Shown: positions 1-64,000 of the stretch, one piece after another
Layout of the letters: each line of letters begins with the position of its first letter
Position numbering within the stretch: position 1 is the first letter of the stretch
Assembly: GCA_016215645.1 (NCBI GenBank)
Contig: JACRIX010000066.1
Coordinates: 1 to 64,000 of the forward strand
Direction of reading: 5' to 3'
DNA from: Rhodocyclales bacterium
Lineage (GTDB): Bacteria > Pseudomonadota > Gammaproteobacteria > Burkholderiales > Rhodocyclaceae
DNA length: 64,000 nt
Program-made: the position numbers and the translations under genes
The notes under the pieces: generated by a model
What the model saw: only the letters and a program-made list of their open reading frames with translations
Databases searched by the model: none
Told to the model about the DNA's origin: nothing

Positions 1-361
1 CACAATCATGCTGGTGGACGATTCGGCGACGATCCTGTTGTCGATCTCGAACATCCTGACCAAGGCGGGCTATGCGGTGGAAAAGGCCGGCAACGCGGCC
101 GAGGGGCTGGGCAAATTCAAGAGCGGACCGAAGGTGGACCTCCTGATCACGGACCTCAACATGCCGGGGATGAACGGCATCGAGTTCATCAAGGAAGTGC
201 GCACCCTGCCGAACTACAAATTCATGCCGATCCTGTTCCTGACCACGGAATCGCAGCAGGCCAAACGCATGGAAGCCAAGGCGGCGGGCGCCTCGGGCTG
301 GCTGGTCAAACCGGCCACGGCCGATGAACTGCTGAACACCATCAAGCTGGTGCTGCGCTGA
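1..361 (+). CDS. CheY-like response regulator, 5' end cut by window edge
   Basis: Single receiver domain. The frame is open to the left edge (Thr-Ile before the first Met), so the true start lies outside the window and the Met at base 8 is internal (the usual ..TIMLVDDS.. strand 1). The acidic pair VDD, the phospho-acceptor Asp in LLITDLNMPG, the Thr-Thr of strand 4 (LFLTTES) and the Lys of LVKP are all present, so it should be phosphorylatable. No output domain follows; it ends 28 bp before fliA. Its position just upstream of fliA suggests a flagellar-switch or chemotaxis regulator. It differs clearly from the CheY at 45143-45544. Confidence 0.9.
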   Translation, partial: TIMLVDDSATILLSISNILTKAGYAVEKAGNAAEGLGKFKSGPKVDLLITDLNMPGMNGIEFIKEVRTLPNYKFMPILFLTTESQQAKRMEAKAAGASGWLVKPATADELLNTIKLVLR

Positions 362-389
362 CGACGTTTCCGGATCCAATCCAGATATC

Positions 390-1148
390 ATGTACACCGC
401 CCAGGGAACACTGACCAAGGACAAACAGGTTGCCGGCTATCTTCCTCTGGTGAAGCGGATTGCCTACGTGCTGATGGCCAAGTTGCCTGCCAGCGTCGAA
501 GTTGACGACTTGATCCAGAACGGGCTGATCGGGTTGCTCGACGCCATGGATCGCTTCGAAGATGGCATGGGTGCCCAGTTCGAAACCTATGCCGTACAGC
601 GCATCCGCGGCTCGATGCTCGATGGATTGCGCGAAAACGACTGGCTGCCGCGCAGCGTGCGCAAGGAAATGCGTCGCGTCGAAGAGGCGATCCGCGTACT
701 CGAACATGAGATCGGTCGCCCGCCGAGCGAGACCGAACTGGCCAAGGCGCTCGACATGCCACTGGCCGACTACCAGAGGCTGTTGCAGGATGCACGCGGC
801 CACCAACTGGTGTATATCGAAGAGGTCTCCGAGGGGAATGGCGAGGACTTCCTTGATCGATATGGCGCCGCCAGTGTTCCCGATCCGCTGAGCATCCTTG
901 AAGAAGCCGGCACGCGCCAGGCGCTGGTCGGCGCCATCGACGCGTTGCCGGAGCGCGAAAAGCTGATGATGTCGCTCTACTATGAGCAGGACCTGAATCT
1001 GCGCGAGATCGGCGAAGTCATGGGTGTCACCGAATCGCGCGTCTGCCAGCTTCACAGCCAGGCAGTGGCCCGATTGCGCTCGGCGATTACCGGCCAGATC
1101 CGGCCGGTCGGGGGCCGTCGCGGCGGTCGAGCCGCGTCCAGGCCCTGA
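390..1148 (+). CDS. fliA: RNA polymerase sigma factor FliA (sigma-28)
   Basis: 252-residue flagellar sigma factor, directing RNA polymerase to late flagellar and chemotaxis genes. Region 2 (FETYAVQRIRGSMLDGLRENDWLPRSVR, residues about 58-85) and region 4 (LPEREKLMMSLYYEQDLNLREIGEVMGVTESRVCQLHSQA, about 190-232) are typical of the family, and the length is normal (about 240-255). It is 2 bp from motC, so likely cotranscribed with the stator genes. Activity should be held in check by FlgM, encoded at 3193-3489, whose own promoter at 3517-3543 fits the sigma-28 consensus. Confidence 0.97.
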   Translation: MYTAQGTLTKDKQVAGYLPLVKRIAYVLMAKLPASVEVDDLIQNGLIGLLDAMDRFEDGMGAQFETYAVQRIRGSMLDGLRENDWLPRSVRKEMRRVEEAIRVLEHEIGRPPSETELAKALDMPLADYQRLLQDARGHQLVYIEEVSEGNGEDFLDRYGAASVPDPLSILEEAGTRQALVGAIDALPEREKLMMSLYYEQDLNLREIGEVMGVTESRVCQLHSQAVARLRSAITGQIRPVGGRRGGRAASRP

Positions 1149-1150
1149 TC

Positions 1151-1891
1151 ATGGACAAGATCAGCTTCGTCGGCTTGTTCCTCGGGCTGGCCGCGATCGT
1201 CGGCGGCCAGGTGCTCGAAGGAGGCCATATCGCCTCGCTGATCCAGCCCACGGCATTGATGATCGTGGTTGGCGGCACCTTGGGCGCGGTGATGCTGCAA
1301 AGCCCGCTCAAGGTTTTCCGCGATGGCATGAAAATGGCCAAATGGGTGTTCTTTCCTCCGCTGGTGGATCCCGTCAGGCAGATCGCCGATATTTCGCGCT
1401 GGAGCCACATTGCCCGCAAGGAAGGCCTGCTGTCCCTCGAATCCCATATTGGCGGCGTCAAGGATCCCTTCGCCGTCAAAGGCCTGCAATTGCTGGTCGA
1501 CGGTGCCGAGCCGGAGCGCTTACGCGAAGTGCTGGAGGTCGAGATCACGGCCGTCGAATCGAGTCTCAAAGCGGCAGCAAAGGTCTGGGAGTCCGCCGGC
1601 GGCTATGCCCCGACGATCGGCATCCTCGGCGCCGTCATGGGTCTGATCCATGTCATGGAGAATCTCTCCGATCCCTCCAAACTCGGCAGCGGCATCGCGG
1701 TGGCCTTCGTGGCGACGATCTACGGCGTGGGTGCGGCCAACCTGATTTTTCTGCCGATTGCAAAAAAGCTGCTGGCAAACATTGCGCGGGTCATCACCCT
1801 GCGTGAAATGCTGGTCGACGGACTGGTGGGCATCGCCAACGGCGACAATCCCCGGGTTTTGGAAGGCCGGCTCCAGGGCTATTTCGTCTGA
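1151..1891 (+). CDS. motC: Flagellar motor stator protein MotA/MotC family
   Basis: 246-residue inner-membrane stator subunit that forms a proton channel with the MotB-type protein encoded next. Hydrophobic helices lie at about 5-22, 30-50, 145-170 and 180-205, with the charged cytoplasmic loop between helices 2 and 3. The GGYAPTIGILGAVMGLIHVMENLSDPSKLGSGIAVAFVATIYGVGAANL block (about 150-200) is the MotA/TolQ/ExbB core with the two structural prolines. It overlaps the next gene by one base. Location beside fliA resembles the MotCD (second) stator arrangement of Pseudomonas; whether another stator exists in this genome cannot be told from the window. Confidence 0.93.
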   Translation: MDKISFVGLFLGLAAIVGGQVLEGGHIASLIQPTALMIVVGGTLGAVMLQSPLKVFRDGMKMAKWVFFPPLVDPVRQIADISRWSHIARKEGLLSLESHIGGVKDPFAVKGLQLLVDGAEPERLREVLEVEITAVESSLKAAAKVWESAGGYAPTIGILGAVMGLIHVMENLSDPSKLGSGIAVAFVATIYGVGAANLIFLPIAKKLLANIARVITLREMLVDGLVGIANGDNPRVLEGRLQGYFV

Positions 1892-2685
1892 TGCCGCACT
1901 ATCGTCGCCGCCGCCGCCGGCGTGAAGCCGACGATCCCGAGAATCACGAGCGCTGGATGGTCTCCTACGCCGACTTCATCACGTTGCTGTTTGCCTTTTT
2001 TGTCGTGATGTACGGAATCTCATCAATCAACGAGGGCAAGTATCGGGTGATGTCCGATTCCATCGTATTTGCCTTCCGCAGTGATCCGGGGACGGCGCCG
2101 GGCGCGATGGTCGCCACCGGGCATGCCGAATCGCAGATGACACTGCCGATCCGGCGACCACCACCCAAGCCGAAAAGCGACGAGAACCAGGCGATAAAGA
2201 AGGAGCACTTGCGCAACCTGGCGCGCGACCTCAATCAGGCCCTGGCACCCCTGGCCGCCCAGGGCAAGGTGCGAGTTTCCGAAGGGGCGCTGGGCATCAC
2301 CGTCGATATCAGCGCCAGCGCCCTGTTTGCGCCCGGCGAAGCGCGCCTCGATCTGGGCGCGATTCGCGCCTTGGGAGCGGTGGGACGGATGCTGGCGGAA
2401 GCCGATTTCCCCATCGTGGTCGAGGGCCATACCGACAATATTCCGATCAGCACACCGCAATATCCCTCCAACTGGGAGCTCTCGGCGGCTCGCGCGGCCA
2501 GCGTGGTGCGCCTTTTCATCGATACGGGGATGGATCCGCGGCGACTCAGTGCGGTGGGTCACGCCGATCAGCGACCGGTGGCGGACAACGCCACGCCGGA
2601 CGGACGCCAGCGCAATCGGCGGGTGGCCATCACCATCGAGGCGAAGACGCCGGATGCGACCGTGGACGTACCGCTCGCGGAATAG
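1891..2685 (+). CDS. motD: Flagellar motor stator protein MotB/MotD family
   Basis: 264 residues. A basic N-terminus (a run of Arg) precedes the single membrane helix (about 26-42, YADFITLLFAFFVVMYG) holding the proton-binding Asp28. An OmpA-like peptidoglycan-binding domain follows (about 130-250; VVEGHTDNIPIS and RLSAVGHADQRPVADN are the diagnostic segments). It anchors the stator to peptidoglycan. TGATG coupling to motC supports one stator unit. Asp rather than a polar substitute in the helix, and the general family pattern, suggest proton rather than sodium drive, but this is inference. Confidence 0.93.
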   Translation: MPHYRRRRRRREADDPENHERWMVSYADFITLLFAFFVVMYGISSINEGKYRVMSDSIVFAFRSDPGTAPGAMVATGHAESQMTLPIRRPPPKPKSDENQAIKKEHLRNLARDLNQALAPLAAQGKVRVSEGALGITVDISASALFAPGEARLDLGAIRALGAVGRMLAEADFPIVVEGHTDNIPISTPQYPSNWELSAARAASVVRLFIDTGMDPRRLSAVGHADQRPVADNATPDGRQRNRRVAITIEAKTPDATVDVPLAE

Positions 2686-2710
2686 CTGGCGAAGCGGAAG
2701 CCGCGCGGAA

Positions 2711-3181
2711 TCAGGCGCTGCCCAGGGTTCTGCGCCCGGCGCTGCTGTTGCGCTGGCCGTCTGCGCCGTAGGTCGTGGATTCGGCGCCTTCATTCAACAG
2801 GACGTCGAGTGCTTGCTGGTTCTGCTGCAAACGGGCGGCAATCAGCCTGCCGTTGATTTCGTTAGCCTGCTTCGCCTTGGTCGCAAGGTCCAGAATGGAT
2901 GTCCAGGTGGTCCGTGAAGCCTGACTGCCTGCGGCGGGAAGTGTGCCCAGCCAGCGCTCGACCCCGGGGCGACCGGCGGGGTGGTTTTGGGCAGTGAGCG
3001 CGGCATCCAGCTGGGTGTCGAGCTCCGCGAGGCGTGCCGCCAGCGCCGACTTCTGCGCGGTGATTGCCTGCAAGGCATCAACGTCACCCTGGGCCAGGGT
3101 CTGGCGCTCCGCCTCGATGACGACGAGGAATTCCCCGAGCGCGCTGTGGGATGCCTGCAACCGGGACTCGATTGTCGCCAA
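2711..3181 (-). CDS. flgN: Flagellar export chaperone FlgN
   Basis: 156 residues, mostly helical, with conserved weak FlgN family features (long N-terminal helices; C-terminal NEINGRLIAARLQQNQQALDVLLNEG around 110-135). FlgN is the cytoplasmic chaperone for the hook-filament junction proteins FlgK and FlgL, both encoded in this window. It lies 11 bp downstream of flgM in the same direction, the usual flgM-flgN pair. The gene carries one copy of the dispersed 30-bp repeat (3026-3055). It converges on motD across 25 bp in which I see no terminator. Confidence 0.88.
   Translation of the reverse strand: MATIESRLQASHSALGEFLVVIEAERQTLAQGDVDALQAITAQKSALAARLAELDTQLDAALTAQNHPAGRPGVERWLGTLPAAGSQASRTTWTSILDLATKAKQANEINGRLIAARLQQNQQALDVLLNEGAESTTYGADGQRNSSAGRRTLGSA
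3026..3055 (+). repeat. Dispersed 30-bp repeat, copy 1 (inside flgN, antisense)
   Basis: The core CAGCGCCGACTTCTG at 3041-3055 is identical to copies at 12627 and 16491; the 5' half (GCGTGCCGC) matches the family loosely. On the flgN coding strand it specifies the segment QKSALAARL. Confidence 0.65.
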
Positions 3182-3192
3182 GGTGGTCGGGC

Positions 3193-3489
3193 TCAGGGCT
3201 GTCGCTCTTTGCCCAGTTGCTCGCGCGTGCCCTCGATCAGGCGGTCGGCAATCTTTTCCGCATTGATCTGCAATTTTCCGTCCGCAATCGACTGACGGAT
3301 TTCGGCGATGCGCTGGCTGTCGATCGGCGCCGCGGCCGATTCGGTGCCTGGTGCATGGCTCAGTGACAGCGCCGTGCTGCTCTCGACACTGGCTCCCGCC
3401 GCCGGGCCAGGGCCGGCAGGCCGTTGTTGGCGCGTCTTCGACAGACTGACGGTCGAAGGGGGGGTGGAGTCGATTTTCATGATGTGCAC
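3193..3489 (-). CDS. flgM: Negative regulator of flagellin synthesis FlgM (anti-sigma-28)
   Basis: 98 residues, normal for FlgM. It binds FliA and blocks late transcription until exported through the finished hook-basal body. The N-terminus (MKIDSTPPSTVSL after a Met-His-Ile lead) is disordered and low in complexity; the C-terminal half carries the sigma-binding helices (ESAAAPIDSQRIAEIRQSIADGKLQINAEKIADRLIEGTR, about 50-90). ATG at 3489 is used here, although a Met three codons later is equally plausible. A good sigma-28 promoter lies 28 bp upstream (3517-3543), giving the usual feedback loop. Confidence 0.93.
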   Translation of the reverse strand: MHIMKIDSTPPSTVSLSKTRQQRPAGPGPAAGASVESSTALSLSHAPGTESAAAPIDSQRIAEIRQSIADGKLQINAEKIADRLIEGTREQLGKERQP

Positions 3490-3516
3490 CTGCTAAGGGT
3501 TCTGAGCTTGCGAGTC

Positions 3517-3543
3517 ATAACGGCGGATTCGGCCCCGACTTTA
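3517..3543 (-). promoter_or_regulatory. Sigma-28 (FliA) promoter of flgMN
   Basis: On the minus strand TAAAGTCG, then exactly 11 bases, then GCCGTTAT. The enteric sigma-28 consensus is TAAAGTTT-N11-GCCGATAA, so the spacing is perfect and 12 of 16 consensus positions match. It lies just upstream of flgM, whose promoter is a classic sigma-28 target. Confidence 0.75.
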
Positions 3544-3577
3544 GCATTCCATGGCGAAAAGTTGCATCCGGTCGCGT

Positions 3578-4267
3578 TCATTGGCCCACCCGCACCGTGC
3601 CGTCGGCCTGGGCCAGACCGCTGACGGTCTGGCCGGAATTCATGCGAACCTGGACCACCTGGCCGGCAACGGCATTGCCCAGCGCCCTGCCTTCGCCGGC
3701 GACCTGAAAACCGCTGCCCCCGGAGACTACCCGGGTGCTCTGCCCCTGGCGCACCACCACCGGTTTGCGCAGCAGGTCGCTGCGCAAGGGGCGTTCGGCC
3801 GGAAGCGCCACGCTGGCGGTCAGGCCGAGGGCCTGGGCGGTATCGGTCAGGACATTGGCCGGAAGCTCCGCCAGGTCGCCGCGACGAAGGGCCAGGTCGG
3901 ACTCGGAAATTGCCTGTCCCGGGCGCAGCGGGCGGGCGCTGACCACATAGTCGGCGGTAACGTGGATCGCTACCGGTACATAGAGGTTCCAGTTTGCGCC
4001 CTCGGTGCAGCGCGCCTGGACATGGGTGCGCCCCCAGGGCTTGGCACCGGGCGGCATCGACACCGAAATGCTGCGGCAACCATCCGCGATACCGCTGGCG
4101 GCAATGCTACCGATCTCATGGCGGGAAGGCCCCGGCAGGGACGGCGCCTGGCGATCGAGGAAATCCCGGATGGCACGATGGATCGGCTCGCTGTCGGCAG
4201 CGACAGCCGGTGGGGTGTGGCTGCCGGCCACTACCAAGGCAAGCAGGCAAAGCGGGAGGTGTTTCAT
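3578..4267 (-). CDS. flgA: Flagellar basal body P-ring formation chaperone FlgA
   Basis: 229 residues from the ATG at 4267; the upstream extension of the frame lacks family similarity, while this start gives a clean signal peptide (KHLPLCLLALVVAGSHTPPAVAA, residues 2-24). The SAF-type domain at the C-terminus (VVSARPLRPGQAISESDLALRRGDLAELPANVLTD and the terminal GQTVSGLAQADGTVRV) is typical. FlgA is the periplasmic chaperone for FlgI P-ring assembly. It is divergent from flgB, with a 214-bp shared regulatory region, and lies upstream of flgM in the same direction. Confidence 0.93.
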   Translation of the reverse strand: MKHLPLCLLALVVAGSHTPPAVAADSEPIHRAIRDFLDRQAPSLPGPSRHEIGSIAASGIADGCRSISVSMPPGAKPWGRTHVQARCTEGANWNLYVPVAIHVTADYVVSARPLRPGQAISESDLALRRGDLAELPANVLTDTAQALGLTASVALPAERPLRSDLLRKPVVVRQGQSTRVVSGGSGFQVAGEGRALGNAVAGQVVQVRMNSGQTVSGLAQADGTVRVGQ

Positions 4268-4334
4268 TCGATGGATTATCGCAGCTTGCACCCGGCGGTG
4301 ATTTTTGCGGTGGTGATTCCTGGTGTCCGCTGGT

Positions 4335-4351
4335 CCGGCAAGTTTTGCCGG
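4335..4351. promoter_or_regulatory. Palindrome CCGGCAA-GTT-TTGCCGG upstream of flgB
   Basis: Perfect 7-bp arms around GTT in the flgA-flgB intergenic region, about 70 bp upstream of the flgB sigma-54 promoter. The same CGGCAA-N3-TTGCCG core recurs at 13185, 28486 and 30734. Candidate enhancer site for the FlrC activator (inference). Confidence 0.55.
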
Positions 4352-4423
4352 AACCACAGTCCGTCTTGCCGCCTACTTGCCGAAATCGCCCCCGTTGCCC
4401 GTATCAGAAGGGATTTCTGGCTA

Positions 4424-4439
4424 TGGCATGGTTGGTGCA
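4424..4439 (+). promoter_or_regulatory. Sigma-54 promoter of the flgB operon
   Basis: TGGCATG-GTTG-GTGCA matches the sigma-54 consensus TGGCACG-N4-TTGCA with GG and GC in correct register and two mismatches. It ends 42 bp before the flgB ATG. Confidence 0.8.
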
Positions 4440-4481
4440 TCAGCTAGCTCGGAGCAACCAATCGAGCCATCGAACACCATC

Positions 4482-4886
4482 ATGAACGACAGATTCGGCG
4501 AACATCTCACGGTCCAGCGCAGCGCACTGAGCATTCTCGTGCAACGTCAGGAAATGATCGCCTCGAATATCGCCAATGCCGACACGCCTCATTACAAGGC
4601 GCGTGACATTGACTTCAAGGAAGCCCTGGCGAACCGCCTGGCCGGTCGTCGCGAGCAGAACCTGAGCCTGGCGCGTACCAGTCGCGGCCACCTGGGTGGT
4701 GCCGCCGATCCCTCGATGCCGGCCTCGATGAAGTATCGCAATGAATTTCAGCCGGGCGTCGATGGCAACACGGTGAATATGGATGTGGAGCGTGCGGCCT
4801 TTGCCGAAACCGCGCTGCGGCTTGAGGCGGCGCTGACCTTTGTGCGCGGCAGCCTCAAGGACCTGCAGACCGCAATGAGCCAGTAA
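4482..4886 (+). CDS. flgB: Flagellar basal-body rod protein FlgB
   Basis: 134 residues from the ATG at 4482, chosen because the upstream frame is non-homologous and contains the promoter. FlgB is the proximal rod subunit in the periplasm. The N-terminal rod signature (VQRQEMIASNIANADTPHYKARDIDFKEAL, about 19-48) and the C-terminal helix (NTVNMDVERAAFAETALRLEAALTFVRG) are intact. First gene of the long flgBCDEF-flgE2-GHIJKL run; 8 bp to flgC. Confidence 0.96.
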   Translation: MNDRFGEHLTVQRSALSILVQRQEMIASNIANADTPHYKARDIDFKEALANRLAGRREQNLSLARTSRGHLGGAADPSMPASMKYRNEFQPGVDGNTVNMDVERAAFAETALRLEAALTFVRGSLKDLQTAMSQ

Positions 4887-4894
4887 GGACGATC

Positions 4895-5296
4895 ATGAGT
4901 CTCTTCAATGTAATGAACATCGCCGGTTCCGCCCTGACTGCACAGTCGGCGCGTCTGAATGCGGTGGCCAGCAACCTGGCCAACGCCGACAGCATGGTCG
5001 GTGCCGATGGCCAGCCCTATCGGGCCAAACAGGTCCAGTTCCGCGCCATGATGGTCGAAGGCGGCGGGATTGGCGTGCGGGCAACGCAGGTCGTTGAGAG
5101 CAGTGCGCCGATGCGCCTGGCCTACGATCCGACCAGCCCGGCGGCGAACGAGCAGGGCTACGTCACGATGCCGAACGTGAACCCGATCGAGGAGATGGTG
5201 AACATGATCTCTGCGTCGCGTTCCTACCAGAATAATGCGGAGGTAATGAACTCCGCCAAGGCGCTGGTCCAGAAGACCCTCGCCATCGGGCAGTAA
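4895..5296 (+). CDS. flgC: Flagellar basal-body rod protein FlgC
   Basis: 133 residues, normal length. Proximal rod protein with the N-terminal signature LTAQSARLNAVASNLANADSM (about 14-34) and the C-terminal NPIEEMVNMISASRSYQNNAEVMNSAKALVQKTL. A Shine-Dalgarno AAGGA lies 6 bp before the ATG. Between flgB and flgD with short gaps, so cotranscribed. Confidence 0.97.
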   Translation: MSLFNVMNIAGSALTAQSARLNAVASNLANADSMVGADGQPYRAKQVQFRAMMVEGGGIGVRATQVVESSAPMRLAYDPTSPAANEQGYVTMPNVNPIEEMVNMISASRSYQNNAEVMNSAKALVQKTLAIGQ

Positions 5297-5314
5297 TTCC
5301 AAAGGAGCAGAAAA

Positions 5315-6004
5315 ATGGCAACCAGTTCCGTTACCGGCGCCAACAGCACCACCACCCAGGCCCTGATCGATGCCAGCAAGGGCACATCCGGCTCGACGTC
5401 CAGTGTGAATTCGATGACCGATGCGCAGAACCGCTTCCTCAAGCTGCTGACCACACAGCTGAAGAACCAGGATCCGTTGAACCCGATGGACAACGCGCAG
5501 ATGACCTCGCAGCTGGCGCAAATCAGTACCGTGGATGGCATCGAGAAGCTCAATGCCACGCTGCAGAAACTGGTTTCCAGCAGCGTCGAAGGCGAGGCGA
5601 TGCAGGCGGCGGCGCTGGTCGGTCATCAGGTCATGGTGGCCGGCAGCGGCCTGCAACTCGGCGACAGCGGTGCGGCGGGTGGCCTGACGCTGGAGGCGGC
5701 GGCCGATCAGGTAACGGTAACCGTCAAGGACCTCAACGGACTGGTGATGCGTACGCTGAATCTGGGGGATCTCGATGCCGGAACGCACAACTTCAGCTGG
5801 GATGGCACGACTGATGCTGGTGCACTGGCAGTGAATGGCAACTACGGGATTTCGGTAGCCGCCAAACGCGGAAGTGAAACAGTAACGGCGACGGCATTGC
5901 AACTGGCCGCCGTCGGCAACATCAATCGCAGCACGCAGGGCGTCACCTTGAACCTGGGAAGCCTGGGTCTGGTGAAGCTCAGCGACATCAAACAAATTTT
6001 CTAA
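5315..6004 (+). CDS. flgD: Flagellar hook assembly protein FlgD (hook cap)
   Basis: 229 residues. The N-terminal FlgD signature is present (FLKLLTTQLKNQDPLNPMDNAQMTSQLAQISTVDGIEKLN, about 45-84), followed by a FlgD Ig-like/tudor region (about 105-225, with SWDGTTDAGALAVNGNYGISV). FlgD caps the growing hook so FlgE can polymerise. Strong ribosome site AAGGAG. With two hook-type FlgE proteins in this operon, one FlgD presumably serves both. Confidence 0.95.
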   Translation: MATSSVTGANSTTTQALIDASKGTSGSTSSVNSMTDAQNRFLKLLTTQLKNQDPLNPMDNAQMTSQLAQISTVDGIEKLNATLQKLVSSSVEGEAMQAAALVGHQVMVAGSGLQLGDSGAAGGLTLEAAADQVTVTVKDLNGLVMRTLNLGDLDAGTHNFSWDGTTDAGALAVNGNYGISVAAKRGSETVTATALQLAAVGNINRSTQGVTLNLGSLGLVKLSDIKQIF

Positions 6005-6016
6005 GCGGAGAAGATC

Positions 6017-7303
6017 ATGGGATTCCAACAAGGCCTCGCCGGACTGAATGCCTCCTCGAAGGCGCTCGACACCATCGGCAACAACATCGCCAACGCCAGC
6101 ACCATCGGCTACAAGACCGGCTCGACCCAGTTCGCCGACGTCTTCGCGGCTTCGCTCTCGGGTGCCGGCGCGGCACCGGTCGGCCTCGGCACCAAGGTCT
6201 CGGCCGTGGTCCAGCAATTCACCCAGGGCAGCATCGGCGTGACCAGCAATCCGCTCGACATCGCCATCAACGGCGGCGGCTTCTTCCAGATGGACGACGG
6301 CAACGGCGCCACGGTGTATAGCCGCAACGGCCAGTTCCAGCTCGATCAGTCGGGTTACATCGTCAACAGCAACGGCCTGCAACTGAAGGGCATCATGGCC
6401 AGCATGGGCGTGATTTCGCAGGGTTCGCCGGCCGTGCCGCTGCGCCTGTTCGACCCCACGCAAAGCCTGGCGGGACCTCCGCAGGCCACCGGCGGCAGCC
6501 CCGGCAACACCGGTGTCGACGTCAACGTCAATCTTGATGCCCGGCTGGGGTCGCCCTCGGTAGCACCGTTCGATTTCAACAATCCGTCGTCGTACAACCA
6601 ATCGACCGCGATCACGACCTACGACAGCCTGGGCAATGCCCATACCTATTCGATGTACTTCGTCAAGACGGCGGCCAACACCTGGGATGTGTATTCGACC
6701 GTGACCAACCCGGCCGGCGCCTCCCCGACCTTCACCGACCTGTCGGGCGGCGGCAAGCTCGGCACCATGACCTTCGACCAGTCCGGCAACATCACGTCGC
6801 CGTCCTTCAACGCCAGCATCACCGCCGCCGAGCTCGGATACGCCGGTGCCGTCAATGCCCTGTCCTTCCCGGTGAATTTTGCCGGCTCGACGCAATTCGG
6901 TTCCAGCTTCTCGGTCAATGCCATGGTTCAGGACGGCTACGGCTCGGGCACGCTGGCGGGCTTCAACGTCGGTCAGGACGGCACCATCCTCGGGCGCTAC
7001 ACCAATGGCCAGACGGCCGTGGTCGGACAGATCATTCTTGCCGCCTTCCGCAACGCGCAGGGCATGCAGCCGCTGGGTGACAACGTCTGGGCGCAAACAC
7101 CGGGCAGCGGCGACGCCATCGCCGGGGTTCCGGGATCGTCCGGCCAGTACGGTGTGCTGCAGTCCGCCGCCCTCGAAGAGTCGAACGTCGATCTGACGGC
7201 CGAACTGGTGAGCATGATCACCATGCAGCGTTCCTATCAGGCGAATGCGCAGACCATCAAGACCCAGGACAGCATCCTGCAAACCCTGGTGAACCTGCGC
7301 TAA
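6017..7303 (+). CDS. flgE: Flagellar hook protein FlgE
   Basis: 428 residues, normal for a hook subunit. N-terminal rod signature (GLAGLNASSKALDTIGNNIANASTIGYK, about 6-33), central FlgE D2 insertion (about 150-330) and C-terminal polymerisation helix (SNVDLTAELVSMITMQRSYQANAQTIKTQDSILQTLVNLR). It occupies the standard place after flgD with a GGAG ribosome site, so it is taken as the main hook protein. A paralogue lies at 8151-9482. Confidence 0.96.
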   Translation: MGFQQGLAGLNASSKALDTIGNNIANASTIGYKTGSTQFADVFAASLSGAGAAPVGLGTKVSAVVQQFTQGSIGVTSNPLDIAINGGGFFQMDDGNGATVYSRNGQFQLDQSGYIVNSNGLQLKGIMASMGVISQGSPAVPLRLFDPTQSLAGPPQATGGSPGNTGVDVNVNLDARLGSPSVAPFDFNNPSSYNQSTAITTYDSLGNAHTYSMYFVKTAANTWDVYSTVTNPAGASPTFTDLSGGGKLGTMTFDQSGNITSPSFNASITAAELGYAGAVNALSFPVNFAGSTQFGSSFSVNAMVQDGYGSGTLAGFNVGQDGTILGRYTNGQTAVVGQIILAAFRNAQGMQPLGDNVWAQTPGSGDAIAGVPGSSGQYGVLQSAALEESNVDLTAELVSMITMQRSYQANAQTIKTQDSILQTLVNLR

Positions 7304-7330
7304 GAGTCGGCGCTGACGACACGGCGATCG
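7301..7330 (-). repeat. Dispersed 30-bp repeat, copy 2 (flgE-flgF junction)
   Basis: Reverse complement reads ATCGCCGTGTCGT followed by CAGCGCCGACTCTTA. The copy begins on the flgE stop codon and fills most of the 37-bp flgE-flgF gap. It is the only copy that is essentially intergenic apart from the weak one at 19367. Confidence 0.7.
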
Positions 7331-7340
7331 GGACGACAGC

Positions 7341-8093
7341 ATGGACCGGATGATCTACACGGCAATGACCGGGGCGAGCCAGACCATGGCGCGCCAGGCA
7401 GCCGTCGCGCACAATCTGGCGAACGCCAATTCCACCGGCTACAAGGCCGAGGAACATCGCCTGCGTGCGGTTCAGGTGCAGTCCCAGGCGGCGCAGAAGG
7501 GCCTGCCGACGCGGGCCTTTGCCATCGACGCCAGCACCCATACGGATTTTTCCGCCGGCGGCATGGTCGGCACCGGGCGTCCGCTGGACGTGGCGGTGCA
7601 AGGTCCGGGCTGGATCGCATTGCAACTGCCCGACGGCAGCGAGGCCTATACCCGCAACGGCTCGTTCGAGCTCAATGTCAATGGCGTATTGCAAACGCGC
7701 AAGGGCATTCCGGTGCAGGGTGACGGCGGCGCCATCAGCGTGCCGCCCGACGTCAAGCTCAGCATCGGCGTCGACGGCACCCTGTCGGCATTGCCCGAAT
7801 CGGGCGCGCAGAACACCCCCAGCGTGATCGGTCGCATCAAGCTGGCGAATCCCCCGACCGCCGAACTGGTGCGCGGTGACGACGGCCTTTTCCGCACCCG
7901 CAGCGGCGACGCCGCGCCGATCGATGAAACCGTTTCCATCGTGGCTGCCACGCTTGAAGCCAGCAACGTCAACCCGGCGGAGCAGATGGTCAACATGATC
8001 TCGCTGGCGCGCCAGTTCGAGATGCAATTGCGCATGGTGTCCACTGCCGACGCCAACGACAAGGCGGCAACGCAGATCCTGACGACGCGCTGA
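7341..8093 (+). CDS. flgF: Flagellar basal-body rod protein FlgF
   Basis: 250 residues. Proximal rod protein with N-terminal signature (MIYTAMTGASQTMARQAAVAHNLANANSTGYKAEEHRLRAV), the mid-protein GRPLDVAVQGPGWIALQLPDGSEAYTRNGSFELN block and the C-terminal ASNVNPAEQMVNMISLARQFEMQLRMVSTADAND. The ribosome-binding site is poor. It is followed by a 57-bp gap containing a sigma-54 promoter that starts a new transcript for the second flgE. Confidence 0.95.
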   Translation: MDRMIYTAMTGASQTMARQAAVAHNLANANSTGYKAEEHRLRAVQVQSQAAQKGLPTRAFAIDASTHTDFSAGGMVGTGRPLDVAVQGPGWIALQLPDGSEAYTRNGSFELNVNGVLQTRKGIPVQGDGGAISVPPDVKLSIGVDGTLSALPESGAQNTPSVIGRIKLANPPTAELVRGDDGLFRTRSGDAAPIDETVSIVAATLEASNVNPAEQMVNMISLARQFEMQLRMVSTADANDKAATQILTTR

Positions 8094-8097
8094 TTCT

Positions 8098-8113
8098 TGG
8101 CATGTCCCTTGCA
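8098..8113 (+). promoter_or_regulatory. Sigma-54 promoter of the second flgE
   Basis: TGGCATG-TCCC-TTGCA departs from the consensus TGGCACG-N4-TTGCA at one base (T for C), with correct register. It starts 5 bp after the flgF stop and ends 37 bp before the ATG at 8151, so it lies inside the flg operon. Confidence 0.82.
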
Positions 8114-8150
8114 GTTGTTGGCGTGAACGAATTTTCCGAAGGATAAGAAA

Positions 8151-9482
8151 ATGGCCTTTTCGAACAGCTTGAGCGGCTTGATCGCGGCAGGAAAAGCCCT
8201 CGACGTCATCGGCAACAACATTGCCAACTCGCAAACCATCGGTTTCAAGTCGTCGGTGGCCCGCTTCACCAACGTGGCGGCGGCAGGAAAGGGCAGCGGG
8301 CCGGCAGATTCTGCCGCCAGTGCCGGCGTGAGTGCCGACAACGTGTTCCAGAATTTCGAGCAGGGGCGGATGGAAATCACCAACAACCCGCTCGACATGG
8401 CGATCAACGGCCAGGGCTTCTTCCGCCTCTACGACCCGCAAACCGGCAAGATCAGCTATACGCGCGACGGCCAGTTTCGCCTGTCCTTCGAGGAGAACAG
8501 CCTGCCGCGCCTGGTCACGCGTTCGGGTTTGAGCCTCACCGGCAATCTGCCGAATTTCGCCACCGATCCCTACGGCACCATCGACACTGTTCCGGCGCCC
8601 GTCGAAATCACCATCGATCCCTATTTCCCGCCGAAGGCCACCGGCACGGTGAATCTCAGCGTGAACCTCGATCCGCGCGTTGCGCCGGCCGCCGTGCCTT
8701 TCGATCCGAGCGATCCGGTCACCTTCAACGGTTCCACCATGGCTCAGGTGTTCGACGCGGCTGGAAATCAGCATGACTTGCGCGTGTACTTCATTTCTCC
8801 CGGCGCCGGCAATCAGTGGGATATGTATTCGACGCTCGACTATGATCCGGGCAATCCCTTGACCACCGCCGTGAATGGGCCGGTCACCCTGAACTTCGAT
8901 ACGCGTGGCGTCCTTGCCACCGCCATGCCGCTGGCGGCGCAGAACTACGTCACCACCAGCGGTGAAACCCTGAACATCGCGGTTGATTTCACCGGCACCA
9001 GCCAACTTGGTACGCCCTTCAGCCTGAATGCGCTGAGCCAGAATGGTTACGGCGAAGGCGATATCCAGGATTCCTACGAGTTCAGCGTGCTGGCCGATGG
9101 CCACATCAGCGCCCGCTACTCCAATGGCCAGCGCCGCAACGTGGCGCAAGTCGTGCTGGCGAACTTTGCCAATCCCAATGCCCTGATCAACAGCGGCGAC
9201 AACCAGTGGGTCTCCAACGACGATCCGGCAAAGGGCACGGGCACGATCAGCCTGGGCTTCCCCAACTTCGCCACCGAGAAAATCTCCGGCTTCAAGGGCA
9301 ACAGCGACGTGGCGGAAGGCATGGGCTCGATCCAGGGCTTTGCCCGCGAACAATCGAACGTGGATCTGGGTACCGAACTCGTCGCCCTGATCGAACAGCA
9401 GCGCAACTACCAGGCCAGTGCGCAGACCTTCAAGATCCTCGACCAGGTGTTGCAGAACCTGGCCAACATGCGCTCCAACTGA
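8151..9482 (+). CDS. Second FlgE-family flagellar hook protein (paralogue)
   Basis: 443 residues. It is FlgE-like throughout: N-terminal LSGLIAAGKALDVIGNNIANSQTIGFK (about 7-33), NNPLDMAINGQGFFRLYDP (about 83-101), a FlgE-type central domain and C-terminal EQSNVDLGTELVALIEQQRNYQASAQTFKILDQVLQNL. It is far from flgG or flgF in length and in the long central domain, so I call it a second hook-type subunit rather than a rod protein. It is diverged from the FlgE at 6017, especially centrally, which argues against a recent duplication. It has its own sigma-54 promoter (8098-8113). It could be an alternative hook subunit, a hook-tip or rod-hook adaptor, or a condition-specific hook. Confidence 0.88.
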   Translation: MAFSNSLSGLIAAGKALDVIGNNIANSQTIGFKSSVARFTNVAAAGKGSGPADSAASAGVSADNVFQNFEQGRMEITNNPLDMAINGQGFFRLYDPQTGKISYTRDGQFRLSFEENSLPRLVTRSGLSLTGNLPNFATDPYGTIDTVPAPVEITIDPYFPPKATGTVNLSVNLDPRVAPAAVPFDPSDPVTFNGSTMAQVFDAAGNQHDLRVYFISPGAGNQWDMYSTLDYDPGNPLTTAVNGPVTLNFDTRGVLATAMPLAAQNYVTTSGETLNIAVDFTGTSQLGTPFSLNALSQNGYGEGDIQDSYEFSVLADGHISARYSNGQRRNVAQVVLANFANPNALINSGDNQWVSNDDPAKGTGTISLGFPNFATEKISGFKGNSDVAEGMGSIQGFAREQSNVDLGTELVALIEQQRNYQASAQTFKILDQVLQNLANMRSN

Positions 9483-9517
9483 CGGCGCCTGCAACAGACC
9501 CACAGGAGTAGTTCCTC

Positions 9518-10300
9518 ATGATGCGTTCCCTCTGGATTGCCAAGACCGGCCTCGATGCCCATCAGACCTCGATGGACGTGATCACCAGCAACCTGGCCAA
9601 CGTCTCCACCACCGGTTTCAAGCGCTCGCGCCCGGTGTTCGAAGATCTTCTTTACCAGACCTTGCGCCAGCCCGGCTCATCCTCGTCCCAGGCCACGGCG
9701 ATTCCCTCCGGCCTGACGCTGGGCACCGGCGTTCGTGTTGTCGCCACCGAGCACATCTTCACCCAGGGCACCGTGCAGAAGACCGACAACCCGCTCGATC
9801 TGGCGATCCAGGGCAACGGCTTCTTCCAGATCCAGATGCCCGACGGCACGCTCTCCTATACCCGCGACGGGTCGTTCACCAAGGATGCCAACGGTCTCAT
9901 CGTCACCGCCAACGGCTATCCGCTGAGCCCGCCGATCACCATTCCGGCCAACGCCATCAGCGTGACGATTTCGCCCGATGGCATCGTCACCTATTCACAG
10001 CCGGGCAACAACGCGCCGCAACCCGCCGGCAACATCCAGCTGGTCGGCTTCGTCAACAACGGCGGCTTGCAGAGCACGGGGCAGAACCTGTTCGTCGAGA
10101 CCGCGTCGTCCGGCACCGGCACGCCAACCACGCCGGGCACCAATGGCACCGGCCTGATCAACCAGGGCTATGTCGAAACCTCCAACGTCAATGTGGCGGA
10201 GGAGCTGGTGAACATGATCGTGGCGCAGCGCGGCTACGAAATGAACTCCAAGGCGGTGACCACCTGCGACCAGATGCTGTCGAAACTGAGCAACATCTGA
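9518..10300 (+). CDS. flgG: Flagellar basal-body distal rod protein FlgG
   Basis: 260 residues, exactly the usual FlgG length. N-terminal [47 protein letters not shown] and C-terminal [40 protein letters not shown] are diagnostic. It builds the distal rod through the P and L rings. Ribosome site AGGAG 12 bp before the ATG. One Cys near the C-terminus (TTCDQML) replaces the more common Thr/Ser. Confidence 0.97.
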
Positions 10301-10326
10301 CCGGGCCTTCATGGACGAATGACATC

Positions 10327-10992
10327 ATGAAAATTGCATTTTCGATCCTCCCCTTGCTGGTCCTGCTGGCCGGCTGCGTGACCACGGCGCCGACCACGGC
10401 GATCCATCAGCCGATGAGCATCCGCCCCGAGGCACGGGCTTACGTCGCGCCCAGCAGTGGCGCAATTTTCAATGTGGCCTCGGCTCGCCCCCTGTTCGAA
10501 GACCGGCGCGCCCGCTTCGTCGGCGATACGCTGACCATCAACATCGCGGAGAAGGTCCAGGCCTCGAAGAAATCCGAGAACAAGACCACCCGCAGCCAGG
10601 CGGTCGATGTCACCGTGCCGACCATCGTCGGCATGCCGTTCAAGGGCGCGCAGGGTACCGCGCTGTCCGCCAGTGACACCAACAATTTCACCGGCACGGG
10701 TCAGAACACCTCGTCCAACGACTTCACCGGCACCATCACGGTGACCGTGATCGAGGTCTATCCGAACGGCAACCTGCTGGTGTCGGGCGAGAAACAGATC
10801 GGGCTCAAGGAGGGCGAGGAGTTCGTGCGCTTCTCCGGCGTGGTCAATCCCAACACCATCACTTCCGCGAATACCGTGACCTCGACCCAGATCGCCGATG
10901 CGCGCATCGAATACAAGGCCAACGGCTTCATCGATTCGGCCCAGGTCATGGGCTGGCTGGGACGCTTCTTCCTGAGCTTCATGCCATTCTGA
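10327..10992 (+). CDS. flgH: Flagellar L-ring lipoprotein FlgH
   Basis: 221 residues from the ATG at 10327; the open frame upstream overlaps flgG and is spurious. Lipoprotein signal peptide with lipobox LLAGC (Cys at about 17), then FlgH blocks LFEDRRARFVGDTLTINIAEKVQASKKSENKT and GNLLVSGEKQIGLKEGEEFVRFSGVVNP, ending with IDSAQVMGWLGRFFLSFMPF. It forms the L ring in the outer membrane. 10 bp before flgI. Confidence 0.96.
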   Translation: MKIAFSILPLLVLLAGCVTTAPTTAIHQPMSIRPEARAYVAPSSGAIFNVASARPLFEDRRARFVGDTLTINIAEKVQASKKSENKTTRSQAVDVTVPTIVGMPFKGAQGTALSASDTNNFTGTGQNTSSNDFTGTITVTVIEVYPNGNLLVSGEKQIGLKEGEEFVRFSGVVNPNTITSANTVTSTQIADARIEYKANGFIDSAQVMGWLGRFFLSFMPF

Positions 10993-11002
10993 GGAATACG
11001 CC

Positions 11003-12115
11003 ATGAAATCCATCCAACGCAAATTGCTGGCGGCACTGTGCATCGCCGGCGCCGTGTTCGGTGCCGATCTGGCCCGGGCCGAGCGCATCAAGGACATCGC
11101 CTCGGTGGCCGGCGTGCGCGCCAACCAGCTGGTCGGCTACGGTGTTGTGGTCGGCCTCGACGGCAGCGGCGACCAGACTACGCAAACGCCCTTTACGGTG
11201 CAGAGCATGATCAGCATGCTGTCGGCGATGGGCATCAACATGCCCCCCGGACAGTCGCTGCAGTTGAAGAACGTCGCCGCCGTCATGGTAACCGCCAGCC
11301 TGCCGGCCTTTGCCCGCTCCGGGCAGACCATCGATATCACGGTTTCCTCGATCGGCAACGCCAAGAGCCTCAAGGGCGGCACCCTGATCCTGACGCCGCT
11401 GAAAGGTGCTGACGGCCAGATCTACGCCATGGCCCAGGGCAATGTCACGGTGGTCGGCGCGGGGGCTTCCGGCGCTGGCTCGAAGGTGACGGTCAATCAC
11501 CTCTCGGTGGGGCGCATCGCCGCCGGCGCCACGGTCGAGCGCGAAGTGTTGATGCCGCTGGGGCAGGGCGAGTACGTTCAGTTCGAGCTCAACAATACCG
11601 ACTTCAGCACCGCCCAGCAGATGGCCGAGGCCATCAATCGCATGGCCCCCGGCACGGCATTGGCCGCCGATGGCCGTCAGGTACGGGTCAAGGCGCCGGC
11701 CACCGCCGACGAGCGCGTCAGCTTCATCGGCCGCATCGAAAACCTGGAAGTGACGCCGGCAAAAATGGCGGCCAAGGTGATCGTGAACAGCCGTACCGGT
11801 TCGGTGGTGATGAACCAGGCCGTGCTGCTCGACAATTGCGCGGTGGCCCACGGCGCGCTGTCGGTGTCGGTGACCACCGACAACGCCGTAAGCCAGCCCG
11901 GTGCGCTGTCCGGCGGGCAGACCGCGCCGGTGGCCAATGCGCAGATCGAAATCAAGCAGGAAGGCTCGGCGATGATGAACGTCAAGTCCGGCGCCAACCT
12001 GGCCGAAATCGTCCGTGCGCTGAATGCGCTGGGGGCGAATCCGCAAGACCTGATCGCGATCCTGCAAGCCATGAAATCCGCCGGTGCCTTGCGCGCCGAG
12101 CTGGAAATCATCTGA
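11003..12115 (+). CDS. flgI: Flagellar P-ring protein FlgI
   Basis: 370 residues, normal. A Sec signal peptide (about 1-26, ending ADLARA) is followed by the highly conserved ERIKDIASVAGVRANQLVGYGVVVGLDGSGDQTTQTPFTVQS block and the C-terminal SGANLAEIVRALNALGANPQDLIAILQAMKSAGALRAELEII. FlgI forms the periplasmic P ring with help from FlgA (encoded at 3578). Ribosome site GAGGAA. Confidence 0.97.
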   Translation: MKSIQRKLLAALCIAGAVFGADLARAERIKDIASVAGVRANQLVGYGVVVGLDGSGDQTTQTPFTVQSMISMLSAMGINMPPGQSLQLKNVAAVMVTASLPAFARSGQTIDITVSSIGNAKSLKGGTLILTPLKGADGQIYAMAQGNVTVVGAGASGAGSKVTVNHLSVGRIAAGATVEREVLMPLGQGEYVQFELNNTDFSTAQQMAEAINRMAPGTALAADGRQVRVKAPATADERVSFIGRIENLEVTPAKMAAKVIVNSRTGSVVMNQAVLLDNCAVAHGALSVSVTTDNAVSQPGALSGGQTAPVANAQIEIKQEGSAMMNVKSGANLAEIVRALNALGANPQDLIAILQAMKSAGALRAELEII

Positions 12116-12193
12116 GCCTGCGACGCCACGCGACACAGATCACCGTAGGTTCCCGATCCTGAACCGCCGCCTCGTGAGCATCCGGCACCCGAC

Positions 12194-13132
12194 ATGAGCT
12201 CCGACCTGACTGGCGCCAACGTCCTCGACAACGGCCGGCTTGCTGCGCTCAAGCGGCAAGCCAGGGCCGGCGACCCGGCGGCGGCGAAGGAAGTCGCGAG
12301 GCAGTTCGAGGCGCTGTTCATGCAGATGGTGCTCAAATCGATGCGCGACGCCGTGCCGCGCGAAGGCCTGTTCGACAGCCAGGCGTCGCGGCTCTACGAA
12401 TCGCTGCATGACCAGCAGTTGAGCCTGCAACTCGGCGGTGGGCGCGGCCTGGGTCTGGCGGCGATGATCGAAAAGCAGCTGACCCGTGAAATTTCGCCGG
12501 CGACGCCCGCACTCGGCCCCTTGCCGCTGCGCCGCGCGCCGACCGGACTGCCGCTTGATGCAAAGCTGCGTGGGTTTTCCTTGCCGCCTGCCGCGGCGCC
12601 GGAAAGCGGAAAAATCACCGTACCACCAGCGCCGACTTCTGCGCCTGCCGCCGGTGCGAGTGCGGCGCAGCGTGCGTTTGTCGATCGGCTGATGCCAGCC
12701 GCGATGGACGCCGAACGCCAGACCGGGGTGCCCGCGCATTTCATGGTGGCGCAGGCGGCACTCGAAACCGGCTGGGGACGGGCCGAACCGATGCGGGGCG
12801 ACGGCAGATCCAGCCACAACGTCTTCGGCATCAAGGCCGGCCGCCATTGGCAGGGGCCGACGGTCGAAACCCGGACGACGGAAGTTATTGCCGGTCTGGC
12901 GCAGACCCGAGTCGAACGCTTTCGCGCCTATGGCTCCGACGCGGAGGCTTTTGCCGACTACGCCAATCTCCTGGCGGACAATCCGCGGTACGCCGCGGTG
13001 CTCGGAACCCGCGAGCCGCAGCAGTTCGCGCGCGGCCTGCAAGCCGCCGGCTATGCCACCGACCCCGGCTACGCCAACAAGCTTGAGCGCATCATCGGCG
13101 CCACCGCGCTGCGCCAGACACTACCGACCTGA
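12194..13132 (+). CDS. flgJ: Flagellar rod assembly protein / muramidase FlgJ
   Basis: 312 residues in two parts: an N-terminal rod-cap domain (about 25-105; AAKEVARQFEALFMQMVLKSMRDAVPREGLFDSQASRLYESLHDQQLSLQL) and a C-terminal glucosaminidase domain (about 155-305; FMVAQAALETGWGR holds the catalytic Glu). It caps the growing rod and opens peptidoglycan. The two-domain form is typical of beta- and gammaproteobacteria. The Pro/Ala linker between domains carries a copy of the dispersed 30-bp repeat (12612-12641), encoding ITVPPAPTSA. Confidence 0.95.
   Translation: MSSDLTGANVLDNGRLAALKRQARAGDPAAAKEVARQFEALFMQMVLKSMRDAVPREGLFDSQASRLYESLHDQQLSLQLGGGRGLGLAAMIEKQLTREISPATPALGPLPLRRAPTGLPLDAKLRGFSLPPAAAPESGKITVPPAPTSAPAAGASAAQRAFVDRLMPAAMDAERQTGVPAHFMVAQAALETGWGRAEPMRGDGRSSHNVFGIKAGRHWQGPTVETRTTEVIAGLAQTRVERFRAYGSDAEAFADYANLLADNPRYAAVLGTREPQQFARGLQAAGYATDPGYANKLERIIGATALRQTLPT
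12612..12641 (+). repeat. Dispersed 30-bp repeat, copy 3 (flgJ linker)
   Basis: AAATCACCGTACCAC followed by CAGCGCCGACTTCTG; it encodes part of the interdomain linker of FlgJ. Confidence 0.7.
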
Positions 13133-13143
13133 TCCCGCAGAGC

Positions 13144-13159
13144 TGGCACGCCCATTGCA
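13144..13159 (+). promoter_or_regulatory. Sigma-54 promoter of flgKL
   Basis: TGGCACG-CCCA-TTGCA is a perfect match to the consensus. It starts 11 bp after the flgJ stop and ends 66 bp before the flgK ATG, so flgKL and the following lipoprotein can be transcribed separately. Confidence 0.88.
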
Positions 13160-13184
13160 ATTCCTAGGCTGAAGCCTCAAGGCG

Positions 13185-13199
13185 CGGCAATTTTTGCCG
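13185..13199. promoter_or_regulatory. Palindrome CGGCAA-TTT-TTGCCG upstream of flgK
   Basis: Perfect 6-bp arms, 25 bp downstream of the flgK sigma-54 -12 element and 26 bp before the ATG. The identical 15-mer occurs at 28486-28500. Binding of FlrC-type activators downstream of the promoter is known in Vibrio; applying that here is inference. Confidence 0.55.
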
Positions 13200-13225
13200 T
13201 TACCGAAGGCCAAGGTGGAGCGATC

Positions 13226-15154
13226 ATGGGTATCTTGAACATTGGTGTCAGCGGGCTGAATGCGGCACAGTCCGGGTTGCTGACGACCAGCCACAATATT
13301 TCCAACGCCTCGACACCGGGTTACAGCCGGCAGCAGACGGTGCAGACGGCCAACATCTACCTCCGTACCGGCTCGGGTTACGTCGGCCAGGGCGCGCACG
13401 TGGAAACCGTCCGCCGCAGCTATGACCAGTTGCTCGGACGGCAGGTCCTGAGCGCGGAAGCCGGTGCATCGGAAATGGACAGCTACCTGTCGCAGATCCG
13501 CCAGATCGACAACATGCTGGCCGACGCGGATGCGGGTCTGTCGCCCAGCCTCGCGGCCTTTTTCAAGGGCGTGCAGGAGGTCGCGGCGAATCCGACCTCC
13601 ATGGCCGGCCGCCAGGCCATGCTGTCGGCGTCGCAGGCACTCTCCGCGCGCTTTCAGGCCCTGGACCAGCGGATCTCGGAGGTCCGCGAAGGCGTCAATG
13701 CGCAAGTGACAACGCAGGTCACCCAGATCAACACCTACAGCGCCCAGCTCGCGGACATCAATCAGCGCATTCTTCTCGCCCGCGCCAGCGGCACCAACCA
13801 CGAACCCAACGATCTGCTTGACCAGCGGGAGCAGGTCGTCAAGGACCTCAACAAGCTGGTGCGCGTCACCACCGTGACCCAGGGTGACGGCAGCTACAAC
13901 GTCTTCATCGGCGCCGGCCAGCCGCTGGTGGTCGGCAGCCAATCCTTCCAGCTCAAGGCCGTGCGCGCGCCAAACGATGCCGAACGTGTCACCGTGGGAC
14001 TGGTGGGTGCAGGAGGCAGTACGCAGACCTTGCCCGAGGCGCAAATCACCGGGGGCAGCCTGGGTGGTGTGCTGCGTTTTCGCAGCCAGACCCTGGACGA
14101 AGCCCAGAATGCACTTGGCCGCATTGCACTCACCCTGTCGCAGAACGTCAACGACCAGCATGCCCTGGGTCAGGATCTGACCGGTGCCATGGGGCAGAAG
14201 CTGTTCAACCAGGCTGTCCCGCGAGTCACCGCCAGCAGCAACAATGCCGGCAGCGGCGTGCCGAGCGTGGCGATTGATGCATCGAGTATCGACGCGCTGA
14301 CCACCAGCAACTACGAACTGGCCTTCGTCGGCGGAAACTACCAATTGACACGGCTCTCCGACAGCCTGGTGCGAACCTATGGCAGCCTGCCGCAGACCGT
14401 CGATGGCATCACTATCACCGCCGGGGCCTGGGCACCGGCGGCCAACGACAGCATCCTGATCCAGCCGACACGCGACGGTGCGCACAGCCTTTCGGTGGCG
14501 ATTACCGACGTTCGAGCCCTGGCGGCCGCGGCGCCGATACGCAGCGCGGGAACCCTGGCCAACACGGGACTGGCGAGCATCGAACCGGGAACCGTCAATG
14601 GCCCGCCACCGGCCAACGGCAACCTGCTGCACACGGTGACGCTCAGTTTTACCAGCGCCACCAGTTTCGATGTCGTCGATGTCACGGCCGGAGCGACCCT
14701 GGCCAGCGGTGTCAGCTACACCGCCGGCGCCGACATCAGCTACAACGGCTGGACCACCCGGATACGGGGCACCCCCGCCACCGGCGACACGTTCAGCGTC
14801 GAACAGAATGTCAATGGCGTCGCCGACAACCGCAACATCGCCCTGCTGGGCGCGCTGCAAACACGCAACACCATGAATGCACCCGCCGGCGGCAATGCCA
14901 CGGCAACCTACCAGGGCGCCTACGCACAGATCGTCAGCGCCATCGGCAGCAAATCCAACGAAGTCGCGGCCATCGGTGCCGCGCAACAAAGTCTCGCCGA
15001 CCAATCGACGGCGGCGTTGCAATCGGTGGCCGGCGTCAATCTGGACGAGGAAGCGGCCAACCTGCTGCGCTACCAGCAGGCTTACCAGGCGGCCGCCAAG
15101 ATTCTCGATATTGCCGGGAAGCTCTTCGACGAAGTGCTGGCCCTTGGCAGGTAA
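13226..15154 (+). CDS. flgK: Flagellar hook-associated protein 1 FlgK
   Basis: 642 residues. First hook-filament junction protein. N-terminal ILNIGVSGLNAAQSGLLTTSHNISNASTPGYSRQQTVQ and C-terminal GVNLDEEAANLLRYQQAYQAAAKILDIAGKLFDEVLALG are diagnostic; the long variable surface domain (about 340-560) explains the size, which is in the normal range. Ribosome site GGTGGAG. Translated from the sigma-54 promoter at 13144; its export chaperone is FlgN (2711-3181). Confidence 0.96.
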   Translation: MGILNIGVSGLNAAQSGLLTTSHNISNASTPGYSRQQTVQTANIYLRTGSGYVGQGAHVETVRRSYDQLLGRQVLSAEAGASEMDSYLSQIRQIDNMLADADAGLSPSLAAFFKGVQEVAANPTSMAGRQAMLSASQALSARFQALDQRISEVREGVNAQVTTQVTQINTYSAQLADINQRILLARASGTNHEPNDLLDQREQVVKDLNKLVRVTTVTQGDGSYNVFIGAGQPLVVGSQSFQLKAVRAPNDAERVTVGLVGAGGSTQTLPEAQITGGSLGGVLRFRSQTLDEAQNALGRIALTLSQNVNDQHALGQDLTGAMGQKLFNQAVPRVTASSNNAGSGVPSVAIDASSIDALTTSNYELAFVGGNYQLTRLSDSLVRTYGSLPQTVDGITITAGAWAPAANDSILIQPTRDGAHSLSVAITDVRALAAAAPIRSAGTLANTGLASIEPGTVNGPPPANGNLLHTVTLSFTSATSFDVVDVTAGATLASGVSYTAGADISYNGWTTRIRGTPATGDTFSVEQNVNGVADNRNIALLGALQTRNTMNAPAGGNATATYQGAYAQIVSAIGSKSNEVAAIGAAQQSLADQSTAALQSVAGVNLDEEAANLLRYQQAYQAAAKILDIAGKLFDEVLALGR

Positions 15155-15180
15155 CGCGATAGCGACGGAGGAATTTCACC

Positions 15181-16476
15181 ATGCGAGTCAGCAGCTCAAT
15201 GATCTTTGATACGGGCGCCAGCGGCATTTCGCGCCAGACCTCGGCCCTGCTCAAGGTGCAGCAGCAGTTGTCCAGCGGCCGGCGGATCCTTGCGCCCGGC
15301 GATGATCCGGTCGCCGCCGCGCGCGCGCTCGACGTGTCGCAGGCCAATGACGTGGTCAACCAGTTTGCGAAGAACCAGGACTCGGCGATGGGCATGCTGG
15401 GCCTGGAAGAAGTGCATCTGTCGCATGCCGAGGATCTCCTGCAGCGCGTCCATGAACTCGCCGTGCAGGCGGGCAGCACCAGTCTGACGGCAGCGGCACG
15501 CAAGGGCATCGCCACCGAACTGCGCGGCACCTTTGACCAGTTGCTGGGCATCGCCAACAGCAAGGATGCTTCCGGCAACCACGTTTTCGGCGGCTTCAAG
15601 AGCGACACCATTCCCTTTGGCGGCTCGATCGATGCGCTGATTGCCGGCGGGGAAATCGACTATCAGGGCGACGAGGGGCAGCGCGAACTCCAGGTTTCCG
15701 GCAGCCGCTACATCGCCATCAGCGATTCCGGCCTCGACGTGTTCCGGCGGATTCCCAATGGCAACGGTTACTTCGCCACCGACTACGCCGCCGGCAACAC
15801 CGGCACGGCGACCATCAATGCCGGATCGATCAGCGACCCGGCGGCCTGGCGCAATTCGGCGACCCAGGAGGTCGAGGTCCGGTTTTCCATCAACGCCGGC
15901 GTGACCACCTACGACCTGGTCGATACCGCCAGCGGAAATTCGCTGCTGACCGGCGGTGCCGCGCCGGCGGCGGTCGGCAGCCAGCGTGCCTACCTTTCGG
16001 GCCAGCCGATCACTCTGAAGTCCCAGGGCGTGGAACCGGCCTTCGATCTCGGGGGCAGTATTGCCATCACCGGTGCGGCGGCCGATGGTGACCGCTTTGC
16101 GCTCGCACCGAGCAGTTCGCAGAGCGTGTTTGCCTCCGTGGCCAAGCTGGTCGGCGCGCTCGAAGCCGGCGGCACCACGCCCGCCGCCGATGCGCGTTAC
16201 ATCAGCGATATCCGCGCCGGGCTGGCCAACATTTCGCAGTCCCTGGAAAACGTGGTGCGCGTGCGGGCAGCGGTGGGGACACGAATGAACGAAATCGAGT
16301 CGCTGCAAACCATGGGCGGCGAGCTGAGCCTCCAGTACCAGCAGACATTGTCCGAACTACAGGATGTCGATTACGCCGAGGCGATAACCGAAATGACGCG
16401 CCGGCAAGCCGAACTGGAAGCCGCCCAGCAGTCCTTCCTCCGCGTTTCCCAACTTTCATTGTTCAGACTGCTATGA
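15181..16476 (+). CDS. flgL: Flagellar hook-associated protein 3 FlgL
   Basis: 431 residues. Flagellin-like N-terminus (MRVSSSMIFDTGASGISRQTSALLKVQQQLSSGRRILAPGDDPVAAARALDVSQAN) and C-terminus (EIESLQTMGGELSLQYQQTLSELQDVDYAEAITEMTRRQAELEAAQQSFLRVSQLSLFRLL). Second junction protein between hook and filament. Strong GGAGG ribosome site 8 bp before the ATG. Its stop overlaps the start of the next gene by 4 bp (ATGA). Confidence 0.96.
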   Translation: MRVSSSMIFDTGASGISRQTSALLKVQQQLSSGRRILAPGDDPVAAARALDVSQANDVVNQFAKNQDSAMGMLGLEEVHLSHAEDLLQRVHELAVQAGSTSLTAAARKGIATELRGTFDQLLGIANSKDASGNHVFGGFKSDTIPFGGSIDALIAGGEIDYQGDEGQRELQVSGSRYIAISDSGLDVFRRIPNGNGYFATDYAAGNTGTATINAGSISDPAAWRNSATQEVEVRFSINAGVTTYDLVDTASGNSLLTGGAAPAAVGSQRAYLSGQPITLKSQGVEPAFDLGGSIAITGAAADGDRFALAPSSSQSVFASVAKLVGALEAGGTTPAADARYISDIRAGLANISQSLENVVRVRAAVGTRMNEIESLQTMGGELSLQYQQTLSELQDVDYAEAITEMTRRQAELEAAQQSFLRVSQLSLFRLL

Positions 16477-16967
16477 AAACACCGTCCCACCAGCGCCGAC
16501 TTCTGGCATCGGCGGCCCTCCTGCTCGGACTTGCCGGCTGCGGTGCCATGAACTATCCGGGCGCAACCGGCCTGAGCGGCGAATTCCCGGCCCAGGGTCC
16601 GATCATTCCGGACACCACCCTGGTCCTCAGCAAATCGACGCAGATCCCCCTGGAAAAGATGGTCTCGTGGGGACTGTACGCCGGCGCCGCCTGGCTGATC
16701 ATCGATCCGCTGGCGCCCAACTGGGAAATCGAGCAAGCCAGTTTTCCCGATCAGCATTTCCATCTGATGCTCAAGATGAAGCGCGTCTATTCCGGCGGGG
16801 CAGGCGAGGCCCGCATGGTGTTCCAGCAACGCGCCAAGGAATTGATGCGACAGAACGGCTACGACGGGTTTGCCATCATCGAATACAACGAAAGCCTGGA
16901 ATCCTCGGTGCTGGGCTCGCAGCGCATTGCACGGGGCGTGATCCAACTGACGCGGCGTGCCGGCTAG
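16473..16967 (+). CDS. Predicted lipoprotein translationally coupled to flgL
   Basis: 164 residues. Starts inside flgL (ATGA overlap). Signal peptide with lipobox LAGCG (Cys at about 23), then a hydrophobic stretch (WGLYAGAAWLIIDPLAP, about 65-81) and a C-terminal alpha/beta region (HFHLMLKMKRVYSGGAGEARMVFQQRAKELMRQNGYDGFAIIEYNESLESSVLGSQRIARGVIQL). I do not recognise a characterised family. The coupling to flgL and the shared sigma-54 transcript imply a role with, or timed with, the hook-filament junction, or an outer-membrane accessory. Codons 2-10 contain a dispersed-repeat copy (16476-16505). It is followed by a strong hairpin. Confidence 0.8.
   Translation: MKTPSHQRRLLASAALLLGLAGCGAMNYPGATGLSGEFPAQGPIIPDTTLVLSKSTQIPLEKMVSWGLYAGAAWLIIDPLAPNWEIEQASFPDQHFHLMLKMKRVYSGGAGEARMVFQQRAKELMRQNGYDGFAIIEYNESLESSVLGSQRIARGVIQLTRRAG
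16476..16505 (+). repeat. Dispersed 30-bp repeat, copy 4 (lipoprotein signal peptide)
   Basis: AAAACACCGTCCCAC followed by CAGCGCCGACTTCTG. It is read here in a different frame from the flgJ copy, encoding KTPSHQRRLL. Confidence 0.7.
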
Positions 16968-16977
16968 GCTGCGCGCC

Positions 16978-17024
16978 TAGGGTCTGTTCTCAATCATCCG
17001 TCGCATGATTGAGAACAGACCCTA
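16978..17024. terminator. Bidirectional hairpin, 20-bp perfect arms, between flgL-lipoprotein and fliR
   Basis: Arms TAGGGTCTGTTCTCAATCAT (16978-16997) and its exact reverse complement (17005-17024) flank a 7-base loop. It separates two convergent operons and the right arm contains the fliR stop codon. There is no clear T-run on either side, so it may act as a Rho-assisted or RNA-stabilising structure, or may be a mobile intergenic repeat that settled here. Confidence 0.75.
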
Positions 17025-17810
17025 CCCCCCGGCGGCGACGCGCACCACGGCCTCCAGCGCATCGAAGCCGCGAGTGAAGACGGGTTCCATGGCGGCGCCG
17101 ATGTAGGGCAGGCAAAGCAGCAGGACGAGGAAGCCGAGCGCCATGGTGACCGGAAAACCCACGGCGAACAGATTCAAGGCCGGTGCCACGCGCGACAGTA
17201 CGCCCAGCGCGAGGTTGGTCACCAGCAGAGCCGTGATCAACGGCAAGGCCAGCAATACGCCGAGCGAGAACATCATCGAGGCCGCCTTGACCAGGGCCGC
17301 CAGCGATACGGCGTGAAACGGCAGGCTACCGATAGGCAGCACGGTGAAGCTTTCCGCGACCAGGTAGATCGCCAGCAGGTGCCCGTTCATCGCGAGGAAG
17401 AACAGTGCCGTCAGCAGGCCGAGGAACTGGGTCATCACCGGCGTCTGGCCGCCGGCCACCGGATCGAAGAAGGTGGCGAAGGACAGACCCATCTGCAGGC
17501 CGATCAACTCGCCGGCCACGTCGATCGCGGCAAACGCGATGCGCAGCGCAAAGCCCATCATGGTGCCGATCAGCAATTGTTCGGCGATGACGGTGAGGCC
17601 CAGCCAGGACCCGGCAGTGACGGCCGGAGGCGGCGGCAAGGCGGGGGCGAGCGCCATGGCGATGGCCAGGCCGGCAACGAGGCGGAGGCGCGCCGGCATG
17701 GCCGCGTTGTTGAACACGGGGGCGGTGGCCAGCAAGGCCAGAATCCGCGTCAACGGAAAGATGAACAGCGCCAGCCAGGCATCGAGTTGGGCCGAATCGA
17801 TCGCGATCAT
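17022..17810 (-). CDS. fliR: Flagellar type III export protein FliR
   Basis: 262 residues, six or so membrane helices. FliR joins FliP and FliQ in the export-gate complex in the inner membrane. Recognisable segments are LFIFPLTRILALLATAPVFNNAAMPARLRLVAGLAIAMALAPALP and PLLITALLVTNLALGVLSRVAPALNLFAVGFPVTMALGF. Last gene of the minus-strand fliF-fliR run; its stop lies in the inverted repeat. 44 bp separate it from fliQ. Confidence 0.95.
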   Translation of the reverse strand: MIAIDSAQLDAWLALFIFPLTRILALLATAPVFNNAAMPARLRLVAGLAIAMALAPALPPPPAVTAGSWLGLTVIAEQLLIGTMMGFALRIAFAAIDVAGELIGLQMGLSFATFFDPVAGGQTPVMTQFLGLLTALFFLAMNGHLLAIYLVAESFTVLPIGSLPFHAVSLAALVKAASMMFSLGVLLALPLITALLVTNLALGVLSRVAPALNLFAVGFPVTMALGFLVLLLCLPYIGAAMEPVFTRGFDALEAVVRVAAGG

Positions 17811-17854
17811 CGTGTCTGCGCGGACTATGCTGGCCGGCTGCCGGCGGCAACTGC

Positions 17855-18124
17855 CTAGCCGATGATGCCCGGGATCGACTCGTAGAGCCGGCGCATGTAG
17901 TCGGTCATCAGGGTGATCATCCAGGGGCCGGCCAGGATCAGGGTGACGAAGATGGCCACCAGCTTGGGGACGAAGGACAGCGTCGACTCGTTGATCTGCG
18001 TTGCCGCCTGAAAGACGCTGATCACCAGACCGGTCACCAGGGCGGCGAGGAACAGGGGCGCCGAGATCAACAGCGTGAGCTCGACGGCACCGCGGCCGAT
18101 ATCGATGACGGCGGTCGGCGTCAT
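17855..18124 (-). CDS. fliQ: Flagellar type III export protein FliQ
   Basis: 89 residues with two membrane helices, exactly the family size. [69 protein letters not shown] is typical. Export-gate component. ATG overlaps the fliP stop by 4 bp. Confidence 0.96.
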
Positions 18125-18852
18125 GTGCCGAAACTCAACACCAGCGAGCCGATCAACAGGTTCCAGCCGTCGACCAGCACGAACAGCATGATCTTGAAGG
18201 GCAGGGCGACGATCACCGGAGACATCATCATCATGCCCATCGACATCAGCACCGACGCCACCACCATGTCGATGATCAGGAAGGGTATGAAGACGATGAA
18301 ACCGATCTGGAACGCGGTCTTCAGTTCCGACGTAACGAACGCGGGAATCAGCACCCGCATCGGGATGTCATCCACCCTGGCGGGCTTGGGCTGTCTGGCC
18401 ACCTTGGTGAAGGTGGCGAGGTCGGCGTCGCGCACCTGCCTGAGCATGAAGGCGCGCAGCGGCACGGCACCGGTTTCAAGGGCCTGCTGGAAACTGATCC
18501 GATTCTCCGTAAGCGGCACATAGGCCTCGGCATAAATGCGGTCGCCGACCGGGGCCATGATGAAGAAGGTCAGGAACAGGGCGAGACCGACCAGAACCTG
18601 ATTCGGCGGCGACGTCTGGGTGCCCAGCGCGTGACGCAACAAGGAAAAGACGATGATGATGCGCGTGAAACTGGTCATCATCAGCACCAGGGCCGGCAGG
18701 AAAGTCAGGCTGGTCAGCAGCAGCAGGGTCTGGATCGACAGCGACCACTGGGTGCCGCCACCCGCCGCCGGCGTGCTGGTGATTGCCGGCATGGCCTGGG
18801 CCAGGGCCAGACCCGGGAGCAGGAGCAGCGATGCGAGCAGCCAGCGAACCAT
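18121..18852 (-). CDS. fliP: Flagellar type III export protein FliP
   Basis: 243 residues from ATG 18852. The open frame continues far upstream but over fliO and fliN in another frame, so this start is used; it gives a signal peptide (about 1-20, [12 protein letters not shown]), as usual for FliP. Core export-gate protein with [43 protein letters not shown] and the C-terminal [32 protein letters not shown]. It sits 2 bp from fliO and overlaps fliQ by 4 bp. Confidence 0.95.
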
Positions 18853-18854
18853 GA

Positions 18855-19268
18855 TCAGCGGCGCGGCATGATGCGTTGCAGCCAGTCGGCGGCGGCTGGC
18901 GAGGCGGCCGGCGGAGTTTCCGCAACCGCCTGCCGGGGAATTTCGGCAAGCGCGGAAACCCGTCCGGGCGCGACGCCGAGAACCAGCCAGGTGCTGCCGA
19001 CTTCGACAATGACCACGCGTTCGCGTCCGCCGACGGCGGTTGCCGCGACCACGCGCATCATGCCGCTGGCGGGTCCGCGCACTGCGGTGAGTCGTTTCAG
19101 GAGCCAGAGACTGCCGACCAGCAGGGCCAGGACGCCTGCCAGTCCCAGCAGCATCTGGCCGAGCCCCGAGCCCAGCGACGGCTGGGCAGCCGTTTGCGCG
19201 GCGGTCTGCGCCCAGGCACCGGTGGCGGCCAGGGCCAGGATCAGGGCGGGTAGGACGAACTTGCGCAT
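18855..19268 (-). CDS. fliO: Flagellar biosynthesis protein FliO
   Basis: 137 residues. Signal-like N-terminus ([14 protein letters not shown]), one membrane helix ([25 protein letters not shown], about 39-63) and the cytoplasmic FliO domain ([40 protein letters not shown]). FliO assists assembly of the FliP ring and is poorly conserved; order and topology support the call. It is preceded by a 111-bp gap after fliN. Confidence 0.88.
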
Positions 19269-19287
19269 GCGTTCCTGTCAGGGCACC

Positions 19288-19352
19288 CGTCGCGAAAGCG
19301 ACGCTGGAATGATGTCGGCGAGGATACGTCGCGGGCGGCTGCGAGCAGCCGC
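19288..19352. other. Two stem-loops in the fliN-fliO gap
   Basis: CGTCGC-GAAA-GCGACG (19288-19303) and GCGGCTGC-GA-GCAGCCGC (19335-19352) are perfect stems. The 111-bp gap is long for this otherwise tight operon. Neither stem is followed by a T-run on the minus strand. They may be RNA-processing or attenuating structures. Confidence 0.4.
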
Positions 19353-19366
19353 AAAGCAAAGGGGCG

Positions 19367-19380
19367 AAGCGCCGACTTAT
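19367..19380 (+). repeat. Dispersed repeat, copy 5 (core only)
   Basis: AAGCGCCGACTTAT in the fliN-fliO gap shares only the 10-base core with the other copies and lacks the 5' half. The weakest member. Confidence 0.4.
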
Positions 19381-19793
19381 CAGCGATTCAGCTTGCGGAT
19401 GCGCTCTTGCGGCGTAATGATGTCGGTCAGGCGGATGCCGAACTTTTCGTTCACCACCACCACCTCGCCCTGGGCGATCAAGGTACCGTTGATCAGGACA
19501 TCCATGGGTTCGCCGGCAAGACCTTCGAGTTCGACCACGGAACCGTGGGCCAGTTGCAGCAGGTTGCGGATCGAGATCTTGGTGCGGCCGAGTTCCACGG
19601 TGAGCGATACCGGGATGTCCATGATCATGTCGAAGCCGCGTGGCGCGGCGCCCGGCGCGGCACCTTCGGAAAACTGCTCGAAAATCTGCGCCGGCTGCGG
19701 CGCGGCGGCTTGCGCGGCAGTCGCGGTCTGTTCGTTCATCGCCGCGGCCCAATCGTCTTCCGATACCTGTGGTTCGTCGGTGGTTTGGCTCAT
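19380..19793 (-). CDS. fliN: Flagellar motor switch protein FliN
   Basis: 137 residues. Cytoplasmic C-ring subunit. A variable N-terminal tail is followed by the SpoA/FliN core ([76 protein letters not shown], about 55-130). 51 bp after fliM. Confidence 0.96.
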
Positions 19794-19844
19794 ATCATGC
19801 TCCGGGCATCAGGTAGGCAAATGGGATAGTCGGAAATCATGGAA

Positions 19845-20822
19845 TCAGGCGTCCTCTTCGGCAAGGAAGCGCTGGACCTTCAAGGCGTATTGTCCGTTCT
19901 GGATGCCGTAGCGGGATTCCATGATCGGAACGCCATCGACAGTCGCCTGGACGGTGTCGCCGATCTCGATCGGGATCACGTCCCCGACCTTGAGGTCGAC
20001 CACCTTGTCGAGGGTGATGCTGGTAGCACCCAGGGTGGCGACCACCTCGACTTCTGCCGTCTGCAACTGGCGGGTGAGCATGCTGGTCCAGCGGTTGTCC
20101 GATGAGGCCTGCTCGCTGTGCATCGCGCTGTGCAGCAGGTCGCGGATCGGTTCGATCATGGAGTAGGGCAGGCAGATGTGCAACTCGGACGAATTGCCCG
20201 AGAACTCGAGCGTGAAGCTGATGGCAATGACGACTTCGGATGGGGTGGCAATGTTGGCGAACTGGGTGTTCATCTCCGAGCGCACGTATTCGAAGTTCAG
20301 CGGGTATACCGGTCGCCAGGCGCGCTGGTATTCCTCGAAAATCACGCCGAGCAGACCGCGGATGATGCGCTGCTCGGTGGCGGTGAAGTCGCGGCCCTCG
20401 ACGCGGGTATGGAAGCGACCGTCGCCGCCGAACATGTTGTCCACCACCAGGAACACCAAACTCGGGTCGAGCACGATGAGCCCGGTGCCGCGCAGGGGTT
20501 TGGCCTGGATCAGGTTGAGGTTGGTGGGGACCACCAGATTGCGGATGAATTCGCTGTACTTCTGCACCTTTACCGGTGCCACCGAGACTTCGACGCCCTT
20601 GTGCATGTAGTTGAACAGGCCGATGCGCAGATAACGGGCAAAGCGCTCGTTGATCAGCTCCATCGTCGGCATGCGCCCGCGGACGATGCGTTCCTGCCGG
20701 CCCAGATCGTAGGGTTTGACCGATCCGGAATCGCTGGTTTCGGCGGGCGCCTCGTCGGCCTCGCCGGAAACCCCCTTCAGCAGTGCGTCGACTTCTTCCT
20801 GGGAAAGAAAATCCTGGGCCAT
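19845..20822 (-). CDS. fliM: Flagellar motor switch protein FliM
   Basis: 325 residues from ATG 20822. The N-terminal MAQDFLSQEEVDALLKGV is the conserved CheY-P binding segment, which settles the start. The middle domain (GRMPTMELINERFARYLRIGLFNYMHKGVEVS) and C-terminal FliN-like domain follow. It receives CheY-P to switch motor rotation. Start lies 28 bp after the fliL stop. Confidence 0.97.
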   Translation of the reverse strand: MAQDFLSQEEVDALLKGVSGEADEAPAETSDSGSVKPYDLGRQERIVRGRMPTMELINERFARYLRIGLFNYMHKGVEVSVAPVKVQKYSEFIRNLVVPTNLNLIQAKPLRGTGLIVLDPSLVFLVVDNMFGGDGRFHTRVEGRDFTATEQRIIRGLLGVIFEEYQRAWRPVYPLNFEYVRSEMNTQFANIATPSEVVIAISFTLEFSGNSSELHICLPYSMIEPIRDLLHSAMHSEQASSDNRWTSMLTRQLQTAEVEVVATLGATSITLDKVVDLKVGDVIPIEIGDTVQATVDGVPIMESRYGIQNGQYALKVQRFLAEEDA

Positions 20823-20850
20823 GGAAATCCACGCCCTGCGAGGGCGGGAG

Positions 20851-21483
20851 TTACTGAACGATGAAGCTTGAGAATAGCACGGATTGGACGACGGCTGAGG
20901 GGTCGGCAAGCTCCGCAGGCTCGGGCTTTTCGGGCGTTTTGGGGGGCGTTCCGTCGGCCGGCTTCTCGGCGATTTTTTCCACCGGTTTTTCGACTGCCTT
21001 TTCCTTGCTTGCGGTTGCCGGCGATACCACCTTGTTGACCGTGTCGCGAATTTCGTTGGCCAGTCGCTGCACGCCATCCGAAGACGACAGCATCGACGCC
21101 TTGCGCCCCATCAACATCAGCGTGATCCTGTGCTTCAGCTCCGGCTCGTTCTGCTTGATGACATCTGCGCCAGCCGCGTCGAGCAGTTTCAATTGCACTT
21201 CGGTCTGCAGATAGGCGTCCTGCTGCTCGGTCGCGAGCTTCACGGTGAAGGGTTTGTCGAACTTGTAGAACACCGGCGCCGCCGCCGGATCGACTTTCTT
21301 CTTTGCCGGTGCCGCGGCTTCGGCGCCCTCGGCCTGGGGTGGTTTCTTCAGCAGGAAAAATGCCGCGGCACCGCCGCCGGCGAGCAGCAGAACGCCGATG
21401 ACGGCGAACAGGATCCACTTGCTCCTGGATTTCTTGGGTGGGGCGACTACCGCGTCGGCTTCGGTTTTCTTGGCATCTGCCAT
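20851..21483 (-). CDS. fliL: Flagellar basal body-associated protein FliL
   Basis: 210 residues, longer than the usual 150-180. Membrane helix about 24-47 (WILFAVIGVLLLAGGGAAAFFLL), periplasmic FliL domain (FYKFDKPFTVKLATEQQDAYLQTEVQLKLLDAAGADVIKQNEPELKHRITLMLMGRKASML), then an unusual Lys/Pro/Glu-rich insertion (about 155-196, with EKPVEK repeats) before the conserved end VQSVLFSSFIVQ. FliL surrounds the stator units and supports torque. The insertion is discussed in the findings. Confidence 0.93.
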   Translation of the reverse strand: MADAKKTEADAVVAPPKKSRSKWILFAVIGVLLLAGGGAAAFFLLKKPPQAEGAEAAAPAKKKVDPAAAPVFYKFDKPFTVKLATEQQDAYLQTEVQLKLLDAAGADVIKQNEPELKHRITLMLMGRKASMLSSSDGVQRLANEIRDTVNKVVSPATASKEKAVEKPVEKIAEKPADGTPPKTPEKPEPAELADPSAVVQSVLFSSFIVQ

Positions 21484-21582
21484 GACGTTCTCCGGGTTTC
21501 GTTCATGCCGCCGCCACGGGGCGGTCGATCAGGACGGCGTGCGAGCGTGTGGGTAAGGATTGTGCTGACATGGCCGCGTCGC

Positions 21583-22878
21583 TCAAGCGAAGACATCGAC
21601 CATGCCGCGACTGCGCGATGGCTGCCAGGCGGTTCCCGAGCCCGGCGGCAGGCCAGGGGCCGCACTCGACTCCCGGCGTGATCCATTGCCCTGGCGCGCA
21701 TCGCCCTCCGGCTTCATGAACGGCGCGTCACGGCTGGAGTCGCGCCCGACGTGGGTTTGCCCGAGGTTGATGCCGGACTCCGCCAGTGATTCGCGCAGGC
21801 GGACCAGGGACTCTTCAATGGCCTCGCGCACCGCCTGATGGGGCGAGGCAAAGCTGGCATTGACCTCGTCGCCCTGGACCACCAGGGTGACTTCGATGCG
21901 ACCGAGATCCGGCGGATTGAGCACCAGATCGGCCTGCTGGCGGGTATGGGTGACCATCCAGCCGAGCTTCTGGTCGACTTCCTGCGCCCAACCGGTTTGG
22001 GCGAACGGGGTTGCCACGCGAAGCTGTACCGGCACGGCGCTGTTCTGTTGGGACGGCGCCTGGAACGGCACCTGGAACGGCACCTGTGGCGGTGTCGCCT
22101 GGGGCGCGATGTTTCCGGCATGGTCTGGCAGCCGATCCGACCGGGGGCGAAACTCGACGGTGGCATCCGGCATGTCGCCTGCTTCGGCAGAAATTGCCGT
22201 GCTGGCGGCAAACTGTGCCTGCTTGGTCGGTGCATGACCAACGACTTCCGTCAAGGTGGGCATGGGGCGGTCGGTGCTCGGGGCGGGCGTCGGCAAACGG
22301 TGTTCCTGGGCCTTGGCTGCTGCAAGAGTCGGCGCTGGCGGTACGGCGCCGGCGACAGCCAAAGGGCCTGGCGATGCCGGTCGACTGATGGTTGAGGCGG
22401 ACAGCGCCAGCGGGATTGCCGGCGCCGCCAGTAGCGGTGCATCCGCCAGCGGAGCGCCGGCCGGAGGCAGCGCAGGCAAGGCTTGTCCCGCGGCTTCCGC
22501 GGGTACACCACGGCCTTCCGCCACGGCGGACACTGCCGGCAGGGTGGCTTGCACGGCAGCAGGGTCGTCGCGCGTGAGTTGGGCAAGAAGGTGTGGCGTC
22601 GAGGGATTCTCGGACGGCAGCGGAATGCCGGTCATGACGGCCAGGAAGGAGAAGTCTTCCTGGGCGACTTGCGGCCGCGTGTCGTCGGCGGTTTCGTCGG
22701 TTGCCGACGCGGACGTGGGCGTCGCTTTCGATTTCAGTACCTCGGCAAAGCTGCGTGGCGAGCTGTCGCCGTCGGCTTTGATGCCGGTCGCTTCCGGCAC
22801 GGCCCGGCCTTCGTCGCCACGACTTGCGGTCGGCGCCGGAGTTACGGTCAGCTGGGGGATGGTGATTGCTTCGGACAT
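21583..22878 (-). CDS. fliK: Flagellar hook-length control protein FliK
   Basis: 431 residues. Long Pro/Ala-rich N-terminal ruler region, then the C-terminal Flg_hook domain (about 280-380; GWAQEVDQKLGWMVTHTRQQADLVLNPPDLGRIEVTLVVQGDEVNASFASPHQAVREAIEESLVRLRESLAESGI). FliK measures hook length and switches export specificity. The ruler contains a 12-bp tandem repeat (22049-22084). Between fliJ and fliL. Confidence 0.93.
   Translation of the reverse strand: MSEAITIPQLTVTPAPTASRGDEGRAVPEATGIKADGDSSPRSFAEVLKSKATPTSASATDETADDTRPQVAQEDFSFLAVMTGIPLPSENPSTPHLLAQLTRDDPAAVQATLPAVSAVAEGRGVPAEAAGQALPALPPAGAPLADAPLLAAPAIPLALSASTISRPASPGPLAVAGAVPPAPTLAAAKAQEHRLPTPAPSTDRPMPTLTEVVGHAPTKQAQFAASTAISAEAGDMPDATVEFRPRSDRLPDHAGNIAPQATPPQVPFQVPFQAPSQQNSAVPVQLRVATPFAQTGWAQEVDQKLGWMVTHTRQQADLVLNPPDLGRIEVTLVVQGDEVNASFASPHQAVREAIEESLVRLRESLAESGINLGQTHVGRDSSRDAPFMKPEGDARQGNGSRRESSAAPGLPPGSGTAWQPSRSRGMVDVFA
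22049..22084 (+). repeat. 12-bp tandem repeat in the fliK ruler region
   Basis: TGGGACGGCGCC, TGGAACGGCACC, TGGAACGGCACC: two identical units and one with two changes, in frame, encoding VPFQ VPFQ APSQ on the minus strand. Confidence 0.75.
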
Positions 22879-22937
22879 TCGATTCTCCTTGCGGCGGGGC
22901 CTGCGTGCCCAAGCTATTGCAAGGCCTGTGCCAAGGG

Positions 22938-23438
22938 TCAGAGGGTCAAGCCGGACTTGGTCTTGTCGGCCATCAGGGCGGCCAGCAAGTCGGCTTGCGC
23001 ATCCTTGTTGGCGTGGCTGCGGGCGCCATGCTCGTCATTGATCTTTTGCTCTGCCCTGTTTTCCTGGCTGGCGATCATGGCGCGATGGCGATCGGCCAGT
23101 GTGTCGAAGGCGCGAACGCGACCCTGTTTGCCTACCCAGTTCTGCTTGCCGGCCAGGGTGCGTTGCTGGGTGAGCGCCACCGCTTGCGCCGCGGGCACGA
23201 TGGCGTCGTCGATGCGGGCCAGGAAGCTGCTGAAGTTGGCCCATTCGGCGGGACCCAGGCCGCGTTCGGCGGCGGCGCGGAACTGGGCCTGATATTCGTC
23301 GCGATACTGCGTCAATATCTCCAGACGGCGCGATGCTTCCTGCTCGCCGGCAATCAGTTGGCCGAGTTCGCGCGTGGCTTCGTCCAGGCGCAGCTTGGAG
23401 AGATCGAGCAGGGGCTGGAGGTGGAAGGGGGGCGACAT
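22938..23438 (-). CDS. fliJ: Flagellar export protein FliJ
   Basis: 166 residues, largely coiled coil, slightly longer than the usual 145-150. FliJ is the stalk of the export ATPase linking FliI to FlhA. The segment FHLQPLLDLSKLRLDEATRELGQLIAGEQEASRRLEIL and the pattern of heptads fit. Sequence conservation in this family is low; the place directly after fliI is decisive. Confidence 0.88.
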   Translation of the reverse strand: MSPPFHLQPLLDLSKLRLDEATRELGQLIAGEQEASRRLEILTQYRDEYQAQFRAAAERGLGPAEWANFSSFLARIDDAIVPAAQAVALTQQRTLAGKQNWVGKQGRVRAFDTLADRHRAMIASQENRAEQKINDEHGARSHANKDAQADLLAALMADKTKSGLTL

Positions 23439-23462
23439 GACGCGTTCTTTCGTGATCGGTTC

Positions 23463-24854
23463 TTACGAAGCAAAAAGCGCGCGCAACTGGTCACGCGACG
23501 CGCCGCTGTTGGCGCGCTGCGCAATCGGCTGCTGCAAAAATGACTCCAGCCGGGGAAAGATGGCTATCGCCCGGTCCAGCAGTTGATCCGAGCCCGGCGC
23601 ATAGGCACCCACGGCGATCAGGTCGCGGGCGCGCTGGTAGCGTGTGTACAACTGCTTGAACTGGCGTGCCGATTCGAATTGTTCGGGTTCGATCAACTGG
23701 TTCATGGCGCGCGAAATCGACTGCTCGATGTCGATGGCCGGATAGTGTCCGGCGTCGGAAAGTTGCCGGCTCAGCACGATGTGACCGTCAAGGATGGCGC
23801 GGGCGGCATCGGCGATCGGATCCTGCGGATCGTCGCCCTCGGTCAGCACCGTATAGAAAGCGGTGATCGAGCCACCACCGGCCGGGCCGTTGCCGGCGCG
23901 TTCCACCAGCTGTGGCAGGCGCGCAAAGACGGACGGCGGGTAGCCGCGGGTGACCGGCGGCTCGCCGATGGCCAGGGCAATCTCGCGCTGGGCCATGGCG
24001 TAGCGGGTCAGGGAATCCATGATCAGCAGCACGTGGTGGCCCTGGTCGCGGAAATGCTCGGCGATTGCGGTGGCATACGAGGCGCCTTGCAGGCGCAGCA
24101 AGGGGCTGACGTCGGCCGGCGCGGCAACGACCACCGAGCGTGCGCGTCCGTCTTCGCCGAGGTTCTGATCGAGGAACTCCTGAACTTCGCGACCGCGCTC
24201 GCCGATCAGACCGACCACGATGCGATCGGCCTGGGTGTAGCGGGCCATCATGCCCAGCAATACGCTTTTGCCCACCCCGGAGCCGGCGAACAGGCCGAGG
24301 CGCTGGCCACGCCCCACGGTGAGCAGGCCGTTGATGGCGCGGATGCCGACATCCATGTCATGACGGATGGGTTCGCGCTGCAAGGGGTTCATCGGCCGGC
24401 TGGACAAGGAGCGGCGCTGGTCCGTGCGCAAGGATCCGAGGTCGTCCAGCGGCTTGCCGCCGCCGTCGACCACGCGGCCGAGCAGTTCGTCGCCGACCGG
24501 CAGGTGCTTGGTTCGGTCCGCGGCGCGACGGCGCACGGGGCGGGGCTGGCCCATCACCGGGGCCGGGGTCTTGATTTCCTGCGGCAGGACCAGCGCGCCG
24601 GGTGCCAGGCCATAGACGTCTTCGGCGGGCATCATGAACAGGCGGTCGCCGGCAAAGCCGACAACCTCGGCTTCGACCATGCCTTCTCCCGGCAACTGGA
24701 TCCGCGCCGAGGCGCCGAGCGGCAGCTTGAGTCCGGAGGCTTCCATGACCAGGCCATTGATGCGGGTCAGGCGGCCGGTGATCTGGCAGGTCTGGACGCC
24801 GGAGACATGGACCTGGCACTGTTCGAGATACCGGGCCAGCGCCTGGGTGTTCAC
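23463..24854 (-). CDS. fliI: Flagellum-specific ATP synthase FliI
   Basis: 463 residues from a GTG at 24854 that overlaps the fliH stop (GTGA); an ATG 14 codons upstream would overlap fliH more and adds non-homologous sequence. Export ATPase. Walker [14 protein letters not shown] (about 165-177), [13 protein letters not shown], Walker [49 protein letters not shown] are all intact. Hexameric cytoplasmic ATPase working with FliH and FliJ. Confidence 0.96.
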
Positions 24855-25540
24855 GTCGCGCTCCTGGCGACGGGCTCCGGTTCGACGGATTCCCAAACGC
24901 GCTGCCAGCGGGTTTCCAGCCGTGCATCGATCTGGGTGCCACCGGCTTCGACCAGCACGTCGCCGCGCGAAAGCTGCGGGTTCTCATGGATGCGATGGCC
25001 GGCGCGGGCCAGCGCATCGCCGCTCTGGGTGCGAATCAGTTCGGCGTCTTCGCTGTTGAGATGGATCACCGAGTGCTGCGCCGGCAGTTGTGCCAGCGCC
25101 TCGCGGATGCTGGCGAGCACCACCTCGGGCTGGGCCTCCAGCGTATCGCCGACGATGCGGCGGGCGATACCCAGCGCCAGGTTCAGCAGTTCCTGCGCGA
25201 CATCCTTTTCGAGTTGGGCGACGCCTTGATCAAAGCGCGCGATCGCACTGCCCAGTTGCATCGCCAGGGCGCGTCCCTCGGCCTGGGCGGCCTCGCGACC
25301 GGCGTCGAGTCCGTCATGGCGGCCGCTGTCGAATCCGGCGCGGTAGGCTTCGGTGTGCACAGCCTCGCGCAGGGCTTCGATACCGGCGCGATCCGCCACC
25401 GGGTTCGCTGCGGCATCGACGCGGGCGCTGACCGTGGTCGCGGCCTTGGTCGAGGCGTCATTGAAGCGATTGGGTTCCCAGCGTTCCCAGGCATGTCCGG
25501 CGGGTGTTTGATCAGCTGACAAAATCGTTTCGGCCCCCAT
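24851..25540 (-). CDS. fliH: Flagellar assembly protein FliH
   Basis: 229 residues from ATG 25540. Regulator of FliI ATPase. The Ala/Gly/Glu-rich middle ([70 protein letters not shown]) is typical FliH/YscL. It is separated from fliG by 229 bp, which is unusual because fliF-fliG-fliH are normally contiguous. Confidence 0.92.
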
Positions 25541-25602
25541 TTTTGGTGTGTCACGCGACTCTGAATTCGCCTTGCGGCAGCGTCGCGACGGCACGCATAC
25601 CG

Positions 25603-25619
25603 TGGGAAGAATCTTCCCA
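25603..25619. promoter_or_regulatory. Palindrome TGGGAAGA-A-TCTTCCCA upstream of fliH
   Basis: Perfect 8-bp arms around one base, 63 bp upstream of the fliH start in the fliG-fliH gap. Possible operator; the binding protein is unknown. Confidence 0.45.
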
Positions 25620-25633
25620 AAGCGACGGGGTTT

Positions 25634-25677
25634 TGTTTATCCGTGAATTACGCGACAAACTGCGGTCACTACGGAGG
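25634..25677 (+). repeat. 44-bp intergenic repeat, copy A (fliG-fliH gap)
   Basis: Reads TGTTTATCCGTGAATTACGC, then GACAAACTGCGGTCACTACG, then GAGG. It matches copy B at 38 of 44 and copy C at 36 of 44 positions. Confidence 0.7.
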
Positions 25678-25691
25678 CCGCACCAGGCTTG

Positions 25692-25721
25692 CCGCCCAAG
25701 GGGCATTCGCTTGGCTGGCGG
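25692..25721 (-). terminator. Possible stem-loop after fliG
   Basis: On the minus strand CCGCC..CCAAG and CTTGG..GCGG can pair around a 9-base loop, about 50 bp after the fliG stop. There is no T-run. It could reduce read-through from fliFG into fliHIJ. Confidence 0.35.
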
Positions 25722-25769
25722 GCCTAGGGTGCTGGCAACGTGAGCGGGCGAACGGCCCCGTTTGCCGCT

Positions 25770-26771
25770 TCAGACGAAGGCGTCGTCCGAGCCGCCGCCG
25801 CCCAGCTGGATCTGGCCTTCCTCGGCGAGGCGACGGGCCACCTTGAGGATTTCCTTCTGTTCGTTTTCGACCTCGGAGAGCCGCACCGGACCCTTCGATT
25901 CGAGATCCTCGCGCAACATTTCGGCGGCACGCTGGGACATGTTCTTGAAGATTTTGTCGCGCAGTTCCGGCGAGGCGCCCTTCAGCGCGATGATCAAGGC
26001 GTCGGACTGGACTTCCCTGAGCAGGAGCTGGATGCCGCGATCGTCGACATCGAGCAGGTTCTCGAAGACGAACATCTCGTCGAGAATCTTCTGCGCCAGG
26101 TCGGGGTCGTATTCGCGAACGTTGTCGATGATCGCGGTTTCGTTCGACTGGCCGACAAAGTTGAGTATTTCGGCGGCGTGGCGGATGCCACCCATGGCGG
26201 TTTTCCTGGCGTTGGCCGCCGAACTGGAAAGGATGCGTGTCAGGGCCTCGTTGAGCTCGCGCAGTGCAATCGGCTGAACCCCATCCAGCGTGGCGATGCG
26301 CAGCAGCACGTCATTGCGCAGGCGGTCGGTGAAGTGCTTGAGGATGTCGCCGGCGTGGTCGAACTCCAGATGCACGAGGATGGTGGCAATGATCTGCGGG
26401 TGCTCGTTGCGGATCAGGTCGGCGACGCTGGCCGCGTCCATCCATTTCAGGCCCTCGATGCCGGCCGTATCGTTTCCGGACATGATGCGGCTGATCAGGC
26501 TGGCGGCGCGGTCGTCGCCCAAGGCCTTGGTCAGCATGGCCTTGATCGACTCGTTGTCTACGTTGACGGGCGCTCCCTTGGAGGCATGCTGCGAAAACTC
26601 GTCGATCACCGACTCGACGCGCTCGCGGGGAACCTGCTTGAGCGCCGCCATGGCATGACCCAGCTTCTGAACTTCCTTCGGGCCGAGATTCCGGAGTACT
26701 TCGGCGGCCTCGTCCTGTCCCAGCGACAGCAGCAGGATGGCGCTTTTCTCGATGCCTTCGTCAGCCTTCAC
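25770..26771 (-). CDS. fliG: Flagellar motor switch protein FliG
   Basis: 333 residues, normal. Rotor protein that binds FliF and interacts with the stator. The three armadillo-type domains are visible; the C-terminal torque helix with charged residues (LLREVQSDALIIALKGASPELRDKIFKNMSQRAAEMLREDLESKGPVRLSEVENEQKEILKVARRLAEEG) is intact. Start overlaps the fliF 3' end by 11 bp. Confidence 0.97.
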   Translation of the reverse strand: MKADEGIEKSAILLLSLGQDEAAEVLRNLGPKEVQKLGHAMAALKQVPRERVESVIDEFSQHASKGAPVNVDNESIKAMLTKALGDDRAASLISRIMSGNDTAGIEGLKWMDAASVADLIRNEHPQIIATILVHLEFDHAGDILKHFTDRLRNDVLLRIATLDGVQPIALRELNEALTRILSSSAANARKTAMGGIRHAAEILNFVGQSNETAIIDNVREYDPDLAQKILDEMFVFENLLDVDDRGIQLLLREVQSDALIIALKGASPELRDKIFKNMSQRAAEMLREDLESKGPVRLSEVENEQKEILKVARRLAEEGQIQLGGGGSDDAFV

Positions 26772-28389
26772 GGCCCACCCAGTCCTTGATCATGGCGGCG
26801 ACGGCCTTTGGATCCTGCTTGGCGATTTCCCGTGCGGCCGCGAGCTTGGTTTCATAGCTGTGCTGGTGCTGGACCGCAGGAGTTTCTTCGACCGTGGCGG
26901 CGGCGCGCTCGGCGGCCGCCCGCGCGGCCGCCTCGGTGAAGCTGATCAGCACCGGCTTGACAATCCGCGACCACAACCAGAAGCCGACGATCGCGATCAG
27001 CAGATAGCGGGCGTATTCGAGCACGGTCGAGATCAGCGTCGGGCTCTGCCAGATCGGTGCGTCGGGAATGACTTCCTTCTCGACCGGCGAGAAGGGCGCA
27101 TTGGCGACGTTCAGCGTGTCGCCTCGTTCCTTGTTGAAGCCCATGGCCTCGCGCGCGAGCTCATTGATCTGCTTCAGATCGTTCTCCGAAAGTGGCGCCG
27201 GCTGGGCTTTCGCCGCGTCTTTCGGGTCCTTGGGAATGTCCTTCCGATAGTTGACCACCACGGCCACCGACAGGCGGCGCACCGATCCCGGCGCGCCCTT
27301 GGTATGGCGCACGGTTTTGTCGATCTCGAAATTCACCGTCGAGTTGCGACTGAAATTCTGGTTGGCCGCGGTGGCGGCGGCCGCGCTTTGCGCCGGCTGG
27401 ACCAGCGGCGCGGTCGCGGGCGCCGGAGGCTGGTTGCTCAATGCACCGGGAATGCCGGCGGCGGCGGGCGTGCCGCTGCCCGTCTCCGAGGTCAACTGGC
27501 TGCGGATCGCCGTGGCTGGCGTCGGGTTCGGGCGGTAGGTTTCGGCCACCTGATCGGTCTGCGAGAAGTCGACATCGGCCGCGACCTGGGCGCGGACATT
27601 GCTGTTGCCGACGATGGGCGCGAGGATGGACTCGATGCGCTGCACGTAGGCATTCTCGATTTCGCGCACGAAGCGGATCTGGGCGGCGTCCAGGCCCGCG
27701 TCGCGGGTCGGGTCGATCTGCTGGGAAATCAGCTTGCCCTCCTGGTCGATGACACTGACGTTCTTTGGATTCAGCTGCGGAACGCTGAAGGCCACCAGAT
27801 TGACGATGCCGGCGACCTGGGCCTGATCGAGGTGGCGGCCGGGCGCGAGGCTGACCAGCACCGAGGCCGAGGCTTTCTGGTCTTCGCGCAGGAAGGCGGA
27901 TTGTTTCGGTATCGCCAGGTGCACCCGCGCACCCTTGACCACCGCCAGCGACTGGATGGAGCGCGCGAGCTCGCCTTCGAGGCCGCGCTGGTAGTTCACC
28001 TGTTCGGCAAACTGGCTGATGCCCATCTTCTGGTTTTCCAGCAGTTCGAACCCGGCCAGCCCGCCCTTGGGCAAGCCCTGGGCGGCAAGCTTCAGGCGTG
28101 TGTCATGTACCTGCGCTTGTGGAACCAGAATGGTATGGCCGCCCTGGCTGAAGCGATAGGGGATGTTCTGTTGTTGCAGGGCAGTAACAATATTCCCGCC
28201 GTCCTTTTCGTCCTGGATCGAGAACAGCACGGCGTAGGTGGGCTCCCGCGCCCACATCGCGCCGGCGATCAGCACCGCTGCCAGCAGGGCGAGCGCCAGC
28301 AGGCTGAACAGCTTCTGGCTGAAGCCCATGCGGCCGAAGGCCTCCGGAGATAGCGGAAAGGAAGATGCGGCCGCTGCGGTTTCTGCCAT
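26761..28389 (-). CDS. fliF: Flagellar MS-ring protein FliF
   Basis: 542 residues from ATG 28389; the longer open frame upstream overlaps flrB on the other strand and is rejected. Two membrane helices (about 28-46 and 435-455) flank the periplasmic ring-building motifs (YRFSQGGHTILVPQAQVHDTRLKLAAQGLPKGGLAGFELLE...; GARVHLAIPKQSAFLREDQKASASVLVSLAPG). The C-terminal tail (LAAAREIAKQDPKAVAAMIKDWVG) binds FliG. First gene of the minus-strand operon with a sigma-54 promoter at 28462-28477. Confidence 0.96.
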   Translation of the reverse strand: MAETAAAASSFPLSPEAFGRMGFSQKLFSLLALALLAAVLIAGAMWAREPTYAVLFSIQDEKDGGNIVTALQQQNIPYRFSQGGHTILVPQAQVHDTRLKLAAQGLPKGGLAGFELLENQKMGISQFAEQVNYQRGLEGELARSIQSLAVVKGARVHLAIPKQSAFLREDQKASASVLVSLAPGRHLDQAQVAGIVNLVAFSVPQLNPKNVSVIDQEGKLISQQIDPTRDAGLDAAQIRFVREIENAYVQRIESILAPIVGNSNVRAQVAADVDFSQTDQVAETYRPNPTPATAIRSQLTSETGSGTPAAAGIPGALSNQPPAPATAPLVQPAQSAAAATAANQNFSRNSTVNFEIDKTVRHTKGAPGSVRRLSVAVVVNYRKDIPKDPKDAAKAQPAPLSENDLKQINELAREAMGFNKERGDTLNVANAPFSPVEKEVIPDAPIWQSPTLISTVLEYARYLLIAIVGFWLWSRIVKPVLISFTEAAARAAAERAAATVEETPAVQHQHSYETKLAAAREIAKQDPKAVAAMIKDWVGREG

Positions 28390-28461
28390 GTTTTCTGAGG
28401 GTTCCTGTGTGCCCGCACATTTCGGGTCGATACACCCGCGTGCGGCAGTATGGACTGCGTT

Positions 28462-28477
28462 AGCAAGAGCGGTTCCA
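28462..28477 (-). promoter_or_regulatory. Sigma-54 promoter of the fliF operon
   Basis: On the minus strand TGGAACC-GCTC-TTGCT: GG and GC in register, two mismatches in the -24 block and one in the -12 block against TGGCACG-N4-TTGCA. It ends 72 bp before the fliF ATG. Confidence 0.65.
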
Positions 28478-28485
28478 CGAAGAAG

Positions 28486-28500
28486 CGGCAATTTTTGCCG
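28486..28500. promoter_or_regulatory. Palindrome CGGCAA-TTT-TTGCCG between fliF and flrB
   Basis: Identical 15-mer to the one upstream of flgK (13185-13199). It lies 8 bp upstream of the fliF sigma-54 promoter and 58 bp before the flrB start, so it could serve both directions. Confidence 0.6.
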
Positions 28501-28558
28501 GCATATCGGCCAGCGTGTTTCTTGTGGCCTGCTGCCGATTCTGCCATCATCCGGCCCC

Positions 28559-29776
28559 ATGCAAATCCCCGCGCCCATAGTTCCTGCCGTGGTTGCCGCT
28601 GTGCCGGATGCCCCGGCAGCGACCGGCCACATGGCACCGGAGGAGGCAGTGCGGCTGGCTGAAGCTTTCCGCATGTTCAGCCGCGCCTCCGAGGAACTGA
28701 GCGGTGCGTATAGTGAATTGCAGGGCCAGATGGCGCGGCTGACCGGCGAACTGGAAGCCGCCAACGGCGCGCTGCGCCAGCAATACCTGGAAAAGGCCGC
28801 CCTCACCGAGAGGCTGAGCACCCTGCTGGATGCGCTTCCTGCCGGGGTCGTGGTGCTCGACGACGCCGGCAGCGTGGTTCAGATCAACCCGGCCGCCGAG
28901 GACTTTCTCCGCGCCGCGAAAGTCGGCGACAGCTGGATGGCGATTTACGGCGATACCCTGGTTCCCGGGGAAACCCCCGGCGAATTCATGGTCGCCAAAC
29001 GCCATCTGGCGGTCGATGTGACGCCGCTGGGCACCTCGGGCGGACGCATTGTGCTGCTGCATGACATCACCGAAGCGCAGGAGCTGAAGGGCCACGCCGA
29101 ACGCACGCAACGCCTTGCTGCCATGGGAGAAATGGCCGCCCAGCTGGCGCATCAACTGCGGACGCCGCTGGCGGCCGCGCTGCTCTACGCGGGCACCCTG
29201 GAAAATCCCGAGCTGCCGGTTGCAAGCCGTGGCGCGATTGCGCAAAAGACCGTGGCGCGGCTCAAGCATATCGAGCGCCTGATCCAGGACATGCTGTTGT
29301 TCGCGCGTGGCGAGGCCCTCGGCCAGGACCGTTTTACGGTGGCAGACCTGCTCGCCGAACTGGCTCAGAACTTCGAACCGCTGCTGGCGAAAACCGGTTC
29401 GCGACTGGTGGTGGGCGACACGACCGGCGACGTCCGCCTTACCGGAACCCGCAAGTCGCTGGTCAGCGCGCTCACCAGCCTGCTGGAAAACGCGCTTCAG
29501 GCCGTCGACGGAATCGCCGATGCGCGGATCGAACTTGGCGCGCGCTGCGATGATGGCTCGGTAGTGATCACGGTGCGTGACAACGGGCCAGGCATGGACA
29601 AGGCCACCGCGGCCCGCCTGTTCCAGCCGTTTTTTACCACCCGCAGCGATGGTACCGGCCTGGGGCTGGCGATCGCCCATGGCGTTGTGCGCGCCCACGG
29701 TGGCAGCATCGATGTCGTTTCCAGCCCCGGTGGCGGGGCTGAATTCACGGTAACACTGCCATGTCAGAAAAACTGA
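28559..29776 (+). CDS. flrB: Flagellar sensor histidine kinase FlrB/FleS
   Basis: 405 residues from ATG 28559. Cytoplasmic kinase without membrane helices: N-terminal coiled coil (about 28-90), PAS domain (about 88-170; LLDALPAGVVVLDDAGSVVQINPAAEDFL), H-box AAQLAHQLRTPLAAALLYAG with His198, and HATPase motifs ([35 protein letters not shown]). It should phosphorylate FlrC, with which it overlaps by 16 bp. Its stimulus in relatives is completion of the basal body/export gate. Confidence 0.93.
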   Translation: MQIPAPIVPAVVAAVPDAPAATGHMAPEEAVRLAEAFRMFSRASEELSGAYSELQGQMARLTGELEAANGALRQQYLEKAALTERLSTLLDALPAGVVVLDDAGSVVQINPAAEDFLRAAKVGDSWMAIYGDTLVPGETPGEFMVAKRHLAVDVTPLGTSGGRIVLLHDITEAQELKGHAERTQRLAAMGEMAAQLAHQLRTPLAAALLYAGTLENPELPVASRGAIAQKTVARLKHIERLIQDMLLFARGEALGQDRFTVADLLAELAQNFEPLLAKTGSRLVVGDTTGDVRLTGTRKSLVSALTSLLENALQAVDGIADARIELGARCDDGSVVITVRDNGPGMDKATAARLFQPFFTTRSDGTGLGLAIAHGVVRAHGGSIDVVSSPGGGAEFTVTLPCQKN

Positions 29777-31140
29777 GCATTCTTGTCGTCGAGGACGACG
29801 AAGCACTGCGCGATGCACTGCAGATCACCCTTGAAACCGCCGGCCACGAGGCCGATGTCGCCGACGGCGGACCGGCGGCGCTGGATGCCCTGAAGCGCAG
29901 GGGCTACAACATGGTGGTGTCGGACTTGCGCATGAGCCCGATGGACGGGCTTGCGCTGCTGGGTGAAATACGCAACCGCTTTCCCGGTCTGCCGGTGCTG
30001 CTGATGACGGCCTTCGGCGATGTGGACAAGGCGGTATCGGCCATGCGCGGCGGCGCCTGCGATTTCATGCTCAAGCCGTTTGAACCCAGAGCCCTGCTGC
30101 AGCAGATCGAGCGCTATGCCACGCCGCCGGCCCCGGCCGCCGGCGTGGTCGCCGTCGATGCCAAGACCCGCGCCACGCTCCTGCTGGCATCGCGCGTCGC
30201 GCGTACCGATGCCACGGTGATGCTGACCGGCGAATCGGGCGTGGGCAAGGAGGTATTTGCCCGCTACATCCATGAGCAATCCGCGCGTTCCGGCGGCCCT
30301 TTCGTCGCCATCAACTGCGCCGCGATCCCGGACAATCTTCTTGAGGCCACCCTGTTCGGCCACGAAAAGGGGGCGTTCACCGGCGCACAGGTGGCTCAGG
30401 CCGGCAAATTCGAACAGGCCAACGGCGGGACCCTGCTGCTCGATGAAATTTCCGAGATGCCGCTGGGTTTGCAGGCGAAACTGCTGCGCGTGCTGCAGGA
30501 GCGCGAAGTGGAGCGTGTCGGTGGCAAGAAGCCGGTGCCGCTGGATATCCGCATCCTTGCGACATCCAATCGCGATATGGCGGCTGAAGTTCGCGCCGGC
30601 CATTTCCGCGAGGACCTGTATTACCGCCTCAATGTGTTTCCGCTGGAAATTCCCTCGCTGCGCGAGCGTCCCGGCGACATCGTGCCGCTGGCGCGCAAGA
30701 CCTTGGCGCACCTTGCCGCTGCAACCGGGCGGGCGGCAAGATTTGCCGCCGGGGCCGAACAGCGGCTGCAAACCCATGCCTGGCCAGGAAATGTCCGCGA
30801 ACTGGAAAACGTGGTGCAGCGCGTACTGATCCTTGAGGCCGGCGCCCTTATCGAGGCGGACGCCTTGCCCTTGCCCGATGCCGCCGCCACCGTGCCCTTA
30901 CCCGAACCGTTGCCACCGTCGGGCGTTCAAATCGCCGTGCCGCCAGCGCCGACTCCTGTGGCGACAGGCGCTGCCGACATGAAGACCCTGGAGCGGCAAC
31001 ATATCCAGGATGTGCTCGCCCGCGTCGGCGGGTCGCGCAAGAAGGCGGTGGCCATCCTCGGCATTTCCGAACGCACCCTGCGCTACAAACTCAACCAGTA
31101 TCGGGCCGAGGGATTTGCGATTCCCGGCGACGACGATTAA
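29761..31140 (+). CDS. flrC: Sigma-54-dependent flagellar activator FlrC/FleR
   Basis: 459 residues: receiver (1-120; Asp55 in MVVSDLRMSPMDG), AAA+ sigma-54 interaction domain (about 130-370; Walker A GESGVGKE 157-164, GAFTGA loop 204-209, RLNVFPLEIPSLRERPGDI) and Fis-type HTH (about 410-450; GGSRKKAVAILGISERTLRYKLNQY). The intact GAFTGA loop means it can activate sigma-54, matching the five sigma-54 promoters in the window. The Pro/Ala linker before the HTH holds a dispersed-repeat copy. Confidence 0.95.
   Translation: MSEKLSILVVEDDEALRDALQITLETAGHEADVADGGPAALDALKRRGYNMVVSDLRMSPMDGLALLGEIRNRFPGLPVLLMTAFGDVDKAVSAMRGGACDFMLKPFEPRALLQQIERYATPPAPAAGVVAVDAKTRATLLLASRVARTDATVMLTGESGVGKEVFARYIHEQSARSGGPFVAINCAAIPDNLLEATLFGHEKGAFTGAQVAQAGKFEQANGGTLLLDEISEMPLGLQAKLLRVLQEREVERVGGKKPVPLDIRILATSNRDMAAEVRAGHFREDLYYRLNVFPLEIPSLRERPGDIVPLARKTLAHLAAATGRAARFAAGAEQRLQTHAWPGNVRELENVVQRVLILEAGALIEADALPLPDAAATVPLPEPLPPSGVQIAVPPAPTPVATGAADMKTLERQHIQDVLARVGGSRKKAVAILGISERTLRYKLNQYRAEGFAIPGDDD
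30734..30748. promoter_or_regulatory. Palindrome CGGCAA-GAT-TTGCCG inside flrC
   Basis: Fourth CGGCAA-N3-TTGCCG site, here with arms extended to 8 bp (GGCGGCAA/TTGCCGCC). It lies about 405 bp upstream of the fliE sigma-54 promoter, within the AAA+ coding region. Enhancers can act over such distances, but chance in a GC-rich gene is possible. Confidence 0.35.
30929..30958 (+). repeat. Dispersed 30-bp repeat, copy 6 (flrC linker)
   Basis: AATCGCCGTGCCGC followed by CAGCGCCGACTCCTG; it encodes IAVPPAPTP between the AAA+ and HTH domains. Confidence 0.75.
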
Positions 31141-31154
31141 GCCGACTTGAAGGC

Positions 31155-31170
31155 TGGCACGCCGATTGCT
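31155..31170 (+). promoter_or_regulatory. Sigma-54 promoter of fliE
   Basis: TGGCACG-CCGA-TTGCT has one mismatch (final base) to the consensus. It starts 14 bp after the flrC stop and ends 36 bp before the fliE ATG. Confidence 0.88.
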
Positions 31171-31206
31171 GCTTTGACGGCAGGTGCATAACAGCGAGGG
31201 TTCATC

Positions 31207-31536
31207 ATGGCCATCGATACACGACAAATTGACCAAATGCTGGCCGAACTGAAATCGGCTTCCGCCCTTGCCGGCAGCAAATCGCCGGCAGCGGCGCAGA
31301 CCCCGGCGGGGGGGGGCGATTTCGCCGAGGTGCTGAAAAGCACCATTGACCAGGTGAGTGCGGCGCAGGCCGACGCGCAAAAAATGGCCGAGGACTTTTC
31401 CAGCGGGCAAAGCGACGTCAACCTGCAGGATGTCATGATCAATCTGCAAAAGGCCAGCCTTTCCTTCCAGCAGATGGTCCAGGTGCGCAACCGTCTGGTG
31501 TCGGCCTATCACGACATCATGAATATCCAGGTCTGA
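31207..31536 (+). CDS. fliE: Flagellar hook-basal body complex protein FliE
   Basis: 109 residues, normal. FliE joins the MS ring to the rod. The C-terminal DFAEVLKSTIDQVSAAQADAQKMAEDFSSGQSDVNLQDVMINLQKASLSFQQMVQVRNRLVSAYHDIMNIQV is diagnostic. It is transcribed away from fliF, whereas in many genomes fliE heads the fliF operon. Confidence 0.96.
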   Translation: MAIDTRQIDQMLAELKSASALAGSKSPAAAQTPAGGGDFAEVLKSTIDQVSAAQADAQKMAEDFSSGQSDVNLQDVMINLQKASLSFQQMVQVRNRLVSAYHDIMNIQV

Positions 31537-31628
31537 TCGATCTCGTGGCGCCTCGGCCAGGCCGGGGCGGGATCGATAAAGATTCGGCCAGGCGTGCCGT
31601 TAACGACGAAAAGTCGAACAGGATATAT

Positions 31629-33137
31629 ATGTCAACCAAACGTATCGCGCACAGCGCTTGCGCCATCGCGGCGCTGATCCTGGCCGGTCCCCTGGCCGCG
31701 AACTCGTGGCGCACGGTGCATGCCGGCAACAGCGAGACCGTCGAGATCGACAGTGCCAGCATTGCTCAGGGCTTTGACGGCATTACCGCCTGGAGCCGGG
31801 TCAGGCTGGATCGCCAGGTCGCCGATGGCGGCGGCAATTACGACACGATTCGCGCCCAGAATCTCTACCACTGCGGCCAGCGCCGTTTCACTACCTTGCG
31901 CCGGGCTTTTTTCCTCGGCGAACGCCTGGTGCGCGAAGAGGATGTGGCACGTCGACGTGCCAATCCGGCGCAAGTCGGCAGCCTCGATGAACGCTTGCTG
32001 AATGTGGCCTGCCAGCGGCGTGAAGCGGAGCCGGTCGTTTCCGATAGCGCGGACAGCAAACCCGCAGCAACCGCCGTCGATCGCCCGGTAGCGATGCACG
32101 CGGACATGCGCATGGCCGGCGCTGGCGACGGGCCCAAGGTGTTTGCGGTGGCGGATTCGACGGCGGACAAGCCCAAACTGATCCAGTTGCCCCAGATCGA
32201 CAAGGCGGCCCTGGGCCAGGCGGCGGCGGCCCAGGAGGCGGCGGTACGCGCGGACTCCCATGGCAAACCGGTAAGTGCACCCTCCGTAACCACCGCCGGC
32301 AAGCCCAGGGGCGGCAAAGTCGAGACCAGGGAGACCGAGGCCTTGAGCGAGAAGCGCATCCGCGAACTGCACTACGCCAACTCCGGACCGCCGCGCACCG
32401 CCCGCAAGAAACCCCCGGCGGCGCCTGTCGTCCATGAGGCGGAAAATCCGGCGGCAAGCATGCACACGCATTGGAGCTACGAAGGCGAAACCGGCCCCGC
32501 CCACTGGGCCAGGCTGCGTCCCGACTATGCCGCCTGTGCATCAGGCAAACGACAGTCTCCCATCGACATCCGCGACGGCATACGGGTCAATCTCGAAAAC
32601 ATCCGCTTCGACTACAAGCCGATGCAGTTTCGCATCGTGGACAACGGGCATACCGTTCAGGTCAATGCCGGCGAGGGCTCCAGCCTCAGCGTGATGGGCA
32701 AGCGCTATGCGCTGCAGCAGTTCCATTTCCACCGCCCCTCCGAAGAGCGGGTGAATGGCCGCATGTACGACATGTCGGTGCATCTCGTGCATCGCAATGA
32801 CGAAGGCCAGTTGGCCGTGGTCGCCGTGCTGCTGGAGAAGGGTGCTGAACATCCCTTGATCCAGACCCTGCTCAACAACCTGCCGCTGGAACAGGACAGC
32901 GAAATGGCGCCGGAAGAATCCATTGATCCCTCCCGACTGTTGCCGGAGAACCGTGCCTACTGGACCTATATGGGATCCTTGACCACGCCGCCGTGCACCG
33001 AGGGCGTGCTGTGGATGGTTCTGAAGCAGCCGCTGCAGGTGGCCAGCGAACAGGTAACGATCTTTTCCAGGGTATTCCGCAACAATTCCCGGCCGATCCA
33101 GCCACCCAACGGTCGCCTGGTCAAGGAAACGCGCTAA
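31629..33137 (+). CDS. Periplasmic alpha-carbonic anhydrase with N-terminal adhesin-E-like domain
   Basis: 502 residues from ATG 31629 (no strong ribosome site; a frame extension to 31545 lacks a signal peptide). Signal peptide about 1-24, then a small domain (25-130; NSWRTVHAGNSETVEIDSASI..YHCGQRRFTTLRRAFF) resembling surface-adhesin-E/periplasmic stress domains, a disordered Lys/Ala/Pro linker (130-270) and a full alpha-carbonic anhydrase domain (278-500). Zinc ligands His366 and His368 (QFHFHRP) and His385 (VHLVHRN), and the YMGSLTTPPCTEGV signature, are intact, so it should interconvert CO2 and bicarbonate in the periplasm. Ordinary bacterial alpha-CAs are about 240-280 residues. It follows fliE by 92 bp. 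Confidence 0.9.
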   Translation: MSTKRIAHSACAIAALILAGPLAANSWRTVHAGNSETVEIDSASIAQGFDGITAWSRVRLDRQVADGGGNYDTIRAQNLYHCGQRRFTTLRRAFFLGERLVREEDVARRRANPAQVGSLDERLLNVACQRREAEPVVSDSADSKPAATAVDRPVAMHADMRMAGAGDGPKVFAVADSTADKPKLIQLPQIDKAALGQAAAAQEAAVRADSHGKPVSAPSVTTAGKPRGGKVETRETEALSEKRIRELHYANSGPPRTARKKPPAAPVVHEAENPAASMHTHWSYEGETGPAHWARLRPDYAACASGKRQSPIDIRDGIRVNLENIRFDYKPMQFRIVDNGHTVQVNAGEGSSLSVMGKRYALQQFHFHRPSEERVNGRMYDMSVHLVHRNDEGQLAVVAVLLEKGAEHPLIQTLLNNLPLEQDSEMAPEESIDPSRLLPENRAYWTYMGSLTTPPCTEGVLWMVLKQPLQVASEQVTIFSRVFRNNSRPIQPPNGRLVKETR

Positions 33138-33250
33138 CGACCAGACATGTCGCTACGGTCGGAAGCGGCCGGCTATCGGGTAAAGTAGCGGTACCGATCC
33201 GGCAGGCAGCCACACGAAGCGGATCCACCCGATTCGGACACCCAATTCCA

Positions 33251-33700
33251 ATGAACAGGCACGCGACATCAGCGGCGATTTCCGGCAGGGGCATCTTGCG
33301 CCGGGCGCTTTGCGCGCTGGCACTGCTGCTTACGGCCTGCGGCAATACTCAGTCCGCCTATCTCGACGATGGCGGGGGGCTTTCGCTGTCCGTGGTGCGC
33401 GAGCAAAGTTACCTCGGCGGCCCCTGGCATTCCACGCTGATTTCTGCGGCGACGCCGCGCTGCCAGAAGCGTCATCGGCTGGAAGGTTTGTCCGAGGACG
33501 GCTTCCAGCTCAAGGTTTTCCGTCCCGAGCCGGGCGTCTACATTCTCAACTCGGGCAAGCGCTGGTATGTCACGGAACTGCGCAATTGCGAATTCCAGAC
33601 GTACAAGTCGCCGCCGCCGTTTCCCGGCGAAGCGATCGGTCGTTTTGAAGCCGCGAGCCAGGTGCTGGCGTTCATCGCCGACAAACCGGCCAAGCGCTGA
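33251..33700 (+). CDS. Predicted small lipoprotein of unknown function
   Basis: 149 residues. A twin-Arg-rich start, hydrophobic core and lipobox LLTACG (Cys at about 30) indicate an outer-membrane or periplasmic lipoprotein. The mature part has three Cys (CQKRH, CEFQ) and aromatic-rich segments (SYLGGPWHSTLISAATPRCQKRHRLEGLSEDGFQLKVFRPEPGVYILNSGKRWYVTELRNCEFQTYK). I do not recognise a family. It lies 113 bp after the carbonic anhydrase and 36 bp before the HD-GYP gene in the same direction, so it may be cotranscribed. Confidence 0.75.
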   Translation: MNRHATSAAISGRGILRRALCALALLLTACGNTQSAYLDDGGGLSLSVVREQSYLGGPWHSTLISAATPRCQKRHRLEGLSEDGFQLKVFRPEPGVYILNSGKRWYVTELRNCEFQTYKSPPPFPGEAIGRFEAASQVLAFIADKPAKR

Positions 33701-33736
33701 GCGAGACACGTTCGCTCCAGAAATAGCGATCGTTCC

Positions 33737-34966
33737 ATGTTGAAAAAAGTCGGCGTCGAGAACCTGCGTCTCGGCATGTATGTCCATGAACTGTGCGGCT
33801 CGTGGATGGATCATCCGTTCTGGCGTACCCGCTTCGAGCTTGGCGACCCCGAAGACATTCGCCGCCTGCGGGAGAGCGCGGTGACCGAAGTCTGGATCGA
33901 CACCCGCCGGGGTCAGGACGCCGCCGCCCATGAAACGCGGGCGCAAGCCATCGATGAAACCGAGATGGTCGCCGCGGCCAACCGTGCGCTGATTGAGTCC
34001 GCTGAAACCGAAGCGGCGCCACGGCTGGTGCCGTTGGCAGAAGAACTTGCGCGCGCCGCCAGGATTTGTGCCCGCAGCAAGCAGGCCGTGGTCTCGATGT
34101 TCCAGGAGGTGCGCATGGGGCGTGCCGTTTCCCCGGAGCTGGCCGGTGCCCTGGTGGAAGAGATTTCCAATTCCGTCGAGCGCAATCCCGGCGCCCTGAT
34201 CAGCCTGGCACGACTCAAGTCCGCCGACGACTACACCTACATGCACTCGGTCGCCGTCTGTGCCCTGATGGTCGCGCTGTCCCGCCAGCTCGGGCTGGAT
34301 GTGGCAACGACCCGCGAAGTGGGGCTGGCCGGCTTGCTTCATGATCTGGGCAAGGCGCTGGTGCCGACCGAGGTGCTGAACAAACCCGGCAAGCTCACCG
34401 ACGAGGAATTCGCCATCATCAAGCGGCATCCCGTCGAGGGGCATCGCCTGCTGGTCGACGGGGCTGCCGTGGGGGAGATCCCGCTCAACGTCGTCCTGCA
34501 TCACCACGAGAAGACCGACGGAACGGGCTATCCGGATCATCTGAAGGATGAGCAGATCAGCCTCTATGCCAAGATGGGCGCCGTGTGCGATGTCTATGAC
34601 GCGGTCACCTCGAACCGGCCCTACAAACCCGGCTGGGATCCGGCCGAGTCGATCCGGCGCATGGCGGAGTGGTGCAAGGGGCATTTCGACGAGCGCGTTT
34701 TCCAGGCCTTCGTCAAATGCATCGGCATCTATCCCATCGGCTCCCTGGTCAAGCTGGAATCCGGGCGATTGGCCGTGGTGATGGATCAATCCGGACACTC
34801 ACTGCTGACGCCACGCGTCAAGATTTTCTTTTCGACCAGGTCGATGGCACAGATAGCGCCCGAGGTCGTTGATCTCTCGCAGCCGTCGGCGCGCGACAAG
34901 ATCGTCGGTCGCGAGGAGGCCTCGAAATGGGGCCTCACCAACATCGAACGGCTTTGGGCACCCTGA
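33737..34966 (+). CDS. HD-GYP domain cyclic-di-GMP phosphodiesterase
   Basis: 409 residues: an N-terminal DUF3391-type domain (about 1-130; VENLRLGMYVHELCGSWMDHPFW) and an HD-GYP domain (about 165-350) with HD (GLLHDLGK), HHEKTDGTGYPDHL and VCDVYDAVTSNRPYKPGW. All metal and substrate motifs are present, so hydrolysis of c-di-GMP is expected. It forms an opposing pair with the cyclase at 35830. Its 3' end overlaps the methyltransferase frame. Confidence 0.92.
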   Translation: MLKKVGVENLRLGMYVHELCGSWMDHPFWRTRFELGDPEDIRRLRESAVTEVWIDTRRGQDAAAHETRAQAIDETEMVAAANRALIESAETEAAPRLVPLAEELARAARICARSKQAVVSMFQEVRMGRAVSPELAGALVEEISNSVERNPGALISLARLKSADDYTYMHSVAVCALMVALSRQLGLDVATTREVGLAGLLHDLGKALVPTEVLNKPGKLTDEEFAIIKRHPVEGHRLLVDGAAVGEIPLNVVLHHHEKTDGTGYPDHLKDEQISLYAKMGAVCDVYDAVTSNRPYKPGWDPAESIRRMAEWCKGHFDERVFQAFVKCIGIYPIGSLVKLESGRLAVVMDQSGHSLLTPRVKIFFSTRSMAQIAPEVVDLSQPSARDKIVGREEASKWGLTNIERLWAP

Positions 34967-35730
34967 ACCCGGCGGAACGCCCGCCCCTGCTGCCGGCGCT
35001 GGCGGCCCAGTGTTTCGGCCTGTTGACGGTCGGCCTGCCGGTCCTGCTGTTTTTCCCCGCCTTGCTTGAGCACGCACTGTTGCTGGCAATGCTGCAAGGC
35101 GGAATCGCGGCCCTGGCGGCGCGCTGGATGCAGGCGCCGCCGTGGTGGCCGGCGATTCACCTTGGTTTCATGCCCTTGCTGGTCCTGGTCCGCCTGCTTG
35201 AGCTTCCAGGCTGGATCTGGCCCAGTGGCCTGGCCTTGCTGTTGCTGGTGTTCTGGCGCACGGATCGCAGCCGGGTACCGCTTTACCTGAGCAGCCGTGG
35301 GGCTGCCGACGCCGTGTTGCGCTTGCTGCCGCCGGGCCCTTGCCGCGTGATCGACCTGGGGTGTGGCGACGGCGCCTTGCTGCGGCACCTGGCAGCAGCG
35401 CGTCCCGAGAGCCACTTCGTCGGCATTGAACACGCGCCACTCCCCTGGCTCTGGGCGCGCATGGCCGGCGGCTCGCTGAGCAATCTGACCCTGCACCGCG
35501 GGGACTTCTGGGCACATTCCCTGGCGGACTACGACGTGGTCTACGCCTTTCTTTCGCCGGCGCCGATGCCTCGCCTATGGGCCAAGGCCTGCGCGGAAAT
35601 GCCGCCGGATGCGATGCTGGTGAGCAACAGCTTTGCCGTTCCCGGGCAAATGGAAAGCCAGCGGATAGCGGTCAACGACAGGGCAATGACGTATTTCTAC
35701 GTATATCGGCCGGGCAGTGCGGCGGTCTAG
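34927..35730 (+). CDS. Membrane-anchored class I SAM-dependent methyltransferase
   Basis: 267 residues if the ATG at 34927 is used; a TTG at 34954 is an alternative giving a 13-bp overlap with the HD-GYP gene and looks equally likely. Three to four hydrophobic helices (about 25-110) precede a Rossmann methyltransferase domain with motif I RVIDLGCGDGALLRHLA (about 140-157), FVGIEHAP and the later VYAFLSPAPMPRLWAKACAEM. The substrate is not evident; similar proteins modify lipids or membrane-proximal small molecules. Gene order suggests cotranscription with the HD-GYP gene. Confidence 0.78.
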   Translation: MGPHQHRTALGTLNPAERPPLLPALAAQCFGLLTVGLPVLLFFPALLEHALLLAMLQGGIAALAARWMQAPPWWPAIHLGFMPLLVLVRLLELPGWIWPSGLALLLLVFWRTDRSRVPLYLSSRGAADAVLRLLPPGPCRVIDLGCGDGALLRHLAAARPESHFVGIEHAPLPWLWARMAGGSLSNLTLHRGDFWAHSLADYDVVYAFLSPAPMPRLWAKACAEMPPDAMLVSNSFAVPGQMESQRIAVNDRAMTYFYVYRPGSAAV

Positions 35731-35789
35731 AATGATCCGCAGGATGTCGCCAGCCCGTCCATGGGACGACGGGGACGCGGCATGTATGT

Positions 35790-35805
35790 TGCATTCGTGA
35801 ATGCA
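35790..35805. promoter_or_regulatory. Inverted repeat TGCATTC-GT-GAATGCA upstream of the diguanylate cyclase
   Basis: Seven-base perfect arms, 25 bp before the ATG at 35830; candidate operator or 5'-UTR hairpin. No regulator is assigned. Confidence 0.35.
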
Positions 35806-35829
35806 GTTCGCGTTGTCATAGGGTAAATC

Positions 35830-37629
35830 ATGGCCGACTCCAAGCAACTGTCCGAAGCTGAAATCGCACGCGAGACCTTGCGCCTGCTGGCCACGCGAAA
35901 GCTGCAGCCGACCCCCGACAACTACCGGTCGCTATACTTCGAAATCGCCGGCGTGGCGGCGGCGGCTCCGTTTCCCGAGCGCGAGCTGAAGGCAGTACAG
36001 GCCGGCCTGCCACGCGCCAGCGCGGATCAACTGAAGTTCGCTCGGCAGTTCGAGGCGGCGATTGCCAAGGGTAGCTGGGAAGGCATTTCCGCAACCATCA
36101 CCGACTACCTGGCCAAGAGCGGAGAGCAGCCGCAGTGGTCCAACATCATCCGCGACATGCTGACGCAACTGGAGACCCATCACTCCGGTCTCACCGCGGC
36201 GAAGAAGAAGGACGCCCTGGACCAGGTGCTTGCCGGCGCAGGTACGCCCGATGTCCTGGTGACCCGTTTGCAGGCCCTGATCCGCTCCTGGAGCCAGCAA
36301 GCCCCTGCCGAGCGCGGCGGCTTGGCATCGAGCGAGCCGCTTCCGGTACCTGCCGCCGCGAGCTCGGCGACCAACGCCGCCGCACCGGCGGCGACATCCG
36401 GCTTGCCCGGGGTGGCGGCGCCCTGGCAGGGCGGCATACTCGATCTGCGCGACATCATTGCGCAGTTGCTCGACAACACGCTCTCCATCGTCTTGCGTGA
36501 TACGCCCGACCTGGCGAGTGAAGCCACGGCAATTTCGGCGGCGGTGCGTGCCGCGAGGAACGGCGATGCGCTGGTCGGCTTGTCCGATCGGCTGAAGAAG
36601 CTTTGCTACCGCGCCCTGTTTGTCGCCGAGGATCAATCGGAAATGGGCAGCGCCCTGCTGCACCTGGTGCAACTGATCATCGACAACATCAGCGAACTGG
36701 TGGTCGAGGACAAATGGCTCAGCGGCCAGATCAAGGTGGTGCGCGACCTGATACAGCAGCCGCTCAGCCTGCGCCGGCTGGATGACGTGGAACGGCGCAT
36801 GAAGGACGTGATCGTCAAGCAAAGCGCTCTGAAAAAGAGTCTCAATGAAGCCAACGAGCGGCTCAAGCTGATGCTGGCGACCTTCGTCGACCGGCTGGCC
36901 GACTTCTCCGAAACCACCAGCGATTACCACAGCAAGATCGAAGGCTATGCCGAAAAGATCAGCAAGGCCGGCGACATCACCGAACTGACCGATGTGCTCG
37001 ACGAAGTGATGCGCGAAACCCGCGTGGTCCAGGTCAATGCCGCGCGTTCCCGGGACGAGATGGGCAGCATGCGCGTGCGTGTCAGCGAGGCCGAGGAAGT
37101 GGTCGCGCGGCTGCAGAACGAACTCTCCAACGCCAGCGAGCTGGTGCGCCATGACCTGCTGACCGGCGCCCTGAATCGCAAGGGTCTGGACGAGGCCCTG
37201 GAGAAGGAGATCGGTCGCCTGCGACGCCAGAGCGGAACCTTGAGCATGGCCCTGCTCGATATCGACAACTTCAAGAAGCTCAACGAGGTCCATGGCAGCC
37301 TGGTCGGCGATGCAGCCCTCGTGCATCTGTCAAAGATCGTCCAGGCCACCGTGCGGCCGCAGGACATGCTGGCGCGCTACGGTGGCGAGGAGTTCGTTGT
37401 GCTGTTGCCGAACACCCCGATCGACGATGCGGTGGCCGCCATGACACGTGTGCAGCGCGAATTGACGCGCGAATTTTTCCTCAACAACAATGAAAAGGTG
37501 CTGATCACCTTCAGTTGCGGTGTCGCCGAGATACGTGACGCCGAGGATCCCTACGAGGCGCTCAAACGCGCCGATGCCGCGATGTATCGCGCCAAGCGAG
37601 CGGGCAAGAACCGGGTGATCCCGGCGTAG
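35830..37629 (+). CDS. Diguanylate cyclase (GGDEF) with large N-terminal regulatory region
   Basis: 599 residues. No membrane helix. The N-terminus (EIARETLRLLATRKLQPTPDNYRSLYFEIAG) is a conserved helical domain found in proteobacterial cyclases; a long helical/coiled-coil region runs to about 435. The GGDEF domain (about 440-599) has GGEEF at 518-522 and an intact inhibitory I-site RPQD five residues before it, so it should make c-di-GMP and be product-inhibited. Its neighbours (HD-GYP gene upstream, zinc-binding-domain receptor downstream) suggest local c-di-GMP control of motility. Confidence 0.94.
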   Translation: MADSKQLSEAEIARETLRLLATRKLQPTPDNYRSLYFEIAGVAAAAPFPERELKAVQAGLPRASADQLKFARQFEAAIAKGSWEGISATITDYLAKSGEQPQWSNIIRDMLTQLETHHSGLTAAKKKDALDQVLAGAGTPDVLVTRLQALIRSWSQQAPAERGGLASSEPLPVPAAASSATNAAAPAATSGLPGVAAPWQGGILDLRDIIAQLLDNTLSIVLRDTPDLASEATAISAAVRAARNGDALVGLSDRLKKLCYRALFVAEDQSEMGSALLHLVQLIIDNISELVVEDKWLSGQIKVVRDLIQQPLSLRRLDDVERRMKDVIVKQSALKKSLNEANERLKLMLATFVDRLADFSETTSDYHSKIEGYAEKISKAGDITELTDVLDEVMRETRVVQVNAARSRDEMGSMRVRVSEAEEVVARLQNELSNASELVRHDLLTGALNRKGLDEALEKEIGRLRRQSGTLSMALLDIDNFKKLNEVHGSLVGDAALVHLSKIVQATVRPQDMLARYGGEEFVVLLPNTPIDDAVAAMTRVQRELTREFFLNNNEKVLITFSCGVAEIRDAEDPYEALKRADAAMYRAKRAGKNRVIPA

Positions 37630-37648
37630 GCGCGCCAAGCGTCTGGTG

Positions 37649-37692
37649 CCTACGTAGGTTCCGCAGTTTGCAGCGTAATTCACGGATAAACA
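37649..37692 (-). repeat. 44-bp intergenic repeat, copy B (cyclase-receptor gap)
   Basis: On the minus strand TGTTTATCCGTGAATTACGC, then TGCAAACTGCGGAACCTACG, then TAGG. It ends in the palindrome CTACGTAG and lies 20 bp after the cyclase stop. Confidence 0.7.
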
Positions 37693-37720
37693 GCCTGACC
37701 GCATTCTGCGAACATCAGCA

Positions 37721-37752
37721 CATCCCGGCCGGATTGGTATTCGGCCGGGATG
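37721..37752 (+). terminator. GC-rich hairpin after the diguanylate cyclase
   Basis: CATCCCGGCCG and CGGCCGGGATG pair perfectly around a 10-base loop. There is no T-run; it probably separates the cyclase from the downstream receptor transcript, or stabilises one of them. Confidence 0.5.
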
Positions 37753-37810
37753 CGGACCGCTCTCCTTGGGCGCGAGCCGCATCAACGAACATTTCGATGA
37801 GGAGCAAGCG

Positions 37811-38938
37811 ATGTTTTTCGGCTCTGCCAGGCGCGAAGAACTGGAGCAGGTGCGCCAACAGCTGCAGCAATGCCAGTCCGGGGAGGCCAATGCCCGCGAG
37901 CTGATCGCTTCACTGGAGGGGCAGCTCGCGGCCTCCGTCGCTCGCGCCAGGGAGCTGGAAAGCCGGATTGAAGGCCTTCAGGCCCTGAATCAGCAGCTCG
38001 ACAACTTCGGCAGCTCGATCGGCCTTTCGCAGCAAAGCCTGGTCCGGCTGGCAGACAACATGAGTGCCGAACGCGGCAGCGCCAGTGAGACCTTCGGTGT
38101 CGCACAGGCCAACCGCGATGCCATTGATCGAATCTCCGGCACGCTCTCGCAATTGTCGGTGAATTCGGCGACCGCGGCCGACAAGGTGACTGCTCTCGGC
38201 GAGCGGGCAAACAGGATTGTCGGCATCGTCAATTTGATCAAGGAAATTGCCGACCAGACCAACCTGCTTGCACTCAACGCCGCGATCGAGGCCGCCCGGG
38301 CAGGCGAGCAGGGCAGGGGCTTTGCCGTGGTGGCGGACGAAGTGCGCAAGCTGGCAGAGCGCACCACCAACGCCACCACCGAGATATCCACCCTGGTCGG
38401 GCAGATTGGCGAGGATTCCGGCGGCGCCACCGAAAGCATGGCCTTGCTGTCGCGGGAAGCCCGGCGCGCCGGCGTCGAAGGCGGCTCGGCCGGCGAGAAC
38501 ATGCAACGCCTGCTGGGGCTGGCAACACGGATGGAGCAAACCATCGCCGTGTCGTCCCTCAACAGCTTCGTCGAAATGGCCAAGCTTGAGCACGTGCTCT
38601 TCAAGTTCGATGCCTATCGGGCCTTTCTCGGACTTGGGGATCGCAATTCCGCCGAGATTTCCGATCACCGTCGTTGTCGCCTGGGTGTCTGGCATGCCAA
38701 TGGCGAAGGTCGGGAACGTTATGCGCACTTGCCAGGGTATCAGGATATCGAGCAGCCGCATGCCGCCGTGCATCGCGCGGCCGGCGAGGCACTGGAATCC
38801 CTGCGCGGCGGCAACATGCCGGCCGGGATCGGCGCCATAGCGCGCATGGAAGATGCCAGCCGCAATCTGGTCGACGCGCTCGATCGACTGGCTGCGTCGG
38901 TCGAGGGCGATCGCAGCCTGCTCTGCCGCCAGGCTTGA
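37811..38938 (+). CDS. Cytoplasmic chemoreceptor with C-terminal zinc-binding CZB domain
   Basis: 375 residues from ATG 37811, chosen for the GAGGAG 8 bp upstream; an ATG at 37766 lacks one. No membrane helix. An N-terminal coiled coil (about 8-70) leads to an MCP signalling hairpin (about 85-225; [48 protein letters not shown]) and a CZB domain (about 240-360) with the expected three His and one Cys ([36 protein letters not shown]). Such receptors and the E. coli cyclase DgcZ sense zinc or redox/HOCl through CZB. The signalling hairpin is short, so adaptation helices may be reduced. Confidence 0.9.
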
Positions 38939-38985
38939 ATCGGGACGCCCGCGCATCGGGCCTCGTGGCGGACTCGATAGGCGTG

Positions 38986-40857
38986 ATGAACACCGGCCTG
39001 GCACCTCTGGCGCCGGCTGCGCTGCTCGGAATCTTTCGCAACGAACTCGAAACTCCGCTGGTCGTGCGCGGGGCGGCGCAGGGAGTCGAGATGCTCGGGG
39101 GCGTCGAATTCTGGGCCTCATTGTCGATACCGGACCTCAAGCGCATGGCGCTGGGCGGAAACGGCAAGGCGCAGGCAGAACTGGCCTGGCGCCACGCCGG
39201 CGGCGGCCATGAAGGCAGGCCGGCCGAGGCACTGCGCTGGGCCTTGAAAAGCGCCGAGTCCGATTGCGTCGCCGGAATTGCCGTGCTCGGCTGGTTGCTG
39301 CACAAGGGCCTGGGGTTGCCGCGGGACGATGCCGAGGCCGCGCGACTGTTTGCCATTGCCGCGGCACGGGGTTCAACGCTGGCGAGTTTCGCCCTGGGAC
39401 GCATGCGCTATTTCGGCATCGGCATCGCCCGCGATTTCGCGGCTGCCGTGCCCCTGCTGCAACGTGCCCGTGCCGACCATCCTGAAGCCAAGGACCTGCT
39501 TGCACGCTGTCATTTCCACGGCCGGGGCTTGCCTGAGGATCGCGACGCCGCGCTGAAGCTGTGGCGTGACGCGGCAAAGGCCGGCGTTGGCGCCGCCAGC
39601 TATTGCCTTGGCATGTGCCTGCATGTGGCTGCCAAGGGCCCACCGCATGCAGTCGAGGCGGTTGGCCACCTCAGGGCCGCGGCCGACAGCGGCATCGCCG
39701 CCGCGATGTTCCTGCTGGGCCAGTGCGCCATGTTCGGCACCGGCATGGCGCGTGATCCCGGTGCGGCACTGGAATGGTATCGGCGGGCCGCCGCCGGCGG
39801 CAGCCGCGATGCCGAATTTGAACTCGGCGAATGCCTTGCCCTGGGTGTCGGCAGCACCTTGCGCGATGCCACCGCCGCGGTAGAGCACTGGCAGAAAGCG
39901 GCACGCGTCGGGCATGTTCGCGCGCTGCTGAAGGTCGCCCATGCCCATCGCAACGGCGATGGCGTCGTCGAGAATCGTTCCGAGGCGCTGCGCTGCTATC
40001 GGCTGGCCGCGGAACGGGGCGAGGTCCAGGCCTGGGTCTGGTTGGGCGAAGTTCTCGAACAAGGTGACGGCGGACTCCCGAATCCCGCGGCGGCACGGCG
40101 GGCCTACGCGCGCGCGGCGCAAGCCGGCGATGCCCACGGGCAAGCTGAACACGGCCGCTGCCTGCTCCATGGCATCGGCGGAGCGAGCGACATCGAAAAT
40201 GGAGTTGCCGAACTGGAGCAGGCCTCGCAGGCAGGTTGGGAGCAGGCACGCGGCGAACTGGAACGCTTCTGGTTCGAGCGCGGCATGTCACTGCTGGAGG
40301 CTGCCAGGACGGCGGACGATCCCGGCCTGGCGCAGGCGCTGGCTTGCCTGCGTCGCGCGGCCACCAGCGGCCACCGGCGGGCGGCGTTCATGCTGGCCGA
40401 GTGCCTGAGCCATGGCACGGGCGCGCCGGTCGACCTGCCCCAGGCGCTGGGGTGGTATCGCCAGTCGGCCACCCTGGTCGATGCCCAGTTGATCCTCGGC
40501 GACATGTTGTACTTTGGTCGCGGGGTGCCGCGCAACGCGGCGGAGGCCTTCACCTGGTACCTGCGCGCCGCCATCCAGCATCAGGATGCCTATGCCATGT
40601 ACAGCTGCGGTTTCTGCCTGCTGCATGGTGACGGCACCGACCGTGACACCACAAGCGCCCTGCGCTGGCTGAAGCGTGCGGCGGCCCAGGGCGAGGCGAA
40701 CGCCTGCCACGAATTGGGAAATTACTACCTGCGTAGCGGGACGGAATCTACGGCGCCACGCCAGGCGCTGCGCTGGCTGCGCGCTGCCGCTGGCCTGGGC
40801 CATGCGGCGGCAACCGAACTGCTGGGCACCTTGGCGCGACGAAGCCCTGCAGGTTGA
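38986..40857 (+). CDS. Sel1-repeat (SLR/TPR-like) protein
   Basis: 623 residues from ATG 38986; a GTG at 38965 is possible and neither has a good ribosome site. It is composed of about 14 Sel1-type repeats of 36 residues (for example AMFLLGQCAMFGTGMARDPGAALEWYRRAAAGGSRDAEFELGECLALGVG and AQLILGDMLYFGRGVPRNAAEAFTWYLRAAIQHQDAYAMYSCGFCLLHGDG). No signal peptide or membrane helix, so a cytoplasmic scaffold is likely. It converges on the J-domain gene of the che operon with 16 bp between stops. The function is not known. Confidence 0.88.
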   Translation: MNTGLAPLAPAALLGIFRNELETPLVVRGAAQGVEMLGGVEFWASLSIPDLKRMALGGNGKAQAELAWRHAGGGHEGRPAEALRWALKSAESDCVAGIAVLGWLLHKGLGLPRDDAEAARLFAIAAARGSTLASFALGRMRYFGIGIARDFAAAVPLLQRARADHPEAKDLLARCHFHGRGLPEDRDAALKLWRDAAKAGVGAASYCLGMCLHVAAKGPPHAVEAVGHLRAAADSGIAAAMFLLGQCAMFGTGMARDPGAALEWYRRAAAGGSRDAEFELGECLALGVGSTLRDATAAVEHWQKAARVGHVRALLKVAHAHRNGDGVVENRSEALRCYRLAAERGEVQAWVWLGEVLEQGDGGLPNPAAARRAYARAAQAGDAHGQAEHGRCLLHGIGGASDIENGVAELEQASQAGWEQARGELERFWFERGMSLLEAARTADDPGLAQALACLRRAATSGHRRAAFMLAECLSHGTGAPVDLPQALGWYRQSATLVDAQLILGDMLYFGRGVPRNAAEAFTWYLRAAIQHQDAYAMYSCGFCLLHGDGTDRDTTSALRWLKRAAAQGEANACHELGNYYLRSGTESTAPRQALRWLRAAAGLGHAAATELLGTLARRSPAG

Positions 40858-40873
40858 GCGGAAATGGTTTGCC

Positions 40874-42235
40874 TCATTGGGCGGCTTGCCGCAATTCCAT
40901 GATTGTCGATTCCAGGCGCGCCGCCATTTCGCCGAGCAGGTCGCGGTTCTGGCGTCTGGCCTGGCGTGCCGCGATGAACAGTTCGTAAAGCGGCGATCCA
41001 AACAGGCGGTGCAACTCGCTCTCGATCCGTGACAGACGGGCGCGCAGGCACTGTAGCTGTGCATGAAGCAGGGAGGCACCCGGGTCGCCGCCACCGCGCC
41101 GGTTGGCCGCTTGCTCCTGCCACAGCGAGGCGATTTCGCGCAGGCTGGCGGTGTCGCCGTTGCGGTAGGCACGGTTGGCCTCGCTCATGAGCCGGGTGCG
41201 CCAGGCCCGGTCGTCTGCGTCGATGGCCCGGTCCGGATGGATCTGCTGCGCAAGCCGGCGAAACATCTGCTTGGTCTCGCTGTCCGGGTTGAAGGCGGGC
41301 GCATCCGGTGCCAGGGCTTCGGTGAAGCGACCGGCATCGGAAGCGGATTCTTCCGCCTGATCACGACTTGCCGCGGCCTCCGCCTGCAAACCGGGATCGT
41401 TCGGTGCATGCGCCGCCTTGCGTGCGGCCACGCCGGCCTGCAAGGCGTCAAGCGTCGTCATCAGGCTGCCGACTCGCCGGTAGTAGTCACGCATGAATTC
41501 GGCCAGTTCGCCCTGTACGCTGGCCAACTCCAGTTCGAGGTCGGCAATGTCCTGCGTGAGGCGGGTACGCTCGAGCAGGAGGCGTGCGGTTTCTTCCGTC
41601 AGGGCAAGCTTCCTGCTGCGGCTCGGCGCTATCGGGATACCCAGCCGCAGCAGTTTCGCGACATCGGCATTCAGGTCGGCAGGCGCGTCGCACCGGTAAA
41701 GCAGGGTGATCGCGTCTGGCCGCGCAGATGCCGTTGTCCATGCGGCTACCGGCAGGATCAGTGCCGGAAACACTGCCGCGAAGTCGATGCGAACGGAATG
41801 GTCGTCGCCTGGCGGCGCGATCCAGGCCTGCGCTTCGCGCCAGGGCCCCGGCATGGCATCGAGGCGTCGGCGCAGGGCCGTCCAGGATGGGGTGTGGCTA
41901 TCCTCGCCGTCCCGCCAGAGCCGGCTCTTGAGCAGGGACAGCGTCGCCCGCAGGGCGATGCCGACGGCAAAATCGGCGTGCGGCAACACCAGACAGAGCG
42001 GGCGGATGGCGAGGTCCAGCGCATTCGACAACTCGGGCAGGAGCGCGTCGTCGGGGACCAGGATCAGCAGTTCATGGCCGTCGGCCAGGGCCAGGGCGAC
42101 CAGCGCCGCGATGCATGCCATGGGCTGCGCGGGCAGTTCGGCTTCATGGGGCATGGACGCGCGGCGCGGGCCGGCGACATGGGCATACCAGATCCCGGCT
42201 ATCTCATCGGGATAGTCCGGGTCCGCTGCCGGCAC
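40874..42235 (-). CDS. Uncharacterised protein with C-terminal J-domain-like segment
   Basis: 453 residues. Residues 1-210 form an alpha/beta region with no family I recognise, 212-275 is predicted coiled coil, and about 318-362 reads as a DnaJ-type segment with His333-Pro-Asp (FRRLAQQIHPDRAIDADDRAWRTRLMSEANRAYRNGD). A second helical coil follows (390-450). It starts 5 bp after the cheA stop and so is probably the last gene of the che operon. The HPD tripeptide is what stimulates Hsp70 ATPase; whether this protein does so is unproven. Confidence 0.72.
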   Translation of the reverse strand: MPAADPDYPDEIAGIWYAHVAGPRRASMPHEAELPAQPMACIAALVALALADGHELLILVPDDALLPELSNALDLAIRPLCLVLPHADFAVGIALRATLSLLKSRLWRDGEDSHTPSWTALRRRLDAMPGPWREAQAWIAPPGDDHSVRIDFAAVFPALILPVAAWTTASARPDAITLLYRCDAPADLNADVAKLLRLGIPIAPSRSRKLALTEETARLLLERTRLTQDIADLELELASVQGELAEFMRDYYRRVGSLMTTLDALQAGVAARKAAHAPNDPGLQAEAAASRDQAEESASDAGRFTEALAPDAPAFNPDSETKQMFRRLAQQIHPDRAIDADDRAWRTRLMSEANRAYRNGDTASLREIASLWQEQAANRRGGGDPGASLLHAQLQCLRARLSRIESELHRLFGSPLYELFIAARQARRQNRDLLGEMAARLESTIMELRQAAQ

Positions 42236-42240
42236 CGGGC

Positions 42241-44124
42241 TCAGGCGGCTTGTTCCTGCGGGAAGAGGAAGGCCGAGCGGGGCACGCCATGTCCCGGGCG
42301 GCTCATGCTGAAGAGTTCCTTCATGTCGAGGATCAGCACGATCTTGCCGTTCGACAAGGTGGTGACGCCGGAGACCCCCTTGGGCCGGAAATCATCCAGT
42401 GACTTGACCACCGCGTCCTCGCGTCCCATGAAGCCGTCGATGGCGAGAATGAAGGACGACTGGCCGATGCCCTGCATCAGGACGCCGAATTTCGGCGGGC
42501 GCTCCGCAGTCCAGCCCAGCAGGTGGTTCAAGGGGTACATCGGCATGACCTCGCCGCGCACCACCATGGTGGCGCGACCACCGATTTCCTGGATCGCCGA
42601 AAGCTGGATCGGGATGATTTCGCGCACCATGGACAGGGGTACGGCGAAGGGCTGTCCGCCCAGCTGTACCAGCAGCACGGGCAGGATGGCCAGGGTCAGG
42701 GGCAGCGAGATGACGAAGGTGGAGCCTCGCCCCAGGGTGGAGCGGATGTCGATGCTGCCCTTCAGTTTCTGGATGTTGGTTTTCACTACATCCATGCCGA
42801 CGCCGCGGCCGGAAACATCCGAGGCCACGTCCTTGGTCGAAAAGCCCGGCAGCATCACCAGCTCGAAGCTCTGCCGTTCATCCATGGCGTTGGCCTGCTC
42901 CATGGTGATCAGGCCCTTTTCGAGCGCCTTGCCGCGCAATTTTTCGGCGTTCATGCCGCGACCGTCGTCGTTGATAAGGATCACGATGTGATCGCCTTCC
43001 TGACGGGCTTCGAGGCGCACGTGCGACTTTTCCGGCTTGCCGGCGGCGCGCCGTTCCTCGGGCGATTCGACGCCATGATCGACGGCATTGCGGATCAGGT
43101 GGATGATCGGGTCGCCCAGGTCCTCGATCATGGTCTTGTCGATCTCGGTGTCTTCGCCCACCAGTTCGAGCTCGACGTCCTTGCCCAGGCTGCGGGCGAG
43201 GTCGCGGGCGATTCGCGGGTATTTCTGGAACAGGCGTCCGATCGGCTGCATGCGGGTCTTCATGACCGCGTTCTGCATGTCGGAGACCAGCAGATCGAGC
43301 TGGCTGACCGCCTGGTCGAGGGCGTGCAGGGTTTCGGTATCGGTATGGCCGTTGAGAATCTCGGAGCGCAGGGCGTTGAGGCGGTTCTTGGTCAGTCCGA
43401 TCTCGCCGGAAAGATTCAGCACCTGGTCGAGGCGCGAGGTGTCCACGCGAATCGAGCTGTCGCGCGCCTTTTCGCTGTCGCGACGGCCAACCGGTGCTGC
43501 CGCACCCGGCTTGTCGGTGGCGCGACGACCAATGGCGGCGGCAATTACCTGTTCCGGCTTGGCACCGGTGAGATCGTGGCTGATCGGCTGGACGGCGGTA
43601 GTTGCCCTGGTCAAGTTGCTTGGCGTGGCAATGGCCTGGAACATCGCATTCCAGTCGGGGCCGACGGTCGGCACCGGCGCGGCGGCGGCTGGCACGGCCG
43701 CGACCGGCACGGCGGGTTTGGTGACAGTCGCTTCGCCGACCAGGACCTGCCTGAGCGCGGCAATCACCGCGGGATCGGCGGCGCCGGGTTGCATGCCGCG
43801 TTCAAGGGTGTCGAACATGCTGCGCACACCCGCCGTGGCGGACATGATGACGTCCATGATTTCCGGCGTCAGGGTCATCTGGTTGTTGCGCAGCTTGTCG
43901 AACAGGTTTTCCGTCAGATGGCACAGGGTCACGAGTTCCGTGGCATTGAGGAAACCGGCCCCGCCCTTGATGGTGTGGAAGCCGCGAAAGATTTCGTTCA
44001 GCAGTTTGTGGTCGCCGGGGCTCTGTTCCAGGTCGACGAGCTTGTTATCGACGCCGGCAAGGAGCTCACCCGCCTCGACGAGGAAATCCTGCAACAGGTC
44101 TTCCATTCCCTCAAAAGCGCTCAT
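42241..44124 (-). CDS. cheA: Chemotaxis histidine kinase CheA
   Basis: 627 residues. P1 HPt domain (about 1-110; His50 in IFRGFHTIKGGAGF), a Pro/Ala linker (130-215) in place of a recognisable CheY/CheB-binding P2 domain, P3 dimerisation (225-290), P4 ATPase (300-478; HLIRNAVDHGVESPEERRAAGK, NDDGRGMN, GRGVGMDVVK) and CheW-like P5 (480-625). It sits after cheZ in the cheR-...-cheA operon. A second cheA is cut by the right window edge. Confidence 0.95.
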   Translation of the reverse strand: MSAFEGMEDLLQDFLVEAGELLAGVDNKLVDLEQSPGDHKLLNEIFRGFHTIKGGAGFLNATELVTLCHLTENLFDKLRNNQMTLTPEIMDVIMSATAGVRSMFDTLERGMQPGAADPAVIAALRQVLVGEATVTKPAVPVAAVPAAAAPVPTVGPDWNAMFQAIATPSNLTRATTAVQPISHDLTGAKPEQVIAAAIGRRATDKPGAAAPVGRRDSEKARDSSIRVDTSRLDQVLNLSGEIGLTKNRLNALRSEILNGHTDTETLHALDQAVSQLDLLVSDMQNAVMKTRMQPIGRLFQKYPRIARDLARSLGKDVELELVGEDTEIDKTMIEDLGDPIIHLIRNAVDHGVESPEERRAAGKPEKSHVRLEARQEGDHIVILINDDGRGMNAEKLRGKALEKGLITMEQANAMDERQSFELVMLPGFSTKDVASDVSGRGVGMDVVKTNIQKLKGSIDIRSTLGRGSTFVISLPLTLAILPVLLVQLGGQPFAVPLSMVREIIPIQLSAIQEIGGRATMVVRGEVMPMYPLNHLLGWTAERPPKFGVLMQGIGQSSFILAIDGFMGREDAVVKSLDDFRPKGVSGVTTLSNGKIVLILDMKELFSMSRPGHGVPRSAFLFPQEQAA

Positions 44125-44150
44125 GGCATGCTCCTTGGTGGACTCATGGC

Positions 44151-45071
44151 TCAGAAGCCCAGGCTTTCCAGCAGGTCATCGACCTGCGTCTGGTTGGCGA
44201 CCACGTCGTGGCCGGCGGTGCCGCCGATGACCGGGCCGTTGAGCAGGCCACCGGGGGCTTCCGCCTTGCGTTCGGCCGGCATGGCCTCCAGCAGCACGGC
44301 GAGCAACTGCGATTCGAGTCCCTGCACCAGTTCGACGATCTTCTTGATCACCTGCCCGGTCAGGTCCTGAAAGTCCTGGGCCAGGATGATTTCCATGAGT
44401 TGGTCGTTGGTCAGCGTGAGTTGTCCGGGGGCTTCGGAGAAATAGCCGCGGGTATCGTTGGCCAGTTGCTTGAACTCGTCGACCGACAGCTGGTTGGCGT
44501 ACATGCTGTCCCAGCGCTGCGACAGCGCTTTGGAGCGGGTGATCAGACCGTCCTGGATCGGCTTGGCGATGTCGGTGGCATTGAGCACCCGCGAGGCGGC
44601 CTGCTCGGTCATCCTGGCGATGTAGGCCAGGCGGTCGCGGGCATCGGGGATCTGGCGCGCCGAATCCTCGATCAGCTTGTCCATCCCCAGGCCGCGCAGG
44701 CTGTCGTGCAACTGCCGCGCCAGGTTGCCGAGGCGGTTGAAGACCACCTCCGGGTCGTTACTCCCGGGAGTCGGCGCTGGCGACACGGCGATTGCGGGCG
44801 CTGCCGCCCGGCTGACGCTGTCGAACAAGGCCTGCAGCTCGTCGTTATCCCCTGCGGACGGGTTCGCCGCAGGCGCGGCAGCCGGGGGCGGTGCGAGGGT
44901 GGCCGCCACGCTGTCGAACAAGGCCTGCAAATCATCGGAATCACCTGCCGTATCAATGGCTGGTGCGGGAATTGGCCTGGCGGCCGGCGCGGCCGTGGCG
45001 GCGACACTGTCGAACAGGGCTTGCAGGTCGTCGGAGTCCTGGCCGTCGTCGTGCGTGCTGGGAAGGGTCAT
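44151..45071 (-). CDS. cheZ: Protein phosphatase CheZ with triplicated N-terminal motif
   Basis: 306 residues against a usual 210-220. The C-terminal two-thirds is ordinary CheZ: four-helix bundle with catalytic region ILAQDFQDLTGQVIKKIVELVQGLE and the CheY-binding tail QTQVDDLLESLGF. The first about 90 residues instead hold three near-identical units of D-[DE]-L-Q-A-L-F-D-S-V (residues about 14-25, 44-55, 74-85) spaced by Ala/Pro linkers. Each unit resembles the CheY-binding tail in pattern. CheZ dephosphorylates CheY-P at the receptor or pole. Confidence 0.93.
   Translation of the reverse strand: MTLPSTHDDGQDSDDLQALFDSVAATAAPAARPIPAPAIDTAGDSDDLQALFDSVAATLAPPPAAAPAANPSAGDNDELQALFDSVSRAAAPAIAVSPAPTPGSNDPEVVFNRLGNLARQLHDSLRGLGMDKLIEDSARQIPDARDRLAYIARMTEQAASRVLNATDIAKPIQDGLITRSKALSQRWDSMYANQLSVDEFKQLANDTRGYFSEAPGQLTLTNDQLMEIILAQDFQDLTGQVIKKIVELVQGLESQLLAVLLEAMPAERKAEAPGGLLNGPVIGGTAGHDVVANQTQVDDLLESLGF
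44765..44794 (-). repeat. Dispersed 30-bp repeat, copy 7 (cheZ linker)
   Basis: Reverse complement reads CAATCGCCGTGTCGC then CAGCGCCGACTCCCG; it encodes AIAVSPAPTPG after the third cheZ unit. Confidence 0.72.
44818..45040 (-). repeat. Three direct repeats of about 33 bp in the 5' part of cheZ
   Basis: Units at about 44818-44850, 44908-44943 and 45004-45040 share TGTCGAACAAGGCCTGCA plus a variable GTCGTC stretch (plus-strand reading). They are spaced 90-95 bp apart and encode the three LQALFDSV motifs. Confidence 0.8.
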
Positions 45072-45142
45072 CGGTGCACTTTCAGGGGGTGGGTCCGGGC
45101 AGGGGGTTCCATGATGGCGGCGTGGCGGCTGTTTGCGGTCGA

Positions 45143-45544
45143 TCAGGCCGACCAGCCCAGCTTCTCGAAGATCTTGGCCAGCTTCTCGCCCAGGGTGGCG
45201 GCGGTGAAGGGCTTGACGATGTAGCCCGAGGCGCCGGCCTGGGCGGCCATGATGATGTTCTCGCGCTTGGCTTCGGCGGTGATCATCAGCACCGGCAGAT
45301 CCCTCAGCGTCGGGTCGGCGCGAATTGCCTGCAGCAGGGCCAGGCCATCCATATTGGGCATGTTCCAGTCGGTGACGACGAAATCGACGCCGCCGGCCTT
45401 GAGGATTTGCAGTGCCACGGCGCCGTCCTCGGCTTCTTCGGCATTGGTATAGCCCAGTTCCTTGAGCAGGTTGCGCACAATGCGGCGCATGGTCGAAAAG
45501 TCGTCGACCACGAGAAATTTGAGTTTTGTAGGGTCAATTGCCAT
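45143..45544 (-). CDS. cheY: Chemotaxis response regulator CheY
   Basis: 133 residues from ATG 45544. Canonical Che[23 protein letters not shown], phospho-acceptor Asp59 ([12 protein letters not shown]), Thr of [12 protein letters not shown] and Lys of [11 protein letters not shown]. It should bind FliM's N-terminal segment (20822 end) when phosphorylated by CheA. The start overlaps the cheV 3' end by 11 bp. Confidence 0.97.
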
Positions 45545-47507
45545 GGTGGGGGGTCTCCTGGTTCCGGGTCGTTGCATGCCGACTCAATTGTGCACGCAAA
45601 GTCTGTGACAGCGCGTCGGCATCGAACTTGGCCACGTAGGCATCGACGCCGACGCTGTGACCCATGGCATGGTTGGCCTGGGAGGAAAGCGAGGAGTGCA
45701 TGACCACGGGAATGCCGTCAAAGCGCTTGTCCGACTTTATGTTGCGGGTGAGCACGTAGCCGTCCATCTCCGGCATTTCAGCGTCAACCAGGATCAGGTC
45801 GAGGTCGTGATGAATCGAGTGGCCGGTTTGCTGGGCGCGGGCCGCCATCCCCGAGAGCCGGGTCCAGGCTTCCATGCCGTTCTGCGCGAACTTGTGATTG
45901 ACCGCCAGCTTGTCCAGTACCTCGGCAATTTTCCGGCGGGCCACCATGGAATCGTCGACGAAGAATACATTCATGGTTTCGCCGTCGCTGATCTGCTCGA
46001 TCGGGCCGATTTCGGCGTCGCCAAAGGTATTCGCCAGGATCTGCTCGACATCGAGAATCGAGACCAGGCGGCCGTCGCCGAGTTCGGTTACGGCGGAAAT
46101 GTAGGTATTGGTGCCGCCAGCCAGGCCTTCCGGGGCGCGCACTTTTTCCCAGTCGACGCGGATGATGTGATCCACTTCGTGCACCAGGAAGCCGAGATTG
46201 CGCTTGCTGTACTCGGCAACCATCATCGCGTTGCCGCGGCCCGGCGGCGCGTCGTGGAGCTTCATGACGGTCGCCAGCGAGAGTACCGGGATCACGTCGC
46301 CGCGCAGGCTGATCAGGCCCTCGACGCCTTCGGGCATGTTCGGCGTGCGCGTGATGTCGGGTGTCTCGGTGACTTCCCGGACCTTGAAGACGTTGATGCC
46401 GAACAATTCATGGGTGCCCAGCGAGAACAGCAGGATCTCCATGCGATTCGAGCCGGCGAGGCGGGTCCGTGCGTCGACGCTGTCGAGCAGGGAAGGTGGC
46501 GCGGTGCTTACCAGCGCACCACCGGACATGGTCGGTACTGCGCTTGCCTGGGTATCCGGCAGCTTGCCCACCAGCAGTCGAACCAGGGCCTCGGACAGTC
46601 GTTGCGGCTCGAATTTGGGAATGTATTCGTCGACCCCGACCGACTGTCCGAGCTGCCGATTGGACGCCGAGGACAGCGAGGAATGCATCAGCACCGGAAG
46701 GCCGTTGAAACGCGGGTCGCCCTTGATCGAGCGGGTCAATAGATAGCCGTCCATTTCAGGCATTTCGACGTCGGTGAGGATCACCTGGACGAAATCGCGC
46801 ACCGGCCGTCCGCAGCGTTCGGCATGCTCGGCGATGCGCCGCAATTCGTCCCAGGCGGCGCGGCCATTGACGGCGCCGACCGAGCGCACGCCCATGGCAT
46901 CCAGGGTGCGCTGGATCTGGCCGCGTGCCACCGAGGAATCGTCGGCATACAGCACCATCAGGTCCTGCCGATTCAGCGGCGGAATGTTCGAGAACAGCAT
47001 GCTGTCGTCCGGTTTGACGGTTTCGGCGAGGATGCGCTCGACATCGAGCAACATCACCAGACGCCCGTCCTCCAGTTCGGTGACCGCCGTCACCAGGCCG
47101 CCAAGCTTGTTGCTGAGCATTTCCGGGGGCACCCGCATCTGCGCCCAATCAACCCGCAGGATGGTGTCCACCGCCTCGACCAGGAAGCCTTGGGTATGGT
47201 GGTTGTACTCGGTGACAATCATGATCTTGCGCTGCGAATCGGTGGGCACGCCGACGTAGTCGCCGAGGTCCACCACCGGCACCAGCGCTCCGCGCAGGCT
47301 GACCATGCCCTTGACCGCGGCGTTCATTTCCGGCGCCGCCGTGATCGTCGGCGTATTCATCACCTCGCGTACCTTGAACACATTGATGCCGAAGGTTTCG
47401 CAACGCCCGGTGCGGGCATCGGTGCCCAGCGAAAACAGCAGGATTTCGAGCTTGTTGGTGCCGGCGAGCCGGGTGCGGGCGTCGACGTTCTTGAGCAGTT
47501 CGGACAT
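45534..47507 (-). CDS. cheV: Tandem CheV-CheV fusion (CheW-REC-CheW-REC)
   Basis: 657 residues, about twice the usual CheV length (about 300-320). Copy 1: CheW-like domain (about 8-165) and receiver (about 184-315; Asp246 in [13 protein letters not shown]). Copy 2: CheW-like (about 344-495) and receiver (about 513-645; Asp575 in [13 protein letters not shown]). Both receivers keep the acidic pair, the acceptor Asp, MHSSLSS and the Lys of the last strand. Copy 1 has a small insertion ([10 protein letters not shown]) before FGINVFK. CheV couples receptors to CheA and is itself phosphorylated. The frame is continuous, with no internal stop, so this is a true fusion in this sequence. Confidence 0.93.
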
Positions 47508-47544
47508 GGTCAGGTCCCTCGGTGGTTCGCGCGGGCCGTGGCCG

Positions 47545-48435
47545 TCATGCGCGGAGTGCCTCGATCAGCGAGTCGACTTCGGCTTTCGACTCGGCGAGGA
47601 TGCTGCTCAGGGTCTCGTCATCCAGGGCCAGGTCGATATCGACGGCGGTACCTTCACGGCCATTGCCGGCGAGTTGCGACAAGGGCGATTCGACGGGGGC
47701 AAGGTGATCGGCCAGCAGCAGGGTGTCGGCCAGGGATTGTGGCGGCATCGCCAGATAGCCTTCCCACATGCCTTCGATGGCGTCGACCACCGGAGCCGGA
47801 GCGCCAAGGTGCTTGAGCACGGCGCGACCGACGGCGGCCGCGCCGCCTTCCTCCCACGCCAGCAGGGTGCCGTGCGGGGATTCCAGCAGGCCGGGGTAGG
47901 CGCCGCTGCGGGCAATCAGGTAAAAGCCGCCGATCTCGTGGATGATGCCGGCGAAGAAGGCCGTGTCGGGATTGACCCTGGTGACACGACGGGCGATGAC
48001 CTGCGCCAGCGCAGCCACATGGGCGGTGTGTTCCCACAGTGCCATCGCCAGTTTGCGGTGGGCGGGTGTGGCGGACATGCTTCCCATCTGCCGCACGACG
48101 ACGGCAGCGGCCAGCACCCGCAAGGTGTTGAAGCCGAGGCGCGAGACCGCGCTGCGCACGTCAGCGACGGCCCGCCCGGAGCGGTTGTAGATCACCGAGT
48201 TGGCAACGGCGACGACACGTGCCGAGAGCAGCGGATCGGCGTGCACCAGTTTCGCCAGGGCGTCGATGGAGCAATCCGGATCGTCGATCAGGCGTTGCAC
48301 CTTGAGGGCAAGCTCCGCCGTGGTGGGAAACACCAGATTGCCGCTTTCGGCGGCGGCGGCAACGCTGGCGAGGATGGCATCCACGGCGGGCGGCTGAATG
48401 GCGGCGGAAGCGGGTGCGGATGTGCCTGTCGTCAT
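47545..48435 (-). CDS. HDOD domain signalling protein
   Basis: 296 residues from ATG 48435. An HDOD domain covers about 25-230 (LVFPTTAELALKVQRLIDDPDCSIDALAKLVHADPLLSARVVAVANSVIYNRSGRAVADVRSAVSRLGFNTLRVLAAAVVVRQM). HDOD lacks the catalytic HD metal set and serves as a protein-interaction or signalling module. The C-terminal tail (DETLSSILAESKAEVDSLIEAL) is acidic and helical. It is embedded between cheD and cheV with gaps of 11 and 37 bp. Confidence 0.9.
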   Translation of the reverse strand: MTTGTSAPASAAIQPPAVDAILASVAAAAESGNLVFPTTAELALKVQRLIDDPDCSIDALAKLVHADPLLSARVVAVANSVIYNRSGRAVADVRSAVSRLGFNTLRVLAAAVVVRQMGSMSATPAHRKLAMALWEHTAHVAALAQVIARRVTRVNPDTAFFAGIIHEIGGFYLIARSGAYPGLLESPHGTLLAWEEGGAAAVGRAVLKHLGAPAPVVDAIEGMWEGYLAMPPQSLADTLLLADHLAPVESPLSQLAGNGREGTAVDIDLALDDETLSSILAESKAEVDSLIEALRA

Positions 48436-48446
48436 GGTGGTCGTCC

Positions 48447-49040
48447 TCAGAAGAGTTCGATTTTCTTTTCGGCGCTTGGCCGGCTGGGTCGAATCAGCGT
48501 TTGTTCGTAGGCGCGCTCGGCGCTGACCACCTCCTGGACGCCGGGTTGGCTGATCGGCAGGCGACGGCAATAGGCGTCACCCGTGTCCGGGGTGAACAGC
48601 ACCTTGCGTGACCAGGCGCCGCCAAAATCCTGTGCCGCCAGCGGGATGCCCTCGCGCTCCAGCCACTCTTTGGCAAACTCCGCGTTGCGCTGGCCGATCG
48701 CCATCAGGATCGAGGTGACGATGGTGCCGCCGCCGAAGGCCTTGGCGACGATGCGCTGTTTGGCCGCCCCCTTGTTGAGCATGGTGTTGAGCAACACCTC
48801 CATCGAATAGTCGCCGGCCAGGATGACATCGGAGTCGTCGCTGGCGGTCTTGGCGCGGCTGGGCAGCAGGAAGTGATTCATGCCGGCGAGACGCAGCTTG
48901 GGGTCATACAGGCAGACCGCGACGCAGGAGCCGAGCAGGGTAGTGATCGGCCGTTCGAACTCGACCGCCCAGCCGCCCGGATTGATGTTGCGCGCCGCGC
49001 GTTCCAGCTCTTTCGGGTCGTGCGGCAACGGGCCTGGCAT
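48447..49040 (-). CDS. cheD: Chemoreceptor glutamine deamidase CheD
   Basis: 197 residues from ATG 49040; an upstream ATG at 49079 would overlap cheB and adds 13 weak residues. Deamidates selected receptor Gln residues. Catalytic Cys39 in TTLLGSCVAVCLYD, His56 in GMNHFLLP and the Thr of GGGTIVT motif are present. It acts with CheR and CheB, encoded immediately upstream. Confidence 0.94.
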   Translation of the reverse strand: MPGPLPHDPKELERAARNINPGGWAVEFERPITTLLGSCVAVCLYDPKLRLAGMNHFLLPSRAKTASDDSDVILAGDYSMEVLLNTMLNKGAAKQRIVAKAFGGGTIVTSILMAIGQRNAEFAKEWLEREGIPLAAQDFGGAWSRKVLFTPDTGDAYCRRLPISQPGVQEVVSAERAYEQTLIRPSRPSAEKKIELF

Positions 49041-49065
49041 GAGAGGTCTCCGGTTTCCTTGCGCG

Positions 49066-50145
49066 TCAGCCGTAGGCAACGATTTCGGCGGGAATGGCGT
49101 CGAGCGGTACCACGCGGTCTACGCCGCCGAGCTTGATTGCTTCCTTGGGCATGCCGAACACGACGCAGGTCGATTCATCCTCGGCAATGGTGCGGGCGCC
49201 GGCGTCGTGCATTTCCTTCATGCCGCGCGCGCCATCGTCGCCCATGCCGGTCATGATCACGCCCAGCGCGTTGCGTCCGGCGATCTGGGCCACCGAACGG
49301 AACAGCACATCGACCGAGGGCTTGTGCCGATTCACCAGCGGGCCGTCAGTGACTTCGACGAAATACTGTGCCCCGCTGCGGCGCAGCATCATGTGCCGAC
49401 CGCCCGGGGCGATCAGGGCGCGTCCGGGCAGGATGCGATCGCCGTTCCTGGCTTCGCGTACTTCCAGCTTGCACAGGCCATCGAGACGTTCGGCGAACAT
49501 CGCGGTGAATTTTTCCGGCATGTGCTGGACGATGACAATGCCGCTGCCGACGTTGGGCAGGCGTGTCAGCACCGCTTCCAGCGCCTGGGTGCCGCCGGTC
49601 GAGGTGCCGATCGCGACGACGCGATCGGTGGTCTCGGCCATGGCCCGGGTGCTTGCCGCCTGGGCGGCGAGCATGGCGTCGGCGGTCAGCTTGGGCGGCG
49701 GGACGCCGGCGGTGGCAGATCGCCGGTTCAGTTGCCCCATGTTGGCGTGGGCGGCGGCGCGCACGGCGCCAGCCAGATCGTCGCCCGAGTCCTGGAGGAA
49801 CTGCTTTACGCCCATCTTGGGCTTGGTAATGATGGCCAGCGCGCCGGCAGCCAGCGCGTCCATCGTCGCCGCAGCGCCTTTCTCGGCAAGTGAGGAGCAG
49901 ATGATGGTCGGCGTCGGTCGCTCGCTCATGATCTTCCTGAGGAAGGTCAGCCCGTCCATGCGTGGCATCTCGATGTCGATGACAAGCACGTCCGGCCACT
50001 GGGCTTTCATTTTGTCCAGGGCGTAAATCGGATCCGAGGCCACGCCGATGACTTCCATGTCGGCTTCGCGCTCGATGGTTGCGCGATTCACCTGCCGTAC
50101 CACGGCGGAATCGTCGACGATCATTACCTTGATCTTGTTGGCCAT
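49066..50145 (-). CDS. cheB: Protein-glutamate methylesterase CheB
   Basis: 359 residues: receiver (1-125; Asp57 in [12 protein letters not shown]) and methylesterase (about 170-355) with Ser182 (GTSTGG), His208 (VQHMP) and the Asp of TGMGDDGA. It removes methyl groups from receptors after phosphorylation by CheA. 2 bp from cheR and 25 bp from cheD. Confidence 0.97.
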
Positions 50146-50147
50146 GG

Positions 50148-50969
50148 TCAGGACGGAAGGCGATAAATGGTGGGCTTGACCGGTTTCAGGCGATCCGTCA
50201 GCCCGTTCAGGCTTTCGGAATGACCGACGATGAAATAGCCGCCGGGAAGCAGTTGTTCAACAAGGCGGCTGATGACCTGGCGCTTGGTTTCGGCATCGAA
50301 GTAGATCATCACGTTGCGCAGAAAAATCACGTCGAACCTGCCCAGGGATGGCAGCGTCTGATTCAGGTTGACCTGCAGGAAGCGTGTATGACGCTTGATC
50401 TCGGGCGCGACCATGAAGCTGCCCTCCTGGCTGCGCACGCCCTTCAGACAATATTTCTTGAGATAGGACTGGGGCAGGCCTCTGGTCCGATCCAGCCAGT
50501 ACAGGCCGCGTTCGGCGGTGGCCAGCACAGCGGTCGAAATGTCCGACCCGGTCACCTGCCAGGGTGAATCCAGTCCGAGGGTATCGGCCAGGACGAAGCT
50601 GAGGGTGTAGATTTCCTCGCCGGTCGAGGATGCCGCACTCCAGATGTTGACGGGCCGGGAAGACGGGTGGTTCGCCAGGATGACGTCCTTGAGGAAGTCG
50701 AAATGCGCTTCCTCGCGGAAGAAGTAGGTCTCGTTGGTGGTCAGCAGATCCACCATGGTCTGCAACTCGCCGGGCTCGCCGCCGCCTGAAACCAGACGGA
50801 AATACTCGCCAAAACTCGAAAGATTCAGATGCCGCAAGCGCTTGCCCAGACGTCCGGCAAGCAGGACCCGTTTTGAGTCGGCCAGGCTGATCCCGGCGAT
50901 CTTGTAGATCAGCCGCTGGAACTGGGCAAACTCGGCGGTGCTGATTTCAGCGTTTTCGTAGGCGGCCAT
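50148..50969 (-). CDS. cheR: Chemotaxis protein methyltransferase CheR
   Basis: 273 residues: N-terminal helical domain and SAM-dependent methyltransferase (about 90-270; [79 protein letters not shown]). First gene of the minus-strand che operon. Its upstream region (50970-51220) is AT-rich but I could not assign a promoter. Confidence 0.97.
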
Positions 50970-51108
50970 CGGTCTCGGGGTGGTCTGGAGCCATTGAAGT
51001 TTTTGACAATTTCGTCTCCCACGACGGCACCAAACGCAGCTACAATGCGGCTCAAATAAATAAAACGATTCAAAACCTTTCGGCTATCTTCTCAAAGCGA
51101 ACCTAGCT

Positions 51109-51152
51109 TGTGCATCCGGAAATTACGCTACAAACTGCGGTATCTACGTAGG
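51109..51152 (+). repeat. 44-bp intergenic repeat, copy C (upstream of the FixJ-type regulator)
   Basis: Reads TGTGCATCCGGAAATTACGC, then TACAAACTGCGGTATCTACG, then TAGG. It ends 68 bp before the regulator's ATG, with the palindrome CTACGTAG at 51144-51151. Confidence 0.7.
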
Positions 51153-51220
51153 TTTGCACGGTGACGCGTGACATGCAGCATAGAGTTTCCGCCACAAGGC
51201 TTTAAGGATTCGGCCCAGCG

Positions 51221-51889
51221 ATGCAGACCAAGAAACCCAGCCGCCCACAACCGAAGGTTTATCTCATTGATGACGATCCGGTCATCACCTTCCTTCTGGT
51301 CGACCTCGTCGAGTCCGTGGCCTTGCCCTATGCGGTGTTCAACGACGCGCAAAGTTTCCTCAAGCAGGATCTGACCGAGCTAGCCGGGTGTATCGTCACC
51401 GACGTGCGCATGCCGGGAATGAGCGGCCTCGAACTCCAGGATGAGTTGCGCCATCAGGGCATCGATCTGCCGATCATTTTCATTTCCAGTTATGCGGAAG
51501 TCCCCTCGGTGGTACGCGCCATGCGTGGCGGAGCGCTGGATTTCTTCCAGAAGCCATTTTCCACCCAGCGTTTGCTGGATCGCATCCAGGACGGCCTGCG
51601 CATTGACAAGCAGCGCTCTGAAATGCAGGCCCGCAGCCGTGATATCGGGGAGCGCATGGCCTTGCTCACGCCGCGCGAACGTGAGGTTCTCGAAGGCGTA
51701 TTCGAAGGCAAGCTGACCAAGGTCATCGCCCACGAACTTGGCATCAGCCAGCGTACCGCCGAGACCTATCGGCACCTGATCATGCAAAAGCTCCAGGCCG
51801 GTTCGATCGCCGAACTGGTACGCCTGACCATGGAATTCATGCCGGGCAGCAGCCTGGCTGCCAAGAACCTTCCGGAAAAAGAGGGCTGA
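51221..51889 (+). CDS. FixJ/LuxR-family response regulator
   Basis: 222 residues: receiver (about 12-128; Asp61 in CIVTDVRMPGMSG, Lys of FQKPF) and LuxR-type HTH (about 150-210; LTPREREVLEGVFEGKLTKVIAHELGISQRTAETYRHLIMQKLQ). DNA-binding transcriptional regulator. It converges on the hybrid kinase gene (34 bp between ends), which may be its partner. A 44-bp repeat with a CTACGTAG palindrome sits upstream and could be its operator (inference). Confidence 0.93.
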   Translation: MQTKKPSRPQPKVYLIDDDPVITFLLVDLVESVALPYAVFNDAQSFLKQDLTELAGCIVTDVRMPGMSGLELQDELRHQGIDLPIIFISSYAEVPSVVRAMRGGALDFFQKPFSTQRLLDRIQDGLRIDKQRSEMQARSRDIGERMALLTPREREVLEGVFEGKLTKVIAHELGISQRTAETYRHLIMQKLQAGSIAELVRLTMEFMPGSSLAAKNLPEKEG

Positions 51890-51922
51890 CGGGGTTCAGG
51901 GCCTTGGGCGACGTGCCATGCG

Positions 51923-54900
51923 TCATGCCGGCGCGTGGGCTTGTTCGCGAAACTCGCGCAGGATGGTAGCAGCCCCCTCGTATTCGAAAGCGTCGATGCG
52001 TACCTGCAAGGTATCCGCCGCTTCGCCGAGGACACTGGACAGCATCTCGGCCTCTTCCTTGGCAAGGTAGCTCGCCGCCATGTCCCCCTGTTCCAGCAGG
52101 GTTTCCAACCGTGCCAGGATTTCCGCAAAGCGTGCCGGCGTCTGCGAAATGCCGGCGTCCAGGGGATCGTCGACCGCGTGCTGGCGGATGCCCGTGACCA
52201 GTGCCGCCAGGTCTTCCGCGAGTGCTGCGCAGAGTTTGCCCACCACTTCGGCGCCGGCATCGTTCTCCAGTGCCATCAATACGGCGTTTGCCGCGTCTGA
52301 CAACCGCAAGGCGCCAAGCATGCCGGACGCCCCGCGCAGCGCATGCGCCAGGGGTTCGATGGCTTCCATCTGTCCTTTGCCGAGGAAGCGGAAAATCTGG
52401 TTGGCATGTTCCTGGTAGCCCTCGGCGAACAACACCAGCAGGCGGCTGTATTTGCCCACGTTGCCGCGCATGCTTGCCAGGCCGGCCGACAGGTCAAGTC
52501 CGGGTATGCAGGCCAGATGACGCTTGCGCTCGTCGTCGCTGAGTTTGGGCGTGAGCGGGGGCTCGGCCCTGGCAGGCTTGTGGACGGGGGCCGGCAGCCA
52601 TTTCATCAGCGCCGCATAGAACAGCTCGGGATTCACCGGCTTGGCGATAAAGTCATTCATTCCTGCCTCCATGCAGGTCTGACGGTCCTCGCTGAAGGCG
52701 TTGGCCGTCATGGCCAGAATCGGAACCGCAGCGTGGCTGGGCAGCAGGCGGATGGCCCGCGTTGCATCCAGCCCGTTCATCTGCGGCATCTGTACGTCCA
52801 TCAGGATCAGGTCATAGGCGATGTTCGAAGCCCTGGCCAGGGCTTCGCGCCCGTTTTTCGCCGTGTCGGCCTCAAGCCCGGCCGCGTGGATCAATTCGAG
52901 CGCGACTTCGCGGTTGACCGCATTGTCTTCCGCCAGCAGCAGGCGGGCGCCGGCATGGCGCCGGCGCAGCCGTGCCTCGGAACTGTCGTCTTCCATGGCG
53001 GCCTCGGCCTGCAGCACTGGCACGATGCCGTGGCCATGCTGCAAGCGCACGGTGAACCAGAAGGTACTGCCCTTGCCGACTTCGCTTTCGACGCCGGCAT
53101 CGCCATCCATCATGTAGGCCAGGCGCCGGCTGATGGCCAGGCCAAGACCGGTGCCGCCATAGGTGCGGGTGGTCGAGGCATCCGCCTGTACAAAGGCCTG
53201 GAACAGGCTCGATAGATGCTCGGCAGGTATGCCGATACCCGTATCCTGTACTTCGAAGCGGATGCGAACGCCTTCGTCATCGTCCGAAACCAGGAGCGCT
53301 CGCAGGTTGACCTCGCCCTGCTTGGTGAACTTGACGGCGTTGCCGGCATAGTTGAGCAGGGCCTGGCGCAGGCGCGTGGGGTCACCGCGCAGCCAGGCCG
53401 GGACGCCCTCGCAGTCGACATTTACCGCGATGTTCTTGGCGTGCGCCTGTTCCGAAATCAACGAGCGGGTGTGATCAAGAACGGCAGAAAGTGAAAAGTC
53501 CGTCTGTTCCAGTGCCAGCTTGCCGGATTCGATCTTCGACAGGTCGAGGATGTCGTTGATGATGGATAGCAGGTGCTCGGCGGCTTCGCTGATCCTGGTC
53601 AGTTTGTCCGACTGTTCTGCGGTCGGCTGGGTGCGCCGCAGGATGTAGGTCAGGCCGACGATGGCGTTCATCGGTGTGCGGATTTCGTGGCTCATGTTGG
53701 CCAGGAAGGCGCTCTTGGCGACGTTGGCCGCCTCGGCTTTCTCGCGCGCCTCTTCAAGCTGCGTCGTGCGTCTGGCAACGAGTTCTTCGAGGTGGTGGCG
53801 GTGCTCATCGAGTTCGCGGCCGACGCGTCGCTTCTCGGTGATGTCCTCCTTGACCGCCACATAGTGGGTGACGGCGCCATCGGCCTGGCGAATCGGCGTC
53901 ACGATGGCAAATTCGACGTATTCCTCGCCATTCTTGCGACGATTGAACAGCTCCCCTTTCCAGGGTTTTCCCTGAGAAAGGTGGTCCCACATGGCGAGGT
54001 AAGTCTCGCGTGGCGTGCGGCCGGAGTGCAGGATGCGCGGGTTCCGGCCAATCACTTCCTCGCGGCTATAGCCGGTGTTGCGCGAAAAAGCCTCATTCAC
54101 GTATTCGATCTCGGCGCGCATGTTGGTGATGACGATGCTTTCCGGGCTTTGCTCGACGGCGAGCGACAGCTTGCGCAGCATTTCATCCGATTCCTTGCGC
54201 TCGGTGACGTCGAGCATGATGCCGCGCAACCAGCGCGGCTTGCCGTCCTGCTCGACCACGGTGACCGTATCGTGCAGCCAGACCGTGCGGCCGTCACGGG
54301 CGATGAAGCGGTACTCGAATTCGTGTGGCTGCAGGCGTGCGGTGCAGTCGACACAGTATTGCGGCGCCCAGCTGACGTCGTCCGGGTGCATGTGCTGGAT
54401 CCAGAATCCGGGGCGCAGCCAGTCCTCGGTGGGGAAGCCGAACAGGCGCTCGGCCTGTTGGCTGACGAAGGTGTAGGTGAAACTCTCGGCGTCCGCTTCC
54501 CAGACGATGCCGTCGGTGGTGTTGACCAGGTCGCGAAAGCGTTGTTCGGATGCCTTGAGGACATGCTCGGCCTGCTTGCGCTCCGTGATGTCGCGGATGT
54601 AGGCGGTAAAGATGAAACCGCCTTCGTCCTGCAACGCCCCTATCGTCAGTTCGACCGGGAACTCCGTGCCATCGGCGCGCATGGCAAAGACTTCCAGGCG
54701 CTTTCCGATCACCTGGCGCTTGCCGGTCCGGATGAACCGGGCCAGTCCTGCGCGATGCATTTCGCGGAACTTCGGCGGAATGATCAGCTCGGAAAGATCG
54801 TGGCCGTGCGCCTGTTCCGCCGGGTACCAGAACATGGTTTCGGCGCTGGCGTTCCAGGTCATGACACGGCCTTCCTGATCCATGCCGATCACTGCGTCGA

Positions 54901-56587
54901 GTGCGGACTCGATCAGCAACTGGGCATGGGACAGCGATCCCTTGAGCGAGGCCGCCGTTGCCTTCAGGTCAAGTTCCATTTGCTTGCGTTCGGTGATGTC
55001 GCGGCCGATGCAGAAGCTGCCGATCACTTCGCCCTCGACGTCGTGCAGCGGCCCCTTGGTCGATAGCAGGAAGCGCAGTCCATCGCGGGCGCTGAGTTTC
55101 TCCTCGACGGTGATGGTGAGATTTTCCGTGCGCAAGCGGCGGTCCAGGGCGAGGATGGCTTGCGCTTCCTCGCCCGGCAACAATGCGGTGGCATCCTTGC
55201 CCAGCAAGCGGGATTCCTCGATATCGAAGAAGCGGCAGGCTGCCGGGTTGAACAGCAGGTAGCGCCCGGCCTCGTCCTTGACATAAATGATGTCATCGGA
55301 ACTGCGCACCAGATTGTCGAGCAATTCCAGGGATCGCAGCTTCTCGGCCTGGGCTTCACGTTGGCGCACGCTTTCCTGAAGTCGCTGGCGCTCGCGCATG
55401 ACGAAGACGCCGGCCACGGCCATGAACAGCGCCAGCAGTCCCGCCAGGGCCAGCCACAAGGCGTCGCGCCAGGCCTGGGCCAGCAGTTCGTCGCGATCCA
55501 TTTTGGCGATCAGGAACCAGTCCGTGGCGAGCACGGCCTGCGCCACGCCCATGACCGGTACGCCGCGATAGTCCTCTCCCTCGAAGAGTCGACCGGGTTT
55601 GATTTCGCCGCGCAATACTTGCGCCGCCAGCAGCTTCGGCGTGGCAATCGGGGCATGGAACCTGGCGGCGGCGTCGGCGCGGTGCAGCAGGTCATTGAGA
55701 TACATCACCTGGTCGCCATCGCGGCGGAATAGCAGGGTTTCCGCGCTGGCGCTGGGCACCGGCCAGGATTGCAGCAAAGGGAAGAGATAGATCGCCGGGT
55801 CAGTACGCAGGATGACCACCGGAGGATTCTGCTCACGCACCGCGAGCGGGGCAATGAAGTCGAGGCGCATGGTGCCGGCGGCGTCGCGATAGGGCGACGG
55901 ATTGGTGACGCGCCCGGTCGTGACGGACTCCCGAATCGCAGTCAGGAGCGAGGCTTGCAAGGGCGCGGCATTGCCTTCGGATTGCCAGATCACCCGACCC
56001 TGGACATCCGCCAGCAATATGCTCGAGTAATCCTTGGTGCTGCGGTACTGTTGCAGCAGCGCGGTCAATTCGGCGCGACTGGTGCTATCGCCAAAACGTG
56101 ACCAGCGCTGGTAACTGTCGGCGATGCGTTGATCGGCGGCGAGGAATTCTGCATCGCTCAGGCGCTCCTGCAACCAATCGGCGACTTGTCGGGTTTTTAC
56201 GTCGGCGATGGCCTGGACGCGCGATGCTTCGCTTTGGTATTGATGGTTGAACTGGACGCTGATCGCGAATGTCGTTGCCGCGATCACGACCAGGCCGATC
56301 AGTCCGGCGGGAATCAGCAGCGAGCGATTGTTGGAAAATTCGAACGCTGGAACCTGGCGCCGGTGCGCGTGGCGCGTGAGGACATAGAACAGCAACACCG
56401 CCGTGACGGCGATGAAAAGCCAGCCTTTCAGGGTGTTGGCAATGATGGCCTGGGACGGTTCCGGAAACATCATCGCCACGACCCGATCCGACATCAGGAT
56501 CCAGGTTGCGCCGATCGCGGCATAACCGAGCGCAATCGAGGCGGCGCCGATGCGGCTGCGCGGGCCGGGAGGGGCGGGGGTGTTCAT
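51923..56587 (-). CDS. Large hybrid sensor histidine kinase (Cache-PAS4-HK-REC-HPt)
   Basis: 1554 residues. Membrane helices about 15-33, 55-72, 92-112 and 376-398. A periplasmic Cache-type sensor covers about 115-370, and four PAS domains follow at about 425-537, 555-670, 682-798 and 805-920 (each ending RDITERK or similar). HisKA with the phospho-His at about 968 ([14 protein letters not shown]), HATPase (about 1065-1185; [17 protein letters not shown]), receiver with Asp about 1264 ([13 protein letters not shown]) and HPt with His about 1417 ([12 protein letters not shown]). A complete internal phosphorelay. It is 1 bp from the HD-GYP response regulator upstream. Confidence 0.92.
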
Positions 56588-56588
56588 G

Positions 56589-57728
56589 TCATCCGTCGCT
56601 GTGCTGCTCGGCGATGGCGGCGAACTCGCTGAAGCAGGCGAGGAAGATGTCGGTCACATCCGGATCGAACTGCTTGCCACGCTCGCCGACGATGATTTCA
56701 CGAACCTTGTCGATCGGCATCGGATCCTTGTACACCCGCTTCGATATGAGTGCGTCGAACACGTCGGCAATGGTCATCAGGCGGGCGGAAATGGGTATCG
56801 ATTCCGCGATCAACCCGTCGGGGTAGCCGCGACCATCCCAGCGCTCGTGATGCCAGTGCGCGACTTCCTTGGCCAGTGCAAGGAATTCGACCGGATGGGC
56901 GATGTCGCGTTCGGCCTGCTCGATGGCGTCGCTGCCCAGCCGGGAATGGGTTTTCATGATCTCCCATTCTTCCGGCGTGAGTTTGCCGGGCTTTTGCAGG
57001 ATCGAATCCGGAATGCCGACCTTGCCGATGTCGTGCAGCGGCGCCGAGTCGGCGAGCATCTTGATGTATCCGTCGGTGAGGGTTTCGGCGAAACACTCGT
57101 GGTGCTGCAGTTTGATTGCCAACAGGCGCACGTAGCCCTGGGTGCGCAAGATGTGGTTGCCGGTTTCCGGATCACGGGTTTCGGCAAGATGCGCGAGGGC
57201 GCGGATGCTCGCGGCCTGGATCAGTTCGTTCTCTTCCATGCGCCGCGCCACTTCCGCTTCCAGCGCCGCGTTCTGGTCGCGCAACCAATTGGTGGCGATT
57301 CGGGCCAGCAACTGGTTGCGGACCCGGGCCAGTACCACGTCGGGCTTGATCGGCTTGGCGATGTAGTCGGCCGCGCCATGCTGGAACCCGCGCTCTTCGT
57401 CGCGGGCGTTGTCCAGGGCGGTAAGGAATATGACCGGAATGGTGATCGTCGCCGGGTCCTTGCGCAAGGTGGCCAGCACCTGGTAGCCGTCCATTTCCGG
57501 CATCATCACGTCGAGCAGGATCAAGGCCGGCTGGGGATCCTGGGTGGCGTAACGCAGGGCCGCACGGCCTGAAGTCGCCGCCTTGACCTGGTAGCCGGCA
57601 CCGTGCAGCAGGTCGCCGAGCACGGCCAGGTTCGCCGGCACGTCATCGACGATCAGGATCAGCGATCCCTTGACGGCATCGTCCGAGCTGGATGGGTCGC
57701 AGCGGGTGAAATCGATTGGAATGTTCAT
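56589..57728 (-). CDS. HD-GYP response regulator (cyclic-di-GMP phosphodiesterase)
   Basis: 379 residues from ATG 57728. Receiver (about 20-140; Asp of [15 protein letters not shown]) followed by HD-GYP (about 165-365; [66 protein letters not shown]). All catalytic motifs are intact. It lies between a heme-c chemoreceptor (4 bp) and the hybrid kinase (1 bp), so it is a likely output of one or the other, lowering c-di-GMP on stimulus. Confidence 0.94.
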
Positions 57729-57732
57729 GGTG

Positions 57733-59268
57733 CTAGCGCTTCCTGGCCAAAATCGGCGTGGCGTCAGCGCCGACTTTGAAGAACTCCATGAGCTCCTGGA
57801 GTTGCGCTGCCTGGCCGCCCATCTCTTCGGCGGTGGCGGCGAGTTCCTCGGACGCCGAGGCATTCTGCTGGGTGACCTGGTTCAGTTGGCCCATGGCGCC
57901 GTTGATCCGGCTCACGCCCGACAGTTGCTCCTGGCTGGCGGCAGCAATCTCCTGCACCAGACCCGAGGTCTTGCGAATCGTGGGCACCATTTCGTCGAGC
58001 ACGCGACCGGCCCTTTCCGCCGTGTTGACGCTGGTCGTGGCGAGTTGCCCGATTTCCTGCGCCGCCACCTGGCTGCGTTCGGCAAGCTTGCGCACTTCGG
58101 CGGCAACCACCGCAAAGCCCTTGCCATGCACGCCGGCGCGCGCCGCTTCGATTGCGGCGTTCAAGGCCAGCAGGTTGGTCTGGTAGGCAATGTCGTCGAC
58201 GATGCCGATCTTGTCGGCGATGGACTTCATGGCATCAATGGTGTCTTTCACCGCCGCGCCACCCTGTTCGGCCTCGGCGGATGACTGGGTGGCCATGTTG
58301 TCGGTGACTTTGGCGTTTTCGGTGTTTTGCGTGATGCTGACGGTCATTTGCGCCATCGACGCTGTCGTTTTTTCCACCGCCGCCGCCTGTTCGGACGATG
58401 CCGTGGACAGCATCTGCGCGGTCGCCGAGACCTGCTGCGAGGAGTTCACCAGAACGTCCGCGCTTTGCCTGACCTCGCCGATGATGCGGGCCAGGGCCTC
58501 ACTGGTTTTGCGGATCGCGAACAACAAGCTGCCGTGGTCACCTTTGGGCAGTACGATGTCGTCGCTCAGGTCACCGTCGGCGAGGCGGTGCATCACCTCG
58601 ACGGTGTAGGCGGGCTCGCCGCCGAGCACACGACGGAGGAAGCGCTGGATGGCGAACGCCAGCAATGCCAGCAGGGGCAGGGAGACGAGTGCGGCAATCA
58701 ATGCGCTGGTCTGCACGAAAGAGCGAGCGGCAACGTCGACCTTGTCGAGCTTGATCTGCATGCTGACGGCGCCGAGGACGGTTCCTTCCGCGACCTGGTG
58801 GCAGGTGGTGCAGTCCTTGCCGAGGTAGTTTTTCAACGCCAGGATGGGGGTGACGACGTGCAGATAGTTGCCGTTCTTCCCGTCCTGTTCCTCGTGCGCA
58901 GTGACTTTGCCGCTGGCGAGCGCCTGCTTTTCCAGCGCGTCCGGAACGTGGTCCTTGACGGTCCCGGGGCCAAACACCTTGATCAGGGATTCGCCGCGAA
59001 TCACCTTGAGCTTGCGCAGGACCGTCAGCTCCTGGATCTGGTCAAGGAATACATCGCGTTGGCCGATGCTGCCGGTGATCATCATGCCGGTGAGACCGGC
59101 CATGGTCATCTCGTGGATGCTGGTGGCGACGTCGCCGGCCTGCTCGATGGCATTGGCCCGATTGATGCGGGATTGCCAGGTGATGGTTCCCACCAGCACC
59201 AACACCAGCATCATCGATACCAGCGCCGCGAGGCGCATCCAGACGGGAATCGCGGCAGGGCGGTTCAT
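57733..59268 (-). CDS. Chemoreceptor with periplasmic heme-c binding domain
   Basis: 511 residues. Helices at about 11-30 and 187-208 enclose a periplasmic domain containing Cys153-Thr-Thr-Cys156-His157 ([12 protein letters not shown]), a c-type heme attachment motif followed by [10 protein letters not shown], as in Tll0287-like/DUF3365 heme-PAS folds. Then HAMP-like region and MCP signalling hairpin ([47 protein letters not shown]). A redox, oxygen or NO sensor for taxis is likely. The C-terminal tail holds a dispersed-repeat copy and no CheR-docking pentapeptide. Confidence 0.9.
57750..57779 (+). repeat. Dispersed 30-bp repeat, copy 8 (3' end of heme receptor gene)
   Basis: AAATCGGCGTGGCGT followed by CAGCGCCGACTTTGA, antisense to the gene; on the coding strand it gives the tail [10 protein letters not shown]. 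Confidence 0.65.
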
Positions 59269-59285
59269 GGCAAATCCACTTGTCC

Positions 59286-61175
59286 TCAGTCCGCCTGGGC
59301 CAGCGCAGCGCCGGACGGCTCCGGCAGTTTGAAAAATTCCATCAGCTCCTGGAGCTCGGCGGCCTGTCCGCCCATTTCCTCCGCCGTGGCGGCCAGTTCC
59401 TCGGAGGCCGAGGCATTCTGTTGCGTGGCCTTGTTGAGTTGGCCCATGGCGCCGTTGATCTGGCTGACGCCGGTCGATTGTTCTTCGCTGGCGCCGGCGA
59501 TTTCCTGCACCAGGTCGGATGTCTTGCGAATGGTGGGCACCATTTCGTCGAGCACCCGGCCGGCCTTCTCGGCGGTGTTCACGCTGGCATTGGCCAACTG
59601 GCCGATTTCTTGCGCCGCGATCTGGCTGCGTTCGGCGAGCTTGCGTACTTCGGCGGCGACCACCGCGAAGCCCTTGCCATGTTCGCCGGCCCGCGCCGCT
59701 TCAATCGCGGCGTTGAGCGCCAGCAGGTTGGTCTGGTAGGCGATGTCGTCGACAATGCCGATCTTGCCGGCAATGGAATTCATGGCGGCGACGGTTTCCT
59801 TGACGGTCTCGCCGCCGCTTGCCGCCTCGGTGGCCGAGCGTGCCGCCATGGCATCGGTGACACGTGCATTTTCGGTGTTCTGGCTGATCGACGCCGCCAT
59901 CTGTTCCACGCTGGCCGTGGTCTGCTCGACTGCGGCAGCCTGCTCGGAGGACGACTGGGACAGCGACTGCGCTGTGGCCGATACCTGTCCGGCGGCGCTG
60001 TTGAGCGAATCGGCGGCGATTCTGACATTGCCGATGGTGCGCGACAGCTTTTCCACGGTGCGTGCAACGGAATCCTGCAAGTCGCCGATCTCATCCTTGC
60101 GGTCGACGCGCACCGTGATCCGCAGGTCGCCCTCGGAAAGACTGCGGGCCGCCACCGACGCCGCATGTACGTCGCGCAGCATCCGCGTCAGCAGCCGCAC
60201 ATAGACGACCGCAAGCACGACCAGGATCACCGACCAGCCGACTGCCCAGGCAAGACCGCGCCTGGTACTCGAAACCAGTTGCGCGCTGCTGGCGGCAATG
60301 TCGGTGGCCAGCCGGTCTTCGATCGCCTTCATGCCGTCGATCTTGGCCGTGATCGTGGTGAACCAGGTCGCCGGTTCGACCTCGAAGTTGCCCAGGAACG
60401 CCTGCTCGTTGGCAATGCCGCGCATGCGCAAGGTCTCTTGTGCCGGCTTTGATGCCAGCAATTCGTCAAGCGCCTTTACCGCCGCTGGATCGGCCAGATC
60501 GCGGAATTGCGCAAGGTAGTGGTCCTGCGCCGTGATCAGGCGTTGCAGGCGCTGGAACAGGCTGACGGTCAGCGGCTGGTTGGCGGAAAAAATGCCGTTG
60601 ACGGTGGCACGCTCCCGACCGGCCTGCTCCTTGGCCGCAAGGAACATCGAATAGGCCGAGAAGGCACGCAGCATCTGGATTTCATCGATGGTCGCGACCA
60701 CGCCGGACACGGCGGTCAGATAGTTGTCGATGGTGCCGGTATAGAAGGCGAAAGAGGCGGGGCCGGCCAGCTTGAGGCCCGATATGTCACCGCGCCTGGC
60801 CTCCAGCGCGGCACTGGCGTCGTTGGCCTTGCGCAGGTTGGCAGCCACCGTGGGAGGCAGTTCATCGCTGCGCGCCGAAAGGATCTCGCTCAGTGCCTTG
60901 CGCCGTGCGTCGGAATCGCGGCGCTGCTTGTCCAGCGCATCGCGAAACTTCTCGCCCCTGGAACCGATGAAACCTGCCGAAAGCCCGCGTTCCTTTTGCA
61001 ACTCATGCACCAGGGCACTCGCCGCGACGGAAACCTCGGCAACGGCGGTGATCCGGTTGCCCTCGCGCAGTTGGAGCAAGCCGTTCTTGATGGCCTCACC
61101 CAGGTTCCATAGCAGACCAATGGCAAGGACAGCAAACAACAGCAACAGACGGACGCGAATCGATTTCAGGTTCAT
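59286..61175 (-). CDS. Chemoreceptor with nitrate/nitrite-sensing NIT domain
   Basis: 629 residues from ATG 61175 (AGGAAG 6 bp upstream). Membrane helices about 8-28 and 308-330 flank a NIT-type helical sensor (about 40-290; [36 protein letters not shown], with the conserved QKERG segment). A HAMP domain and MCP signalling hairpin follow, very close in sequence to the neighbouring receptors. NIT domains are proposed to detect nitrate and nitrite, which would fit a denitrifying lifestyle. Its ATG lies 29 bp after the cheW stop. Confidence 0.9.
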
Positions 61176-61204
61176 GGTTCTTCCTGACGTGCTGGTTCGG
61201 CGGA

Positions 61205-61768
61205 TCAAACTCCGGCGGTGGTTTGGGCGCCGCGGTCGGATACCGTGGCCAGCGTGGCGATCTCGTCGACCGAGAGCACCTTCTGGATGTCGAGGATGAT
61301 CACGAACTTGCCGGCGATCTTGCCCATGCCGGCGATGAAGTCGGCGCGGATCTTGGCGCCGAAGCTGGGTGCCGGCTCGATGTCGGCGCTGGACACTTCC
61401 AGCACCTCGGACACGGCATCGACCACGATGCCGATGTCGTGGTGCTCGTCCTCATGCACCAGCTCGATGATCACGATGCAGGTCCGGCGCGAGGTCTCGG
61501 TGGTGCGGCCGCCGAAGCGGGCCGAGAGGTCGATCACCGGCACCACGCTGCCGCGCAGGTTGATCACGCCGCGGATGAAGGCCGGCATCATCGGGATCTC
61601 GGTGAGCTGGCCGTACTCGATGATCTCCTTGACGTTGAGGATGCCCACCGCGTACATCTCGCCGGAGAGCAGGAAGGTCAGGTACTGCTGAATATCCACC
61701 GCGCTGCCGGTGACGACCGTCGGCGGTTTTCCGCGCACGGCGGGGGCTTGCTGAATGACTTGTCCCAT
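61205..61768 (-). CDS. cheW: Chemotaxis coupling protein CheW
   Basis: 187 residues, slightly longer than the usual 150-165 because of an N-terminal extension (about 1-24, MGQVIQQAPAVRGKPPTVVTG). The SH3-like core (YLTFLLSGEMYAVGILNVKEIIEYGQLTEIPMMPAFIRGVINLRGSVVPVIDLSARFG) is canonical. It links the receptors of this operon to the second CheA encoded just upstream. The 29-bp gaps on both sides are consistent with one operon. Confidence 0.96.
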   Translation of the reverse strand: MGQVIQQAPAVRGKPPTVVTGSAVDIQQYLTFLLSGEMYAVGILNVKEIIEYGQLTEIPMMPAFIRGVINLRGSVVPVIDLSARFGGRTTETSRRTCIVIIELVHEDEHHDIGIVVDAVSEVLEVSSADIEPAPSFGAKIRADFIAGMGKIAGKFVIILDIQKVLSVDEIATLATVSDRGAQTTAGV

Positions 61769-61797
61769 GATGGGTCTCCTTTGTCGGGTCGGCGGAT

Positions 61798-63435
61798 TTA
61801 GAAGCGCTCGAAATCGCCTTCGGTGGCAGGGGACGCCTGGCGGGCCGGGCGTGCCGCGGTGCGCGGGGCGGCGACGGCCACGGTAGCGGCCGGACGGGCC
61901 TTCTTCGCCGTGCTGCCAGCGCCGACTCTTGCCTGCGATTCAATCTTGAAGAACCCCATCAGTTCCTGGAGTTGCGCCGCCTGGCCACCCATTTCCTCGG
62001 AGGTGGCCGCCAGTTCTTCGGAGGCACTGGCGTTCTGTTGCGTAGCCTTGTTCAGCTGCCCCATCGCGCCATTGATCTGGCCCACGCCCTGGCTTTGTTC
62101 CTGACTTGCCGCGGCGATTTCCTGAACGAGGTCCGAGGTCTTCTTGATGCTGGGCACCATTTCGTCGAGCAGCTTGCCGGCCTGCTCGGCCATCTTGACG
62201 CTGGAGCCGGCGAGTTGCCCGATCTCCTGTGCGGCAACCTGGCTCCTTTCGGCCAGCTTCCTGACTTCGGCGGCGACGACGGCAAAGCCCTTGCCGTGTT
62301 CGCCGGCGCGGGCCGCTTCGATCGCGGCATTCAGCGCCAGCAGGTTGGTCTGGTAGGCGATGTCGTCGATGATGCCAATTTTGCCGGCGATGGACTTCAT
62401 GGCCTCCACCGTGTCCTTCACCGCCGTGCCGCCCTGTTCGGCTTCGACCGAGGACTGGGTGGCCATGTTGTCGGTGACCTTGGCGTTCTCGGTGTTCTGG
62501 GTGATGGAAGCGGTCATCTGTTCGATGCTGGCGGTGGTTTCTTCCACCGAGGCGGCCTGCTCGGAACTCGATTGCGAGAGCGACTGCGCGGTGGCGGACA
62601 CCTGGCCGGCGGCGTTGGCCAGCGCATCGGCCGCGCCCTTCACTTCGCCGATGATCTGGTTCAGCTTGGCAATCAGGCCTTGCTGCGCGGTGAGCATCTG
62701 GCCGATTTCGTCAGTGCTGACATTGTCGATGCGAACCGTCAGGTCGCCGTCCGCCATGCGTTGGGTAAGCCCCAGCGCCTCATTGACCGGACGGGTGATG
62801 CTGCGCGTGATGAAAAAGGCCAGCAAGGCGCCAAGTACAAAGGCGGCGAGCGCCAGGCTGATGATCAGGGTGCGTGTTTCGTTCGCCAGTTTCTCGGCAT
62901 CGTTTCCCAACTGCTTCGCCACTTCGGTCTGGAAGGCGATGAAATCGTTACCGGCCTTGGTGAAGTTGTTGAAGGCCGGTCGGTAGGTGTCATTGAAGAC
63001 TTTCAGTGCATCGGCCCAGTTACTTGCCTTGATGTGCTCCTCGAGCTTCAAGGAACTGGCCACGTAGGGCTTGCGCGTCTCGAATACCTGTTCCAGGGTG
63101 GCCTTGCCCTTATCGCTGAATTGCATGCCCTTCAGTTTCTCCAGCGTAATACCGACCTCCTTGCGCGTTTCTTCGGCACGTGCCATTTCGGTTCGAGTCA
63201 CGTCGTCGCTTTGGGCAATCAGCATGTTGCGATGAAAGCGGCCGACGCGATTGATGTTGATGATGGCGGAGTTGGCCAGTTCGGTCTTGACGTTCTTGTC
63301 GGTCACAAGGTCTTCGATTTCCCTGTCCAGATCATTGACGCGCAGTACGCCAATGGTGGCAACGGCGGCCAGCAGCAACAGGATGATGGCAAAGCCGATG
63401 CCAAGACGGACGCCGATTTTTAGCTGATTTAGCAT
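61798..63435 (-). CDS. Chemoreceptor (four-helix-bundle sensor) with C-terminal tether
   Basis: 545 residues. Helices at about 8-32 and 188-212 flank a periplasmic 4HB_MCP-type domain; HAMP about 213-265; methylation helices and signalling tip ([44 protein letters not shown]). After the signalling region comes an Ala/Pro/Lys-rich tether of about 35 residues ending in DFERF, which fits the x-[FWYH]-x-x-[FWYH] pattern of CheR-docking pentapeptides (NWETF-like). The other two receptors of this operon lack it. Confidence 0.93.
61902..61931 (+). repeat. Dispersed 30-bp repeat, copy 9 (receptor tether)
   Basis: TTCGCCGTGCTGC followed by CAGCGCCGACTCTTG, antisense to the gene; it encodes the start of the flexible tether ([12 protein letters not shown]). 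Confidence 0.68.
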
Positions 63436-63497
63436 TTTCTTGTTCCCTGATGTGTGGCAGAAATATATGGGTGGAGGTTTGATATGCCCAGTGCACC

Positions 63498-64000
63498 TCA
63501 GGCGCCATGGGCCTCGAGCAGCCGACCGCCTTGAGTGGCCCGCGCCTTTTGCTCTTCGGCCATCGCACTGCGGCTGACCAGCGCCTGCACATCGAGGATC
63601 AGGGCGACTTCGCCGCTGCCGAGGATGGTCGAGCCACCGATGCCGCGCATGTTGCGGAAGAGGGTGCCCAGCGGCTTGATCACGGTCTGGAATTCGCCCA
63701 GCAACTGGTCCACCACGATGCCGGCCTTCTGCCCGGCATACTGGACGACCACGACGTTTTCACGCGTCGGACGTTCGCCACTGACTTCGAACAGTTCGCG
63801 CAGGCGCACAAAGGGCAGCACCTCGCCGCGCAGATTGATGTAGTCGCGATTGGCGCTGGTGTCGGCCAGTTCGATGCACTCGATCACCATGTCCAGCGGT
63901 ATCACGTACGAGGCCTTGCCGACGCCGGTGAGGAAGCCGTCGATGATGGCGAGCGTCAGCGGCAGGCGGATGGTGAAGCGCGAGCCGGCGCTCGGTTCGG
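63498..64000 (-). CDS. C-terminal part of a second CheA, cut by window edge
   Basis: At least 167 codons, open to the right edge. It begins inside the end of the ATPase domain ([34 protein letters not shown]) and continues into a CheW-like P5 domain. Taken alone from its first Met it looks like a short CheW, but the frame runs on upstream with CheA sequence. First visible gene of the operon with the three receptors, cheW, the HD-GYP regulator and the hybrid kinase. Distinct from the CheA at 42241. Confidence 0.88.

Follow-up and report, generated by a model that had tools for sequence, protein, structure and literature searches.

A dispersed motif of about 26 bp in genomes of the Rhodocyclaceae is a putative DNA uptake sequence

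The window, the whole 64,000-nt stretch of DNA that was analysed, carries flgN-like, flgE, flgF, flgJ, fliK-like, cheZ and chemoreceptor genes, in and between which the word AGCGCCGACT occurs 10 times against 0.27 expected, a number reached in 0 of 100 dinucleotide shuffles. The dispersed repeat family proposed in an earlier note on this DNA is therefore real, and it extends genome-wide. Sequence logos place AGCGCCGACT as the core of a non-palindromic motif of ~26 bp, CGCCGTNYCGYC-AGCGCC[G/A]ACT-YTTG, in which the 5' half joins the core directly; the longer consensus of the earlier note fits most copies, but with a 4-base spacer, as read from that note, it gives 0 matches. Copies were scored in bits with a profile built from 163 copies outside the window; of ten order-2 window simulations, none produced a match above 14 bits. 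The window members are nine exact copies (26.8–38.9 bits) and one degenerate copy (41917), 8 of which had been among the nine places listed earlier. Those positions were off by no more than one base (the listed 3041 is 3042, and 7306 is 7305–7314 on the minus strand), but the list missed 22327–22336 (minus strand, fliK-like gene) and included 19368..19377 (+). The latter scores below 14 bits, the level that no simulated match exceeded, and is therefore a chance core and not an element; its 5' half matches 1 of 12 bases, and its G is unchanged in relatives of the A dialect described below.

The earlier view that copies fall in weakly conserved spots holds for most of them, but not for the element at 3030..3055 (+, 26.8 bits, exact core), which lies antisense inside the flgN-like gene (ORF 2711–3181, minus), with its core at 3042 within the FlgN domain. 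The element at 7301..7326 (−, 38.9 bits) occupies the flgE–flgF gap, where L035 has the A-dialect base, switched in place, and that at 12616..12641 (+, 33.4 bits) lies between the two Pfam domains of flgJ (residues 48–95 and 168–302), its core near codon 145. The start of ORF 16473–16967, which has no Pfam match, holds the element at 16480..16505 (+, 28.8 bits); it is kept in L032, L033, L036, L039, L040 and L041 and has the A-dialect base in L035 and L038, and it was counted as intergenic because the gene script took a later start for this ORF. By Pfam domain limits, the element at 22323..22348 (−, 36.7 bits) precedes the Flg_hook domain of the fliK-like ORF 21583–22878, that at 30933..30958 (+, 36.7 bits) falls between the AAA lid and HTH_8 of an NtrC-type regulator (named FlrC in the earlier note), and that at 44765..44790 (−, 37.2 bits) precedes the CheZ domain in cheZ. 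The degenerate copy at 41905..41930 (+, 27.5 bits) has the core AGAGCCGGCT and an intact 5' half. The elements at 57754..57779 (+, 31.3 bits) and 61906..61931 (+, 36.7 bits) are antisense in the C-terminal tails of two chemoreceptor genes, in which MCPsignal ends at residue 483 of 511 and 482 of 545, respectively. A known RNA element was rejected as a candidate, there being no Rfam match at gathering thresholds anywhere in the window.

Across the whole genome of the window, AGCGCCGACT was counted 479 times and the reversed word 29 times; this count, a check suggested by the earlier note, is far from random and brings no refutation. The top over-represented 10-mer was AGCGCCGACT in the G002 sample and its A form in the G028 sample, and as top 10-mer AGCGCCGACT reached 162 against 8.5 expected. 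Motif density is ~1 per 7 kb. For the 42 genic cores in the window and 400 kb of G002, 19 were sense and 23 antisense, in five of the six strand/phase classes, and 23 of 65 cores, a set that includes chance cores and rests on gene calls from a simple codon-usage script, were intergenic against 11.8% of the DNA (P = 7e-7). At 9 of 9 loci that could be aligned (8 of 8 when 19368, a chance core, is set aside), conservation was higher in the core, with an identity of 0.95, than in the flanks, with 0.73–0.77; these are the usable alignments from 40 query loci, 19368 among them. Constraint at the DNA level, as had been claimed, is thus borne out by sense and antisense placement and by core conservation. 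The 5' half was more conserved than flanks at 6 of 9 loci only (P = 0.25, non-significant), which speaks against the uptake reading set out below. For a GC-rich word in GC-rich genomes, base composition or the codon usage of such genes could be invoked, the more so as motif density increases with GC (Spearman 0.43, a trend confounded by composition). Against this explanation stand the reversed word, which has equal composition and stays low in the same genomes, the lack of the motif in most of the 68 genera of the family, and the spread over five strand/phase classes with an intergenic excess; the bimodality of the 5' half among copies and the in-place dialect switch at orthologous copies come close to refuting it.

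Copies are balanced between strands (79+/83−), and the check for replication orientation proposed earlier found no replichore bias in G002 (39+/42− vs 31+/36−, P = 0.87) and no ori–ter pattern. Chi and KOPS, which are ~8 bp long and strand-biased and whose orientation is skewed with replication, were rejected as matches on the absence of skew in these same counts. An intracellular recombination or repair signal of a Chi-like kind would account for abundant, genome-wide copies, but a motif of ~26 bp without strand bias is unlike Chi or KOPS, and we regard this as improbable. Copies are under-dispersed in 47 regions of GC ≥0.61 (P = 0.008), and their spacing has a CV of 0.72 vs 0.91 (P = 0.004; 86 gaps from the first 100 genome places less three singletons, plus the nine window copies, with contig C24 in and 19368 out). 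Such even spacing, a long asymmetric motif and the scarcity of ComEA in carriers would suit a motif bound inside the cell by a chromosome-organising protein, be it a factor of the nucleoid, of segregation or of replication, that benefits from even placement and whose changes the dialects would track. It is nevertheless a rather unlikely explanation, because G002 has no orientation or ori–ter pattern, hairpin pairs exist, a prophage carries copies, the motif was lost in G017 and G319, and hundreds of sites at tolerant gene positions would require a spreading force.

Named relatives suggest that the window's family is the Rhodocyclaceae and the window's genus Sulfuritalea. Enrichment of the motif is seen in 28 of 249 genomes and in 6 of the 68 genera of this family, and single genomes (G017 and G319) inside two carrier genera lack it; the G017 sample shows no obvious replacement word. 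A one-base A dialect was found in 3 of the 31 genomes of the window's genus, in which AGCGCCAACT was counted 407, 483 and 504 times vs 4–26 in the other 28 (G017, G028 and G016 are presumed, from identical counts, to be L037, L035 and L038). Aligned orthologues differ at exactly the dialect base at window positions 7305 and 16492, L016:1501 and L176:19188, and at L164:1312 with one further change; chance cores without the 5' half show no dialect switch. Cross-dialect comparison, in which few loci are alignable and the same loci are counted several times, gave 46 alignments at 12 of 76 sites in one set (21 other dialect, 17 substituted, 6 gapped, 2 same) and 64 alignments at 37 of 122 sites in a second (21 other dialect, 20 substituted, 11 gapped, 12 same), all 12 of the same class being the 19368 site or its orthologues. 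Two observations count against an uptake reading: G is retained in one orthologue of the A dialect (L023:1501 vs L122), and in 0.4 Mb of G028 the 5' half is present on 4 of 5 GACT cores.

Three inverted pairs, 38–40 bp apart, fold as terminator-like hairpins of 23–25 pairs; they are rare (1.12 Mb of G002 has 2, contig C11 of G000 has 1), and folding of two single copies is weak (−4.7 and −5.7 kcal/mol). A tiny mobile repeat spreading by insertion would fit the dispersal of the copies and their perfect inverted pairs, and REP/BIME or MITE repeats share both dispersal and some hairpin pairs with the motif. REP/MITE elements were rejected, as single copies of the motif are non-palindromic and orthologous sites, at the few loci compared, are substituted in place. 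For mobile repeats in general, weak folding of single copies, the substitutions between orthologues with no clean 26-bp insertion in the alignments (some gapped, and at few loci), and an in-place dialect switch that would need hundreds of coordinated changes make the explanation, which the earlier note had offered, highly improbable.

Copies are missing from a 40-kb conjugative element with F-type T4SS genes and from the low-GC island L389, both of which were picked after zero copies had been seen, and from 7 of 7 windows of GC <0.58. The density on a prophage contig of G007, with 3 copies over 36.5 kb, is close to that of the host, and a 22-mer of the motif is present in at least 120 IMG/VR stretches; both findings argue against uptake. 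The viral locus L207 has five copies, and four of them, spaced 316 bp apart, appear to stem from a tandem duplication. Terminase PF03237 was uninformative as a prophage marker, being found in 1 of 31 genomes only.

ComEC was found in 22 of 23 genus genomes searched, with no match in the window's own assembly (79.6% complete), and type IV pilins in 12 of 12 genomes of the searched set. Over-cut-off matches to HHH_3 (ComEA-like) in frames of <400 aa were found in 2 of 19 motif-bearing genomes, both of genus g88, and in 3 of 5 motif-less genomes, G017 included. ComP_DUS (PF16732), in 55 of 61 genomes, is no marker of the motif since motif-less genomes have it too, and GspH pilins occur in 24 of 24 genomes, again including motif-less ones. 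Among the matches listed in a comparison of pilin clusters by a crude regular-expression scan, no pilin was present in G002, G018, G028, G203 and G225 yet absent from both G017 and G319. For two pilins, from G002 or G018, no match was seen in G017, but most other carriers gave none either.

Of known repeated words, HIP1 of cyanobacteria is likewise over-represented genome-wide with counts that differ between relatives, but it is a short palindrome, and the HIP1-like reading of the earlier note was discarded for a motif that is asymmetric and ~26 bp long. Pasteurellaceae USS resemble the motif in being abundant on both strands and present in coding DNA, with a weaker extension beside a strong core; that extension consists of A/T tracts, whereas the motif has a GC-rich 5' block, and the bearers belong to another class of Proteobacteria. 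The DUS of Neisseriaceae, a 12-mer (ATGCCGTCTGAA) read by the minor pilin ComP, shares with the motif hundreds of dispersed copies on both strands and single-base dialects. The motif is not neisserial DUS proper, being unrelated in sequence and ~26 vs 12 bp long; it also differs in its family, with no ComP-type receptor identified and canonical ComEA mostly not found. The gonococcal genetic island has an F-type T4SS, and the motif-free island with F-type T4SS genes described here resembles that DUS-free island. Passages of PMC7371117 describe the gonococcal island as lacking DUS and give a DUS density of 1 per 400–1100 bp; the motif, at ~1 per 7 kb, is about ten times sparser, which counts against the uptake reading. 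According to sections of PMC3630211, DUS dialects have a CTG core and inverted intergenic pairs of DUS resemble terminators, and such terminator-like pairs are common to DUS and the motif.

From sequence comparison, we consider it somewhat probable that the element is a DNA uptake sequence, maintained through molecular drive by transformation, and of the readings offered in the earlier note, whose interpretation as a whole is partly supported, an uptake-sequence element is the best. Pointing to uptake are the abundance of the motif, its occurrence in six genera, the in-place dialect difference, core conservation, strand balance, even spacing, the intergenic excess, the hairpin pairs, the one conjugative element free of copies, and the ComEC and type IV pilin matches. 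The few ComEA-like frames in carriers, the search of the window's assembly that gave no ComEC, the presence of ComP_DUS and GspH pilins in motif-less genomes and the pilin comparison, in which none of the matches listed tracked the motif, speak against it. What we infer about receptor, uptake and drive is as follows. A double-strand tag of ~26 bp scattered through the chromosome would be bound at the cell surface by a DNA receptor, for which a type IV pilin is the likeliest candidate, leading to preferential uptake of own-kind DNA for homologous recombination. Copies would originate by point mutation in tolerant places, and tagged alleles, being taken up and recombined more often, would be kept and spread; in some lineages the specificity of the receptor may have shifted by one base, with the copies following to give the A dialect. 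Whether this amounts to a third, independently evolved uptake-sequence system is finely balanced: it would belong to environmental Rhodocyclaceae of at least six genera, with a GC-rich tag of ~26 bp in at least two dialects, missing from G017 and G319 and without canonical ComEA in most carriers. Such a system would therefore have a receptor and a periplasmic carrier unlike those of Neisseria and Haemophilus. In the literature covered, with subscription journals and preprints mostly outside its scope, no link of a DNA uptake sequence with Rhodocyclaceae, Sulfuritalea or Betaproteobacteria was found; the 10-mer occurs in published papers, none of which, among the matches listed, has a title on uptake sequences.

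If the uptake reading is true, this would be a third bacterial family with uptake tags, by which a few other bacteria select the DNA that they import as their own, and natural transformation would be frequent where it had been unsuspected. The origin of tag and receptor, dialect switch and loss could then be tested by comparison with a third case, one from the environment, and the G/A split within one genus, together with the motif-less G017 and G319, would offer natural experiments for locating the receptor.

The element is a motif of about 26 bp whose core, AGCGCCGACT, occurs 10 times in the window against 0.27 expected. Nine core positions had been listed in the earlier note; most of these stood, with profile scoring accepting nine exact copies as genuine, along with a degenerate copy at 41917, but the listed core at 19368 was rejected as a chance match. 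The consensus, built from 40 copies of the window's genome and 55 of G002, a relative with a closed genome, is CGCCGTNYCGCC-AGCGCCGACT followed by a pyrimidine/T-rich tail, with an informative span of -12 to about +12 and uninformative outer flanks. Cores in 1.12 Mb of G002 are of two kinds, with 146 of 162 carrying at least 9 of the 12 consensus bases of the 5' half immediately upstream, a score reached by 1.2% of random positions. Other repeats were also seen, namely a second over-represented word family in G002 (AATCTGCGAAAT / AGATTTCGCAGA, 17 copies each in 1.12 Mb; L161-L180, L384-L419), perhaps another small repeat; AGAGGCGCAGAG-type repeats, over-represented in both G002 and the motif-less G017; and a CRISPR-like array in genome G001 (stretches L121-L130; 49 copies of GAGGATTGAAAC / GTTTCAATCCTC in 177 kb).

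The genome-wide count proposed in the earlier note returned 479 exact cores in the window's genome, far above the 29 found for the reversed word, a control of equal composition. Among 31 genomes of the genus, 27 had 124-665 cores, three had 92-114, and one, G017, was at background (43 versus 45 reversed). Core searches in 30 genomes of other genera found no enrichment, with counts near their own controls. In a family-wide survey with CCAGCGCCRACT, covering 249 genomes and 68 genera, 28 genomes, all from six genera, were clearly enriched (70 to 550 copies), and the remaining 221 had 27 or fewer; G017 (25) and G319 (4) lack the motif despite belonging to carrier genera. Named carriers include Sulfuritalea bin UWPOB_SULF1 (502 copies), a Rugosibacter bin (215 in 2.1 Mb versus 7 reversed) and, weakly, Rhodocyclaceae UBA2250 (75 versus 14 reversed). 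The nearest FlgI relatives of the window are from betaproteobacterial, Rhodocyclales and Sulfuritalea bins.

A variant core with one base changed from G to A, AGCGCCAACT, is abundant in three genus genomes (407, 483 and 504 copies) versus 4-26 in the other 28. Alignments across these dialects show G or A at the same place in orthologous sites: window 7305 versus L035, window 16492 versus L035 and L038, L016:1501 versus G001 and G028, L176:19188 versus G028 and, with one further change, L164:1312 versus G001. The chance core at 19368 remains G in A-dialect genomes, and an AACT core without the 5' half remains A in the window's genome; this non-switching is an internal control distinguishing element from accident. 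The rule is not entirely clean, as G is retained in the G001 orthologue of the site in L023, and many other cross-dialect sites are substituted or gapped. A further departure from it is that four of five GACT cores in 0.4 Mb of the A-dialect genome G028 are genuine elements. Because the 5' block accompanies 6 of 7 GACT cores in G203 and 4 of 4 in G225, from two other genera sampled by sequence, the A form is probably derived.

Orthologous places differ mainly by substitution, which argues against the tiny mobile repeat considered earlier. A HIP1-like palindrome was likewise rejected, as the motif is long and asymmetric. Two single copies tested fold weakly. Core identity is 0.95 versus 0.73-0.77 in the flanks and is higher at 9 of 9 alignable loci (P=0.004), or 8 of 8 once 19368 is set aside. 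For the 5' half, identity exceeds that of the flanks at 6 of 9 loci, which is not significant. In three places, copies facing each other 38-40 bp apart are predicted to fold into hairpins with stems of 23-25 pairs and loops of 3-4 bases (-46 to -56 kcal/mol). Both facing pairs in G002 are intergenic, and one has a variant base matched on both arms. Such pairs look like intrinsic terminators made of two tags, resembling the terminator-like inverted pairs of neisserial uptake sequences described in PMC3630211.

In G002, neither strand and neither replichore has an excess of copies, so the orientation bias that the earlier note had raised was not seen there, and copies are under-dispersed among 20-kb regions. 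Spacing in the window's genome is also more even than random (CV 0.72 versus 0.91, P=0.004). A chromosome-organizing DNA-binding protein recognizing the element is the best rival explanation, though an unlikely one. In the window plus 400 kb of G002, 23 of 65 cores (35%) are intergenic versus 11.8% of the DNA (P=7e-7), and the 42 genic cores (19 sense, 23 antisense) occupy five of six strand/phase classes, in agreement with the several frames and both strands noted before. Placement in weakly conserved spots holds for the five window elements between or outside Pfam domains (FlgJ, CheZ, an NtrC-type regulator and two receptor tails), but not for one antisense within flgN; others lie upstream of the FliK domain, in the flgE-flgF gap and at the start of an unnamed ORF.

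No copy occurs in 40 kb of G002 (1.90-1.94 Mb; L171, L405), a stretch picked post hoc through this absence, where about 5.8 are expected. The stretch is probably a conjugative element, because it encodes Tra proteins (TraN, TraU, TraI_2, TraG_N, with an F-type T4SS), HipA and McrBC, together with a PARG-like protein. None of seven 10-kb windows with GC below 0.58 contains a copy, and one low-GC, copy-free region holds metabolic genes. Speaking against a simple self/foreign rule is a 36.5-kb prophage contig of genome G007 with three copies, near host density, two of them in terminase and portal genes (L382:12172-16491 of contig C106, which also encodes minor head and endolysin proteins, has two elements). 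At least 120 IMG/VR stretches contain the 22-mer, with G in 133 of 133 matches; a scan of 10 viral ORFs surrounding it assigned 4 to PHROG families. The same contigs carry additional cores at a density of 3.6 per 100 kb versus 13.8 in G002, with a reversed control of 1.1. One such contig has five elements in 1.3 kb (L207:885-2218), four exactly 316 bp apart, a pattern indicating tandem duplication multiplying the tag; in another stretch (L213:408-1517) an element lies within a viral reverse-transcriptase gene.

Taken as a set, the abundance, strand neutrality, single-base dialects differing in place, tolerance-limited placement, terminator-like pairs and absence from the putative conjugative island fit known uptake sequences, and the uptake-sequence element suggested in the earlier note is therefore favored among the readings. 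We know of no other sequence class with all these features together. On balance the element appears to be a DNA uptake sequence, whose copies transformation would maintain.

The main obstacle to reading the element as an uptake sequence lies in the machinery. Of 23 genus genomes searched, 22 gave ComEC (the window's own assembly, which is incomplete, did not), and all 12 genomes examined for type IV pilins had them; neither discriminates carriers, and among the pilins listed none tracked motif presence between carriers and motif-less genomes. Short-frame ComEA-like HHH_3 matches occurred in 2 of 19 motif-bearing versus 3 of 5 motif-less genomes; long frames of about 800 aa that also match HHH_3 are presumably Tex-like. 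The motif-less G017 has three such matches over cut-off (C104, C111, C80; frames of 181-314 aa), a type absent from the motif-bearing genus members searched.

Literature searches on uptake sequences in Rhodocyclaceae, Sulfuritalea and Betaproteobacteria, with subscription journals and preprints mostly outside their scope, gave no match. Because of this, and because such systems are stated in PMC12616744 to exist in Neisseriaceae and Pasteurellaceae only, the Rhodocyclaceae element is a new candidate uptake-sequence system. Its mechanism would be of a known kind; new would be the sequence, its length, the family and the apparent scarcity of ComEA.
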